Positions 1 through 64,000 of a stretch of DNA of 64,000 nucleotides are shown piece after piece (the stretch's first letter is position 1; each line of letters opens with the position of its first letter). This DNA comes from Hydractinia symbiolongicarpus. Taxonomy: Eukaryota; Cnidaria; Hydrozoa; Anthoathecata; Hydractiniidae. Position numbers and translations under genes: made by a program. The DNA is taken from positions 16,060,001 to 16,124,000 of the forward strand of contig NC_079883.1 of NCBI RefSeq assembly GCF_029227915.1, in the 5' to 3' direction. The notes below the pieces were generated by a model. The model was not told the origin of the DNA and did no database searches. It saw only the letters and a list, made by a program, of their open reading frames with translations.

Positions 1-419
1 CCCAGATAACTTTGGAATAAAGCCTCAAACTGGTCAATCTTATGTAGACTATCTTAACGTACGATTTGATATTGTCTTCATTTATATGTTGACATTTGTT
101 TAGAAAAAGAAATATGATAGGATTTTACACCAGGAAAAGTTTGAAATGAAAGAAAAATCTACTTCATAATTCTTTTGTTAATAAAGATTCTAATATTATT
201 TTTCCCTGGACATATAATATATATAATATAACTAACAATATTTCCATTGCCAATCAACTGCTCCTTCATTAACAAAATATTTCATGAAGGTTTCTCTAAT
301 AGACTATAAGAGAGTAAATTGATGAATTGTGTCCAGCTCGTGGTACTTACAACGAGTAAAGTAAACCATTGGATTCATTTTCGCGCCACTCTCCTTCGAA
401 AATTCTCCGTCATCTAAAA
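1..419. other. AT-rich sequence, no gene recognised
   Basis: No convincing coding signal, RNA or terminal repeat was seen. Short open frames here lack recognisable domains. Confidence 0.4.
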
Positions 420-985
420 TTGTATCAGCGAAGGATGCGGGACGATAAAAACGTGCTGAATTTGGGTATGTTTATAATTGTAATAGAACGAGGCACCATT
501 TTCGGTTTTTGTATTCTCGCATGTTTCCCGTCGATAGCCCCTAAGGCATGGGGATAGCTCCATATTTCTTTGAATTTCTTAGAAATCTCAAGCCATTCAG
601 CCTAAGAAGATGGAACTTTGAGATAATCAGAGGCCATTTTTTCTACGATAGCCTTGCAACAGCCTTTGACGATGTAAGATACGGCATTTAATGAGATCTT
701 AAATTGATAGCTCAACGATTGCAAGGATTCGCCTATAGCAAAAAGCGTAGCATGAGTGCTAACCTCTCATCGTCTTTGATGGGTTCTGTTCCTTCAAGTC
801 TCTCCTTGGGCTTCTTTGGTTATTTACTACTATCCTCGATTCTTTTATTATAATATTAAAATATCCCTTATTTGGTCTTCTTTTCACCCAATCTCGAGTT
901 GGTCCTCGAGTAGGCTTTTCGTCGTCTGAATCAACGAGCTCACTCAACAAAACCAACAAAAATTTGCTAGCTAGTGGTTTCAAGT
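420..985 (-). pseudogene. PIF/Harbinger-type transposase fragment (HARBI1/DDE_4-like)
   Basis: Reading leftward from 985, the first part encodes an acidic stretch followed by RDWVKRRPNKGYFN, typical of the N-terminal region of Harbinger nucleases. The second part (about 720 to 430) encodes LSYQFKISLNAVSYIV (the helix-turn-helix-like segment) and then HALGAIDGKHARIQKPKM, matching the first DDE catalytic block with Asp in AIDGKH. A TAG stop and frameshifts interrupt the frame, and the last two catalytic acids are not preserved in a readable frame. In intact elements the nuclease cuts and reinserts the transposon with a MYB-like partner; no partner gene is seen here. This is a decayed copy. Confidence 0.7.
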
Positions 986-1868
986 ATCAAGGTTCAACTT
1001 TTTTTAGCATTAGCCTCAAAGAAAAAGAGATTGCCTAGGTGACGATTTCTATTCAAAATCAGGTACAATTAAAATTTTTGAAAAAAATGCCAATTATAAT
1101 AAAATCAATGCTCATAATGTAGCGACTGTCCAGGAGCTACAAAGAAAATAAATTTGTTGCAGGGTTTTTATATGTAAATTATGTAAATTCAAATTATTTT
1201 TTTTTTAGTTTGTTTGTGGCTGTATTGGTTGATAATTTTCAAAGAACGTTGACAGCTGCAGAAGCTCGCAAGAAAGAGAAGAACAAACACAGAACTTTAT
1301 TTGTTGCTGTGAGTTTGGTTTTCTTACGCCTTTTCTATGCACGAAAATAAAGAGAGAAAGGGTAAAACATTGACAAAATAGTTTATAATCCTGAATCCTA
1401 CTCAGCATAATATTTACACTTAAATTCATTGCAATGGAAGAGAATTTTGATTAGCTAAAAGCCATTACATTAAATATTAAATCTTTTTTTTTTATTACTT
1501 CTTAAGAACATGTCAGCTTTTTGGATATGTTTCCTTTTTTGCGCATATCAAAACTTTACTCCACTTCTTAACGAATTAAATATGACTTGAAGTTGTTTTT
1601 AACATTTATCAACTAGAAGTAAAACATTTTCTTTTGACTGTGAAGGAAGAAAATGCTGATGACGATGGATCTGTGTCAATTTTTTCCAATCAAAATGAAG
1701 AAACCTCAGGTTTTGTATCCTTTAGTACTGTATTTTTAGTATTTTTTGGGATAGCTTCTTCGGTTTCTATTAATAGTGTTATTAATGAGGGTCCTGTGAA
1801 AGAGTCTCCTAGCTTCAGCACATCTAATTTATTATTTTTACCAATCGAAATTATCTATATTATAATAC
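986..1868. other. unassigned AT-rich sequence
   Basis: Several short open frames occur but none resembles a known domain. The sequence from about 1634 reads into the tetranucleotide array and could be the body of the Helitron-like element whose 3' end is at 2080, but no 5' terminus was identified. Confidence 0.35.
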
Positions 1869-2032
<164 letters not shown>

Positions 2033-2049
2033 AAAAAAGGACAGGCGAA

Positions 2050-2080
2050 CCCGTGGATTGTTCCACGGGCCACCGACTAG
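2050..2080 (+). mobile_element. Helitron-like 3' terminus
   Basis: An 8-bp perfect hairpin (CCCGTGGA at 2050-2057, loop TTGT, TCCACGGG at 2062-2069) is followed 7 nt later by CTAG at 2077-2080 and then T. Helitrons end with a short hairpin shortly before CTRR and insert next to T. Two more such ends occur near 50700 and 63532. The CTGT array lies only 17 nt upstream of the hairpin, so it was probably carried by the element. No RepHel gene is present; this would be a non-autonomous copy. Confidence 0.6.
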
Positions 2081-3189
2081 TATTTAATGGATCCCTATTG
2101 ACTATTGAACATTTTATTTCATTTAAAAGTTTTAATCCTTTCAGTTTTCCAGAGAAAAATATGGTTATTTTGATCCAATATGTTTAACTGTAAATATCTC
2201 AAAAGTATTAGAGCTATGGTGATACTTTTACTTATACGTTAACGAACATATTTACACACAAAAAATATCGACATCACCTAGTCACGTGATCCCAAAACTG
2301 CAAACAAAATTCGAAAAAAAGCTTTTTCTACATTTAAAACATAAAAATGTATAAATCTTATTAGAAATCTTGTTAGAAATCATTCTACAAAAAATTGAGA
2401 AAAATGATAAAATATTGGATTCAAAATGGCAGATTTTTATCGGGCCAACTAAACCGACAATTTTCGACGAAGAATGTTTAATTAGAAGTATCTCAAAAAT
2501 GTTGAGGTATAGTAATGAAACGTTCGTCCTTTATTACTTACAAGTTAAAAAAACATTTCGACTCAAAAAAAGTTTTTATGACATCACCATCTGGTCATGA
2601 TGATCAAGAAACAACAAAAAAATTGTGAAATATTGGCTTTTTCGAAGTCGCAAATAAAGAATATATACGAAGATAAGGATATATAAAAATCGAAATTTCT
2701 CAACAAGGTAAGTACATACCATTAAAGAATTAGTATAGCTAATGTGATAGCATATTGGATTTAAAAGGACGCAAATTTCAATACAGTAAAATCAAAAATC
2801 TGCAAAACAAACAAAATAACAAATAATATATAACACAAAAAATAGGAAGAATGAAAATAAACAGGCAAATAAAAATAAATAAATTGTTTAGAAAATTCCA
2901 TTCCATTTTGCTTTGGTTTTTTATTTGTGCCTTTTATCAGTTCACTTTCCTTTTGCATAGCAAACTCCGCATGTTTTTAAGGGCCTTTGGCAGCTCACCC
3001 CAGTAGTAGCAGGTTTAACGAGGGAAAATGTTTACCGTTCATAGTTACCGCCTCATGTGGATCATTATGTACAGACGTCTCGATTAAAATAACCAAGACA
3101 TGACTTTTTCTAGATAATCCAAAACACGATTTTCCTAACAGTGACTTAATTCCTGATGGGAATTCATATCTGTTTGTGACAAAAGTGTA
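2081..3189. other. unassigned AT-rich sequence
   Basis: No domain, RNA or terminal repeat was recognised. Confidence 0.4.
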
Positions 3190-3390
3190 AAAGCTAGCTT
3201 ACGATACCACTTTAGCTTTTATGGAGGGTATGCAGACCATGCAATTGTCAACTTTATCCACACCACCGATGTGGAAATTGTAATCCGCTACCACTGATGG
3301 TTTTAACACAGGATTATTTTCACGATCCTTTTTGCCAGTATCTACAATGCTGGCATTGTGACATGCTGATAATAAATACACAACTGCTTT
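3190..3390 (-). pseudogene. piggyBac-type transposase fragment
   Basis: The minus-strand frame contains KPSVVADYNFHIGGVDKVDN, which matches the conserved YNxxMGGVDxxD block of piggyBac (PGBD) transposases near the last catalytic Asp. Only about 60 codons remain before a stop, against roughly 550-600 in an intact protein. A minus-strand frame at 3580-3825 may be more of the same gene upstream, but carries no recognisable motif. The Polinton at 3947 lies just upstream of this remnant in its own orientation. Confidence 0.75.
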
Positions 3391-3940
3391 TTGTTAATCT
3401 TATTTTTTACGGAATGGTATTTCGAGATCAGCATTAATGTGTAAATGTTGTCGGTAAAGTAATATTATTTTAATTCAAAGATCGTTCTATAAGCGCCGAA
3501 ATCCTCTCAGATTGGAGTAGCTCGTCAAACTTGTCATCATAATACATACCCTTCCCACAGTAGACTAGGAAGTCTAAAGTTATCCCTTTACAACTACAGC
3601 CAGTGGTTGTTCTACCTCATTAGACTCTTGGAGAACTTCATCCCTTTGTAATGCAACAAGGAGGCGCGTACTACAACCAAAAAATATGTTTGTTTTTTTA
3701 ATTTGTAAAATGGATGCAGGCTTTTTCGGGCAAAATTTGGACGCTGAATACAACAGGTTTAACCTGGGTTTTTTTATTATTGTTTTCAGAAGTACTTTTG
3801 GTGTTTTCTTTATCATCAAAGTCAAGGAATTGATCCACTGTCACTTATCTCCTATATCATATTCTGCATCACTATATTCAACCATTATAATATTATTAAT
3901 TTCATTTAGCTATGTCAACGAACACATTTTTTGACCGTAT
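3391..3940. other. unassigned sequence flanking the Polinton
   Basis: An 81-codon minus-strand open frame (3580-3825) has no recognised domain. It could be the N-terminal part of the adjacent piggyBac remnant. Confidence 0.35.
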
Positions 3941-3946
3941 TCGTTC
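3941..3946. repeat. candidate 6-bp target-site duplication (left)
   Basis: TCGTTC directly precedes the left end of the Polinton and recurs at 19412-19417. Six base pairs is the normal Polinton duplication length. Confidence 0.65.
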
Positions 3947-4195
3947 AGTAGTAGTAGGGAGTGATTATAATCAGGTTTTCGCTCCTTCCACACCTTTACC
4001 CCCAAAAACCCCGCTTTCACCATTTCCACCACCACCTCCATCCCAAAACAAGTAAAAACTAAATCATATGCTGATAATAACACATAATAATATTAAATGC
4101 CAATAACCAACACATAATAATATTAAATGTAAGATACATGACGTCATCAACGCATGCGCAATAGCATATATGCTATTATACAGAATATGAGTAAA
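3947..4195 (+). repeat. Polinton left terminal inverted repeat
   Basis: This 249-bp arm begins AGTAGTAGTAGGGAGTG and then matches the reverse complement of 19139-19411 almost perfectly. It contains a polypyrimidine stretch, two copies of an ACACATAATAATATTAAAT subrepeat and TGACGTCATCAACGCATGCGC near its inner end. It has 13 terminal bases that the right arm lacks. Confidence 0.95.
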
Positions 4196-4255
4196 AATTA
4201 TCATGACCACACCAAAAAAAATGCTGATTGAAATTAAAATCTACCTATAATAAAG

Positions 4256-7200
4256 ATGAGTTGGTTTAAAAATGCAATCAGTAAAATATATAATATCGTG
4301 TCGGCACCAGTAGCGGCAACTAGCGAAGCCATCACTAAACAACTATACTGTTAGTTACTATTATAACAAGGCCAGGGATCAATTTTCAGGAACACCAACT
4401 CTCCACGATGAGGTTCAACGGGTCACCATCGAAAATGAATACCAAGGGATTGAGGACCTCAAACACATGTTTGGGAAAGAATCTAAGCATGCCACCAATA
4501 CTGATGTAATTGAGGATATCCATAATATTTTTGATAATAACGCGGAAATGGTAGAAGGCGGAAACCGCATCAAAACATAGAGATTTAATAATAACCTTAA
4601 CCAGCCATTGACGGAGGCCATTATGCGAAAAATCACACCACACGTAGACATGCGAGTAAAGGTAATATACTCATTTGGCTGCGATATTTACCGAGGTGGG
4701 GGCGACGTGGCAAATTACCACAAAACAAAGAGCTCCGGGTCACTATCAAGCATGGCTGAAATCGAGGCTTTTATCGATGAATGTGAGATGAAACGCCTCG
4801 ATCTGGAAGATGCCGAATTTTGGACGAAAGCCTATTTGCCACCAGAAAGGACTATCGAGACCCAAGGAGCATATGAAGGCAAAATAATATTCAAGCACGT
4901 ACAAGTCAAGATAATTTCTACGAGGGAGCCCCTACTTGGATGTGGCCCATTACCAGATTGGTTGCGCGGAAAAAGGTGCATTTATAGCTTTGACAAGACG
5001 GACGAGAGAACAGACAGCTTGTGCTTCTGGAGATGCCTAGCTGTTCATTACCGGGAAGAGCGAAAACAGTGGAAAAGTTCCTCACAAGGCCAGCTCTCAA
5101 ATTAGCCCGCGAGTACTACGAGGACCATAATCTAAAGAGGGAGGATGTACGTGCTACGAGGCTCGTGGACTTGGAGAGCATCGCTAAAAGATTTGAAATT
5201 AATATATAAAATAAAATAATTCGAACCAAAGACAAACTCCGACAAGGCTCCATGACGTCTTGTCTATGGACAAGCCCAATACAAAAAAGACTTAGACACA
5301 ATATTGGTATGCTGCAAGGTCATTGTTTCTATATCAAGAAGATGGATGTATTGACGCAGCATTGGGAATGCGAGGTTTGTACACAAAGATTTACCAGATC
5401 CGAATATCTCAAGGTATCAAGACCAAGATTATTTGCAGAGGTGAAAAGATCGAACGGATGCAGAGTAGGTCAGAGAGGGTATTCTATCCCGATAAGGGTT
5501 TCAGTTACGCGGCATGCCAATGGATTGAGGTCATGTCAGAGCAAACAGGTAGGCATATACACCACGCACTCTGTGGGCATGGGGGAGAACGTGTGATACG
5601 TGAGGGAAGTAAAGAGGTCTATAGGGTAGGTGGGTATGATCCTTAGACAAAAACAGTGTACAAATATCACGGCTGTAAATGGCATGGATGCCCATGTCAG
5701 CGAACCAACGCCAATAAAAATAACTTTAATCGTACCAAATTTAAAGAGGACCACATTCGGGGGCTGGGGTACAACCTGGTTACTACATGGGAGTGTGAAA
5801 ACCCTCCAAAGGTTAAGAGGGTTTTCAAGAAAGAATTTCGAGCATATCCCCATTTCATCGTTTTTGATTTTGAGGCTCTCCTTGCACCATTACACCAGCA
5901 GCAAACGCCTGATTTGACATATATCTCCTAGCATATACCCGTCAGCATAGCAATACACGATAGTTTACAAGAACATCCTACCTTCATTCATGATGAAGAT
6001 CCAAAGGTGCTTGTGCAAAATTTGTTGAGCAATTAGAGCAGAGACAGATCCGTATTGTCCAAGAAGTCAAACGTATATATCCCATGCCGGATGATTTCGA
6101 TATGCTTCCGGAACAAACTCAAACTGCTTGGTACGAATGGGTAAATCAAGTGACGGTGATAGGTTTCAATAGCGGCAAGTACGATATCAACATGATAAAG
6201 CGGTATTTTGTCGAACGAATTGCGGATGATGATAATATCAAAGTTGCGAAAAGAGACAACGAATACATGTTTCTAACCACCTCGAGGTTCAAATTTATCG
6301 ATATAAAAAATTTTCTGGCGCCAGGCTTGAGTTATGAAAAATGGTGCAAATCATTGGATCTCGAGAAGCTCGTGTTTCCATATGAATGGCTAACATGCTA
6401 CGAAAAGTTGAAACTTGTGGGTCCAGTAGATCATGAGGCATTTTATAGCACTCTCAGTGGTAAAAACACCCTATCACCCGAAGATTACCAGGCTTTCCGG
6501 GATGAGTTTTTTAAAAGAGAATGCGTGACGATGCTGGATTGGTTAGCCGAGTACAATATGGCCGATGTAATACCATTTATCGAAGCTGTGGACAAAACCC
6601 GCAATACGTACTACGAGGATGAGATTGATATTTTGAAAGATGCAGTGAGCATTCCGGGTGTGTCTATGCGGTACGTTCTGAAAAAATCCTTGCGGTTGAA
6701 CCCTGATATAAATCTTTATGCACCGGGTGATCCATGTAAGCATAAATGCGAGGCTCATTGTACCAAAGCCCGATGCGAGGATTGTAAACAGGTTCAAAAA
6801 TCTTGTACATTATGTACAAAGAACGAGGCATATGAGCTCCTGCAAACTGGCATGGTAGGTGGCCCAGCTATCGTATTTTGCAGGTATCATGAAAGTAATG
6901 TTACGGGTGTAAGATCGCATATTTATACCGAGCCAAAAAAATGCAAGACTATACTCGGGTATGACGCCAATATACTCTACCCGAGCACCCTGCTGCAGGA
7001 CTGCCCTTGTGGTAAGGAGAAGCTGGTAAAAATGGCAGACCCTGCTGAAAAAATAGATTAACTGGTGCGAGACATTCTCGCTATTCGGGTTTGCTCAAGT
7101 TGACATTGAAGTCCCTACTGAGTTGCACGACAAATTTAGCGAAATGTCACCGCTATTTGTGGTTAGAGAGATACCTGACAATCAAATCCCTAAGCATATG

Positions 7201-8188
7201 CACGAGTATTTAAACAAGACCGGACGAAAACGTATCCCGGCACCAGGAAGTTCCTAGGGGTTATGAGAGCCTCGAAGATCCTGCTTTGTACTGACCTGCT
7301 TAAGTGGTATCTTAATCATGGGTTGAGGATAACGGGTTGTTATCAAATACTCAAGTACTCAAGGGGTAAACCATTCGCTTGGTTCCCGGAAGAAATAGCG
7401 GATGCGCGGCGCCAAGCTGATAAAGACCCTGATAAGCGCATCGCTGGCGATACAGCAAAGCTGAAGGGCAACAGTTTTTACGGCAAAATGATAGAAGACC
7501 TGGCGAGACATAACAATACCACATTTACAAAGGATGAAAAGGTAGTAGATGCCGCTATGAGGAGCCCATACCTGGAGGATCTTGAAGAAATTGGAGACGC
7601 GTACGAAGTAAGACGGCTTAAACAAGGCGTTTCCATAAGTAGGGCGTACCAATGCGGGATATATGTATATCAATTAGCTAAATTGCGGATGCTCGAATTC
7701 TACTATAATTTTCTCGACAAATACGTAGATCGCCGAGATTTTGAGTATATTTACATGGATACGGATAGCGCGTATTTTGCAATCTCTGGAGATAATCTAC
7801 GTGATGTTTTTCGTCCCGAATTACTCGAGCAGTACGATGAGGATGTTAAAAACTGGCTAGTCACCGATAAATATTCTTCGAGAACCGGAGGGTTATTTAA
7901 AGAAGAATTCATTGGTTCGAGAATGATTGGATTGACCTCCAAATGTTACTTCGTCGAAGGTAAAGATGGCACAAAATTCTCGTGTAAAGGCATGTCGAAA
8001 AGACAGAATGAGATGAGTCCAGGTATATGCTAGTATTAAACAGAGAGCTGGATACCGCTAAAAATGTGGAATTCCGCGTATATAACCAGGATATGGTCAC
8101 ATATCGGCAAAATAAGCTGGGTTTATCGGCCTTTTATGATAAACGGGTAGTGCTCGAGGATCTTATACATACAAAGCCCCTAGAGTAG
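4256..8188 (+). pseudogene. protein-primed family-B DNA polymerase (pPolB), broken
   Basis: This gene copies the element's DNA, with a terminal protein as primer. The start is taken as ATG 4256, from which about 1,300 codons fit the family length. The first frame stops at TAG 4352, and further stops and frameshifts follow (near 4580, 5050, 5207, 5640, 5930, 7059 and 8033). Visible blocks in order are: CGPLPDW near 4960; a C2H2-like finger HWECEVCTQRFTR near 5350; CKWHGCPC near 5680; exonuclease I FDFEA near 5870; exonuclease II GFNSGKYD near 6165; exonuclease III YNMADV near 6550; motif A GYDANILYPS near 6960; motif B KLKGNSFYG near 7465; motif C YMDTDS near 7755; and a KxxG-like FSCKGMS near 7980. 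All catalytic aspartates are still readable in their fragments. The gene leads a rightward cluster. Confidence 0.93.
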
Positions 8189-8242
8189 TTCGCGTCCAAT
8201 ATTTTGTTATCGGCCATTAAAGTTTTATAACAAAAAAAAAAA

Positions 8243-8347
8243 ATGCCTTGGAAAGAAGATTGCGAGCGATCCTTTTGTATGGGTAACTGTGATCACCCAG
8301 GGCGCTGGGTATGGGTTGAACCATCCAGTAAACCCGACAGTGCATAA
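8243..8347 (+). CDS. possible 34-residue Cys-containing small protein
   Basis: ATG 8243 follows an A-rich run and opens 34 codons with C-x5-C-x3-C-x-H spacing (EDCERSFCMGNCDH). It sits in the 380-bp gap after the polymerase. I do not recognise it. It is kept because the element is otherwise gene-dense, but it could be chance. Confidence 0.25.
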   Translation: MPWKEDCERSFCMGNCDHPGRWVWVEPSSKPDSA

Positions 8348-8489
8348 ATAAAAAACCAGTAGTACAGGCTGCTGCTGTTGTACCGTGGGACATACCACAT
8401 GTCACGAGGCCTGGGATAGAAGTATTACGACCTATGCGCGCTAGTAAGCATTAAAGGTGTTGTGAGGCACCACAAAGCTGCAAATAAAA

Positions 8490-8594
8490 ATGGAGTTATT
8501 ACTACTGATCGCGGTGCTACTACCTGATACTTGCTTGTTTATATCGATACAGATCTTTAATAAACATGGCTCACAACTTAGCAGAAATATTTGA
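8490..8594 (+). CDS. possible 34-residue hydrophobic peptide
   Basis: ATG 8490 opens a frame beginning MELLLLIAVLLPDTCLF, a single strongly hydrophobic segment. It overlaps the start of the next gene (8566) in another frame. It may be a small membrane protein or a signal-like leader. Function is unknown. Confidence 0.35.
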   Translation: MELLLLIAVLLPDTCLFISIQIFNKHGSQLSRNI

Positions 8595-9018
8595 CGATGT
8601 TGTAGATACAGCAGCAGAGGCTGTTGATCAACCTATAGACAAACGCCAAATCCTGAAAGACATCCGTAAGACCAAGCCACATCTTTTACCGAAAAAATGT
8701 AGCGAAGGTTTCCTGGACAAAGCATCAGATGAAACAATCGATAAAATTCATGCTGAGTACATCCAACGAGAGCTGCAGGTAAAGGGAGAAACGACAGCAC
8801 GAGCCATCAGCACTCACGCGATTGGGTTATATAGCAAAACCATAAGCAATTTTGTACCCATCGATGATGTCGATGCTCTCCGTAAGGATGTAGAAAATGA
8901 TTTGATAATCAAAGAATCTATGACCGATCTTGGAATTGTCGTTTACACAGCATTTGGTAAATTCCTCGCGCCTTTGCTCGTTGCGGCGCACACGATAAAT
9001 CATACAAAAATTGTCTAA
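8566..9018 (+). CDS. Polinton uncharacterised 150-residue protein
   Basis: This intact frame starts at ATG 8566. The first 110 residues are charged and predicted mostly helical. A hydrophobic stretch (VVYTAFGKFLAPLLVAAHTI) sits near the C terminus and could be a membrane segment. I do not recognise the family. Its place between polymerase and packaging ATPase, in the same direction, suggests a structural or replication-accessory role, which is inference only. Intactness beside broken neighbours makes a chance frame unlikely. Confidence 0.6.
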   Translation: MAHNLAEIFDDVVDTAAEAVDQPIDKRQILKDIRKTKPHLLPKKCSEGFLDKASDETIDKIHAEYIQRELQVKGETTARAISTHAIGLYSKTISNFVPIDDVDALRKDVENDLIIKESMTDLGIVVYTAFGKFLAPLLVAAHTINHTKIV

Positions 9019-9112
9019 ACAGGGTTTCCCCGAATCCGAGGAACCGATGAATGATACAAGCTCTCCATCATAAAAATGGAAGTGATTTTGTAACTCCAAA
9101 GAGTTATAAAAA

Positions 9113-9456
9113 ATGAGTGAAGAACCTAATCAAGTAATTACCAAGAAGAATGAAGGTCGTGTGCAGCCGGAAAACGACTTGCTGAATGGAATCGCAGGAA
9201 CAAGGCTGACTTGAAGAAGAACATGAGCAAAAGTACTTCACAGGATGGTCAAGAACCTGCCGCAGGTACCTCCAAGTCCATGGGAAGTGGTGTAATATAC
9301 ATTGGTGGAGGCCTTATTATCCTCGCATGTATCGGAGGTGCCTACTATTTTTTCCGTAAGAGACCCGCGAGTACCCAGCAGCCTGCACAAGCGGTTCAGC
9401 AAAAATCTTCAAAACCTCAAGCTAAGCCAGATATTGATATTTTTCATATGCAATGA
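9113..9456 (+). pseudogene. small single-pass membrane protein, frameshifted
   Basis: ATG 9113 opens a Lys/Glu-rich N-terminal part. One shift near 9170 moves the reading into the frame that continues with GKRLAEWNRRNKADLKK, a Ser/Gln/Gly linker, a transmembrane segment (IYIGGGLIILACIGGAYYFF) and a short basic, Gln/Pro-rich tail ending at 9456. The layout (charged N terminus, one membrane span, short tail) resembles small membrane proteins of Polinton virion modules, but I cannot name it. The downstream frame alone would start at a non-ATG codon, so the shift is a real break or a sequencing error. Confidence 0.6.
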
Positions 9457-9471
9457 GCCCTATAATAAAGC

Positions 9472-9704
9472 ATGAGCACTAAAGAATATCAGAAAGAGAT
9501 TTTTTATGGGAGTCCGTCAGACTAGTGTCATATACTATCCTACTAGCGCTGGGTGCTAAAAAAGCATTGGGTGTTTCTCGACCAGGTGCGAAAATGGATC
9601 TAGAGAACGGTGTTAAATTGGCAGGATATATAACAGGAGCGATCCTATTCGATGACTATGCCATTAAACAAGGCTGGTATAAACGATCAATGATGCCAAA
9701 ATAA
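9472..9704 (+). pseudogene. small Polinton protein with hydrophobic segments, frameshifted
   Basis: ATG 9472 begins MSTKEYQKE and runs into a stop after 17 codons. A shift in the T6 run at about 9500 leads into a frame encoding SYTILLALGAKKALGV, then VKLAGYITGAILFDDYAIK, ending at 9704. Two hydrophobic helices suggest a membrane protein of about 77 residues. The break lies in a homopolymer, so an assembly error is a real alternative to decay. It starts 15 bases after the previous gene. Confidence 0.55.
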
Positions 9705-9770
9705 AAATCAAAGGGTAACCGCTTTATCACAGAATAGGTGCCCACAGGTTCATATTTGTTAATAACAAAC

Positions 9771-10364
9771 ATGAATGTTGTTAAAGATCCATGCACTACA
9801 ATTTTCACCGGCCCAACGGGCTGCGGGAAAACTCAGTGTGTATTGAACCTCCTGGAGAGTGAGTACAAGGGACATTTCAACAATATCGTGGTTTTATGTC
9901 CTACTCTTCGGTGGAACACCACTTACTTGGATAGACCATCGCTTTGGAAAGACCCCTATGTATTTTTAATAGAACCCGGTGATCAGTTGTTCGAATGGAT
10001 AAACAAATTTTCAAACCTTCTGGCCGGCGAAGACACGCTTTTTATATTTCATGATATCATCGCTAATAAATCTCCTGACAAAAAAAGGCAATCATTACTT
10101 GAGCTCTCAATATCTGGTAGACATCGTCGGCACAGCCTCTGGCTCCTAACTCAGAGTTATACCGCTTTGCCTAAAAATTTGAGACGTCAAAAGAAGCAGC
10201 TGTTTATGTGGTACCCTAGTGAACGATCTGATATGAAGCTGATCGATGAAGAAACCAACCTGATAGACGATTGGAACACCATCAAAAATCAACTGAAAGG
10301 ATCTAAGCACGCGTGCTTGTATATTAGATTGAAACACCCCAGGACTTGGACTGTTCTAGAATAA
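9771..10364 (+). CDS. genome-packaging ATPase (FtsK/HerA-type)
   Basis: Predicted motor that drives element DNA into a capsid by ATP hydrolysis. The start chosen is ATG 9771, since the frame upstream has only a GTG start with no conserved content. Of 197 residues, Walker A is FTGPTGCGKTQ near residues 14-24, the Walker B candidate is DTLFIFHD near residue 85, and the downstream block LLTQSYTALPKNLR resembles the sensor/arginine region of Polinton and adenovirus-like packaging ATPases. Length is in the usual range (about 200-250). The gene is uninterrupted, and its TAA is followed immediately by the next ATG. Confidence 0.92.
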   Translation: MNVVKDPCTTIFTGPTGCGKTQCVLNLLESEYKGHFNNIVVLCPTLRWNTTYLDRPSLWKDPYVFLIEPGDQLFEWINKFSNLLAGEDTLFIFHDIIANKSPDKKRQSLLELSISGRHRRHSLWLLTQSYTALPKNLRRQKKQLFMWYPSERSDMKLIDEETNLIDDWNTIKNQLKGSKHACLYIRLKHPRTWTVLE

Positions 10365-10589
10365 ATGTCATATGAATTGATAAAACAACAGCTGAGGTAT
10401 TGCTATGAGGAGATGGATCGCATACCCTACCTTGAATCTCAATTAGAGGCTCTTGACGAAGAGCTTCGTGATGTTCTGGAGAGAGAAAGAATCCAGAGGA
10501 ACATGTATTTTTTCGGATTCATTTCTTGGGTATTGCTAATATTGCAGAGTCATATCGAGATATTCCAATCATTTCACGTAATGAAATAG
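10365..10589 (+). CDS. coiled-coil protein, possibly the N-terminal part of the next gene
   Basis: ATG 10365 directly abuts the ATPase stop. The first 45 residues form a Glu-rich heptad pattern (YLESQLEALDEELRDVLERER) that should make a coiled coil. A hydrophobic stretch (YFFGFISWVLLILQ) follows near the end. The last 60 bases overlap the BRO-like frame starting near 10526. Either this is a small membrane-anchored coiled-coil protein or one gene whose frame slips around 10520. Confidence 0.55.
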   Translation: MSYELIKQQLRYCYEEMDRIPYLESQLEALDEELRDVLERERIQRNMYFFGFISWVLLILQSHIEIFQSFHVMK

Positions 10590-11142
10590 GGTTGGTTTCA
10601 AACCAACCCCTTGGAAAACCTAAAAATCCTCATGATGCCTTCATGACATTGAATGCTGCTCTTGAGATTTGTGCGCGTTCAAGAAAACCAAGGGCTATTG
10701 AGGTCATGAAATATTTGGCGCTAAAAGGTATTGAAAATTAGAGGAGGCCATTGAGCAGAGGGATATGGCTATGGCGATGCTTAACGATGATCTTCAGGAA
10801 AGAGAGAAGCAGCTCGATCTAAGAAAATTGGAAATTGCGGGACTTCGTCAGAGATACGTACCACATGCCAATGATGCGGGCAAGGATAATGTGATCATGA
10901 TTTTTCACAAACATACTACACCGGAAGACGATAAGTACCACCATCTTCCGTATTACTGCGCCCGCGTACAAAGACGTGGTATTTTTAAGAAAAGGAGGTG
11001 GATCAGGCTTCAATTTCATGATTCGGAAGAAATTGTTGTTATTGATAATGCAAATGGGATGCATGCCTTCAATCGATTTGAAAAAGAAGGTCATATGCAG
11101 CGATATATATGCCATTTAGGTGATCCAGCATTAGAAGATTAG
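10526..11142 (+). pseudogene. BRO-like (DUF3627-type) protein, frameshifted
   Basis: The first frame encodes LNAALEICARSRKPRAIEVM, typical of BRO-family proteins of large DNA viruses and cnidarian mobile elements. A one-base shift at about 10739 joins it to a frame with RDMAMAMLNDDLQEREKQL (coiled coil), FHKHTTPED and a C-terminal block ARVQRRGIFKKRRW ... NANGMHAFNRFEKEGH, which resembles the DUF3627-like tail. No clear Bro-N DNA-binding domain precedes it, so the N terminus may be missing. Its last 12 bases overlap the end of the convergent integrase. BRO proteins are thought to bind DNA; the role here is unknown. Confidence 0.55.
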
Positions 11143-12176
11143 AGACGCCTGGTTTTGTGTGTTATTAACACACAAAATCGAGAATTTCTCACCATCTTTC
11201 ACATGCTCGTGAGGTACCTCAACATCCTCTGATATTAGCATTAATTCCTCTGACACGAAACTCCGATCAGGCCCATCTGTCAAGTAGTATAACAATCTCG
11301 TACCAGTTACGATACGGTCGAGCCTGTATGTTTTCTTACTCCACCAGGCATCAGTAGCGCGGCGTCTTACATCGTTGTGCGGGTTGAAGCAAGTACAAAT
11401 AGAGCCCGTCTTCAGGTAATAGGCTTTGCTCAGGATACTCATCGCTTTTCGCGAGTGGTACATAATCAAGCTTCACGGCCTTGCTCGGCTTCAGAGCAAT
11501 CATCGCGGTCTTGGTGTTGTTCATTTTTTTTATAATAGTGTACAGGTGTTTGACCCATGTGGTACTAGTTTCATCAGAAGCCAATTCCTGCGCATCTTCA
11601 GGCTTGAAGAGCTTTTGTGCGAGCACCTTGTTGTAGCTTTCGACAAATGCCGTGAAAGTATGATGGTATTTGGTAGTTGCCCGATTGATTTCCACACCTT
11701 TACCTTCCAGCAACTTCGTCACGTCCGATTTGAATTCGCTACCTTGGTCGCATTGGATGGCGGAGAGGTCCGGCCTTGTAAATATCCTTGAGCATCTCCG
11801 CAACTTTCTGGCTTTTTTTCGTTCTCAGGGGTCTCGCCACCTTGTATCATGAGGCGACATAGATGCCTGTTAGTATATATTTGTACGTATTTCCATACAC
11901 TGTATCATGAGGCATATAGAGTAAGTCAAATTGATGGATCTCATTAGGTCTCGTAACATTGAAATGGGGATAATTGATCCGCTTGGGGCCTTTGATATGC
12001 CTTAACCAGAGCAACTGACGACTAAGCCAATGTATAATTTTCTTTTTTGATAGACCAGATTTTTCAGTTAGTAATTTGATGGCTTTTCGTCCAGTCCATA
12101 GATTTTCTGGTTGGTAATATATACTGCTTAATTTTTTCGCTTCTTCTGGAGTAACAACATGCTTTGCTTTTGACAT
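11131..12176 (-). pseudogene. retroviral-type integrase (Polinton INT), broken
   Basis: This gene would insert the element. ATG is at 12176. The N-terminal helical region is followed by QFDLLYMPHD, which carries the first catalytic Asp. The frame stops at a TGA where the family usually has Arg, consistent with CGA-to-TGA. After a further shift come QCDQGSEFKSD (second Asp) and TAFVESYNKVLAQKL (catalytic Glu), about the D-D-35-E spacing. A final shift near 11350 leads into a C-terminal segment with WWSKKTYRLDRIV, resembling the SH3/chromo-like tail. About 348 codons fit the family. All three catalytic acids are readable, but no single frame contains them. Confidence 0.92.
11153..11177. other. 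perfect hairpin at the convergent end of two genes
   Basis: TTTTGTGTGT and ACACACAAAA form a 10-bp stem with a 5-nt loop, just inside the end of the integrase frame and 11 bases past the end of the BRO-like gene. It may mark transcript ends for both convergent genes. Confidence 0.45.
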
Positions 12177-12270
12177 ATTTTTCTGTGATGACCGCCTTAT
12201 TAACAGTCACGAGTCATATGTTTTCTTTTTAGAAGAGCTGAGATAAGAATATTTTAACCGGAATGAGTCA

Positions 12271-12430
12271 GCAAGGGGGCTTGACTACACTCAGTCTTGT
12301 CTTTGGAGAGTGACGACTCCACTTATTACCCCAGTCAAAAGTAAAACAAAATCAAATAAAAATTAAGTTTGCAAGGGGGTTTGATCATACTAGGTCTTGT
12401 CTTTGGAGAGTGACGACTCCACTTATTACC
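12271..12430. repeat. two 60-bp direct repeats 100 bp apart
   Basis: 12271-12330 and 12371-12430 match over 60 bases, the last 37 exactly. Each contains GGAGAGTGACGACTCC, able to form a small GGAG/CTCC hairpin. They lie in the integrase upstream region, so they may be promoter or binding elements. Confidence 0.75.
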
Positions 12431-12491
12431 TGAGTTAAAAACAAAGAATAGCACAGTTGAACAGAAAGTGGTCAAAATTTTAGGAAGATAG

Positions 12492-12554
12492 GGATGTCTA
12501 GTTTCTGCTGATGACCGTCCGCGGACCTCTTCGAGGTGACCCAGCTAGACATCC
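12492..12554. other. compact structured element of unknown function
   Basis: GGATGTCTAG (12492-12501) pairs perfectly with CTAGACATCC (12545-12554). Inside are a 5-bp hairpin ACCTC/GAGGT (12525-12537) and a GC-rich CCG/CGG stem. The plus strand has CTGATGA at 12508, as in hammerhead ribozymes, but no GAAA follows the next stem, so that assignment is not supported. It lies in non-coding DNA between two leftward genes. Confidence 0.45.
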
Positions 12555-12765
12555 GGGGTACTTAGGTTCAGAAATATGGGTCGAAACCTACCTGCCCTTA
12601 GTTAAAGTTCTGTTCATCTTTTCAAATGTGTTGTGTCCTTTTTATTTTTTTATATATTTTTTTAATTAATTTCTTGTAAAAAGGGAGAATTGTGCTTTTT
12701 GAGGCATGTTCTCTAGAGGAGTACAACCTCTAGCTTATTTCCAAAGACCTAACAGGTTGAGTTCA

Positions 12766-13224
12766 TCATTGCGGTGGCTTGCCACCTCTTTGTAAATTAT
12801 TTTCTTTCTTACATATCGAAAATGTTATTACATTATTGTACGCTACGAACCCCAAAAGGGCTAATGAGCCAAGAATGAACGTCAGCTCCCCGTCTTGTTG
12901 AGGCTTCGATGGGACATAAAAACCGGATAATTTTGGAGCTGTCTTAATTGTCACGATGAAATACTCCCTCATTCCTTCATCCAATTCCTTGAGACTTTGA
13001 CCCGCTTGCCTTTGTTCTTCACATCGTCTATTATATTCATCAATATTCCTTTGACGATCCCGGACCCATTGAGCCTGTGCTGCTTGTAATTTCTCGACCG
13101 CGATATCATGACGTCTCCGCTCCTTTTCCCAATGACCCGAGAGTTTGCTGAAGAGGAAATTTGAACCGCTAAATGCTAATGCGTTTATAGCAGCGCCCGC
13201 TACGAGGACGCCGATTGTTGCCAT
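12766..13224 (-). CDS. Polinton membrane protein with central coiled coil
   Basis: The start chosen is ATG 13224; the open frame extends 40 codons further upstream but that part overlaps the end of the next gene. The 152-residue product begins MATIGVLVAGAAINALAFSG (hydrophobic segment), continues with a long charged helix rich in Arg/Glu/Gln (about residues 30-80), then a second hydrophobic segment (LTFILGSLALLGFVAYNNVI) and a basic tail. It is intact. The family recurs in cnidarian Polintons as far as I recall, with no assigned function. A virion membrane or tail-anchoring protein is one guess. Confidence 0.65.
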   Translation of the reverse strand: MATIGVLVAGAAINALAFSGSNFLFSKLSGHWEKERRRHDIAVEKLQAAQAQWVRDRQRNIDEYNRRCEEQRQAGQSLKELDEGMREYFIVTIKTAPKLSGFYVPSKPQQDGELTFILGSLALLGFVAYNNVITFSICKKENNLQRGGKPPQ

Positions 13225-13271
13225 GTTTATTTTGTAGGTCTTGGATCTACAAAAAACAAATTTTGCTGCTT

Positions 13272-14058
13272 TTAATATTCTACTGAATGGAACCTGCCAA
13301 CTAAAATATTCAATTGCGCATCTTGGAGCAAGTACACGTAGCATCTAATATCACCTGCACCGTCGGCCTTCTTACTGATGTGGAGTGTAATACCGTCGCT
13401 AAGCCTCTGTAGACGTCGCCCAGAACCATATAAGCTGTGATCAGGTGTTGATCTGAAATCAATGAATAATGCTTACCTTTCAGTAAAAAACTGTCCAATG
13501 GTTACTATGGAATCGTGGGATCCTATGAGTTCGGCGACTTGTTCCATATGATCCTTAGGCACCATGGCATGTGAATAGAGCTGATTGGGCTCACCCTGTA
13601 TGACATACTTACCGACGATATGCCAGGATTATAAAATTTTTCATTGTTACCAGCATATGCCTTAACCACTGCAGGGTCCTGGAATAAAAGGAGGACTCCC
13701 TTTAAGCTCTTGGCTGGAGTGTCAATTTGCAAGTTTTAACTTGTATCAGCCTTTTTCATCGTTATAACCTTGCTGCGGAGAACACGTTCATATGGTAGGG
13801 CAAGCCTCGAGTATCTGGACATCTCTCGTGTCAACGAGAACATGGAGCCAAGAGGTATGCAGAACGTGTTACCGTAGGCCTCAGCAATAGCCTTTTCCTC
13901 GTTGTTACCAACATGATCGCTGGCCTTGACCTGGAGGCTCCGAATCGTTCCATCGTTCGGGTTGAACAGGACAACAGCAGGGAGGTGCGCGTAGGCGATT
14001 GGATGTTGGACTTGGGGAACAGAATTTACAGGAAACCGTCGACGATCTTTATGCTAAA
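13272..14058 (-). pseudogene. capsid-module protein (probable major capsid, C-terminal part), broken
   Basis: The leftward frame opens below a TAG at about 14060 and encodes AYGNTFCIPLGSMFSLTRE and YSRLALPYERVL, then a TAA stop at about 13737. The same frame continues with IDTPAKSLKGVLLLFQDP and NEKFYNPGIS. A frameshift near 13610 is followed by GEPNQLYSHAM, an in-frame TAA near 13470, then STPDHSLYGSGRR, and a block ending in LLQDAQLNI before the TAA at 13272. I believe this is the Polinton family usually taken as the double jelly-roll major capsid protein, but that is from memory. An intact protein should be considerably longer at the N terminus, and that part is absent. The gene meets a rightward gene head-to-head at about 14.0 kb. 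Confidence 0.6.
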
Positions 14059-14980
14059 CTTAGCGAGCATTTAGGATTAAGGCTGTCAACCGATAAAAAT
14101 TATCATTATTTTAGGGTCGATGAAGGTAAAAAGCTTGTTTTTAAGGCGGTTACGCTGGGTGAACGGGACTATAAAGAGATATTGCTTACGACTACGATCG
14201 GTGAGTTAAGAGCTATTACATCTATAGAGACGGCCTTAGGGACCTACGCGTCTGAAGGCCTTAGGTTTTACCGACTATGTTACACCAAACAAAGGCAAAG
14301 CAATGGCTCAAATGGCTCACTCCTGAATGATATTGATACTGCCGCTACTAGAGAATGTTCTAGATGAAATGAAGAGCCTTATGGAGGATACTTCCTTTAC
14401 CGAAGCCTTAGACGAACGTGAAAGAAGGGGGTTTAACCGCGATCTTCAGACTCTCAGCGGTAAACTGAAGAGGTTACAGTCAAAGAAAGCTACACCAGGT
14501 GTATCCGAGGAGCAACAAAAAATTTGGGATAAGGATATCCACAATCAGCTTAAAGCGATTAAGAAGACCCTCATGAAAATAGCTGGAGATGACACATCGC
14601 TAAGGGAGAAGCTGACTATTCTCTTCAAAGAGCAAGGGATAACTATAGCGAGCATCGTTTCTGCTGTTGGTCTGCTGGTCTCTACCATCGTGCTTGCCGT
14701 CACTGGAGGAAGTGCAGGCGCCGTAGGAAGTACAGGAGGAGGTGGTGGTAGCAAAGGGTTTGTGAGAAAGCAGCTGGAGAGACTGGGAAAATTCCTAAAG
14801 TATCTAGCAGGCAAGGCTGGGGCCGCATTACCAGGGATCATTGGCAGCGTGGTGTCGTTCTTTTTCAGAGTTGCAGCGAGGGTTGTCGAAAATGTAGCGA
14901 AGCAGTTGTATATGGCCTTGGCTGCCGCCGTGGGTATTGTTGTTGCGTATGTAAGTAACAGGAGGAGTAAGAATCGATGA
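13966..14980 (+). pseudogene. Polinton protein with C-terminal hydrophobic/basic region, 5'-truncated and frameshifted
   Basis: The frame is open from 13966 without an ATG start. It encodes a helical, charged region to about 14330, where it shifts by one base into the frame ending at 14980. That part holds a Lys-rich helical domain (KLKRLQSKKATPGVSEE), a hydrophobic segment (ITIASIVSAVGLLVSTIVLA), a Gly run near 14725-14750, and alternating hydrophobic and Lys/Arg segments (AGKAGAALPGIIGSVVSFF). Such amphipathic segments could act on membranes, comparable in role but not demonstrated homology to adenovirus pVI. The missing start coincides with the truncated end of the opposite-strand capsid gene. 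Confidence 0.6.
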
Positions 14981-15011
14981 AGAGTGTAGTATGTTGTTCA
15001 ACACATTAGAC

Positions 15012-16140
15012 CTATTTCTTCATCCAGATGAAAGCAAGGATAAGTCCTACTCCTACCATAACCAACGTGGCTTTGGTATCCTCGTGAACAGCAGCTTCCT
15101 CGGAGGATGGTGGAGGGAGGGGTATATCATGTACCTGCTTCCTTGCTATGGGATTGGCAACAGCGGAGCGTTAATATTGGGATTGATACCTATCTTGAAA
15201 TGGTCCGGACTGATCTGGATCTTGTTGTTAAAACCTTGCACATTTCCGATCCTCAGTGACATATCGCTTGGGATCATGTAGACGCCATGGGCAACACTAT
15301 AGTCTACCTTGCTTCTTGCATATCTGAGTACGTTCTCGAATTCACTAATTTCTCTACCTGTATTTGTAGGTCTAATCACCAGCTGTTCAAAGGTCGTCAA
15401 GTAAAGCCGTTGGGCATCGATAGAACTGCCTTGATTACCAATAATTCCTGATCGCGCATTGGCTTGGGACTCCAAAATCAAATACGCGTAGCATCGTACA
15501 CTTTGCGATAACTTTTCAATGCCAATACGTGTAAGACCCTGACTATTTTCGATTACCCACCTACTCCATGAATTTTCATTAAAATATGAAGGCCCACTGC
15601 CAGGAAAATCTTTACGTTTGGCTTGCCACGAACTGAAAATACTCTCATTTTTCCATTCTTGCTCACTGCCAGATACTCCAAATTCACGTGTCAATGCGTG
15701 AAGCTTTTGATTATTGAATAGGTTATTCAAGATATTGAAGCGGGAAGAGCCACGCAACGATACCTCTAGTATTTTTCGAATTTGGAAATAGACATGGAAC
15801 CTATACACAGAGCGAACAAGGGGTAATGGAGGCGTTAGATGTTGCATGCTGATACCACAAGGCGATGTTGCAGCGAATACAGAGAAATTCAACTGCGTAG
15901 ACCAGAGTTTGAAAGGGTGAGTCCTGTATTCATCGACCGGAGGGTTAGCATGGAAAACATAGTCCACAAAGATATCGGGAAACCTTACTTTAAATGACGA
16001 GCCCTTCGCGTCTATTACTATATCTTGTACCGTGAGATCTTCACCTCTTAGCTGCTCCAGGTATTTCCCATGGCTAGTGGTATATTTTGCTTTTGAATTA
16101 TATGAATATGTTAATTGTTTCTTAAAGAAAGATGCGACAG
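15012..16140 (-). pseudogene. capsid-module protein with C-terminal membrane anchor, broken
   Basis: The leftward frame is open from about 16160 but has no in-frame ATG. Recognisable blocks are LTYSYNSKAKY and HGKYLEQL near the N terminus, KLWSTQLNFSVFAATSPCGI, VRSVYRFHVYFQIRKIL, and VDYSVAHGVYMIPSDMSLRIG near the C terminus. The frame stops after PLLPIP at 15146. In the next frame the sequence continues with a Pro/Glu-rich linker and a transmembrane segment (TLVMVGVGLILAFIW) ending at 15012. The family is conserved among Polintons. I cannot decide between major capsid (PX) and another virion protein. It ends tail-to-tail with the gene at 14980 and starts head-to-head with the penton-like gene. 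Confidence 0.6.
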
Positions 16141-16824
16141 TTATATATAAACGACATATCTAAGCCGATAGTCTTTGACCAATATATGACTGAGGATACC
16201 AGGATCGCTCTTAAATCTATTACTATTAGACCCAGGTGGGTGAATCTTTATAAAAAGAGTGAATTCAATATCTATAAAGCGGGTGCCAAGATAAGTGACG
16301 GGACGTTTAATGTAGGGCCATTGGAAGTCACAATCTCTATCGAGCTGGGCTTGTATAGAATCGAGGATCTCTCGTCTATTGTCAAAAACCAAGCAGGGGA
16401 TAGGATAGAGCTATTTGTACTCTGGAACGGCGTGTGTAGGATTAGGGTTAATAAAGGGTATGTTGTGATAATTGATCAACCGCTGCAGGACCTTATGGGG
16501 TATGCTTTTAATAACAAGGTACTATTTTCAGCGGGTGACTACGACAGCAAGTACAATACTGACATTCATCAGCGGCTGAGAATTGTATGCCCCCAGATGG
16601 ATAAAGATTACTGTCTTTTAAATGGTAAGAAATCCAATAAAATAGCAAAACTCCCTATCAAAGAGCTTACTGCTTGGGGGGATATGCTTACCTGGAATTT
16701 TAATAACCCTGTTTACCTCCCCATTAAGGGTTCAACAGACAGGTTAGATTTCATGCTCATAAACGAATATCAAGACGAAAAGAACCCTTTTGCGTCAATA
16801 ACAATGCATTTGCTTATAGAATAA
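16132..16824 (+). CDS. penton-like minor capsid protein (PY type)
   Basis: An intact 230-residue frame from ATG 16132. Alternating beta-rich segments, ITIRPRWVNLY and DGTFNVGPLEVTISIELGLY near the N terminus, PVYLPIKGSTDRLDFMLI near the C terminus and the ending ASITMHLLIE fit the single jelly-roll minor capsid protein of Polintons, which would form capsid vertices. Length matches (about 230-260). The start overlaps the 5' end of the opposite-strand capsid gene by a few bases, and the TAA is followed directly by the ATG of the next gene. The assignment rests on pattern and context, not on an alignment. Confidence 0.7.
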   Translation: MRQLYINDISKPIVFDQYMTEDTRIALKSITIRPRWVNLYKKSEFNIYKAGAKISDGTFNVGPLEVTISIELGLYRIEDLSSIVKNQAGDRIELFVLWNGVCRIRVNKGYVVIIDQPLQDLMGYAFNNKVLFSAGDYDSKYNTDIHQRLRIVCPQMDKDYCLLNGKKSNKIAKLPIKELTAWGDMLTWNFNNPVYLPIKGSTDRLDFMLINEYQDEKNPFASITMHLLIE

Positions 16825-17462
16825 ATGACTGATATTATGAAATTATATCCGAACTTACCACCGAGTGCACCTGATCAAGAAAATGAGGGGCAGACATACA
16901 GGTTAAAAAAGATTGAAGAGATCGAGGCTTTCTTCCGGGGTGAGATTAAAGATCGGGATAAGCTCGCTAAAAAGTTTAAAATGCATGGAACATGAATTAG
17001 ATATTGCGATCACGGATTGTTGAGTATCTCCGTGATAACCTTAAGTGTCGGTATTGGAGCATTATTATCAGGATTGGGAGCTCCCCTGAGCGTGGCCATG
17101 GGAGGCATCACAATAGCCGTAGGACTTGGTCAGGCAGGTTTAAGGAACGCTGGGAAAAAGCTGGATGCAAAATCCAAGAAGCATGAATCAATACGATTAT
17201 TGAGACTAAGCTTAGTAGTATAGTTGATCTCATTATCAGGGCTATTGAAAATGGTGTGATATCCGATTATGAGTTTAGCCTTATTATGCAGGAGAAGCAA
17301 AAATATATGGTGCTAAAGGAGCAGACACGTCAGAGGACTAAGAAGGCTGTGACAATGATCAACGATAAGGAGCGCGTGGAATTGTTGGCACAGAGAAGAC
17401 AGGAGGCGAGAGCAGAACTGTTAAAAAACTTGCAGTCTGCGCAGTATGTAAGCGCTACCTAG
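16825..17462 (+). pseudogene. Polinton protein with central hydrophobic domain, frameshifted twice
   Basis: ATG 16825 opens 56 codons (YPNLPPSAPDQENEG, then a helical EEIEAFFRGEIKDRDKLAKKF block) before a TGA at 16993. The next frame (about 17004-17223) encodes a Gly/Ala/Leu-rich hydrophobic domain (GIGALLSGLGAPLSVAMGGI) followed by KKLDAKSKKHE. A second shift near 17195 leads to a frame ending at 17462 with a Lys/Glu/Gln-rich helix (EKQKYMVLKEQTRQR ... RQEARAELLKNL). All parts read as one protein of about 210 residues. The function is unknown; the layout recurs in cnidarian Polintons to my recollection. Confidence 0.65.
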
Positions 17463-17483
17463 ACGAACCGCCAGCGTATTCAT

Positions 17484-17516
17484 AAAAAATAATGTATTGT
17501 TAATACATTATTTTTT
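17484..17516. terminator. 15-bp perfect hairpin between convergent genes
   Basis: The arms 17484-17498 and 17502-17516 are perfectly complementary around a 3-nt loop and run into a T tract. The hairpin lies between the end of the rightward gene (17462) and the end of the leftward HNH gene (17550), so it could serve as a 3'-end signal for both. A transcription-termination role is inferred from position only. Confidence 0.5.
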
Positions 17517-17549
17517 TTTTTCAAATCGTTCATCTTTAATGAAGCCACT

Positions 17550-18043
17550 CTATTCAGTGATGAATCGATGGCCTTTCGATTGGTTTTCTATTGCCCATAT
17601 GGGCTGCATATTGGTATAATGTAAACGCGCGAGCTGCACCTCCCTATTGGGTGGAGCGCTATTTTCTTTTTATTTAACCGGCACCTTTTGATCAAATTCC
17701 CACTGCCCTCTATTGCTCCAACACATACTGTCTTTGAATTGCTTTTGGATATGACCGATAAATGTACAGATGCCACACCCCAGGTACTCTGTGGATCTCT
17801 GTGTCATATCTTAGGGCACTGTTAATCCTACTTAGAATAAGATTATGCATATATGCAGGGAAATCACATTCTTTACAAGACCCTGATATTTTTTATGATG
17901 GCATTTGTTTCGCTCCATCGACGCCTTTACAATATCAAGGCATTTGATACATTGTTTGGTCCATTGCCCATTGCGCCTGTTAATTCTGAAATATTCAAAA
18001 GATAACACCTTTTGCATTGTGAACATTTCTTGATTTGCTCCAT
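17550..18043 (-). pseudogene. HNH endonuclease remnant with N-terminal zinc-binding part
   Basis: Starting at ATG 18043, the gene reads KKCSQCK, then after a shift RINRRNGQWTKQCIKC and NKCHHKKYQG, the paired CxxC clusters that precede the nuclease domain in this group. A second shift gives FIGHIQKQF, then WSNRGQWEFDQKVPVK. This aligns with the HNH core W..yGeWhiDHivPl, but the catalytic His of the DH pair is Gln (CAA for CAT/CAC). The end LHYTNMQPIWAIENQSKG matches the final N-containing helix. At least three frame changes and the lost His make it inactive. It is the last gene of the leftward cluster. Confidence 0.7.
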
Positions 18044-18046
18044 ATT

Positions 18047-18090
18047 TTTTGTTACATTTTGTGAGATACATCTTACAAAATGTAACAAAA
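18047..18090. terminator. 16-bp perfect hairpin at the end of a leftward gene
   Basis: TTTTGTTACATTTTGT (18047-18062) pairs perfectly with 18075-18090 around a 12-nt loop. The stop codon of the acidic gene (18075-18077) lies in one arm, and the HNH start codon is 4 bases from the other end. The position suggests a boundary or processing signal between tandem genes. Confidence 0.5.
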
Positions 18091-18353
18091 TACCATACCC
18101 ACAACTTCACTGGTATCTTTATCGATCATAAAATCACCGTCATAGATTATATTTCGCTTTTGTTTTGTCTCGAGACCTCTGATGTACTCATCCAATATTT
18201 TTATGGCCGCGATATCCGAGCATGGCTTGCAGTATGGACCATCGGTCTGTGTTGCAATATCTTTATATTTTACCTTATAAATCGCAGCGGGAAGATTAGC
18301 TCTTTTGAGGGTTGAATAACCAACGACTTTGCCTCTCTTTTCGAATCATTCAT
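18075..18353 (-). pseudogene. small acidic Polinton protein, frameshifted
   Basis: ATG 18353 begins MNDSKREAKSLVIQP and soon stops. A shift near 18285 leads to a frame encoding DIATQTDGPYCKPCSDI, IKILDEYIRGLETKQKR and IIYDGDFMIDKDTSE, ending at TAA 18075. It would be about 92 residues. I do not recognise the fold. It starts 3 bases after the stop of the preceding gene, as in a tightly packed transcription unit. Confidence 0.5.
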
Positions 18354-18355
18354 GT

Positions 18356-18922
18356 TTAATACACTACAACGAATGGTTCCTCGTCATCTGAATCAAGGTG
18401 TCGTGTCCTTAGGGTTACAGGTACCGGCTTGTACTTGCACTCTTCGAGTAGGACCTTCGAGTAGGATTTTTAGTATACAGATACAATAACATGGCTGTCG
18501 CATAGGTACTGGAAGATCGTAGAAATACGTGTTTATTTTACCATCCCATTCTTTAATTTTTGTGTTCAGGTATCTACCGTTCTTCACTGATGAGGTCGTG
18601 AATTCGCTACCATATAGTTTCTCAATCCTAGCCAGGATACACTTATATTATATTATATTATATCAAATGACATTTTAAGGGAGGATCCATCATTGTATCT
18701 GGATGCACCGTTTGAATACAGCCCCTTTGGCGTTATGATTAGCAACGACGATATCTTGCTACCATGTTTATAGCCTATAACATATCTAGCATCTTTGCCT
18801 TTGTTGGATTTAATGGGATCGCTGAGTACTATGTTTTCAATTTGAACCTCGTCAATATCGAGCACAGTTGGTTCTCTGTAAAAATTCCTTTTCTCTACGG
18901 AGTCATTGTAAAATTTGAACAT
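18356..18922 (-). pseudogene. Polinton uncharacterised protein, frameshifted including a 13-bp duplication
   Basis: ATG 18922 opens a frame with VQIENIVLSDP, YVIGYKHGSKISSLLI and PKGLYSNGASRYNDGSSLKM, stopping near 18653 inside a TATAA-rich repeat. The next frame has KNGRYLNTKIKEWDGKINT and CYCICILKIL. A 13-bp tandem duplication at 18442-18467 then shifts the frame. Past it, the remaining frame ends in an acidic tail (HLDSDDEEPF) at TAA 18356. About 185 codons in all. The family seems conserved in Polintons, but I have no function for it. Confidence 0.55.
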
Positions 18923-18931
18923 CCTTTTATT

Positions 18932-19095
18932 TTAATAATCAGAGCCCAACCAAGGATTTTTACATTTGCAATAACCTCCGTTGTACGTTATATACATCAT
19001 ATAGTGCTGCCAGCACAATATCCTAGCCTCCGTCCACACTTGCATCTATCATATTGATCAAGTTCAATCTCGCACTCGTCGCAATATTCAGTCAT
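18932..19095 (-). pseudogene. small cysteine-rich (zinc-ribbon-like) protein, frameshifted
   Basis: ATG 19095 begins MTEYCDECEIELDQYDRCKCG, with two CxxC/CxC pairs. After a shift at about 19030 the reading continues with ARILCWQHYMMYITYNGGYCKCK and stops at TAA 18932. The Cys/His spacing suggests two zinc-binding knuckles. The next gene starts 10 bases on. This is the first gene of the leftward cluster, directly inside the right terminal repeat. Confidence 0.5.
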
Positions 19096-19138
19096 TTATT
19101 TTAAGGGATTCGGGTAACTGGCAATTAGGGAATTTCCC

Positions 19139-19411
19139 TTTACTCATATTCTGTATAATATGAGTATATACTATTGCGCATGCGTTGATGACGTCATATA
19201 TATTATTTAATATGATTATGTGTTAGTATTTAGTGTATCTTACATTTAATATTATTATGTGTTGGTTATTGGCATTTAATATTATTATGTGTTATTATCA
19301 GCATATGATTTAGTTTTTACTTGTTTTGGGATGGAGGTGGTGGTGGAAATGGTGAAAGCGGGGTTTTTGGGGGTAAAGGTGTGGAAGGAGCGAAAACCTG
19401 ATTATAATCAC
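19139..19411 (-). repeat. Polinton right terminal inverted repeat
   Basis: This 273-bp arm is the reverse complement of the left arm, with an extra ~37-bp block (a third, diverged copy of the CATAATAATATTAAAT subrepeat). It lacks the terminal 13 bases found at the left end. Confidence 0.95.
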
Positions 19412-19417
19412 TCGTTC
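19412..19417. repeat. candidate 6-bp target-site duplication (right)
   Basis: TCGTTC follows the right arm, matching 3941-3946. Confidence 0.65.
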
Positions 19418-21765
19418 GGCTATTTTGAAAACTGATTTTTTCTGCTAACGTGGCTCGTTTTTAATGCAGTTTTTTATGGTGCGTCAAAATTCCTCTATTT
19501 TTGTTAAAAGTTGGTTTAAGCATTTTATTGCGCACCAAAATGTCAAAAACCTTAAAAACTGGCGGACACTGCCGAGTGGTGACGAGGGAAAAATGACGAA
19601 GTTGCGGTCACCGCACAATGCCCAGGGACTGAAAGGGTCAATCAGGATATTTTCCAATTTGCCTAATCTTGGGAAATGATTAATCGTTAGCCCAGTTTGA
19701 GGTTTGCAGAAACGATAAAACAAATAACTACGACATTGTTATGCTGCGTATGATAATTGTGTAATAAAATACCGCGCTACAGCTGCCAGAAGGAAACTAA
19801 TTTAACTACCACTTATTTTTCCCAAAAACGGAGCGAACTGTCTTGCTTTTTTTCCACGTCTGTATTGATTTCGAAATTCGTGCAACGTAGGCATTGATGA
19901 ATTGAATTAAACTATTTATCTACTATTTATCTTAGATATGTAATCATGAATATAGCCTTAAACTCACTTCCTTGGTGTGTTACTTTGTTATATTCTCCCA
20001 AGGCAGGCATTTTTAAAAATCTGTTAACCATTTATCATTAGACAGTACTCCAGAATATTGGATACATCTTCCAGTTATTGAAGATTTTTATTCTGTCGAT
20101 GAGATTTCATGCAAAAGGTACTTAGTGAAAAATCTTTTTTTGACACAATGTGGAAAATCTTCTGTGACAACGGACTAATAAGGAACATTTCTCTCGCTAA
20201 ACATGTTACTGCGGGATTTTAAAAACTTTACTGGTCGCGTATATTTTCTTCGTAGAGATCGCGAGTTGTTGTCAGATTATTTCAAGTTTTTATCCACGAT
20301 GGAATATAACATGCATCAAACACAGATTCAACAGAGATTGCTTGATGAACTGGTTGACATCACTGTTAACGTTAGTAGCTAATTGTTCGTTTGTTTTCAT
20401 CCATTTTGAGGTCTTTCGGAATAAGTGATAACGTTGGCCATTGGATTTTTGAGGCTTGACACACTGTTGTTGTTTTGAGAATTGGGATTTTTAGTTTGAG
20501 CCTCATGATTCTTAATGGCTAGTTCTGTCACAGCTGTTGTCAAAAGGTAAACAATGAAGAGATTGTCAATCTTCATTACTCGATAAAACTGTTGATGCAT
20601 TTCTTTAAACTAAGATACTGCTAACATCTCCCTTCTCTATCTTAATGTCGACCGTCATAAAATATTACCATTGTGATATATGGAGGGGGGAGTTGAAGCC
20701 CTCAGAAAGTTGTTAAAACTGTTATAGAAATGCTTGTTTTTTAACCAATCAGGATGCTTGTTTTTAACTAAACAGGGCATAGCAAAAAGAAAAAAACTTT
20801 CAAAACTGCGAAATAATTGATTTGTCTCTATACATTTTCTCTAAAATTGCAGCCCATAAAATACACGAATTACGTTCTGTAATTGTTGCTGTTTTCCATC
20901 TCAACAACGATATTGAAAAGTTTTTGACGCGAAGATTTTTGTAAAAACAATGTATAAAAATTGCGTTTAGCTATGAACCTCCTGATTGCTTCCGATTTAT
21001 ATTTTTTTAGATTCCTGATGTTCCTGAAGAACTGATCTGAAATTTTAAGTAATTTTAAGTACAGTTTAACCTGGTCTACCTCATATCAATGGTCACGTAG
21101 GAACCAAAATCTTTCTTTTTTTAGGGAGAGGAAGGCAATAATATGTGGGTCTGGATTAATAGTGTGACCTCCTCTACTTTATGATTAACATTCTATATGA
21201 GCACTCTCCCACCACAGTACCTCTTATATTTTCTCTTATATTTACTTCTTATCTAATGATCCAAAGAGAAACTAACTGCCAATTTGATTCTTCTATTTTA
21301 AATGGAAAGATAATTTGTATTTATTTAGGGAACGTTCAATACTTACGTAACGTTGAGGGGATGGGTAGTTCTTCCCGTTTTTTGTGATGCAGCGTAAAGT
21401 AAAGGGGGTGGGTAGTGTTCGATTTTGCTGCGTGACGGCACAATTAAAAAAATTTTGATAAATAATCTTGTATAATTTTTTGCGATAGAACGCTTAAGTT
21501 TTCATTTTCTCCGTATTTTTCCGTAAGGTAGATCCTACTTTAGTGTCACAATCGAAATGTTTAGTGTTACATTCGAAGATTTATTAGAAGCAATCAAAAT
21601 ATATTTTCGAATGTTTCGAGTATGTAAACATTCGACTAAGTAATCATATTGCAAGTTTCTTTTGATTTTGTATTGACAAATAGTGGCGTCTTTAGCAGAA
21701 ATTGGTCAAGTTTATATAACAAACAATACTATCAAATGACACTATCATTGTGCTATTTGAGCATT
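19418..21765. other. unassigned sequence right of the Polinton
   Basis: Short frames (for example 19464-19679 plus, 19484-19723 minus, 20397-20600 minus) show no recognisable domain. No inverted repeat or RNA was seen. Confidence 0.4.
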
Positions 21766-22774
21766 AAGGCGGTTCCCCTTAAAAAAAACTATATCGCAGA
21801 AAATTGTCTTTTCTGAAGATACTTGATGATGATATCATAGTATGTGAAAGTACGACAAAATCAGTAAGTCAAAAATTTAATTGATTGGTTGCCATGTTTA
21901 TCCGTTGCTAGAAAAGTATAGGCAAAATATGACATTTTGCTGCTCGACGCCTAACCAAATAACTGAATAACATGCGTTATTTCAAGCGTCTTTTTGGCCG
22001 CGTATGTTCCTCAAGTGTCACGTGTATGGATTAAGTGAAACGCATTTTCGTAAGGCTGACTCGTCTTCCAGAGAACTGATGCGGTATTTTTTGGACGAAA
22101 AAAAAGCTAAAACAGGGCGAAACCGTAAATACCACGACAAAATAATTGAAAGGCAAAACTTTGAATTGAAAATCGTTTCATTTAAACACTAGATGGTACT
22201 AATGCCTGCAATAACAGAAGAAATTGTAAAGTCTGTGTTTCGATCTTTAGAATTCTTGTTTCGCTTGGATTCCAAACTTAAATGGCAAAAAACTTGTTTA
22301 AATATTATTTTATGGACATTCTTGACTTGTGGATCGACAACGGCACTATTTCGACCTGTAAAGCACCAAATACCTAAGTCTTAAGTCTAATTAATGACGA
22401 GTGAACTCTGACGAGCTCACTTTGGTGGGTACACTGTTAATGAAGGTTTGTGACTGTTTGTGCAACAATACGTTCACATTTTGGAACTGTAATTTATTGT
22501 CTTGAGAGGCTCGAAAGTGGCATCTAGCGATTTTCAGGCGTTAAGCATGGAACAGGATGCAGAAAGCTCCCTAAAAATGACAAAAATGGTCGCTATGGGC
22601 ATTGCTATGTAATTTTTTTGCGCTTGGTTGCGGAAAGTGCCGGATTGCACAATATAGGCCGAAATTTATAATTAGCGCTACTTCCCACCGTATTCTAAGA
22701 TGAATTTGTGGTCTGAAAACATGTAAAAGACAATTCTTGAAATTTAGACATTTTTTTCTAGGGGAACCACCTTC
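21766..22774. mobile_element. ~1.0-kb non-autonomous inverted-repeat element
   Basis: AAGGCGGTTCCCCTT at 21766 is mirrored by AGGGGAACCACCTT ending at 22774 (one mismatch in the shared core). TA precedes the left end, but a clean right-hand copy is not evident. The terminal AAGG(Y)GG resembles the TIRs of the elements at 26565 and 40218. No transposase inside. Confidence 0.55.
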
Positions 22775-24024
22775 AGTGTTTCATCAAAATTAAATTATCA
22801 GTCTCGCAAACTAGTTTCAAGTTATTTTTAAACCCATTTTCTTGAAAATGCAATATCACCATCAAAATTTTTAACAGTAAAATTATTGTATTTGAAAAAC
22901 GATTTGGTTTAATAGGTGGCTTTAAAAAAGGGAACTGTAGCGTTACGTAATAATTGAACAGCACCTTACATATGGTGCCTGAGTTGACTGAAATCAGATG
23001 TTTAATTGAACTTTTTGCTTAGTTTATTACTTTTTTATTCATTAGTTGTCAATCTTAAGAAAGAATATTTTTCAGAAAGATGTTTTGAATTAAGTTACAG
23101 TTGTTGTTTTACATAATACAGTGAAGAGACGAGGAAGAAGATTCTTAGATCAATTATATAATCCCGAACATCTAGATATAATTAGACATATTAGCAGCTT
23201 ATTAAAACATTACTTCCAATTTTTATTGAAAATTCTTTATTACAGTCATCATGCTGAACAATTTTCGGCCTCAAAACGTTTGCTGAAAAGTTTAAACTGA
23301 GCAAAAACGTATATCGAACTCGATATATAACAATACAAGGTCGATTTTGGCTCTGTATTATACATACCGCCCGTTGCAAAATTAATCGATTATCGTAAAT
23401 GTGCAGGGCGTTTGTTTGCACATAAGATCTCCCTACGTTACTGCAAACTTGTTAGAATTGCATGTAGGATGTTCTACTGATAAATGGAATGAAAAATGTG
23501 ATGAAGGATATATCTTTTTTATATATAAAATGTATATAATCGTCCTTTTTATGCAATACAAATGATTCATATAACATCTTTTTGAGGTTTAAGTATGTTT
23601 AAGTATACGATAAAGGTGATCGACACGATTTTCTTTTGTTAGAACTTTATTACTAAGAAACGCAGCTAAAATAAATTTTATATAAAAAGATTTAATAGAA
23701 ATAAATCAGAAATAATCAAAAGTTGTTAACAATACATTATATAAAAATCAGCATTAAAAATTTGAAAAAGGTATAAAAATACTTTCGTTACAAAAAAATA
23801 CGACGACTTCATTTTGAAAAATAATCGGTTGTCGAGTTATATCAAGTAAATATATGTCGTCGCTTCACTTCCAGTCATCACTAACTTCACAGGACAAAAC
23901 CCAAGTTGTTACTTGTAAAAAGTTGTTTCTAAATTAAATTAAATATTTTTACAGCAAAAGATTCTAACTTATACGTTATGTAAACATTTCAAACAAATTA
24001 AGCCATCAACAAAAACAAACTTAC
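22775..24024. other. unassigned AT-rich sequence downstream of the modular gene
   Basis: The final exon and polyadenylation site of the minus-strand modular gene should lie here or farther left, but no terminal exon was recognised. Confidence 0.35.
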
Positions 24025-24168
24025 TGCATTCGCCTGAATAAGCTAGTCTGATATTTCCCTTCGACATGCATCGGGCAACGTTTAATGTACAAGGGTTTCC
24101 GTAAGTTTTTCCGTCGTTTCCACATTGCGGGAAGTATTCGCGGGTGCAAGCTTGGTTACAATCAGTAC
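24025..24168 (-). CDS. exon: Kazal domain (P1 Arg)
   Basis: 48 codons. CNQACTREYFPQCGNDGKTY gives the Kazal signature, with Arg at the reactive-site P1 position (second residue after Cys II), predicting trypsin-like targets. Donor GTAAGT. It is the most downstream module I can delimit. Confidence 0.85.
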
Positions 24169-24197
24169 CTAGAAAAGAAAGTGATTCGAAAAACATT

Positions 24198-24420
24198 GCT
24201 GCACGTAAAGCAGTGCCTGTCTGGATTATCCTCTATCTCGATTTCCATCTTGAACAAATTTCCGGTCTCTTGTGAGGTCGAAATAGGAGTCCACTTCACA
24301 TTAACAACAGAGATATTGCAGATTTTTACTCCTTTTCTATTGGCCTTCACGAACAATGCGAAATTGTCGTTGTCGTAAACGAAAAAGAATTTGCATAGGA
24401 AGGATTTCCGATAGATGTTA
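24198..24420 (-). other. unexplained open frame in an intron
   Basis: A minus-strand frame between two exons encodes YDNDNFALFVKANRKGVKIC and ISVVNVKWTPISTSQETGN without a stop for about 70 codons. It looks protein-like but has no clear splice borders and no family I recognise. It could be a skipped exon or transposon debris. Confidence 0.25.
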
Positions 24421-24661
24421 ATACAATATTTTTTCCTGTTCCTAAAACTCGTCTTTTTGAATACTTTATAACTTTATCTTCAATTTAAGCTAGGATTTGG
24501 GCTAAGTAAATAAACGCCTAATGCGGTTTAAAATCAAAATACACTAGATCGTGAATCCTTTATATTTAAAAACAAAAAAACATGTAAGATCAAAGACACT
24601 CATGGATTCGCTGGATTTTAACTCATTAAGGTTTACTGGTTTTTATATTATGTATGCTTAC

Positions 24662-24817
24662 CACAATTCTGTAATTTTCTTCCGCCGAGATAAAATTCTG
24701 CTTTGCATGTTTCACAGTAACTCGCTTGACATGTTGCACGAGGATATTTTGCACAGTATGCTGTTTCGCAGGGGTTGATTAAACATCTCACAATGTTTGA
24801 GCCATTTGGACATGTAT
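24662..24817 (-). CDS. exon: CGGC-type cysteine-rich domain, variant
   Basis: 52 codons: CPNGSNIVRC, NPC, then ASYCETCKAEFYLGGRKL. The usual YCGGC motif is YCETC here. Donor GTAAGC. Confidence 0.75.
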
Positions 24818-26564
24818 CTAGCAACGTAGAAAAAAAGATTTAAAGCAGGACTTTGTTTTTAGCAAATGGCGGAGCCGATAAAAAATGAAGCTTAAATAAA
24901 ATGCATTGAATTTGGTTTCTATACATATTTTTTGCATTTAATTCATTTGAATGAATGTTGTACTTTAAAGGTAGAAAACTTCGCGAAATAAATTTTTGAG
25001 ATTTCGATATTTTAAGGCAAAATCGCGAAAGTTTAGTTCCACGAAGAGATTGTAGCGTAGCATAAAGGACTGAAGGTTGTTAATTTTAGTATGTTAATTT
25101 TAAACCTAGTATTATCAACTGGGTTGCTTATAAAAAGTTATTCAGCCAACATATAAGAGATTAAAAACAAATTTTATACTTAGCTAGCCAACTGTCTAAG
25201 CTAGCTTTGGTTTGATAACTTTATTAAATATAAAACTAGCTAGATGCCACAATCTAAGACTTACACTTTTTTCCAAAGAGGTACTAGATCTATAAAATAT
25301 ACAAGCTAGCCAGCTGAATTGAACTAGGATATCTTATGTATCAGTATATCCCAACAAAACCAGGTCTATCTAATTACACGTTACCGCACTTTGTTGATAA
25401 TTAATGCTTCTTAAAAGATTTCATCACTATAAAATATAGTTCCAGGTGGACAAATAATAACTTGCTTTAAAATAAAAATTTCTAAAGTCAAGCGTTCAAA
25501 AACATCAACACCCAAAATACATCGTCTTCGCCATATGAAGGACGAGGACTCGATTAAGTTGCTTTGACTAGCCGCAGAAACTGTAACGGCAAGATAAATC
25601 ATTAATTATTCATAGACCAATACACTGGTTATGAAAAGCAGCCTGTAACAAGGCCTTGTTTAACCATCGAGTAAGCACTAACTGACGATTCTAACTGGAG
25701 CGTCGATGACTGAACGCATTCGATGTATTTGAAACTTGTTGAAATTTGTTAACTTGCTTTGTTCACCTCACTTGCATTCGTACATATTTTTTTGAAAACG
25801 TGTGTAAAATAGTACATAGTTCATTTTTTCATTGTGCACATAAAAAACTTCGCGATTGTTTCTACGAAATGATTCAATAAGGTCAATCCCCGCAATTTTT
25901 GAAGAATGGCGTGCAATAAACGGACCAAAAGTTCAAGATGCAAGAAATTATACACACTTTAGAACCATATAGACGGTTAGACAACCTGTTTATGAACAAT
26001 TAATTTCTATGATGAATTTGCTACTTTTTAATTTTTATTTTCTAAAAAAAGAAAAATTTTCCTTTAGTATTCTTTTTGGCGGTAAAATTAGTTACGGTCT
26101 GTGAAATGTATTAAATATCAGTAAATCTAAAGTTTGATTTGACAAGGGAACAGAGACAACACGAAGAGCTATATTTGTTAAAAAATGCTATGTTACTAGC
26201 TTTAAAAAGGTAATTAATACCTATAAAAAAGACTGGCTTCGTACAATAAACGTATATGTTTTTATGCAGAATTTCCAAGGATATAGCTTGCTAGCTAGTT
26301 CAATAAATTTAAAGTTTATTTTATTGGAAAGTTTGAATTAAAAGCAAGGTAAGTACTTATGTTTATTAAATCATGGATATCCAATATGTGTGTAGGGAGC
26401 TTTTCTGCCATTTTCAATTCTATTTGGATGCCCAATATGATATTTAAGATGATATAAGTGGTTGTTTTTGTCCTCACTGATCATAAACTTTTCTACCGCC
26501 ATTAGCTCGACTTTTGTATAAGTCACTAAAGTTGAAAACCAACGGCCGTTTTTGAGCCCCTTTA

Positions 26565-27340
26565 AGGTGGCAGTAGCCCTTTTGAAAATCGGAATTTTTT
26601 TTTTACATAATTAGTTACGAAAGGTTATTTTCAGACTATATATCCACATTTTTTCTGTTATAACACATTTGTCACGATTTTATGGCTAAAATACTATTAT
26701 CTTTCACCAAAAATATTCAGCCTAAACAATTCCTCTTTAAAATGAAATCATGAATAATTAATTATTCTGCTGAATATAGTTTAAGTCTACGTGCTTCCGA
26801 AATTGTACAGAAAGAAATGACGTAATTATTAAAGAGAAACGTTAATAACAACAAAGATGGCGCATTATGTAGAAATTTAAGACGATCTTCATTATGCTAC
26901 ACTGCACGAGCTTTAACTTTCGATAGCATTTTCGTTTTACTTTAAAATTTTCAGAAATACTTGGTGAATCAGGCAGCCATGATACGGTGTGCGGAAATCT
27001 TTTTATTCGGAATATTTTTCTTTTAACAGCGTTCGATGCAGCAGGGAATGCTAACAAAAAAAATCCGCACACCGTTTTAACAGGGGAGGTTCATTTAAAA
27101 ACAGAAGCTGATGAGAAATAATACATTGTAAGAAGTTGGAGCTCGTAGAAGCCGATTTTTTTCTTGTTTTTGATACATTTTTAAAAAGAAAATTCTGCTG
27201 ACTTAGCAATTTTAGAGTTAAGTTAAAATCATTTTATGTATTAAGGCCTATATTTTTAGGAAATAGTATATATGGTATAAATAAAACACTGAGTAAATAA
27301 TTCAGCTATTTGGACAGCTAAAAAAGGGTTACTGCCACCT
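26565..27340. mobile_element. 776-bp MITE with TA target duplication
   Basis: AGGTGGCAGTAGCCCTTTT at the left is mirrored by AAAAGGGTTACTGCCACCT at the right, one mismatch, flanked by TA on both sides. It sits in the intron between exons 24662 and 27678. No coding capacity. A diverged relative of its left end lies near 54190-54270. Confidence 0.8.
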
Positions 27341-27677
27341 TAAAGAACTTTCTTATAACAAACATTTTTAAACATACGAGCACAAAATTTCGCGAAGTTT
27401 GAAAGTTATCTAAAAACTAACAAAGACTCTTCCTTGTTTATGTGGGTGTTGCTTTGGTTTTCGATAGTATTTAACTCTCCACGAACTATTATTAAGAAGC
27501 ATTCGATCCAAACATTTCGCGGAAGAATGCAGGCAGAAGTGGCGCTTAAAAAACACTGAAATGTTAATGTGATTTTTTTTACTTTCCAGTAACGTTTTCA
27601 AAATGCCAACTGCGCAATGTTTTTAATCATATGAACACTTGGCTTGTGCTAACATCTTTTTCAATAAAGGCACTTAC

Positions 27678-27827
27678 GACATTTGCCAGTATAAGCTCGT
27701 CTAATGACACCATCACTTCTGCACATAGCACCTCTAAGTAGACAAAAATTAGAGTAGGTTTTACCATCGGTGCCGCACACTGGTCTGTAGTGGTATGGAC
27801 AAGATCGGTATCTCTTGCAACGGTCAC
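27678..27827 (-). CDS. exon: Kazal domain (P1 Tyr)
   Basis: 50 codons, RSCPYHYRPVCGTDGKTYSN. An extra residue before Cys II and Tyr at P1 distinguish it from its neighbours. Donor GTAAGT. Confidence 0.85.
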
Positions 27828-28150
27828 CTACATGAAAAAAATAACGCGGTTAATAAGCAGCGAAATAGGTTAAGTGATAGAACTAAAGGCACACTGCTTC
27901 CGTTATTATGATAAAAGGCATGTTGTCCATCTTCTTGCTCATGCTAGTGCACTAATCGAAATAGCTAATTTTTGTTGCTTTTATAACCCCTCTATTTGCC
28001 CATTTTCTTTTATTAACTTCAGGCTGAGCTGTTGCTTACCAGTTCTTTTTTAAACGATTCAAGGCGTATGCTGCTTATAAAAAATTCTGTATGCCACATC
28101 GTAAGTGATTCGAACGTAATTTGCAATTTAATATGTTTAAAAAGACTTAC

Positions 28151-28297
28151 TGCAGGTTCCAAAGTGTTTCATGTAAACGTTTCCATTTGTGCGACATGTC
28201 TTTTGTTGCAGCAAGCAAACATTTCCGTAAGTTCTACCGTCATTACCGCATACTAGCGAGCGGCCTGTGTTACATTTCTTTGGACAAGATGGTTTTT
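28151..28297 (-). CDS. exon: Kazal domain with atypical reactive loop
   Basis: 49 codons, CPKKCNTGRSLVCGNDGRTY. P1 is Thr and the conserved Tyr after P1' is missing, so inhibitory activity is doubtful although the cysteines are complete. Confidence 0.85.
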
Positions 28298-28684
28298 CTA
28301 AGGAAAGAAAGGCGATCAGTGAATACACGAAAGTAGATGAGATAAATCCACAAAAAATTTTAACAATTTAGCTATGTACTTTTACGAGGGTAAATGCGTG
28401 AAATTTTACCAATTTCTGATACGATATGAGCAAATTGACGATTTTTTTTTCACGCAAAATATCCCCAAGGGTAATTCATCAATGAAATTTAATTATCGCG
28501 AAAAAGATTTTGCTAGATCGCGAAAGTAAGTTTTTTACATTAGGTAACCCAATTTTCAAATGATATCATTAAATAAAGAAATTTGATCTTATTAAATTAG
28601 GTAACAAGAAGTTGTTGAAAGAGGAATGTGCAATTGCCTATTGCAAATTAAAAAAAATACAATTTGATTTGCTCAGCAACATAC

Positions 28685-28825
28685 CGCATGTTCCTTTGTA
28701 TTTTATTTGAACACTACCACCACTCTGGCACACACCAAAGTTCATCATGCATTCGTTACTATATGTTCGTCCATCAGTTCCACAATATGGATCGTATTGA
28801 CGTGTGCAGATGGGCGAGCACTTGC
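28685..28825 (-). CDS. exon: Kazal domain (P1 Arg)
   Basis: 47 codons, CSPICTRQYDPYCGTDGRTY. All six cysteines are present. The donor is GTATGT. Confidence 0.87.
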
Positions 28826-29125
28826 CTACAAAAGGAATTTTAATTTCTTTCATTACCCTGAAAAATCGTTATTGAGTGCCTCTTTATAGAAAATAGAAAA
28901 AATATATAGCGTCCAAAAAAGTTACAGGCTAATGCATAATTTGAATTGATGCTTTTAATTGAATGTTGCCACATGGATAGATTCAGTCAAAAGATAAATT
29001 TTAAATATTTGCAAGAAATCGCAAAAATAACGAATAACCAGAATTTTCTAAGAAATTAAGCGCGTCACTTAACTCTCAACGGCGATATCATAAATAACCC
29101 TTATCAAGTAGGGCTGCCTACTTAC

Positions 29126-29272
29126 GGCATTTTCCTGGATGATTAAATTTCACTTTTCCATTTGAACTGCATGATTTTGATTGCAACTGGCATAGATTGC
29201 TATATGTGATACCATCACTACCACATTGCGGCTTGTACAATTTGATACATCCTACAGGACATCTTGGAGCAC
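29126..29272 (-). CDS. exon: Kazal domain (P1 Lys)
   Basis: 49 codons, CPVGCIKLYKPQCGSDGITY. Lys at P1 predicts trypsin-like targets. No long open frame marks it; it was found by reading the frame between AG at 29273 and GTAAGT below 29126. Confidence 0.85.
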
Positions 29273-29754
29273 CTGGATAAAGGAAACTGTAAACACAAAT
29301 AAAACATAATGGGCAGATGTGTTGAGTGAAATACTGAATTCGATGTCTATACTCAGTAGAGTAGGCGTTATTTTATTTATAAAAATGGCGATAGCACTCA
29401 ATAACATCCTCTCCTGTTTCTTTAACTGCATTATAAAATAACAAAGTAGGTAGAGAGTAGAGGGAGTTTAATATGCAGTCTCAGTATACATTCCAGAAGA
29501 ATGATGCGTCAGACTCCAGCGTCAAAGGACTGGTTGTTTACTCTCAAGATAATTAACAAAACGTCTTTTCAGACCTTTAAATAAAAAGAGAAGATGCAAG
29601 TTATGTTCTACGATAGAAAAAAGACCGGTGAAACTAACTTGCAAGCATATCAAATTTGTGTTAAACTTGCGTTGTTGTTTATGATTTTTTTATGCCACAA
29701 TCACACTACACGAAGACTGAAAATAAAGGCAGTTAGTTAGAATGAAATCAATAC

Positions 29755-29895
29755 CGCATCGTCCATCATACGCAAATCCAACTTGACCACTAGTTTCACA
29801 TATTTTTTTGTTTATCTCACATTGATTTGTGTACGTATTACCATCCGTTCCACATTTCGGTTTGTATTCTCTTGTACAATGCTTCTGACATTGTC
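29755..29895 (-). CDS. exon: Kazal domain (P1 Arg)
   Basis: 47 codons, CQKHCTREYKPKCGTDGNTY, the same reactive loop (CTREY) as the 24025 exon. Donor GTATTG is weak. Confidence 0.82.
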
Positions 29896-30040
29896 CTAAA
29901 GCAGAAAATAAGTTTTAAATACAATCCAGGAGGATATATGTAAGGAACTAGAGCAAGTGTTGCATCATAATAACTATGCCATAATGTGTCGCTTGATAAA
30001 ATACACAAAATATGCTTTATGTTACGTCCGAATATAGATA

Positions 30041-30236
30041 TACCTTAATGGAATAAATTTTCGCGAGAATTGAATCTCGCAATTTCAGTAATTTTTTGAA
30101 TTTTCGCGAAATGCTTTAATTGGCACTGAAGCCATTCGCGAAAATATATTATCGCGATATTTCTGATAAGTTTGTCATTCGCGAAATTAAATTTTCGCGA
30201 AATTCATTTTCTCGCGCAAATTTATTTCATTAAAGT
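30041..30236. mobile_element. ~196-bp MITE of the TTCGCGAA family
   Basis: TACCTTAATGGAATAAATTT at the left is mirrored by AAATTTATTTCATTAAAGTA at the right. The interior is rich in TTCGCGAA and TCGCGA palindromes. Related pieces occur in at least eight other places in this gene. Confidence 0.7.
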
Positions 30237-30298
30237 AGTCAGAAATAAACTGTAAACATAAACACCGATATCCGATATCCATGATGGTGGATACGTAC

Positions 30299-30445
30299 CA
30301 CATGCGCCATTATGCATTTTAAAGATGGCTTTTTCTGTTGTGCATGCTGTTAGTCTTAGGTGACATTCGCTTGAAAGTGTCTTTCTCAAACTGCTACAAA
30401 CAGGCTTATATTCATCTGTGCATGCCATTGAACATGATTCTGATT
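30299..30445 (-). CDS. exon: Kazal domain (P1 Asp, divergent)
   Basis: 49 codons, CSMACTDEYKPVCSSLRKTL. P1 is Asp and the usual DGKTY turn is replaced by LRKTL, so this module may be structural rather than inhibitory. Confidence 0.8.
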
Positions 30446-30586
30446 CTAAGAAAAAGCACTTTTGTTTTCAGGACCTGTCTAATAATTTTTTTGAATTTTT
30501 CTGATTTGCTATCGCACGAGGATGTGACAGCAATTGACTTAGAACGCGTATAGATCTTAGAATATCACATTGTATGCTTCTCTTAC

Positions 30587-30625
30587 CTCCTAAACGAAAG
30601 GTTTTCCCAGCTTTCTTTTTAATAA
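30587..30625 (-). CDS. exon: 13-codon basic linker
   Basis: Between AG at 30626 and GTAAGA lies a 39-bp exon encoding IKKKAGKTFRL, still class 1-1. It would place a Lys/Arg-rich spacer between a Kazal and a CGGC module, a possible heparin-binding or cleavage site. Confidence 0.6.
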
Positions 30626-30767
30626 CTGAAAAAGAATTAACGCATTAAAAAATGAGTGAACTGTTAGAAGCGAGTTACTTTCGTAGCTTTCGTGACTGAA
30701 TTTTTGTTCTTTCCACTGATTGAGTAGGTGTTTAATCAAACTTTTTAATATAAAAGTAGTTACTTAC

Positions 30768-30917
30768 GGCAATCCACCTTTTGACCATCGACGGAGAAAA
30801 CTGCGTTACAGCCACCGCAGTAATTTGACTTGCATTTCGCTTTTGGATGGGCTGGACATGTCGACACGTCACAAGGGTTTGCGAAACATTTAAATGTACC
30901 TTCATCCTTCGGACAGT
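30768..30917 (-). CDS. exon: CGGC-type cysteine-rich domain
   Basis: 50 codons, CPKDEGTFKCFANPCDVSTC, then KSNYCGGCNAVF. Eight cysteines. The domain is common in cnidarian secreted proteins; I know no Pfam name for it. Confidence 0.82.
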
Positions 30918-31280
30918 CTAAATTACAAAACAAGCAAAACATAAGGGCAATAACACAACAATAACAGAGAAAGGGAAAAGTTCCTTGATAACTTAAAGAG
31001 GATAAGCTTTTTCAAGTTAAGTTCAATACGCTACCCCGGTTTTCACTATTTTTTCTCTTAATTTACCTAGAACTACATATAATATATATGTGAATTTCTA
31101 CTTCAGCAGTCTTTGATTTATGTCCCCAACATAAATAACGATATAAATTAAGAAAGAAAATGTCATCAAATTCTATTTTTAGGACTTGCCAATTTTGTAA
31201 AAACTAATTGTAGCAAATGACGAATTAAACTTTATTTTGGAAAAAATTCCTCCTAAAATTAGTTCTCGTGAAAATTAATT

Positions 31281-31712
31281 CCCTATTCGGTCCAGGGGGG
31301 GAGGGGGGTTTGCCCTCCTGACGGGTTTTCTTTAATAACTCCTTTATACTACGCTGTATAGCTATGATAATTACTGAGATTCAATATTTATCTATAAGAC
31401 ACCTGCGTGCCAAATGTTTTGGTTCCATACCTTTTAGAGGCTTAGATATTGGCTATTACTCGAAACTACCCCTAAAAATCTCTATGAAACACTTATAATT
31501 GGGAAAATATAATAGCTCTTGTTAGTATTATGCTTAGAGCTTGAAACTTACAACACAACTTTGTTCCATCAAATAGAATTCTTCTGTGTTTTGTGGACCA
31601 CGTGATTAATCTGATTCCCCGATTTCAAGCCTCTGGAAAGTTATTAACCCCCCCCCCCCCCCCCCCCACCCCCTGAGTATATTATGTTCGAAAAAACCCG
31701 GAACGAATAGGG
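31281..31712. mobile_element. 432-bp candidate piggyBac-like MITE
   Basis: CCCTATTCGGTCC at 31281 is mirrored by GGAACGAATAGGG at 31700-31712 (one mismatch), with TTAA right after the right end and TTAATT before the left end. CCC...GGG termini and TTAA suggest piggyBac. A G-rich run (31294-31309) and a poly-C run (31648 onward) lie just inside the ends. Confidence 0.5.
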
Positions 31713-31807
31713 TTAAGGTAACTCGCACCATACTTATTATGATTGCAGAAGGGATGGGGAGGTTGTAATTGTGTCAACTCTGTAAACATGAGGCGCCAGA
31801 TAATTAC

Positions 31808-31954
31808 CAGAGCACGATCCTCTTCTAGCAATTGTCAACAACGGTGTTTTGCATTTTTCGATGTCGAACAAACATTTATTTGATATCGTTCTGCCGTCTG
31901 AGGTGCATACAGGATCATATAAATACGTACATGCACGTAAGCAGTTGCTTTTTC
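31808..31954 (-). CDS. exon: Kazal domain (P1 Tyr)
   Basis: 49 codons, CLRACTYLYDPVCTSDGRTI. Tyr at P1 predicts chymotrypsin-like targets. Confidence 0.85.
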
Positions 31955-32745
31955 CTAGAGAATTAAAAATAAACCTATCAGTAGACATTTTACCTAACGA
32001 CCTTATTTAGCTATCGACTTACATACTACATCCGCACAAACTGTGATACTTTAAGTTGATAATTTTCACAAAGATTAATTTTCGCAAATTTAGCGAACTT
32101 TTTTTTATAATAGCGAAAGTTCATTTACGCAACACGTCAATTTGCGAAAATAAATCGCGATATTACTGGAAATGACGAAAGCTAAAGCGCAATCATGATT
32201 GGTGGTGTGTTTTAAGGATGGTGTGAATAAGCTCTTAAATAATAAAGTACAGCAAGTTTGATTGGTTGGTAATTGAACTATGGCTTTGTATAATCGATGA
32301 TATCTTACTGTAATGTGCTTGTAGAAGAGTATGCCGAAAGGAGAACATAAGTCTCGCTGAAATTAACTTTGCAAAACTTCTGAAAAAACAAAAAAAGTAT
32401 TTTTTTAAGTTTTTCTTGTCTAGTTTTTCTCCTTAAGTGTTTCTTTGTAGTTGATAAAAACAATGGGCACCCACTGCGATATGGGCAAGTTCAATTATAT
32501 AAATAAATGGGTCTGAAATAAATTAAAATGGCGAAAGAACACTAGATTCGTGAAAATGATTCGCAAAAAAAACTTACAATGGTTCATTCGTGAAAAATAA
32601 TAATCGCGAAATATTTTGAAATGACTGATGCAAAATGCATTTGTTCGAAACCTCGCGAAATTAAGTTTTCAAACTATCTCAAAATTGTTGAAATGGCAAA
32701 TGACTGTCAAATAAAAGGAGATAAAACAAAATACTTTTCGAATAC

Positions 32746-32967
32746 CTGAACAATCAACTGTTCCCTGACCAGGTCCTTTTTTAGTTCCAGCGATTTCTTT
32801 GCCAGTTTTTTCATTGACACACCAGCAATAACCAGTCGAACCATGGCATTGTTTTCTTTCGTAAGAGCCATCAGAACTGCATTGTGGAGTAAACCCTCCA
32901 ACCATGGGTCGACCTCCTCTGCTGTCTGCAGCATCTTTCTCAGCTTGACATTTCGTCATTGAATTAT
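32746..32967 (-). CDS. exon: thyroglobulin type-1 domain
   Basis: 74 codons with KCQAEKDAA, GGFTPQCSSDGSYERKQC and the diagnostic YCWCVNEKTGKEI. Six cysteines. Modules of this kind can bind papain-like cysteine proteases. It pairs with the adjacent exon at 33098. Confidence 0.9.
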
Positions 32968-33097
32968 CTGCAAAACAAACATGCGTAAAAAAAAGCGTGG
33001 AAAACTTTCCGCACATTCACCTAACTTTTTTTTAAAAATATATAAACTGTAACAGGTAAATACCAAATGTTACAAGTGGAATGTGTATCATACATAC

Positions 33098-33310
33098 CAG
33101 AACAGTCGACATACTGTCCACGTCTTTGTTTTGTTCCAGCAATCTCCTCGCCAGTTATCTCATTTACGCACCAACAATACCCCGTGGAGCCATGACACTG
33201 TCTCTTTTCGTAAGAACCATCGTTTTTACATTTTGGAACAAATGCTCCAACTAATGGTCCTCTGTTGCTTGCAGTATTTCTTTCTGCTTGACATTTTGAC
33301 TGAGAATTAG
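33098..33310 (-). CDS. exon: thyroglobulin type-1 domain
   Basis: 71 codons, KCQAERNTASNRG, FVPKCKNDGSYEKRQCHGS, YCWCVNEITGEEI. Very similar to the 32746 exon, so probably a tandem exon duplication. Confidence 0.9.
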
Positions 33311-34208
33311 CTAACAAAAAAGTAAATACACGTATCCTTCATGTGTTATTATATGTTTTATAGGTACTTTACATGATAACCTAAAATTTTAAGTCATATT
33401 GAAATAAACTTGAAAAGAAAGTTTTACTACACTTAATCATTTTAGAATAAAAACGCAAACTAATGGTCAGCTGTTCGTCTCTTGCTCAGTGATGCACTTC
33501 GACTTAATTACACCTACGCGAAATGACGCATAGATAAAATGGATATTTTGCATTGTCAACAGTTTTTAAAAATGTAGCAATCCAGATTGTCGAAACCTTA
33601 TTTGTACAAATATTGGCGCGGAGAAAGTTTGGCGAAGTTATCGTTGGAAAATTAAGTCTACCCATTTATTCATATTTCTTTGCCATCCTCAATTTAAGTC
33701 CACGCCAATGTTTTTTATTTCCCATAAATCTACCCCAAATTTAAGATTTTCTCCCGTCTCCAGAATAACGGGTGGGTTGACCCTGCGTTAGGAAATTTGT
33801 TCTATTTTGGCTCCAGAAGGACCCTAGTAAGCCGCGCGGTGAAAAAATATCTGACGTCACTGCCCCCTTTCCAAGGTATAAGCGCAATGCACCGTAACAT
33901 CAGAAAATTTAACAAATAAGACATACTTTTTCGGCTAATTTAAAGGAAAATGAGCAAATCCAGTATGCCTGTCACAGACACACGCACCGAATAGAAGTTA
34001 AATGTTAAATTTTTAAGTAGAAAAATCTTATGTATGCAAAAACACCACCTCCGCTGAATTAAATCCATCCAATTTTTTCCTCCATTGCTTAGTTAAATCC
34101 ACGCCAAAAACATTTGACTAACTCCAAAATTAAGCCCTGTTGCCAAATTAAATCCGCGACAAAATATGTGTTTGAATAAGGTAAGCGAACGCTATTTCAT
34201 TTGTTTAC

Positions 34209-34361
34209 CTTTGCATCGTCCATCGTAAGCAGCTTGCAATGATTTGGGTTCTTCTAAGCACTGAGCAACTTCAAGAGAACATTGGTTAGGATACGTCTTA
34301 CCGTCATTACCACATATCGGTGCATAGTTCAAAGGACAGGCTTGTGAGCACTTTCTTTTCG
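34209..34361 (-). CDS. exon: Kazal domain (P1 Leu)
   Basis: 51 codons, CSQACPLNYAPICGNDGKTY. Leu at P1 predicts elastase- or chymotrypsin-like targets. Found by reading the frame between AG and GTAAAC. Confidence 0.83.
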
Positions 34362-34568
34362 CTGAAATATAAAGGAAAGCTAAAATTATTAAACTGTTGA
34401 AACTAAAGCTTTAAGTTGTATTCCCTGTAAATTTTTAACACATTATTTAGTTTTCAGGATGTTCATGCCCGAAAGTCGCATTAGTAAACGCATAACGAAA
34501 CATACTTTCCACCAGCGTAAAATAATACTTCCGTACAAGCACCAAAAGATGTAAATATTTAATTATAC

Positions 34569-34718
34569 CACAAGTAATCTTTTTGTCTCCAACAAAGAAT
34601 TCAGCGCTACATCCTCCACAGAAATGTGGTTTGCAAACAGCTTTTGGTTCGTCTTCACAAAATAGTTGAGCACATGGTTGATACGAGCAAGCAACAATTG
34701 GTGTACCTTCAGGACATT
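34569..34718 (-). CDS. exon: CGGC-type cysteine-rich domain
   Basis: 50 codons, CPEGTPIVACSYQPCAQLFC, then PHFCGGCSAEFF. Confidence 0.83.
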
Positions 34719-34979
34719 CTGTTGGAACCAAGTTAATAGAAAAATAAGCATCCGCAGAAACAACTGGAGATAAAGAGCATTTCTGATTGGGAGAGTATAG
34801 TAAAAATAATATAATAATAATATAATAAATATTTTCATTTTAGTAATATAACACATCAAAATGACACTTTAATTGCTTTAGTTCTTAGATCTCACAACAC
34901 TTTGTGGCAGTAACACAGAAAGCAATCTGAACGTTAAACCTAACTTAATTTTTGGATTTATTGGAAATATTTAACATAC

Positions 34980-34997
34980 CTGCTTCGACAACAGCAG
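34980..34997 (-). CDS. 18-bp micro-exon (linker)
   Basis: CTGCTGTTGTCGAAGCAG lies between AG and GTATGT and would add AVVEA in frame (class 1-1) between the CGGC exon and the thyroglobulin/SGK exon. The splice sites are good but the exon is too short for certainty. Confidence 0.5.
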
Positions 34998-35123
34998 CTA
35001 TAAAATTAAACAGTAAGCGGATTAAAACTACTAAAAGTATTTATAATTACAAACCATTCTCCGTTGAGAGTAAAGTATATGCTAAAGAGCTTAAGACAGG
35101 CTTAATTGCTTATGAACACTCAC

Positions 35124-35756
35124 TTTTTTCCACAGTTGGTTTTGATTCAGATTTCGTCAGGAACATGTCGAGATGGATATTATCACCAGCATGTTTAGGT
35201 GGAGAAAACTGATATGAATCATCGTGTTTAAAATCACCTTTACGAATCGGTTCTTTTCCATTAGTGCACCAACCGACATTTAACGTGGCTTCAATTATGT
35301 AATTTGTGTTTGTGGGATTTTTCAAACTCATAGTGTATGATATGTAAGGTGTATCGCCACTTGATAACGTTGGTTCTTTTATTGTCATAGAAGACTCTGA
35401 AGGTACGTCGCAATCTTTACTGTCACATAAAATTTCTTCGCGAATATCTAATTTCAAACATGATTCTGGTGGTAAATCACGCGGTGTGTTTAATGGCAAT
35501 ATTACCTTTCCTGATATCTTTAAGTCATTTGAGCTACAAGTCACAACACCTTCACCTCTATTCCTTCTAGTACCAATTATTTCAACTCCAGTTTTTCTAT
35601 TCACACACCAACACGATCCAATCGAGCCATGGCACTGTCGCTCTTTGTAACTTCCATCTGGATGACATTGTGGAACATAGGCACCCAATAACGGTCGACC
35701 ATCTCCTTTTTCATTTTCTGCCTTCACAGCTGTATGGCATTTTGATTTTAAAACAG
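35124..35756 (-). CDS. exon: thyroglobulin type-1 domain fused to SGK domain
   Basis: 211 codons without an intron. The first 70 form a thyroglobulin type-1 domain (CHTAVKAENEKGDG, CWCVNRKTGVE, VTC). The next ~130 form the beta-rich domain starting LKISGKVILP, with PPESCLKLDI, ATLNVGWC and a final hydrophobic strand. This second domain reminds me of YbaY/YscW-type beta domains, without proof. Confidence 0.87.
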
Positions 35757-35890
35757 CTATAAAAGCAGTTGGTAACACAATAAATGATTTACGAAAGAGA
35801 TAGGAAGTGGTGATACAAAGGCTGTGGTAAAAAAAGCAGTAAAAATAGTCAAGAGACAAAATTTTTCAAAAACTAACATAACGAACATAC

Positions 35891-36040
35891 CACAATCTCC
35901 TTCAGTTGCCATATAGAGAGACTTGGACTTATCTTTGCATTGAGCAACTTGGAAAACGCAGAGGTTGGAATATGTTTTGCCATCACTTCCACATACTGGA
36001 TCATAATTAAAAGGACAACCTTCTGCACACTTAGACTTAA
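35891..36040 (-). CDS. exon: Kazal domain (P1 Phe)
   Basis: 50 codons, CAEGCPFNYDPVCGSDGKTY. Phe at P1, nearly identical in the loop to the amplified modules at 55-61 kb. Confidence 0.87.
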
Positions 36041-36163
36041 CTAAAAGTCCAAAAAAGAAGTGTCAGGTTAAAAAAAAAACATTGCTATTCTATCCCTTTC
36101 TTTATTTAGTCTTGCTATTCTGTAAGCTTAGAAGCTATAAATACCATAAATAGAAGCTATAAA

Positions 36164-36214
36164 TACGTGTAATTGAAATAAGATGCAAATACCATCTTAT
36201 TTCAATTACACGTA
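36164..36214. other. 22-bp perfect intronic hairpin
   Basis: 36164-36185 is perfectly complementary to 36193-36214 around the loop CAAATAC, inside the intron between exons 36284 and 35891. It could be a tiny palindromic element or a small-RNA precursor. Confidence 0.7.
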
Positions 36215-36283
36215 CATTTTCTTCACAAATTTGATTTCATTAAACTGGTTAAAGTACTCCGAAAGAAACAGTAAAGGTCTTAC

Positions 36284-36433
36284 CACATGTTATTTTCTTT
36301 CCATCTTTGTAGAATTCAGCTTTGCATCCTCCACAATAATTTGCTATGCAAACAGCTTTTGGTTCATCTTCACAGAACACCTGAGCACACGGATTAAAAG
36401 TGCAAGAAGTTAGTGGCGTGCCTTCCGGACATT
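36284..36433 (-). CDS. exon: CGGC-type cysteine-rich domain
   Basis: 50 codons, CPEGTPLTSCTFNPCAQVFC, then ANYCGGCKAEFY. Last module before the 14.5-kb intron (reading leftward, first after it). Confidence 0.84.
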
Positions 36434-38484
36434 CTATAAAAAAACAGGAGTTGCATAGCATTCGTATGTTACAACTATATGGAGTATTTATATTAACGTT
36501 GTAAAGATGGATCATTTACATAGTGATAAATTAAAAGAAAATGTTAGTACTAAATCATTTTTTTAAGAAAAACTTTGCTAACACATTAGCTTTAAAGGGG
36601 AAATAAGCCTAAATGCTTGTTGTCAAACAATGTTAGAAATGTGCAATAGAAATAGTTCTACCATTTAGGCCATGTTTTGGCGGGAAATAATCTTCAAATA
36701 AAATCTTTTTTATGAACAAGGCTTATTCTGAAACAATTATTAGGAAGAAAATTTCGTGTGTTTCGCGAAATTGAATTCTCGAAAAAAATGTGAATTTTCT
36801 AAATTCGGAAAATTGAATTCTTGCAAAGAATTTGAATTTCCCAAAGAGAATAAATTTGCGCGAAAAAAACATTTTTTTGGTTCGTGCAACTAAGTTCCTG
36901 CGATAATTTCTTCCCTTAAGGTTAACAAATACTTGCTGTGAAAAACTAAGCTACGTTTTCTTTGGCAACTTAATTCTGGTAAGCAGTAATAGATGTATAA
37001 CAACAGAATAGTTTATTTTGTATCTCACGATGCACAAAGATTATATCAGAGTTTATATTTAAAGTATGCAAAGAAGCTGAAAAGATATAGGTAAAAATGA
37101 CACAGTAAAACCTAAAACAGCGAACCTTTCAGTTCAGTTTTACCACTAAGTCAAACAGGTGTTTGTAAAAATCACCTGTAACCACAAATATTGCCTAAAC
37201 ATTGCGAGCGTTTAATTCTAACAGATTAAAAAATACTAGCCATGTTTGTTCAGGCAATTTCTATGAGCTATATGAGTAACGAAACATAATAACCAATTCT
37301 GGTTTGAAAACAACTTTTTCTTTTCTTTTTATGGTTTTGTCTTAAGTTATTTTTCGCGAAGACGTTTTTTCGCGAGGCACAAAAAAAAATACATTTTGTG
37401 AAATATAATTTTCGCGAATCAGTCAGTATTTCACGAATAAATCATTTTAAGGTTTTTTGCGAAAAATTATTTTCACGAACCTAGTATTCTATCGCAATTG
37501 TAATTTATCTCAGGCCTATTTATTGAGATAAGGTAGCCATTGTTTTTATAAACTACAAAGAAAAACTACCACCCGAATGCGTGAGTTTTCGAGTTTTGTT
37601 TTGTTTTTATTTGTCTCGCAACCGTTAGAAACCACGTGTTAAAAAAAGCATCATGATTCGCTCAAATTCCTACTTTCGAACGGGACGGCATTCAAATACA
37701 GAGTTCTCTTGGTGTAAAAACAAACAAACAAAAAAATTGTTTTTAAAGTTCTCGACAAAAAGCAAACTAACAAAAAAACAACAAAAACGCATTAAATCGT
37801 GAGAGAATATAAAGAACAACAAAGAATACAGTTTATAAAAAGTGTGAAGGCGGGATTTACAGGTAAAGTTTTAAATACTCCCTCCTTTTTCACTGTAATA
37901 AATAGGCTAGCTAATACATCTTTGTTTTCAAATATAATAATGTTGACGGCATTTTTTAAAATGCAGAGAACAATTGGAGGTACTAGCTTACTGAACATAT
38001 TCTTAAAATAAATGTTCACAAAATCATATTTTAACAAATATAGCTAGCTAACTACAACTACAGCACATCGGCTAGCTTTCAAGTTAACTATGATTTTTTA
38101 CTTTTACTACGTTAAGAAACATCCTATTCAGGCGAAAATGTAGGTGCGCATAAATCAAAGTGAAATAAAAAGAGAAGGGAAATGTTTCTTATATTTTCCG
38201 TTCTGATTTGTTTATAACAACAAAGCTAGCATTATTGCTTACAAATTTTGCATCAATTAATGATCTCCAGGTGCGTAACTAATCTGCGTGTTTAATTATT
38301 TAAAATGCTGCACAAAGATGTGGTGAGCACATAGATTGTTGTTTTACAGTGTTGTATAAAAAGTTTAGTTAAAAGCTAAGGATTTAAGTCATAGTTAGTT
38401 AGTTAGTTAAGAAAAAAAAAGGAAAGAAGTAGCCATTGTTGTAGATAAAGACAGCAAAATATCAGTTTATCTACATTTTTAGCA

Positions 38485-38540
38485 GTGTGACCATTGGGTT
38501 AGCGCCCCACTGCTCTGCCAACTGAGCTATTGGACCAATA
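38485..38540 (-). repeat. tRNA-like fragment
   Basis: On the minus strand TAGCTCAGTTGGCAGAGCA is a canonical tRNA D arm (box A), followed by a TGGG/CCCA anticodon-like stem. No T arm with GGTTCRANNCC follows, so this is a tRNA-derived repeat piece and not a functional tRNA gene. Confidence 0.5.
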
Positions 38541-38949
38541 GTGAGACGAGTTTGCAATTGCCTTTTCTCTCACTACAGAATCGAGCCCAGCTGGTGGTTC
38601 AAGCCGCGTGTTTCGGTAACATTACCTTCATCAGCCCATATATATTTATTTTTTTCTGGGTACAGTATACATATTATAGAACATCTGGTAGTTCACTTTT
38701 GAACTTTTTTTATTGCTGTAGTTTGACCTTATTTTACTTATATCATCTGCATATTGCATTTAATGTGTTGTATTGATGTGATTTGTGAGTAGTTGTGTTC
38801 TGTTTGGTGATCGGCGATTGTATTTGTAATGTTTTGACTATTTTCATATGTATGGTCTTGTATTGGTGGTGTATAATTATTGTTGTCTGATTCGAGCGAT
38901 TTTGCTAGATAAAAGGTAATTTCATTTGCACTAGCACAATCACCTTGTG

Positions 38950-39960
38950 GTGCACCAGTATCGGTTAAAAAATATTCGCTTATGTATTAACCACATTTTG
39001 CTGCTAATTTCACATTTAAGAGAATCTGAACTAGATGTAATTCGTCTTTATTGATAATGGTGTTAAGGTCGTTTATTAACATTTGACGGTTTATGCTGTC
39101 AAATGTGTATGCAGTTTGGTTGATTGGAATTTTGCCGTCTAGTCTTGATCCAATGCGTTTCATTAAACACATGGCTAGAATTTTTCTAAGAATAGATAGT
39201 GGTATGATTGGTCTCAAGTTGGAAGGCAGTCCCTTTGGTTTTTCCGGTTTTCGTAGTGCTCGGATTAAACCATGGTCTATTTCGTTTGAGTGTTCGCCTG
39301 TCTCTGCAATGTTATTAAAGATATTTGCTATGTTTTCGTATATTATGTCTGGTGAGTTTTTGATTAGTTCTCCATTGATGTTATCTTTGTCAGGGCTTTT
39401 GTTATTCTTGATTAGTTTCGCAGTTGATTTTATTTCCTCTTTTGAAAATTTATTTGTAATTGAGTTGGTGTTATTGGTTTTCTTACTGTTGTTTCATTTT
39501 TGTTGAATATTTCTTTAAAGTATTTTACAATGATTTATGTTTGTTTGTTCTTCTTCGTTAGGTGTTAGACCGTCGTTATTTTTTAGAAGTACACGTTGCT
39601 TTGGTGTCATTGTGTTTAGATGTTTGACAGCTTCATACATTTTTTTTGTTGTCATGATTTGCGTTTAGGTCTTTCAATAGATCCTTGATGGTGTTTTTTT
39701 CTTTGTTTGATAAAAATGTATGGAATTCAGTAAGGATTCGATTTCGTTTTTTTTCATTTCTTGTCGTTTTACTGGATCTTTTGTGGCGTTTATGTTGATA
39801 TTTATTTGTTTTTGTTGAATTGATAGGATCTGTATTTCTTCATCTTTGTGTTTTAATTGATGCTTTTTATATTCTATGATATTTTCTGCTGCTGATTTAA
39901 GGGTTTTGGTAATACACCTATACCGAATCTTATTGCGTAATCTTTCGCGCAACATGAAAA
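38950..39960 (-). pseudogene. LINE reverse-transcriptase fragment
   Basis: Reading leftward from 39960, a charged helical region precedes RPIIPLSILRKILAMCLMKRI and INQTAYTFDSINRQMLINDL, the fingers/palm blocks of non-LTR reverse transcriptases. QTAY is joined directly to FDSINR, though about 45 residues normally separate them, and the YxDD motif is not present. It is 5'- and 3'-truncated. Confidence 0.75.
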
Positions 39961-40217
39961 CGAGGCAGCGTGTTGTAAAATTTAAACAAACATGCCGCGA
40001 GTGTAGAAAATTTGCTGTATACCTTCTGTTGGAAATTTTGCCACCAGAATTAAAAACAAAAACTTATTCATTCACTTTCCCATATTTTCTTTATAACTTG
40101 AATAAGTTATTTAAGATCACTTTTTCAACGTGTGCCACTGTTAGTAAGAAGAGCTAGTCGTGAAAAAAAGTTTAAAAAATGGCAGAACAATATTCCAATA
40201 CACCTCTTCACAGTTTA

Positions 40218-41236
40218 AGGTGACGGTATACCTTTTGAGCATGGTTTTTTAAATCGCGATTTTTTCAGCGATAGTTAATCAAAGTTTATTCATTCATACA
40301 TCATTAAAAAGCATTTTTAAACATCTATCAAATGGTACAAAAATAATTTGAAACTTTTTAACTTGGGAAAGTACAGAGACATTTTTGAAACACACCCTGC
40401 CTTCAAAAAAGTGACTTCGTTTACAAAACTACTTCGTTTCCAAATCTCATTTGATGTTCTATAGAATCGTGATAGATGTATGTAAAAATGATTTTTTAAT
40501 TTTTTTTAACAAAGTCCCCGTTTTTGATTTATTTTACTTTTTCTAAAAAAGCTATTTTTTAACTTAAACTTTCGTCTTTAAGATGTAATATCTAGAGAAT
40601 CATTGATTTTTTAAAAATAAAAAAAATCGCTTTTAGATAAACACGTTGGCTACAGCACAGTAGCACTCTTCCTTGTAGATCTTCTGTAGTTTTGTAAAAG
40701 AGATTTGAAATGTAATAGATGGTATACGAAAAAACAACGCTACGAAAAAGTGTTTTAAAGATTTTTTAAAATATCACACCTTTCAAGCATACTCGTAATG
40801 ATGGTGATACTTTCACACTTCCGGGGCGATGAATATTCAGAAGGTTGTCCTTTTAAATTTTATTATTTGCAAAGACGTCACTAAGAATACCATATAATTA
40901 GAACTTTCTAAGTCGTTTAACATTTCTTTGTGACTTGCAGAAGCAGAACAGGATGGCATACATTTTTAGAAATAAAAGTGTGTTTTTTTCAGATGTAATG
41001 GTCATTTCTTTTCGGAAAGGAAATATAATTTATTTTTAAAAGTTATACCCAAGAGGATGATAAGTGTTAAAACATTCAGTCTTAACTCATTCAATTTAAG
41101 GTGTGAAAGACCGATCAGAAAAAAAAGTTAGATATTTGGATAAAGTCAATATTCCCCTTCGAAAAAGAAATAAATAGTTTCACCATCGGGAAGATTGTCG
41201 TTTCTTTTTTGATACAATAAAGGTATACCGTCACCT
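40218..41236. mobile_element. 1,019-bp MITE with TA target duplication
   Basis: AGGTGACGGTATACCTTT at the left end is mirrored exactly by AAAGGTATACCGTCACCT at the right end, and TA flanks both sides. No transposase lies inside. The tandem duplication described below begins inside this element, so copy 2 keeps only its right part (right end at 45026). Confidence 0.85.
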
Positions 41237-41548
41237 TATGTTGTTCGCTCATTTTAGGTATTGAAAAAAGAAAGTAAACAGGGTGAATTTAATAAGGCTT
41301 TGACCATGGACATTATGAATATTTTTCATTTTCTGAAGAAATAATTAGTCTCACAGCTTGAAAATTTAGTATGTTAATGGCAGTAACCCAACTTAAAACA
41401 TATGCGAAGGAATTGTAACTTTTCTTTTAAAAATATTTCACAAAAAAAATATTTCACTTTTTTTCATGGGCAAAGCCTTCCCAATTCATAACAGTTTACT
41501 TCCTTTTTTCAATTCTCAATAAGAGCGTTGTAACAAAAGAAAGATTTA

Positions 41549-43029
41549 TTGAAACAATGGTTTACTGAAACTGTGAACTCGTGTATTCGACGAAACTTTG
41601 ACCAAACAAAAATTTATCTGGTGGGTATGGAAAATACTGTTGTGTTCCCGGGTGCAAGAGTGCAACAAAAGATTCGTCAATGTAAAACACTGGTATATCG
41701 TTATTTCAAATACCTCAGAAGGAACCTTAAAAAACCCATTGGATCAAAGCTTTACAAAATCATCAAAGAAAAAGCAGCATCGATTCTTTTGATCCTCGGA
41801 AGAAGACGGTTTATGTGTGCCAGTTTCACTTCAAACAAACAAGAAAATCTCCAAGAAAAAGAGAACCCCTCTCTGTCGTGAAATATTCGTCCGAAAGTGT
41901 CATGGAATCAGACTCAGACGAAGGTCATCAGGACACGAACTTAGAAAATGAGCCACAGGGTGATTTGTCGCAAACGGAGAGTCTTGAACTAGAGAATAAG
42001 GAACTGAAAGAAAAGCTTCATCTGTTACAAAGTAAAGTAAATAATCTTGAACAAGAAAGTGTGTCTCTGAAAAATAAATAATACAACTTTGACAGTGTTA
42101 GTAAAAACGAAATATACTTTCGAAAAGCAACTGGCATATCAGTGGAAAAGTTCAACATATTGTTTGAATTTTTAGATCCAGGTGTTGGATGTAGTAACAT
42201 AAAAATGCATGATACAGCTAAAAATTACACGAAGAAACTTTCACAACAGATCAAGACACCACCAAACTGAAGTCCGAACCACCTCCAAAACTGGATGCGA
42301 AAGGTCAACTTTTTCTTTATTTACCCTGGTTGAGGAATGAATTTAAACTGGCCCATACTTCTTGGTTATTCTCCATCCCAATTACTACAGTTTCACGTTA
42401 TATAAAAAACATGGTCAAATGTTTGCTATTTTTCATTGGATTCAGTCCCAACTTGGCCAATAAGAGAGCAAGTGAATGCTAATATGCCTGAGTGTTTTAA
42501 AAAAATTTATCCAACCACCAGATGACTGTACTAATTATACTGCCAAAGACCATCTTCTTTATCAACTCAAAGTGCGCTTTATTCACACTATAAATCACAT
42601 GTAACTTACAAGGGACTAGATGGAATTACATTTATTAGTCAGTTATTTGATGGTTCGATATCAGATAAGGCTATTGTGAGACAGTCAGGATTTTTACAAA
42701 AATGTTTTTGGGAATCTGGCGATAGTGTCATGGCTGATAGAGGTTTCTGTATTGAAGATGACCTGCAGCAGTTCAACGTTAACCTAAATATTCCAGCTTT
42801 TCCTGATGGCAGAGAACAACTGACAGCTGGTGAAGCCAAGAAAAGTCAGAGTATTGCCTCTGTTCGAATTCATGTAGAAAGGGCAATACAAAGGATAAAA
42901 AGATTTAAGATTAATAGAAATGAAATTCGACTAACACTTCATGGGTCTGTAAACCAAATATGCACAGTTTGCTGTCTGATAAAGTCACTGAACTTTGTGC
43001 CACTCAATCCCATTCCCATTTGCACTTGA
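41549..43029 (+). pseudogene. ISL2EU/IS4EU-like THAP-DDE transposase, copy 1
   Basis: The N-terminal part, in two frames, has CSRVQECNK and VYVCQFHF, consistent with a THAP-type C2CH zinc finger. A Glu/Leu-rich coiled coil (about 41950-42080) follows, then after several stops the DDE core: YKGLDGITFISQLFDGSISDK, GDSVMADRGFCI (catalytic Asp) and SVRIHVERAIQRIKRF (catalytic Glu) to TGA 43029. The family normally uses one protein of 400-600 residues. Frameshifts and stops between 42080 and 42600 make it inactive. Confidence 0.75.
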
Positions 43030-43890
43030 GCGTAATAGCCATTTGGATGATCACGTTTTAAATAAAGTCCGCCATCCATACGTCCAACATAGAATGCTGA
43101 GTCACCTAAAAGGTCATCTGCTAAGCTGTTTCTCTTGCGATAAGGGCATTTAATTTCCACCAGCCCCAAACTATTATCACCATTGGATTGGTCACTAATT
43201 AGACCATCAGGACTAGCTACTAACCATGGTAAATTGGGTTGGATTACACATCCTGTCTCTCTCACGTTTACATTACGATTTAATTGAAACTGAAGCGCAA
43301 AGCATCAAGTACATGTTGAGATGTATTTTTTTTCTGATCTGGCATAAAATCTGGCACTAGATTGTTAAAGTTTTTTTTTCCTGATGTAAATTTTATAGGC
43401 ATTGTTGGAAGTAATTTTTCGTTTTTTACTATATATCCACAATTTCGACTGTTCTAGTGTCCCTTTCGAATTCTCTACATGACTCTTCCGTAACAGTGAT
43501 AGAGCGAATATAACTTTCTTCTTCTTCACTTGCATCCCAATGCACTGGCACAATACAACTATCACAACCAATTATTTCAAAAGGTAAAGAATTATAATCT
43601 TCTTCAGAATACAGTGGCAATTCTATCTTTTCTATATCGGTCACAATGTCGAAATCAAACAGGATTTAAATGATACGATAATGGTGATCTACAGTCAAAC
43701 AAACCATATGGTGTGTTTGTCTTCACAGCTGTAAAGTCAGGGATACAAGAAGCAAAAGCGATATTTTTGTTTATTTTTTCGAGAGATGTCTGAAATTTGA
43801 TGGTACGTTGTTCAAAGACTTCTTCAGGTTCAATTCTTCTAGGGCTATATAAGGTTGTTGAGATCCCTTTCTTGTTCACATTCTTTTGAA
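42939..43890 (-). pseudogene. YqaJ-like nuclease gene of the ISL2EU element, copy 1
   Basis: Leftward from about 43890: SLEKINKNIAFASCIPDFTA, the region before the nuclease; then EEESYIRSITVTEE; then the core ETGCVIQPNLPWLVASPDG (catalytic Asp) and LGLVEIKCPYRKR (the ExK pair). ISL2EU transposons carry such a YqaJ-type exonuclease besides the transposase. The frame is broken between 43265 and 43440. Its 3' end overlaps the convergent transposase frame by 91 bp. Confidence 0.72.
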
Positions 43891-43899
43891 CAGTTATCC

Positions 43900-44210
43900 A
43901 AGTTTATTTGATGTAATATTCTGGAATTTATTCCATTTAATTTTAACAGTTGGGATGACTGGTTTATGATCTGATTTCGTTATAGAGGTGTTGTATGATC
44001 TTGAGTCGAACGTTGTTGTATTTTTGCAGTTTTTTATAAGTTTGTAATTGATTTGATTTCTGTATGGATTTTTGCGATTATTTTGAGCGGTTACAGGTGA
44101 TTCCTATGTGTTGCGATGACTTGGTTTGTGTTTGAAACATGTGTTAGTGATTTTCAGGTTATTTAGTTTACAGAATTCAAGTAGTATTTATCCATTCTTG
44201 TTTATCGGAC
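43900..44210 (-). pseudogene. LINE endonuclease (EEP) fragment, copy 1
   Basis: The leftward frame encodes FCKLNNLKITNTCFKHKPSH, NPYRNQINYKLI and SITKSDHKPVIPTVK. This matches the C-terminal part of the apurinic-like endonuclease of LINEs (the SDHxxV block). Confidence 0.65.
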
Positions 44211-44216
44211 TTTTAG

Positions 44217-44260
44217 CATATTTTAGCCTTTTATATCTCAATATAAAAGGCTAAAATATG
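44217..44260. other. 19-bp perfect hairpin, copy 1
   Basis: 44217-44235 is exactly complementary to 44242-44260 around a 6-nt loop. Repeated at 48007-48050. Confidence 0.75.
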
Positions 44261-44565
44261 AATTTCAGCAGGTTGTGTTTTTATGTTTTTAAAACTAGCT
44301 AGTTTCTATAATAATACAGAGAATATGTGTGTCTGTGACAGGCAAAGTGGATGTGTACATTTCGCTTTGATGTAGCCGAAGAAAATTATGTCTGTAATGT
44401 TAAATTTTCTGACGTTGAGGCGCGACGTCAATATTACTACTTTACCGTCAATATCTGATAATAAATTAATGAAGCCATTACAGTGCACATAAAACTTTGA
44501 GGCCAAATAACTTGAAAACGAGGTGGTGACGTCAGTTATTTTTCACCGCGTGGGTAACTAGGGAC

Positions 44566-44716
<151 letters not shown>

Positions 44717-45338
44717 TTTGTGACTTGCAGAAGCAGAACAGGATGGCATACATTTTTAGAAATAAAAGTGTGTTTTTTTCAGATGTAATGGTCATTTCTT
44801 TTCGGAAAGGAAATATAATTTATTTTTAAAAGTTATACCCAAGAGGATGATAAGTGTTAAAACATTCAGTCTTAACTCATTCAATTTAAGGTGTGAAAGA
44901 CCGATCAGAAAAAAAAGTTAGATATTTGGATAAAGTCAATATTCCCCTTCGAAAAAGAAATAAATAGTTTCACCATCGGGAAGATTGTCGTTTCTTTTTT
45001 GATACAATAAAGGTATACCGTCACCTTATGTTGTTCGCTCATTTTAGGTATTGAAAAAAGAAAGTAAACAGGGTGAATTTAATAAGGCTTTGACCATGGA
45101 CATTATGAATATTTTTCATTTTCTGAAGAAATAATTAGTCTCACAGCTTGAAAATTTAGTATGTTAATGGCAGTAACCCAACTTAAAACATATGCGAAGG
45201 AATTGTAACTTTTCTTTTAAAAATATTTCACAAAAAAAATATTTCACTTTTTTTCATGGGCAAAGCCTTCCCAATTCATAACAGTTTACTTCCTTTTTTC
45301 AATTCTCAATAAGAGCGTTGTAACAAAAGAAAGATTTA

Positions 45339-46819
45339 TTGAAACAATGGTTTACTGAAACTGTGAACTCGTGTATTCGACGAAACTTTGACCAAACAAA
45401 AATTTATCTGGTGGGTATGGAAAATACTGTTGTGTTCCCGGGTGCAAGAGTGCAACAAAAGATTCGTCAATGTAAAACACTGGTATATCGTTATTTCAAA
45501 TACCTCAGAAGGAACCTTAAAAAACCCATTGGATCAAAGCTTTACAAAATCATCAAAGAAAAAGCAGCATCGATTCTTTTGATCCTCGGAAGAAGACGGT
45601 TTATGTGTGCCAGTTTCACTTCAAACAAACAAGAAAATCTCCAAGAAAAAGAGAACCCCTCTCTGTCGTGAAATATTCGTCCGAAAGTGTCATGGAATCA
45701 GACTCAGACGAAGGTCATCAGGACACGAACTTAGAAAATGAGCCACAGGGTGATTTGTCGCAAACGGAGAGTCTTGAACTAGAGAATAAGGAACTGAAAG
45801 AAAAGCTTCATCTGTTACAAAGTAAAGTAAATAATCTTGAACAAGAAAGTGTGTCTCTGAAAAATAAATAATACAACTTTGACAGTGTTAGTAAAAACGA
45901 AATATACTTTCGAAAAGCAACTGGCATATCAGTGGAAAAGTTCAACATATTGTTTGAATTTTTAGATCCAGGTGTTGGATGTAGTAACATAAAAATGCAT
46001 GATACAGCTAAAAATTACACGAAGAAACTTTCACAACAGATCAAGACACCACCAAACTGAAGTCCGAACCACCTCCAAAACTGGATGCGAAAGGTCAACT
46101 TTTTCTTTATTTACCCTGGTTGAGGAATGAATTTAAACTGGCCCATACTTCTTGGTTATTCTCCATCCCAATTACTACAGTTTCACGTTATATAAAAAAC
46201 ATGGTCAAATGTTTGCTATTTTTCATTGGATTCAGTCCCAACTTGGCCAATAAGAGAGCAAGTGAATGCTAATATGCCTGAGTGTTTTAAAAAAATTTAT
46301 CCAACCACCAGATGACTGTACTAATTATACTGCCAAAGACCATCTTCTTTATCAACTCAAAGTGCGCTTTATTCACACTATAAATCACATGTAACTTACA
46401 AGGGACTAGATGGAATTACATTTATTAGTCAGTTATTTGATGGTTCGATATCAGATAAGGCTATTGTGAGACAGTCAGGATTTTTACAAAAATGTTTTTG
46501 GGAATCTGGCGATAGTGTCATGGCTGATAGAGGTTTCTGTATTGAAGATGACCTGCAGCAGTTCAACGTTAACCTAAATATTCCAGCTTTTCCTGATGGC
46601 AGAGAACAACTGACAGCTGGTGAAGCCAAGAAAAGTCAGAGTATTGCCTCTGTTCGAATTCATGTAGAAAGGGCAATACAAAGGATAAAAAGATTTAAGA
46701 TTAATAGAAATGAAATTCGACTAACACTTCATGGGTCTGTAAACCAAATATGCACAGTTTGCTGTCTGATAAAGTCACTGAACTTTGTGCCACTCAATCC
46801 CATTCCCATTTGCACTTGA
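45339..46819 (+). pseudogene. ISL2EU/IS4EU-like THAP-DDE transposase, copy 2
   Basis: Identical to the copy at 41549, with the same stops and frameshifts, so the gene was already dead before the duplication. Confidence 0.75.
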
Positions 46820-47680
46820 GCGTAATAGCCATTTGGATGATCACGTTTTAAATAAAGTCCGCCATCCATACGTCCAACATAGAATGCTGAGTCACCTAAA
46901 AGGTCATCTGCTAAGCTGTTTCTCTTGCGATAAGGGCATTTAATTTCCACCAGCCCCAAACTATTATCACCATTGGATTGGTCACTAATTAGACCATCAG
47001 GACTAGCTACTAACCATGGTAAATTGGGTTGGATTACACATCCTGTCTCTCTCACGTTTACATTACGATTTAATTGAAACTGAAGCGCAAAGCATCAAGT
47101 ACATGTTGAGATGTATTTTTTTTCTGATCTGGCATAAAATCTGGCACTAGATTGTTAAAGTTTTTTTTTCCTGATGTAAATTTTATAGGCATTGTTGGAA
47201 GTAATTTTTCGTTTTTTACTATATATCCACAATTTCGACTGTTCTAGTGTCCCTTTCGAATTCTCTACATGACTCTTCCGTAACAGTGATAGAGCGAATA
47301 TAACTTTCTTCTTCTTCACTTGCATCCCAATGCACTGGCACAATACAACTATCACAACCAATTATTTCAAAAGGTAAAGAATTATAATCTTCTTCAGAAT
47401 ACAGTGGCAATTCTATCTTTTCTATATCGGTCACAATGTCGAAATCAAACAGGATTTAAATGATACGATAATGGTGATCTACAGTCAAACAAACCATATG
47501 GTGTGTTTGTCTTCACAGCTGTAAAGTCAGGGATACAAGAAGCAAAAGCGATATTTTTGTTTATTTTTTCGAGAGATGTCTGAAATTTGATGGTACGTTG
47601 TTCAAAGACTTCTTCAGGTTCAATTCTTCTAGGGCTATATAAGGTTGTTGAGATCCCTTTCTTGTTCACATTCTTTTGAA
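46729..47680 (-). pseudogene. YqaJ-like nuclease gene, copy 2
   Basis: Identical to the copy at 42939-43890, including the break in the middle and the antisense overlap with the transposase. Confidence 0.72.
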
Positions 47681-47689
47681 CAGTTATCC

Positions 47690-48000
47690 AAGTTTATTTG
47701 ATGTAATATTCTGGAATTTATTCCATTTAATTTTAACAGTTGGGATGACTGGTTTATGATCTGATTTCGTTATAGAGGTGTTGTATGATCTTGAGTCGAA
47801 CGTTGTTGTATTTTTGCAGTTTTTTATAAGTTTGTAATTGATTTGATTTCTGTATGGATTTTTGCGATTATTTTGAGCGGTTACAGGTGATTCCTATGTG
47901 TTGCGATGACTTGGTTTGTGTTTGAAACATGTGTTAGTGATTTTCAGGTTATTTAGTTTACAGAATTCAAGTAGTATTTATCCATTCTTGTTTATCGGAC
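47690..48000 (-). pseudogene. LINE endonuclease fragment, copy 2
   Basis: Duplicate of 43900-44210. Confidence 0.65.
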
Positions 48001-48006
48001 TTTTAG

Positions 48007-48050
48007 CATATTTTAGCCTTTTATATCTCAATATAAAAGGCTAAAATATG
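48007..48050. other. 19-bp perfect hairpin, copy 2
   Basis: Duplicate of 44217-44260. Confidence 0.75.
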
Positions 48051-48355
48051 AATTTCAGCAGGTTGTGTTTTTATGTTTTTAAAACTAGCTAGTTTCTATA
48101 ATAATACAGAGAATATGTGTGTCTGTGACAGGCAAAGTGGATGTGTACATTTCGCTTTGATGTAGCCGAAGAAAATTATGTCTGTAATGTTAAATTTTCT
48201 GACGTTGAGGCGCGACGTCAATATTACTACTTTACCGTCAATATCTGATAATAAATTAATGAAGCCATTACAGTGCACATAAAACTTTGAGGCCAAATAA
48301 CTTGAAAACGAGGTGGTGACGTCAGTTATTTTTCACCGCGTGGGTAACTAGGGAC

Positions 48356-49915
<1,560 letters not shown>

Positions 49916-49920
49916 AATGC

Positions 49921-50259
49921 GTGGATATCCTAACAAATAAGAAAGTAACGATCAAAATGAAAATAAAAACATTCGATACCTACGTCACGCCAACATTCCT
50001 CTACAATGCAGAAATATGGACACTCAATAAGAAAAAAGAGCTTGAGATTGATGTATTTCAACGCAAACTTGTACGAACGAATGTGTTGAATGTAAAATGG
50101 CCGGAAACAATTACAAACGATAAACGAAAAACAGGAATGGAACAGTGGAGTCAAGTAATTAAAAACAGAAGAATGAGATGGTTAGGACATGTTATAAGGC
50201 TACCGGATAACACACCTGTCAAAATAGCCCTTGACTATGCTGAAGAACAAACAGTATGA
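49921..50259 (+). pseudogene. LINE reverse-transcriptase C-terminal fragment
   Basis: KIKTFDTYVTPTFLYNAEIW, ELEIDVFQRKLVRTNVLNVKW and RRMRWLGHVIRLPDNTP are the typical C-terminal blocks of non-LTR reverse transcriptases. It begins directly after the ATC array. Confidence 0.8.
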
Positions 50260-50639
50260 AAGACCACGTGAAAGACCTATTTCGACATGGCTTTTTATGA
50301 CTGGGACCAATTTGGGTGAATTTCCCACAGCTGGGTCCCCGAATCCGTTTCGGAATAGACAGGTTGAGGACGTCATTAAAAACCTTTAAGCTCGAATATC
50401 TCTGCAACCGTTTGTCAAAAATACATGATCCTATACATTTTCATGATCAGCGTTTGAAGATCTATACGATGAAGGCAACAGATATACAAATTTCCAAAAA
50501 AAATGTTTTGGTTTTGGTTTTTTAAACATTTATATCTCATTAACCACTCACACATGAAAATATACATTTTCTTGATCAGCAGTTTAAGCTCTACACAATA
50601 GAGGCAACGTGAAACCAAGGTTCTAACTTTTTTTGTGGA

Positions 50640-50700
50640 TGGGTTGCTGCCGCCATCAAAATTCAAATGACGCTTTTTTTTCCACGGGCTTTTCGACTAG
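50640..50700 (+). mobile_element. Helitron-like 3' end (degenerate hairpin)
   Basis: CCACGGGCTTTTCGACTAG followed by T at 50701 closely matches the end at 2080 (CCACGGGCCACCGACTAG), but the left arm of the hairpin is not intact. Confidence 0.45.
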
Positions 50701-50952
50701 TATATAATAATATTATAATGTACATTATGCACTTGTGAAACAAAGGCTGGAAATTCAGCGGCTCGTCAGCTAAAATGCAAGTATAAACAATGTTTCCTAC
50801 ATAACAAATAGGATAACGACTTTGGTTACATGCAACAAAGGATTTCACGAAAACCTAGCACCCCTATTTTATATCGAAACTAAGCAGCATGTTTACTAAA
50901 TAAACAAAGAAATATTCATGTTGGAAATAATAAGCTAGAAATAAAATTTTAC

Positions 50953-51195
50953 CAGATGAACTGACGTTAGCTACAGCGGGGCATTCCACTTTTCCTTGTC
51001 CAGGTCCTTTTTTTGTTCCAGTAATTTCTTTGCCAGTTTGTTCATCAACACACCAGCAATAACCAGTCGAACCATGACATTGTTTCTTTTTGTAAGAGCC
51101 GTCCACTTTGCATTGTGGAACGTAAGCCCCAAGAAGTGACTTTCCATTTCCACGTTTGTTTTCAGCTTCCACTTTCAACTGACAATCTGTTTTAG
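50953..51195 (-). CDS. exon: thyroglobulin type-1 domain
   Basis: 81 codons with CQLKVEAENKRGNG, YVPQCKVDGSYKKKQCHGS and YCWCVDEQTGKEI, plus a short Ser/Val tail. First module upstream of the large intron. Confidence 0.9.
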
Positions 51196-51316
51196 CTGTA
51201 ATAAGTTCATAAGAGAATGTAGATCCCATAGTAAAAATAGTTTTGTAAACTTAATCAAAATCACAAGAAAAGCTGAAAAATTTTCTTTTTCTAAAAAGTG
51301 TAAAAAGAGAACGTAC

Positions 51317-51937
51317 TGGGAGGTTGTGGTTTTGTTCCATACTTTGTCAAGATGATGTCAAGGTCAACAGAATCTCTATCCTTTGGAAGTGTAAATTCAT
51401 GAGAAATATTATTTGTGTAATCACCATTTTTAATCCATTCTCTGCCAGTGTTACACCAACCAACATTCAATGTTGCTCCAACAGTATATCCTGGAGCAGT
51501 AGGTTTGTTTAAATACATTTTGTATGATATGTATGGCTTCTCACCCTTTTCAATAGTAGGCCGATCTATTTTAAGAGATGATACGACAGGAACTTTGCAA
51601 TGAATTGACTGACATACAATTAACTCCTGAATCTTAACATTCAAGCATGAATCTGGTGGTAAGATACTGGGAACGTTTGCAGGAAGAGTTACTTTCCCTG
51701 AAACGATTAGTTCCACGATGGGGCAGGTCACTCCCCCTTCGCCTCTTTTCTTTCTGGTTCCTGGTATTTCTGTTCCCTTTATTTTATCAACACACCAACA
51801 TGACCCAATTGAACCATGGCACTGTCTATTTTTGTATGTTCCATCGTCATTGCATTGTGGAACATAGGCACCAGGTGAGGCTTGCCCATCGGCTTTTGCA
51901 TTTTCAGCTTCGACGACCTGACGGCATTTGGCTGTTC
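51317..51937 (-). CDS. exon: thyroglobulin type-1 domain fused to SGK domain
   Basis: 207 codons, built like the 35124 exon: CRQVVEAENAKADG, CWCVDKIKGTEI, VTC, then IVSGKVTLP, PPDSCLNVKI, ATLNVGWC. Donor GTACGT. Confidence 0.88.
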
Positions 51938-52284
51938 CTATAGTCACAAAGACTAAATAACTAAATCACGTTAAGAGCAATGCACATGTAAAGTAAAACA
52001 CAAAATGTGTAATGTATGTTGCGCAATAGACATGCACAATAGACACTTGCATCAATTCAAATAAAGATATGATTTCGCGAAAGATGATTTTAAACAGTTT
52101 TTACTTAGCTAAGAAAAGTGATCAGTAATTTAACGACAAATTGAAATACTGGGATGTAATATGATTATTTTTTCCACATATTGTCACATAGCTTTGTTAG
52201 AGTATTTTTATCCGTAGTTGCTTAGAATTTACGTATTAGGAGTACTTTAATCATTGAATATTATGTTAGGTGTAGAAGACGTAC

Positions 52285-52434
52285 CACATAACCCTTCTTT
52301 TGCCATGTAAAGTAAATTTGTTTCGTCTTTGCATTGCGCTACTTCAAAAGCACATAGGTTTGAATATGTTTTTCCATCACTTCCACACACTGGATCAAAG
52401 TTGAAAGGGCATTGCTCAGAACACTTTGTTTTCC
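52285..52434 (-). CDS. exon: Kazal domain (P1 Phe)
   Basis: 50 codons, CSEQCPFNFDPVCGSDGKTY. Confidence 0.87.
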
Positions 52435-52535
52435 CTAAAGATTTAAAGTAGTGTTTTTTTCTTACTCGTTCTTTCGTAATGATGTGCAATCTCTTCGAGT
52501 TTCGAGTATTGTGCACCCTTGGGACATACTCAATA

Positions 52536-52973
52536 TACCTTAATGGAATAAATGTTCGCCAGAGTTTAATTTTTGCGATTTCGCAAATTGGAGTTTTAAA
52601 ATCTTTTAAAACTCCAATTTTAAAATCTAAATGAACTTAATTTCGCAAATGGGTAATTTCAATAATCATCTAGAGAATCTATTTTCGCGAATGGCCAAAT
52701 ATTTTTACTAAATTTATTACTAAATTTATTTACTAAAATAATTTCTTAGTTGCAAGGCATTTCGTCTTTTATTAACATTAAAGTCTATGTTCCAGTCAGA
52801 TGCATTTGAGGAACCGTTATCCTTGTTATTCGCTTGGTAAGAACTCTCAGGACCTGTGTAGGAAATCACCAACTGATGACTTTCCACTTTTGGAGCTAGC
52901 ACGGTGGCAATTTTCACGAAAAACCCAAAAATTCGCGAAATTTAATTTTAGCGAAAATTTATTGCATAAAGAC
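52536..52973. mobile_element. MITE of the TTCGCGAA family
   Basis: TACCTTAATGGAATAAAT at the left is mirrored imperfectly by AATTTATTGCATAAAG at the right. The interior includes a 17-bp perfect hairpin (52585-52620) and several TTCGCGAA motifs. Intronic. Confidence 0.6.
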
Positions 52974-53101
52974 TGGCTCTTAAATTAAATTATATTTTGA
53001 TAAATCCATTTCCAACAGATTAACATGTATTAACAAGTAGGTAGTAAGACCAAAACAAACAAACAAACAATAACAGACAAAGCCTGGCTTTTGTCATTTA
53101 C

Positions 53102-53251
53102 CACATGTAATTTTCTTCCCATCTTTGTAGAATTCAGCTTTACATCTTCCACAAAAGTTGGGTTTACAAACAGCTGTCGGTTCATCGTTACAACTAAGGT
53201 GGGCGCACGGACTAAACGTACAGCCAGTGATTGGAACACCTCTTGGACATT
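53102..53251 (-). CDS. exon: CGGC-type cysteine-rich domain, variant
   Basis: 50 codons, CPRGVPITGC, AHLSC, then PNFCGRCKAEFY; the second Gly of CGGC is Arg. Confidence 0.8.
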
Positions 53252-53380
53252 CTTGAAAATAAAAAGACACATAAAAATAAAGACTGCTGAAGTTGAGATT
53301 TACATATCTATTATATGTAGTAGTGCTGAAAAAAAACTAATTGTGCGAATGGCGAATTTTCCGTAAAAATTATAATTTAA

Positions 53381-53675
53381 TTTTTTATTTATTATTATTA
53401 TTATTATTATCATTATTATTATTAGTTACCCAGGATTTCCTTTTCAGTTCCTAATATACTGCTATCAATGAAGGTCCTGCAAAGGGGTTCCTAGTGCATT
53501 TAAAGTGCAAGCACATGATCCGCTCAACTAGACATCTATCGTATTCTCTTGCTGAACGTTAAGACGACAGGGTTGATTCGCACTATTATAGTCTCTGGAA
53601 TGACTCGACCGGGGATTGAACCCATAACCTTCCGCACTGTAGGCAAACGCTCTACCGCAATGCCACCAGTCGGTC
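53381..53675 (-). mobile_element. tRNA-derived SINE with TAA-repeat tail
   Basis: The minus-strand head GCATTGCGGTAGAGCGTTTG (box A region) and GGTTCAATCCC (box B) form a tRNA-like 5' part. The body ends in GGGTAAC followed by a TAA-rich tail at 53381-53425. TAATTTTT flanks both sides as a target duplication. It is inserted in a TTCGCGAA-type MITE. Confidence 0.75.
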
Positions 53676-54478
53676 TAATTTTTGTGAAATTCGCTAAACT
53701 AATATCCGAAAATATTAATTCCCATAAAGGGCCTACAAAACGGCCTAAGAAAAATCTCCGTCATTGTGTTGCTCTCCGTTCTCGCACATTTTGATTAACA
53801 TTGTGTAATAACTAGATCGCTCAGAAGAAATTGTATCCACTTAATTGCAAAATATAGACAACCTATTAACATGTAATCACGTTTTTATGACTTTCTACTT
53901 TTTAATGGTATTTACCACAAATAGATACATCATGTTTCAGGATTGGTTAAAAATGCTGTATTAGATAACTTATACTTCTAAAAAGATTTAGAGCCGTTCT
54001 TTTTGTTTTAACTGTATCTTTTACCAATAAACATGTTTTAAAAGCAATTTAAAAGTATATGTAGTATATTATATACGAATATTGAATATTTGCACGGTAC
54101 TTTTTTGTCGTTTTGAGTTATATTTAGGCGGTAATATGTTATCCAAGAACATTTGAGATATTGTTTTGGTTCTCATTGCTGCTAAATATTTTCCCCGTCA
54201 TAAGCTCGACTTTCGTGTAAGTGACTTAGTAAAAAATCAACAGCTCTTTTTGTAGCACCATTAAGGTAATGCAAACTTACAAAAAAAACTAACCTATGGC
54301 GTTCTGTGAAGCTCACATAGACAAGTTTAAATCCTTGAAAGTTTATATTTATTTGATTTATCATTAGCAAGTACATAAATTACAGCAACGAAAAAAAAAC
54401 GATTTGCGGTCATGAACTAGATTAACTTTCATTTGGCTAGATAAACAAATAATCTATAAACGTATTAGCATTGCCAAC

Positions 54479-54619
54479 CTTCACATTTTCCAGCATGTAC
54501 CAATTTAAGCGATGAGTCTTCGCAAGATCGTCTAGCTTCCAAAACACATTTATTGGAATATGTTTTACCATCTGATCCACAATGGGGAGAATAGATAGCT
54601 GGGCATGCAATCAAACACT
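54479..54619 (-). CDS. exon: Kazal domain (P1 Ala), possibly terminal
   Basis: 47 codons to a class-1 border, CLIACPAIYSPHCGSDGKTY. The only donor that keeps phase is a weak GTTGGC. Without splicing the frame runs EGWQC and stops at TAA 54465, and AATAAA lies about 110 bases downstream. This may be the end of one gene. Confidence 0.8.
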
Positions 54620-54728
54620 CTAGGTCCGAAAAAATAACAAGAGTGTACAAATGGAAAATGCAAATGAGAAACAAACTTGCGAAACTTATTTAAACATTGA
54701 GCACATAATTAATCAATTTTTAACAAAC

Positions 54729-55136
54729 CTTTTTTTGGTTGCGGCTTAATTTCATATTTCGTTAATTTAACATCTAAGTCAACATTATTTCCACTTTCTG
54801 GTTTCGTAAATGTATGCGAAACATCGTTGTTGTAATCACCGTTTCGAATCCATTCGCTGCCAGTCTTGCACCAACCAACGTTAAGAGTAGCTTCAATCAC
54901 ATACGTAGGTGCAGTGGCATCTTTCAAATTCATTGTGTATGGTATATATACTTGATCGCCTCTTTCCATTTTAGGTCTTAAAATTTTCAAGTTTGCCAAA
55001 AGAGGTACAGTGCAATCCTCGCTGTCACATAAAATTTCTTCACGAATGTTTATATTCAAGCATGAATCAGGTGGTAAAACAGATGGTGTGTTGGACGGCA
55101 AGACAATTTTTCCACTGATGATTAGGTCATTCGGTC
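54729..55136 (-). CDS. exon: SGK domain, unit 1
   Basis: 136 codons. IISGKIVLPSNTPS, PPDSCLNINI, ATLNVGWC. Identical to the other amplified copies until the last ~20 codons (LTKYEIKPQPKKG instead of MREYVSKPQPKKG), where the amplified block begins. Donor GTTTGT. Confidence 0.87.
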
Positions 55137-55459
55137 CTAACGAAACGTATATAATATTTAATTTATTAGAATGTTTGTCGAAGATACCAAGGGCATTAAG
55201 ATAGAAATATTGCTCACGAATGCCCTCTCCTATTTTTTAAGCAGTTCCTAGAATTCCTAAGTCCAAATTTTGAAATTAGAAAAAATATATTCAAAAAACA
55301 CTTTTTTGTAAATCTTGAAAATATATTTTGAGACACTAAAAAATCACTGAAATAAATATATTGTGTGACGTATTTCTCATTAACGATGTAAAGCAAAGAA
55401 GCATAAAACAAAACAAACACAAACACAAAATCAAGGATATAAAGACAAAATAAGGTTAC

Positions 55460-55627
55460 CTGATAGTGCAGACTTTTCATCACATGCCCCATTGTGTTTT
55501 AAATAAACAGTTCCACTGTTTTTACATTGTGCAACCTCAAGAGTACAGAGATTGGAATATGTTTTATCATCACTTCCACATACTGGATCATAATTGAAAG
55601 GACATCCTTCTGAACATTGTGTTTTAT
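55460..55627 (-). CDS. exon: Kazal domain (P1 Phe), unit 1
   Basis: 56 codons, CSEGCPFNYDPVCGSDDKTY with an extra tail EKSALS. DGKTY is altered to DDKTY in all three units. Confidence 0.86.
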
Positions 55628-56064
55628 CTAAAAAGAAAGAAATGGTAAAAATTTAGTAGAAGACATTGATTATTTTTAAAATTCAATTTGATGAAGTGAA
55701 AATGATGTAGTATGTTCCTATTTGTTAAAAAAATTTGAAAATAATTGGAAAGCAAAAAAACAAAAACACTTGAAATGAAACTGGAAATTTTGTAAACGTT
55801 GTAATAATCCATGGTGATGAAACAGCCTGCATGGATATGAAATAGGATTACGTGCCCATTTCTTGCCCATATTAGACAAATCACTAAAAACTTATTTCCA
55901 GGCAATAGAGTAAAGTTTCTTATAGAACGGAATCCGATTGAAAACACGTAGTTTAAATCTAAGAACGTATAGCTATGGTAAAACATGCCGGATTTGTTAT
56001 AACGAAATGTTTAAAAAAATATTACAATTGACTAGAGTAAATATGCTTAAAGTCAAAGTCTTAC

Positions 56065-56214
56065 CACATTTAATTCTCTTTCCATCTTTGTAGAATTCCG
56101 CTTTACATCCTCCGCAGAAGTTTGCTTTACAAACAGCTTTTAGCTCGTCTTCACAAAACAACTGTGCACATGGATCAAAAGTGCAAGTGGTAATTGGAAC
56201 ATCCTTGGGACACT
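56065..56214 (-). CDS. exon: CGGC-type cysteine-rich domain, unit 1
   Basis: 50 codons, CPKDVPITTCTFDPCAQLFC, then ANFCGGCKAEFY. Confidence 0.83.
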
Positions 56215-56553
56215 CTAAAATCCGTAAAAATTCATTAAAAACATCTTTTTAACTAAACAGTGTCATAACAACCTTGGTATTCATCTGACCTGTAGAAAGG
56301 TTCACTTGCGCAGACTAACAATGGAAAAGATATTTAACTTATTCACACGCGAACTTTGCGTAATAAATTAGCTGGTTCGCCGTGTAGCAAATGAGACGTA
56401 ATAACATCCATTTTTCGCGTGACACACGTATTGATATAATAGTTGTCCGAAGATATCGATGAAAAACGTAAAATTTCCAATAGTAAGAAATAAACAATAT
56501 CTTGACGTCTTTAGACCATATTAGACAGCACAAACTTTTGTTAATCCTTTTAC

Positions 56554-56961
56554 CTTTTTTAGGTTGAGGTTTGCTCACATATTCTCTCATTTTAACATCT
56601 AAGTCAACATTATTTCCACTTTCTGGTTTCGTAAATGTATGCGAAACATCGTTGTTGTAATCACCGTTTCGAATCCATTCGCTGCCAGTCTTGCACCAAC
56701 CAACGTTAAGAGTAGCTTCAATCACATACGTAGGTGCAGTGGCATCTTTCAAATTCATTGTGTATGGTATATATACTTGATCGCCTCTTTCCATTTTAGG
56801 TCTTAAAATTTTCAAGTTTGCCAAAAGAGGTACAGTGCAATCCTCGCTGTCACATAAAATTTCTTCACGAATGTTTATATTCAAGCATGAATCAGGTGGT
56901 AAAACAGATGGTGTGTTGGACGGCAAGACAATTTTTCCACTGATGATTAGGTCATTCGGTC
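56554..56961 (-). CDS. exon: SGK domain, unit 2
   Basis: 136 codons ending MREYVSKPQPKKG, donor GTAAAA. Confidence 0.87.
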
Positions 56962-57284
56962 CTAACGAAACGTATATAATATTTAATTTATTAGAATGTT
57001 TGTCGAAGATACCAAGGGCATTAAGATAGAAATATTGCTCACGAATGCCCTCTCCTATTTTTTAAGCAGTTCCTAGAATTCCTAAGTCCAAATTTTGAAA
57101 TTAGAAAAAATATATTCAAAAAACACTTTTTTGTAAATCTTGAAAATATATTTTGAGACACTAAAAAATCACTGAAATAAATATATTGTGTGACGTATTT
57201 CTCATTAACGATGTAAAGCAAAGAAGCATAAAACAAAACAAACACAAACACAAAATCAAGGATATAAAGACAAAATAAGGTTAC

Positions 57285-57452
57285 CTGATAGTGCAGACTT
57301 TTCATCACATGCCCCATTGTGTTTTAAATAAACAGTTCCACTGTTTTTACATTGTGCAACCTCAAGAGTACAGAGATTGGAATATGTTTTATCATCACTT
57401 CCACATACTGGATCATAATTGAAAGGACATCCTTCTGAACATTGTGTTTTAT
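57285..57452 (-). CDS. exon: Kazal domain (P1 Phe), unit 2
   Basis: Same sequence as the 55460 exon as far as read. Confidence 0.86.
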
Positions 57453-57889
57453 CTAAAAAGAAAGAAATGGTAAAAATTTAGTAGAAGACATTGATTATTT
57501 TTAAAATTCAATTTGATGAAGTGAAAATGATGTAGTATGTTCCTATTTGTTAAAAAAATTTGAAAATAATTGGAAAGCAAAAAAACAAAAACACTTGAAA
57601 TGAAACTGGAAATTTTGTAAACGTTGTAATAATCCATGGTGATGAAACAGCCTGCATGGATATGAAATAGGATTACGTGCCCATTTCTTGCCCATATTAG
57701 ACAAATCACTAAAAACTTATTTCCAGGCAATAGAGTAAAGTTTCTTATAGAACGGAATCCGATTGAAAACACGTAGTTTAAATCTAAGAACGTATAGCTA
57801 TGGTAAAACATGCCGGATTTGTTATAACGAAATGTTTAAAAAAATATTACAATTGACTAGAGTAAATATGCTTAAAGCCAAAGTCTTAC

Positions 57890-58039
57890 CACATTTAATT
57901 CTCTTTCCATCTTTGTAGAATTCCGCTTTACATCCTCCGCAGAAGTTTGCTTTACAAACAGCTTTTAGCTCGTCTTCACAAAACAACTGTGCACATGGAT
58001 CAAAAGTGCAAGTGGTAATTGGAACATCCTTGGGACACT
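57890..58039 (-). CDS. exon: CGGC-type cysteine-rich domain, unit 2
   Basis: Same as the 56065 exon. Confidence 0.83.
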
Positions 58040-58378
58040 CTAAAATCCGTAAAAATTCATTAAAAACATCTTTTTAACTAAACAGTGTCATAACAACCTT
58101 GGTATTCATCTGACCTGTAGAAAGGTTCACTTGCGCAGACTAACAATGGAAAAGATATTTAACTTATTCACACGCGAACTTTGCGTAATAAATTAGCTGG
58201 TTCGCCGTGTAGCAAATGAGACGTAATAACATCCATTTTTCGCGTGACACACGTATTGATATAATAGTTGTCCGAAGATATCGATGAAAAACGTAAAATT
58301 TCCAATAGTAAGAAATAAACAATATCTTGACGTCTTTAGACCATATTAGACAGCACAAACTTTTGTTAATCCTTTTAC

Positions 58379-58786
58379 CTTTTTTAGGTTGAGGTTTGCT
58401 CACATATTCTCTCATTTTAACATCTAAGTCAACATTATTTCCACTTTCTGGTTTCGTAAATGTATGCGAAACATCGTTGTTGTAATCACCGTTTCGAATC
58501 CATTCGCTGCCAGTCTTGCACCAACCAACGTTAAGAGTAGCTTCAATCACATACGTAGGTGCAGTGGCATCTTTCAAATTCATTGTGTATGGTATATATA
58601 CTTGATCGCCTCTTTCCATTTTAGGTCTTAAAATTTTCAAGTTTGCCAAAAGAGGTACAGTGCAATCCTCGCTGTCACATAAAATTTCTTCACGAATGTT
58701 TATATTCAAGCATGAATCAGGTGGTAAAACAGATGGTGTGTTGGACGGCAAGACAATTTTTCCACTGATGATTAGGTCATTCGGTC
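58379..58786 (-). CDS. exon: SGK domain, unit 3
   Basis: Same as the 56554 exon. Confidence 0.87.
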
Positions 58787-59109
58787 CTAACGAAACGTAT
58801 ATAATATTTAATTTATTAGAATGTTTGTCGAAGATACCAAGGGCATTAAGATAGAAATATTGCTCACGAATGCCCTCTCCTATTTTTTAAGCAGTTCCTA
58901 GAATTCCTAAGTCCAAATTTTGAAATTAGAAAAAATATATTCAAAAAACACTTTTTTGTAAATCTTGAAAATATATTTTGAGACACTAAAAAATCACTGA
59001 AATAAATATATTGTGTGACGTATTTCTCATTAACGATGTAAAGCAAAGAAGCATAAAACAAAACAAACACAAACACAAAATCAAGGATATAAAGACAAAA
59101 TAAGGTTAC

Positions 59110-59277
59110 CTGATAGTGCAGACTTTTCATCACATGCCCCATTGTGTTTTAAATAAACAGTTCCACTGTTTTTACATTGTGCAACCTCAAGAGTACAGAG
59201 ATTGGAATATGTTTTATCATCACTTCCACATACTGGATCATAATTGAAAGGACATCCTTCTGAACATTGTGTTTTAT
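59110..59277 (-). CDS. exon: Kazal domain (P1 Phe), unit 3
   Basis: Same as the 55460 exon. Confidence 0.86.
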
Positions 59278-59714
59278 CTAAAAAGAAAGAAATGGTAAAA
59301 ATTTAGTAGAAGACATTGATTATTTTTAAAATTCAATTTGATGAAGTGAAAATGATGTAGTATGTTCCTATTTGTTAAAAAAATTTGAAAATAATTGGAA
59401 AGCAAAAAAACAAAAACACTTGAAATGAAACTGGAAATTTTGTAAACGTTGTAATAATCCATGGTGATGAAACAGCCTGCATGGATATGAAATAGGATTA
59501 CGTGCCCATTTCTTGCCCATATTAGACAAATCACTAAAAACTTATTTCCAGGCAATAGAGTAAAGTTTCTTATAGAACGGAATCCGATTGAAAACACGTA
59601 GTTTAAATCTAAGAACGTATAGCTATGGTAAAACATGCCGGATTTGTTATAACGAAATGTTTAAAAAAATATTACAATTGACTAGAGTAAATATGCTTAA
59701 AGCCAAAGTCTTAC

Positions 59715-59864
59715 CACATTTAATTCTCTTTCCATCTTTGTAGAATTCCGCTTTACATCCTCCGCAGAAGTTTGCTTTACAAACAGCTTTTAGCTCGTCT
59801 TCACAAAACAACTGTGCACATGGATCAAAAGTGCAAGTGGTAATTGGAACATCCTTGGGACACT
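59715..59864 (-). CDS. exon: CGGC-type cysteine-rich domain, unit 3
   Basis: Same as the 56065 exon. Confidence 0.83.
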
Positions 59865-60203
59865 CTAAAATCCGTAAAAATTCATTAAAAACATCTTTTT
59901 AACTAAACAGTGTCATAACAACCTTGGTATTCATCTGACCTGTAGAAAGGTTCACTTGCGCAGACTAACAATGGAAAAGATATTTAACTTATTCACACGC
60001 GAACTTTGCGTAATAAATTAGCTGGTTCGCCGTGTAGCAAATGAGACGTAATAACATCCATTTTTCGCGTGACACACGTATTGATATAATAGTTGTCCGA
60101 AGATATCGATGAAAAACGTAAAATTTCCAATAGTAAGAAATAAACAATATCTTGACGTCTTTAGACCATATTAGACAGCACAAACTTTTGTTAATCCTTT
60201 TAC

Positions 60204-60611
60204 CTTTTTTAGGTTGAGGTTTGCTCACATATTCTCTCATTTTAACATCTAAGTCAACATTATTTCCACTTTCTGGTTTCGTAAATGTATGCGAAACATC
60301 GTTGTTGTAATCACCGTTTCGAATCCATTCGCTGCCAGTCTTGCACCAACCAACGTTAAGAGTAGCTTCAATCACATACGTAGGTGCAGTGGCATCTTTC
60401 AAATTCATTGTGTATGGTATATATACTTGATCGCCTCTTTCCATTTTAGGTCTTAAAATTTTCAAGTTTGCCAAAAGAGGTACAGTGCAATCCTCGCTGT
60501 CACATAAAATTTCTTCACGAATGTTTATATTCAAGCATGAATCAGGTGGTAAAACAGATGGTGTGTTGGACGACAAGACAATTTTTCCACTGATAATTAA
60601 GTCATTGGGTC
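60204..60611 (-). CDS. exon: SGK domain, upstream copy
   Basis: Same as the repeated SGK exon except LSSNTPS for LPSNTPS and a few silent changes near 60572-60600, which mark the right edge of the amplified block. Confidence 0.87.
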
Positions 60612-60829
60612 CTAAATTCAGACACAGGCACATCTAAGTTTTAGGCTTTTCACGGTTGTTTTATCAATTGGACATTCATTTAATGTAGCCTGCAGATACC
60701 CATGTTAAATAATTAAAACGAGTTGGTGAAAACAAAATTTGATAGACAGCTACATGGCTGGCTAAGAATGACGGGATTAAGTTCTGGCCTTCTTATGTAA
60801 TTAACGTAACTAAAGTATCAGTCTCTCAC

Positions 60830-60979
60830 CTGGGCAATCACTTTTATTCTTTATATAGATTGATTGAGGATCTTTGCATTGTGCCGTTTTCAAAATACAG
60901 AGATTGGAATATGTCTTGCCATCACTTCCACACACTGGATCATAATTAAAAGGACAACCTTCTAAACACTTTGTTTTGG
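60830..60979 (-). CDS. exon: Kazal domain (P1 Phe)
   Basis: 50 codons, CLEGCPFNYDPVCGSDGKTY. The most upstream module in the window; its 5' border AG requires a further exon to the right. Confidence 0.85.
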
Positions 60980-61075
60980 CTGAAAAAAAGGGGATGGATG
61001 AATGTATTTATAACAAATGATGAACTTGTTTGATTAAACAGAACAGAATGTCCTGCTGATTTTAGGAACAGGACT

Positions 61076-61110
61076 CACGATATAAGTCTCTTTCCGAGAC
61101 TTATATCGTG
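61076..61110. other. 15-bp perfect hairpin
   Basis: 61076-61090 pairs exactly with 61096-61110 around TTTCC, just upstream of a LINE fragment. Confidence 0.7.
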
Positions 61111-61124
61111 AACGAACACGCGTT

Positions 61125-61960
61125 AGAGGTTTATGCGAAACTTATACGAAATACCGGGCAACACAATTGTAAAAAGAAACCAAACAAATGGCTTGGGCGG
61201 TGGCGTGGCGATGTGTATATCGAATAATTTTAAATTCATCAGACGTTTTGACCTTGAACACAAGGATATTGAATGTATTTGGATTAAGATTATTCAAATA
61301 AAAGCCAAAAATATCTTGATTGGAACTATGTATCGACCACCGGATTCATCGCTATATTTAAATAATAACTTTGACACAGTCTTTAATACGATGTAGTAAG
61401 TCTTGTCTTACAAAATGTTTTGTTACTATACAGCGGATGCTAAATGAAGATTTTCAGTCAGTATCACGTTATTTTACAGAAAATGAGCTCATCATAAATT
61501 TGAAAAAAGGAAAATCGTAATTTATGCTACTTGGAACAAACAAAAGACTTTTTAAATGTCCTGATCAACTATCGTGTATAACTCCGACAACATAATGTCT
61601 ACAAAGAATTATAAATACCTGGAACTAGAATAAACAACATATTGAACATGTCAGGTAATTTCAACCGCTAACACAAGCAAGCTTCAAGTAAACTTTTCGT
61701 ACTGTCTACCCTTAGTGGTAGTATAACTCCTGAATATGCGTATAAAATTTACTCCACCATGATATTACCTGCATTACTTTATAACTGTATCAATAACCTT
61801 TCATTGAACTGCGGACAAAAATCTAAGTTATTATCGATAAAAAACCGTGCAGAAAAAATTAAAAAACAGCCAGTTCCTGACTTATGTAAACAAATCGAGA
61901 AGCACTCCGTTATTTTAGTTAGGAAATGTTTTGAAGATGAACTACAGAAGTTTTAAAAGA
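61125..61960 (+). pseudogene. LINE fragment (endonuclease part joined to RT part)
   Basis: GLGGGVAMCISNNFKFIRRFDL and ILIGTMYRPPDSS are endonuclease blocks. After stops follow NELIINLKKGKS and MILPALLYNCINNLSL from the end of the reverse transcriptase. Most of the catalytic RT region between them is missing. Confidence 0.75.
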
Positions 61961-63502
61961 TTATTTTACTATGAGAAGTCATTTTGTCTCAACACGAAAT
62001 AATGGTTATCTATTGCATGTTCCTAAAGTGAATAGGTAAAAATCAAATGGTAAAAAACTGCGACTCTTTGCACATTGAGATCAGGCGAGCAGAGGATTTT
62101 TCTCCCTTTAGGAAGTTGTGTTCATGTAACTTATTTTCGTATTAATCGAGGCAAGATACGCATGTGCCTGATAACGCATGCTGGAATAGAACTCCCCCCC
62201 CCAATGTTACTTACAAGTCAATTCTATTCACGGGTTAGACGACCCGCCCACACTCTCCTATAAATTAAGGAAGTTACTCAAAAAGTGATATTAAGACTGG
62301 GTGAGTGGCATAGCATCTTATACCTATATATACGGTTTCTTCTGGAGAAATAGACGAACTCAATCCCCTTTGGCTCGGATAACCAGAATTTTTTATCCTG
62401 GAATCGGCATAAGAATCAAATGTGTAATCTCAGCAAGGTAATAAGTCTTAAAATGCTTACACGAGCTAAGAGTAATTCATAGTAAAAGATAGGCGGAGAA
62501 TTCGTAAGAAAATTGTTGTTGTTGTAACCTGAGTTGTCTTGTCTCTATAATAATAGCCGTATTTTGTGTGTTCAAAAGGGTTACCGATATTTCTTTGATC
62601 TTACCGCGAATTTTTAAAAACTTTTGTGGAGAAGGGTACTGTTCACATCTGTTTAACTGTACTAAGCGTCAGCTCAGTGTTAACAATAGCCTGTTTTTTG
62701 GAAAAGGCTGTTACGCCTATGCGAGTCAGCCCACTGTGACAATTAATTTTTAAACTTTCTTGGGAATCACGCCTGTACGAATGTCCAACAATGTTTACCT
62801 GGACTAACTGCTTAGCCACAGCTTTCAAAATGGCCGTATGTCTATTTCATATTCCCTCATCCGTAAAAATCGGGTTCTGCGGGATTTTGCCGGGATTTTC
62901 CGAAAAAACTGCGCGCAACCATTTTGAACAGACAGAATACCGCTATTATTAAAGAGACTAGCCGGTTGCGATACAGTTTTTTGAAAAGGGTATTATTCCT
63001 AATGTTTGACACGGTTTACCTATACTATTTACCTATTACCTATAAGCGCTCAGTCCAATGTTAACAACGGGCTGTTTCCTCTGTTTCTGTTTAACCGAAG
63101 TTGGAATAAAATTTATTGCGGAAAAGGTGATTACACCTATTGTTTTACCTGTACACTAAGCACTCAGCCTGGAGTAACATTCACTTTAGAACTTTCACCG
63201 GGAACATTCTTCGAAAAATAAAAAAGGTTGACCGACTGTTTTTGCTATGATGGGGTAACAACAGGTTGTAAACTGTGCTTTTTATGGCTAAAGTTGCAGT
63301 AAAGTTAAATTTTCAAAAATACATTACAACTGAAACACTATAATGTTGTGTGGGCTTTACTCGATTCACGACACATACTGCATACCTCCTAAACCGCTCC
63401 ACCTAAATGTGTGACATTGTTTGAGGTTCTTATTAGGCGCTCCACTGGGCCTTTCAACGTTAGGCCGCACAGTTTTAGGAAATACTGTATTGTTGCTTAA
63501 CT
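61961..63502. other. unassigned sequence
   Basis: Related stretches recur internally: 62640-62760 and 63010-63190 share GGCTGTTTY, GGAAAAGG and GTTACGCC/GATTACACC-type pieces in the same order, suggesting an old internal repeat. No coding domain was recognised. Confidence 0.35.
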
Positions 63503-63532
63503 CGGCGTTTGGACGCCGGGTTTCCCGGCTAG
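63503..63532 (+). mobile_element. Helitron-like 3' terminus
   Basis: CGGCGT (63503) pairs with ACGCCG (63513-63518) around TTGG. After GGTTTCCCGG comes CTAG at 63529-63532, then T. Same layout as the end at 2080, with a different hairpin sequence. Confidence 0.5.
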
Positions 63533-63589
63533 TAATTATATAATATTGAGTATATTAGGAATTGTAAATACGTACGAATACCGAAAATA

Positions 63590-63995
63590 ACTCCACACGC
63601 TTGAGGCAGCAAAGAGAATAAAGAAACAACAAGTCAAGAAGAAAAATTCTATAACAGTACATCACCTTAATTCGATTTTTAATTATTTGGGAGGTGAAAA
63701 TGCCGAATTAAAGAACTTAAGAACACTAGTGATATGCTTGATAGGATTTAGTGGCTTCATGAAATTTAATGAAATTGTTTTGAGCAATAATCACAGGAAA
63801 TAAACAGTCCCTGAATAAAACAAACAAACCTATCTCGTACACGAGAGCAAGAGAAATGTTTCTAGATGTGATTAAGAATATAGGCTTAGATCCAAGAAAT
63901 TTTGGATTACACAGCCTTCGGTTAACAGTGGAGTTAATGTTCGCTTGTTTAAATGACATGGACGTTGAAAGTCAGACCAGACAAAAGACGGGTAT
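63590..63995 (+). pseudogene. tyrosine recombinase fragment (Crypton/DIRS-like), at window edge
   Basis: The plus-strand reading has LKNLRTLVICLIGFSGFMKFNE, the helix region holding the first Arg position in such enzymes, then SYTRAREMFLDVIKNIGLD and FGLHSLRLTVE, matching the HxxR box. The catalytic Tyr would lie past the window end. At least one stop interrupts it. Confidence 0.6.
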
Positions 63996-64000
63996 GTTGA

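Follow-up and report, generated by a model that had tools for sequence, protein, structure and literature searches.

Exon organisation and splice phase

The 64,000-nucleotide window analysed here, from Hydractinia symbiolongicarpus (contig NC_079883.1), carries on its minus strand an array of 33 domain exons, read from open frames, whose first exon starts at 60979 and whose last ends at 24025. The exons measure 141-633 bp each, all with lengths divisible by three, and when joined they give 7,182 bp encoding 2,393 amino acids with no stop in frame. Their order is K S C K S C K S C K S K C K TS T C K TS C K T T K C K K K K K K C K (K, Kazal; S, SGK; C, CGGC; T, thyroglobulin-1 or Tg1), in which exons 15 and 19 each fuse Tg1 and SGK and a CGGC-Kazal-(Tg1)-SGK cassette recurs. 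The totals are 16 Kazal, 8 CGGC, 5 Tg1 and 6 SGK modules, counts that hinge on the assembly because some of the cassettes are near-identical. The exon model bears out the strand, the 60979-24025 span, the module counts and the divisibility by three given in an earlier note on this DNA. That note had described 35 exons of 18 to 633 bp; the upper length holds, but 35 is the number of modules rather than of exons, two exons being fused. We found no support for an exon of 18 bp, the smallest domain exon being 141 bp, although tiny exons may exist.

Because phase-1 sites had guided the choice of model, we added a frame-blind control in which every AG and GT near each domain edge was scored with generic, unfitted consensus weights, the chance of phase 1 being one third. 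The best-scoring acceptor was in phase 1 in 33/33 exons and the best donor in 32/33, and both matched the model in 32 of the 33 exons. The sole misfit was the CGGC exon 20 (34569..34718), where a different phase-1 acceptor at 34763 and a phase-0 donor outscored the modelled sites. Since exons 3/6/9, 4/7/10 and 5/8 are copies, these figures represent at most 28 independent cases. Each exon of the locus thus has the size of a module and is bordered by phase-1 sites at either end, and the class 1-1 construction proposed in the earlier note was recovered by the frame-blind scoring. Its further statement that any exon could be skipped or duplicated in frame holds arithmetically; duplication is borne out by the array copies described below, whereas skipping follows from arithmetic alone. 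Exon shuffling in metazoans is mostly of the 1-1 type, and modular secreted and membrane proteins derive chiefly from 1-1 exons, according to one study (PMC7259759). Secreted mosaic proteins of animals are usually built in this all-1-1 way, and the phase observation, though correct, is unremarkable.

Amplification of an SGK-CGGC-Kazal cassette

Exons 2-11 contain three tandem units of 1,825 bp (54727..60201, minus strand), each with one SGK, one CGGC and one Kazal exon. The two higher-coordinate units show 0/1,825 differences from each other, and the lowest unit has 13 differences from them, 12 within 54736-54765 and one at 56053. The SGK exons of this region are exon 2 (60204..60611), exon 5 (58379..58786), exon 8 (56554..56961) and exon 11 (54729..55136). 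Exons 5 and 8 are identical across 528 bases. The flanks of exon 8 are hybrid: upstream it shares 200/200 bases with exon 11, and downstream 200/200 with exon 2. The flanks of exons 2 and 11 themselves are unlike, with 58/200 and 62/200 bases shared, the 5' flank of exon 2 and the 3' flank of exon 11 being unique, which marks these two as the array's parent exons. The breakpoints lie inside the exons, as exon 2 differs from exon 8 at only four positions, up to offset 38, and exon 11 differs from exon 8 only from offset 371 onwards. Hybrid flanks together with exon-internal breakpoints are what an unequal crossover between two SGK exons leaves behind, and the 1,825-bp cassette has been amplified by this route. 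The near-identity of the units may mean that the event is very recent, that the copies have been homogenised or that the assembly is at fault.

The inhibitor-type modules and their companions

The Kazal assignment (PF00050/PF07648) rests on Pfam matches above the curated cut-off in 2/2 window ORFs submitted, and the remaining Kazal exons were assigned by an in-house profile built from the window's Pfam-confirmed ORFs. All 14 distinct Kazal modules have six cysteines, with spacing slightly off in exon 12 (54479..54619) and in exon 31 (27678..27827), the latter having a longer first loop. Tg1 (PF00086) was matched above the curated cut-off in 3/3 window ORFs submitted. The Tg1 modules are those of exon 15 (51317..51937), exon 16 (50953..51195), exon 19 (35124..35756; at 633 bp the longest), exon 22 (33098..33310) and exon 23 (32746..32967), the last two assigned only by the profile from Pfam-confirmed ORFs.

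In Kazal inhibitors a P1 residue of Phe, Leu or Tyr indicates chymotrypsin- or subtilisin-type targets and Arg or Lys trypsin-type targets. The predicted P1 is Phe in exon 1 (60830..60979), exon 4 (59110..59277) and its copies 7 (57285..57452) and 10 (55460..55627), exon 14 (52285..52434) and exon 18 (35891..36040); Leu in exon 21 (34209..34361); and Tyr in exons 24 (31808..31954) and 31. It is Arg in exons 27 (29755..29895), 29 (28685..28825) and 33 (24025..24168) and Lys in exon 28 (29126..29272). Exons 12, 26 (30299..30445) and 30 (28151..28297) have Ala, Asp and Thr. Phe, Leu or Tyr is therefore predicted in 9/16 Kazal modules, six of the nine in exons 1-18, and Arg or Lys in 4/16, all in exons 27-33. 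Were these modules active, the targets of the 5' half would be mainly chymotrypsin- or subtilisin-like enzymes, and those of the 3' part in some measure trypsin-like ones.

The SGK module is, by structure prediction and profile comparison, a YbaY/pilotin-fold domain and a distant relative of the YbaY/YscW/AspS family (PF09619). The predicted model of the exon 11 copy has the pilotin fold, and an SGK profile set against bacterial YbaY, as a single comparison, gave an E-value of 1.4e-6 (probability 90%) over 73 columns covering model positions 5-83; a control comparison of CGGC with YbaY gave 0.58. None of three of the window's own SGK copies matched Pfam YscW (PF09619). Among 24 aligned SGK members, window copies included, five matched PF09619 at E-values up to 1, the best at 3.1e-7, and P0039 and P0124 pass the PF09619 cut-off as whole proteins. 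The animal module shares predicted fold and sequence profile with the bacterial pilotins but is set apart from them by its invariant cysteines (model residues C24 and C88), by its N-x-G-W-C...D signature and by being an internal module rather than a lipoprotein. Inspection by eye found no lipoprotein signal on SGK, whose exons are internal, and as SGK has no such signal of its own we do not claim a pilotin-like mode of working.

CGGC is an eight-cysteine module present in several animal groups. In the window it occupies exon 3 (59715..59864), exon 6 (57890..58039), exon 9 (56065..56214), exon 13 (53102..53251), exon 17 (36284..36433; the copy used for structure prediction), exon 20, exon 25 (30768..30917) and the divergent exon 32 (24662..24817). 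The snail metallocarboxypeptidase inhibitor NvCI (4a94) has six cysteines rather than eight and works through a free C-terminal tail directly after the last cysteine (PMC6780499). No free C-terminal tail was found on CGGC, 8/8 of whose exons are followed by more exons in the model. We consider it improbable, though worth stating, that SGK is a bacterial-type YbaY/pilotin domain which was taken up by animals, acquired its cysteines there and came to be shuffled freely as a 1-1 module, and that CGGC is an NvCI-like metallocarboxypeptidase inhibitor, such that one chain would block serine, cysteine and metallo-proteases with a valency shifting through exon-internal crossing-over.

Relatives were searched for among candidates of bounded length, at most about 2,147 amino acids. 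A search with the Tg1-SGK exon returned two proteins and a further one 469, the top 120 of them being listed; a search scored on SGK alone returned two and missed known relatives. Nine SGK-bearing proteins were present among the relatives examined. One of them, P0123 (1,699 aa), has SGK x8, CGGC x3, Tg1 x1 and Kazal x4 in one open frame, thus sharing all four modules, but with other module order and numbers and a VWC domain at its start, just above the cut-off. Its frame sits on a 6,169-bp contig and, given that the modules lie in separate exons here, it is probably a spliced transcript. P0091 (480 aa) and P0104 (423 aa), both Kazal-CGGC-CGGC-Tg1-SGK, come near the repeated cassette but contain one cassette only. 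The 'agrin-like' P0016 of the cnidarian Rhopilema esculentum (971 aa) shares SGK x2, Kazal x3 and Tg1 x4 and differs in having two kringles; CGGC was not found in it. We met no characterised protein with this module combination, as the earlier note had supposed, yet the combination is not unique, since the uncharacterised P0123 has all four modules and P0091, P0104 and P0016 share modules with the locus.

Gene boundaries and probable function

The locus is an intact-looking mosaic whose uncommon features are the SGK module and the fact that the way it was amplified can still be read from the sequence. Our favoured reading, which we think probable from the predicted modules, is that it forms the central part of a gene, or of two adjacent ones, encoding a multi-headed, secreted protease-inhibitor or matrix protein of an animal. 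Neither a signal peptide nor a stop codon was found within the window to mark the gene ends, and the 5' end probably lies outside it.

A rival reading is that exons 1-16 and 17-33 are two or more tandem paralogous genes split between exons 16 and 17, a possibility that we rate as appreciable, if clearly the lesser one, and that is compatible with an inhibitor. These exons are separated by a gap of 14,519 bp (36434..50952), against an upper-middle value of 347 bp for the 32 introns, and a CGGC-Kazal-(Tg1+SGK) cassette flanks it left and right, as exons 13-15 and as exons 17-19, the arrangement that tandem gene duplication would yield. The SGK relatives found are also shorter than 2,393 amino acids, although this carries little weight given the length bound of the searches. 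The gap holds a duplicated element, the copies of which show 0/3,017 differences and the first of which matches DDE_Tnp_4 and YqaJ, together with 520 perfect CAT repeats; introns can be inflated by transposons, which speaks against a gene boundary, as does P0123 with 16 such modules in a single frame. Also against a boundary, a minus-strand scan of 24-64 kb for signal-peptide exons gave only two candidates, both within domain exons (23 and 33) and none in the gap, in what is a weak test, with 8/33 modelled donors under its cut-off; a stricter setting gave none in the same region. The probabilities of the rival readings overlap, because a tandem pair of genes might also encode inhibitors.

Somewhat less probable again is a matrix or growth-factor-binding mosaic that uses Kazal, Tg1 and VWC domains in the manner of agrin, follistatin, SPARC or CRIM1, with protease inhibition secondary or absent. 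Kazal-like and Tg1 domains may be non-inhibitory parts of such matrix proteins, module-sharing proteins among the matches listed carry the source labels agrin-like, CRIM1 or nidogen, and the VWC domain of P0123 points the same way. Against this, 13/16 Kazal modules have a predicted P1 of Phe, Leu, Tyr, Arg or Lys, as is usual for inhibition. It is very improbable that the array is an assembly product or decaying locus with artefactual cassette and transposon duplications, for although the two higher-coordinate units and the transposon pair are each identical and a perfect (CAT)520 array follows that pair, there are no stops in 2,393 codons, the hybrid exon boundaries suit biological unequal crossing-over, and other assemblies carry a frame like exon 15 (P0001, 97% identical) and, by eye, one like exon 19 (P0002).

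The inhibitor reading, already suggested in the earlier note, is supported at the level of sequence, and the protein most likely serves, once secreted, as a multi-headed inhibitor whose targets are digestive, matrix or microbial proteases. The protein would be exported, its Kazal loops would block serine proteases, judging from the predicted P1 residues, its Tg1 domains would block cysteine cathepsins, and SGK and CGGC may serve as spacers, binders or additional inhibitors. As phase-1 introns let exons come or go in frame, inhibitor valency and specificity could change fast. Equistatin, a sea-anemone Tg1 inhibitor (thyropin), and Hydra kazal2 are cnidarian inhibitors whose module types are shared with this locus; to our knowledge, thyropins and cnidarian Kazal inhibitors have few domains and contain neither SGK nor CGGC. 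Hydra gland cells are described as providing kazal2-type inhibitors with bactericidal activity (PMC5090036), and in Nematostella adults are reported to show more upregulated protease inhibitors than primary polyps, including Kazal, Kunitz and thyroglobulin-repeat proteins (PMC12549020).

Together these data give the unannotated SGK module a predicted fold and a distant family, and present CGGC, with its eight cysteines, as a module that repeatedly accompanies inhibitor domains. Cassette duplication through crossing-over within an exon can still be traced from the breakpoints in the hybrid copy and provides a concrete case of phase-1 introns letting secreted proteins gain modules. Animals may assemble secreted proteins by exon swapping and duplication, and this probable gene of dozens of interchangeable blocks illustrates how: many of its blocks are of protease-inhibitor type, and one is predicted to fold like the bacterial proteins that assist secretion.

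Mobile elements and CAT arrays

The 14,519-bp gap between exons 16 and 17 of the mosaic locus holds a duplicated element, whose two copies (41534-44550 and 45324-48340) are identical, with 0 differences over 3,017 positions. The first copy carries a DDE_Tnp_4 transposase domain on the plus strand and a YqaJ-like domain on the minus strand. Each copy is followed by a CAT array, and the array at 48356-49915 comprises 1,560 bp of 520 perfect CAT repeats with zero mismatches.

An ORF scan identified long plus-strand ORFs at 5997-10361. Positions 9738-10361 match a Pox_A32-like ATPase domain (E 2.2e-7), and the two findings suggest a Maverick/Polinton-like element. By eye the 5997-8030 stretch resembles a polymerase; Pfam returned no match to it.

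Alternative acceptor at exon 20

An alternative phase-1 acceptor lies at 34763, upstream of the CGGC exon 20 (34569-34718, minus strand); its use would add 45 bp to this exon.

Module pairings in other proteins

Among proteins from our searches for relatives, P0124 (956 aa) contains five SGK/YbaY-like domains, with SGK the only one of the four modules present; Kazal, thyroglobulin-1 and CGGC were not found. P0101, from the green alga Edaphochlamys debaryana, combines Kazal domains with five CGGC domains, and the Kazal and CGGC pairing therefore extends beyond animals.
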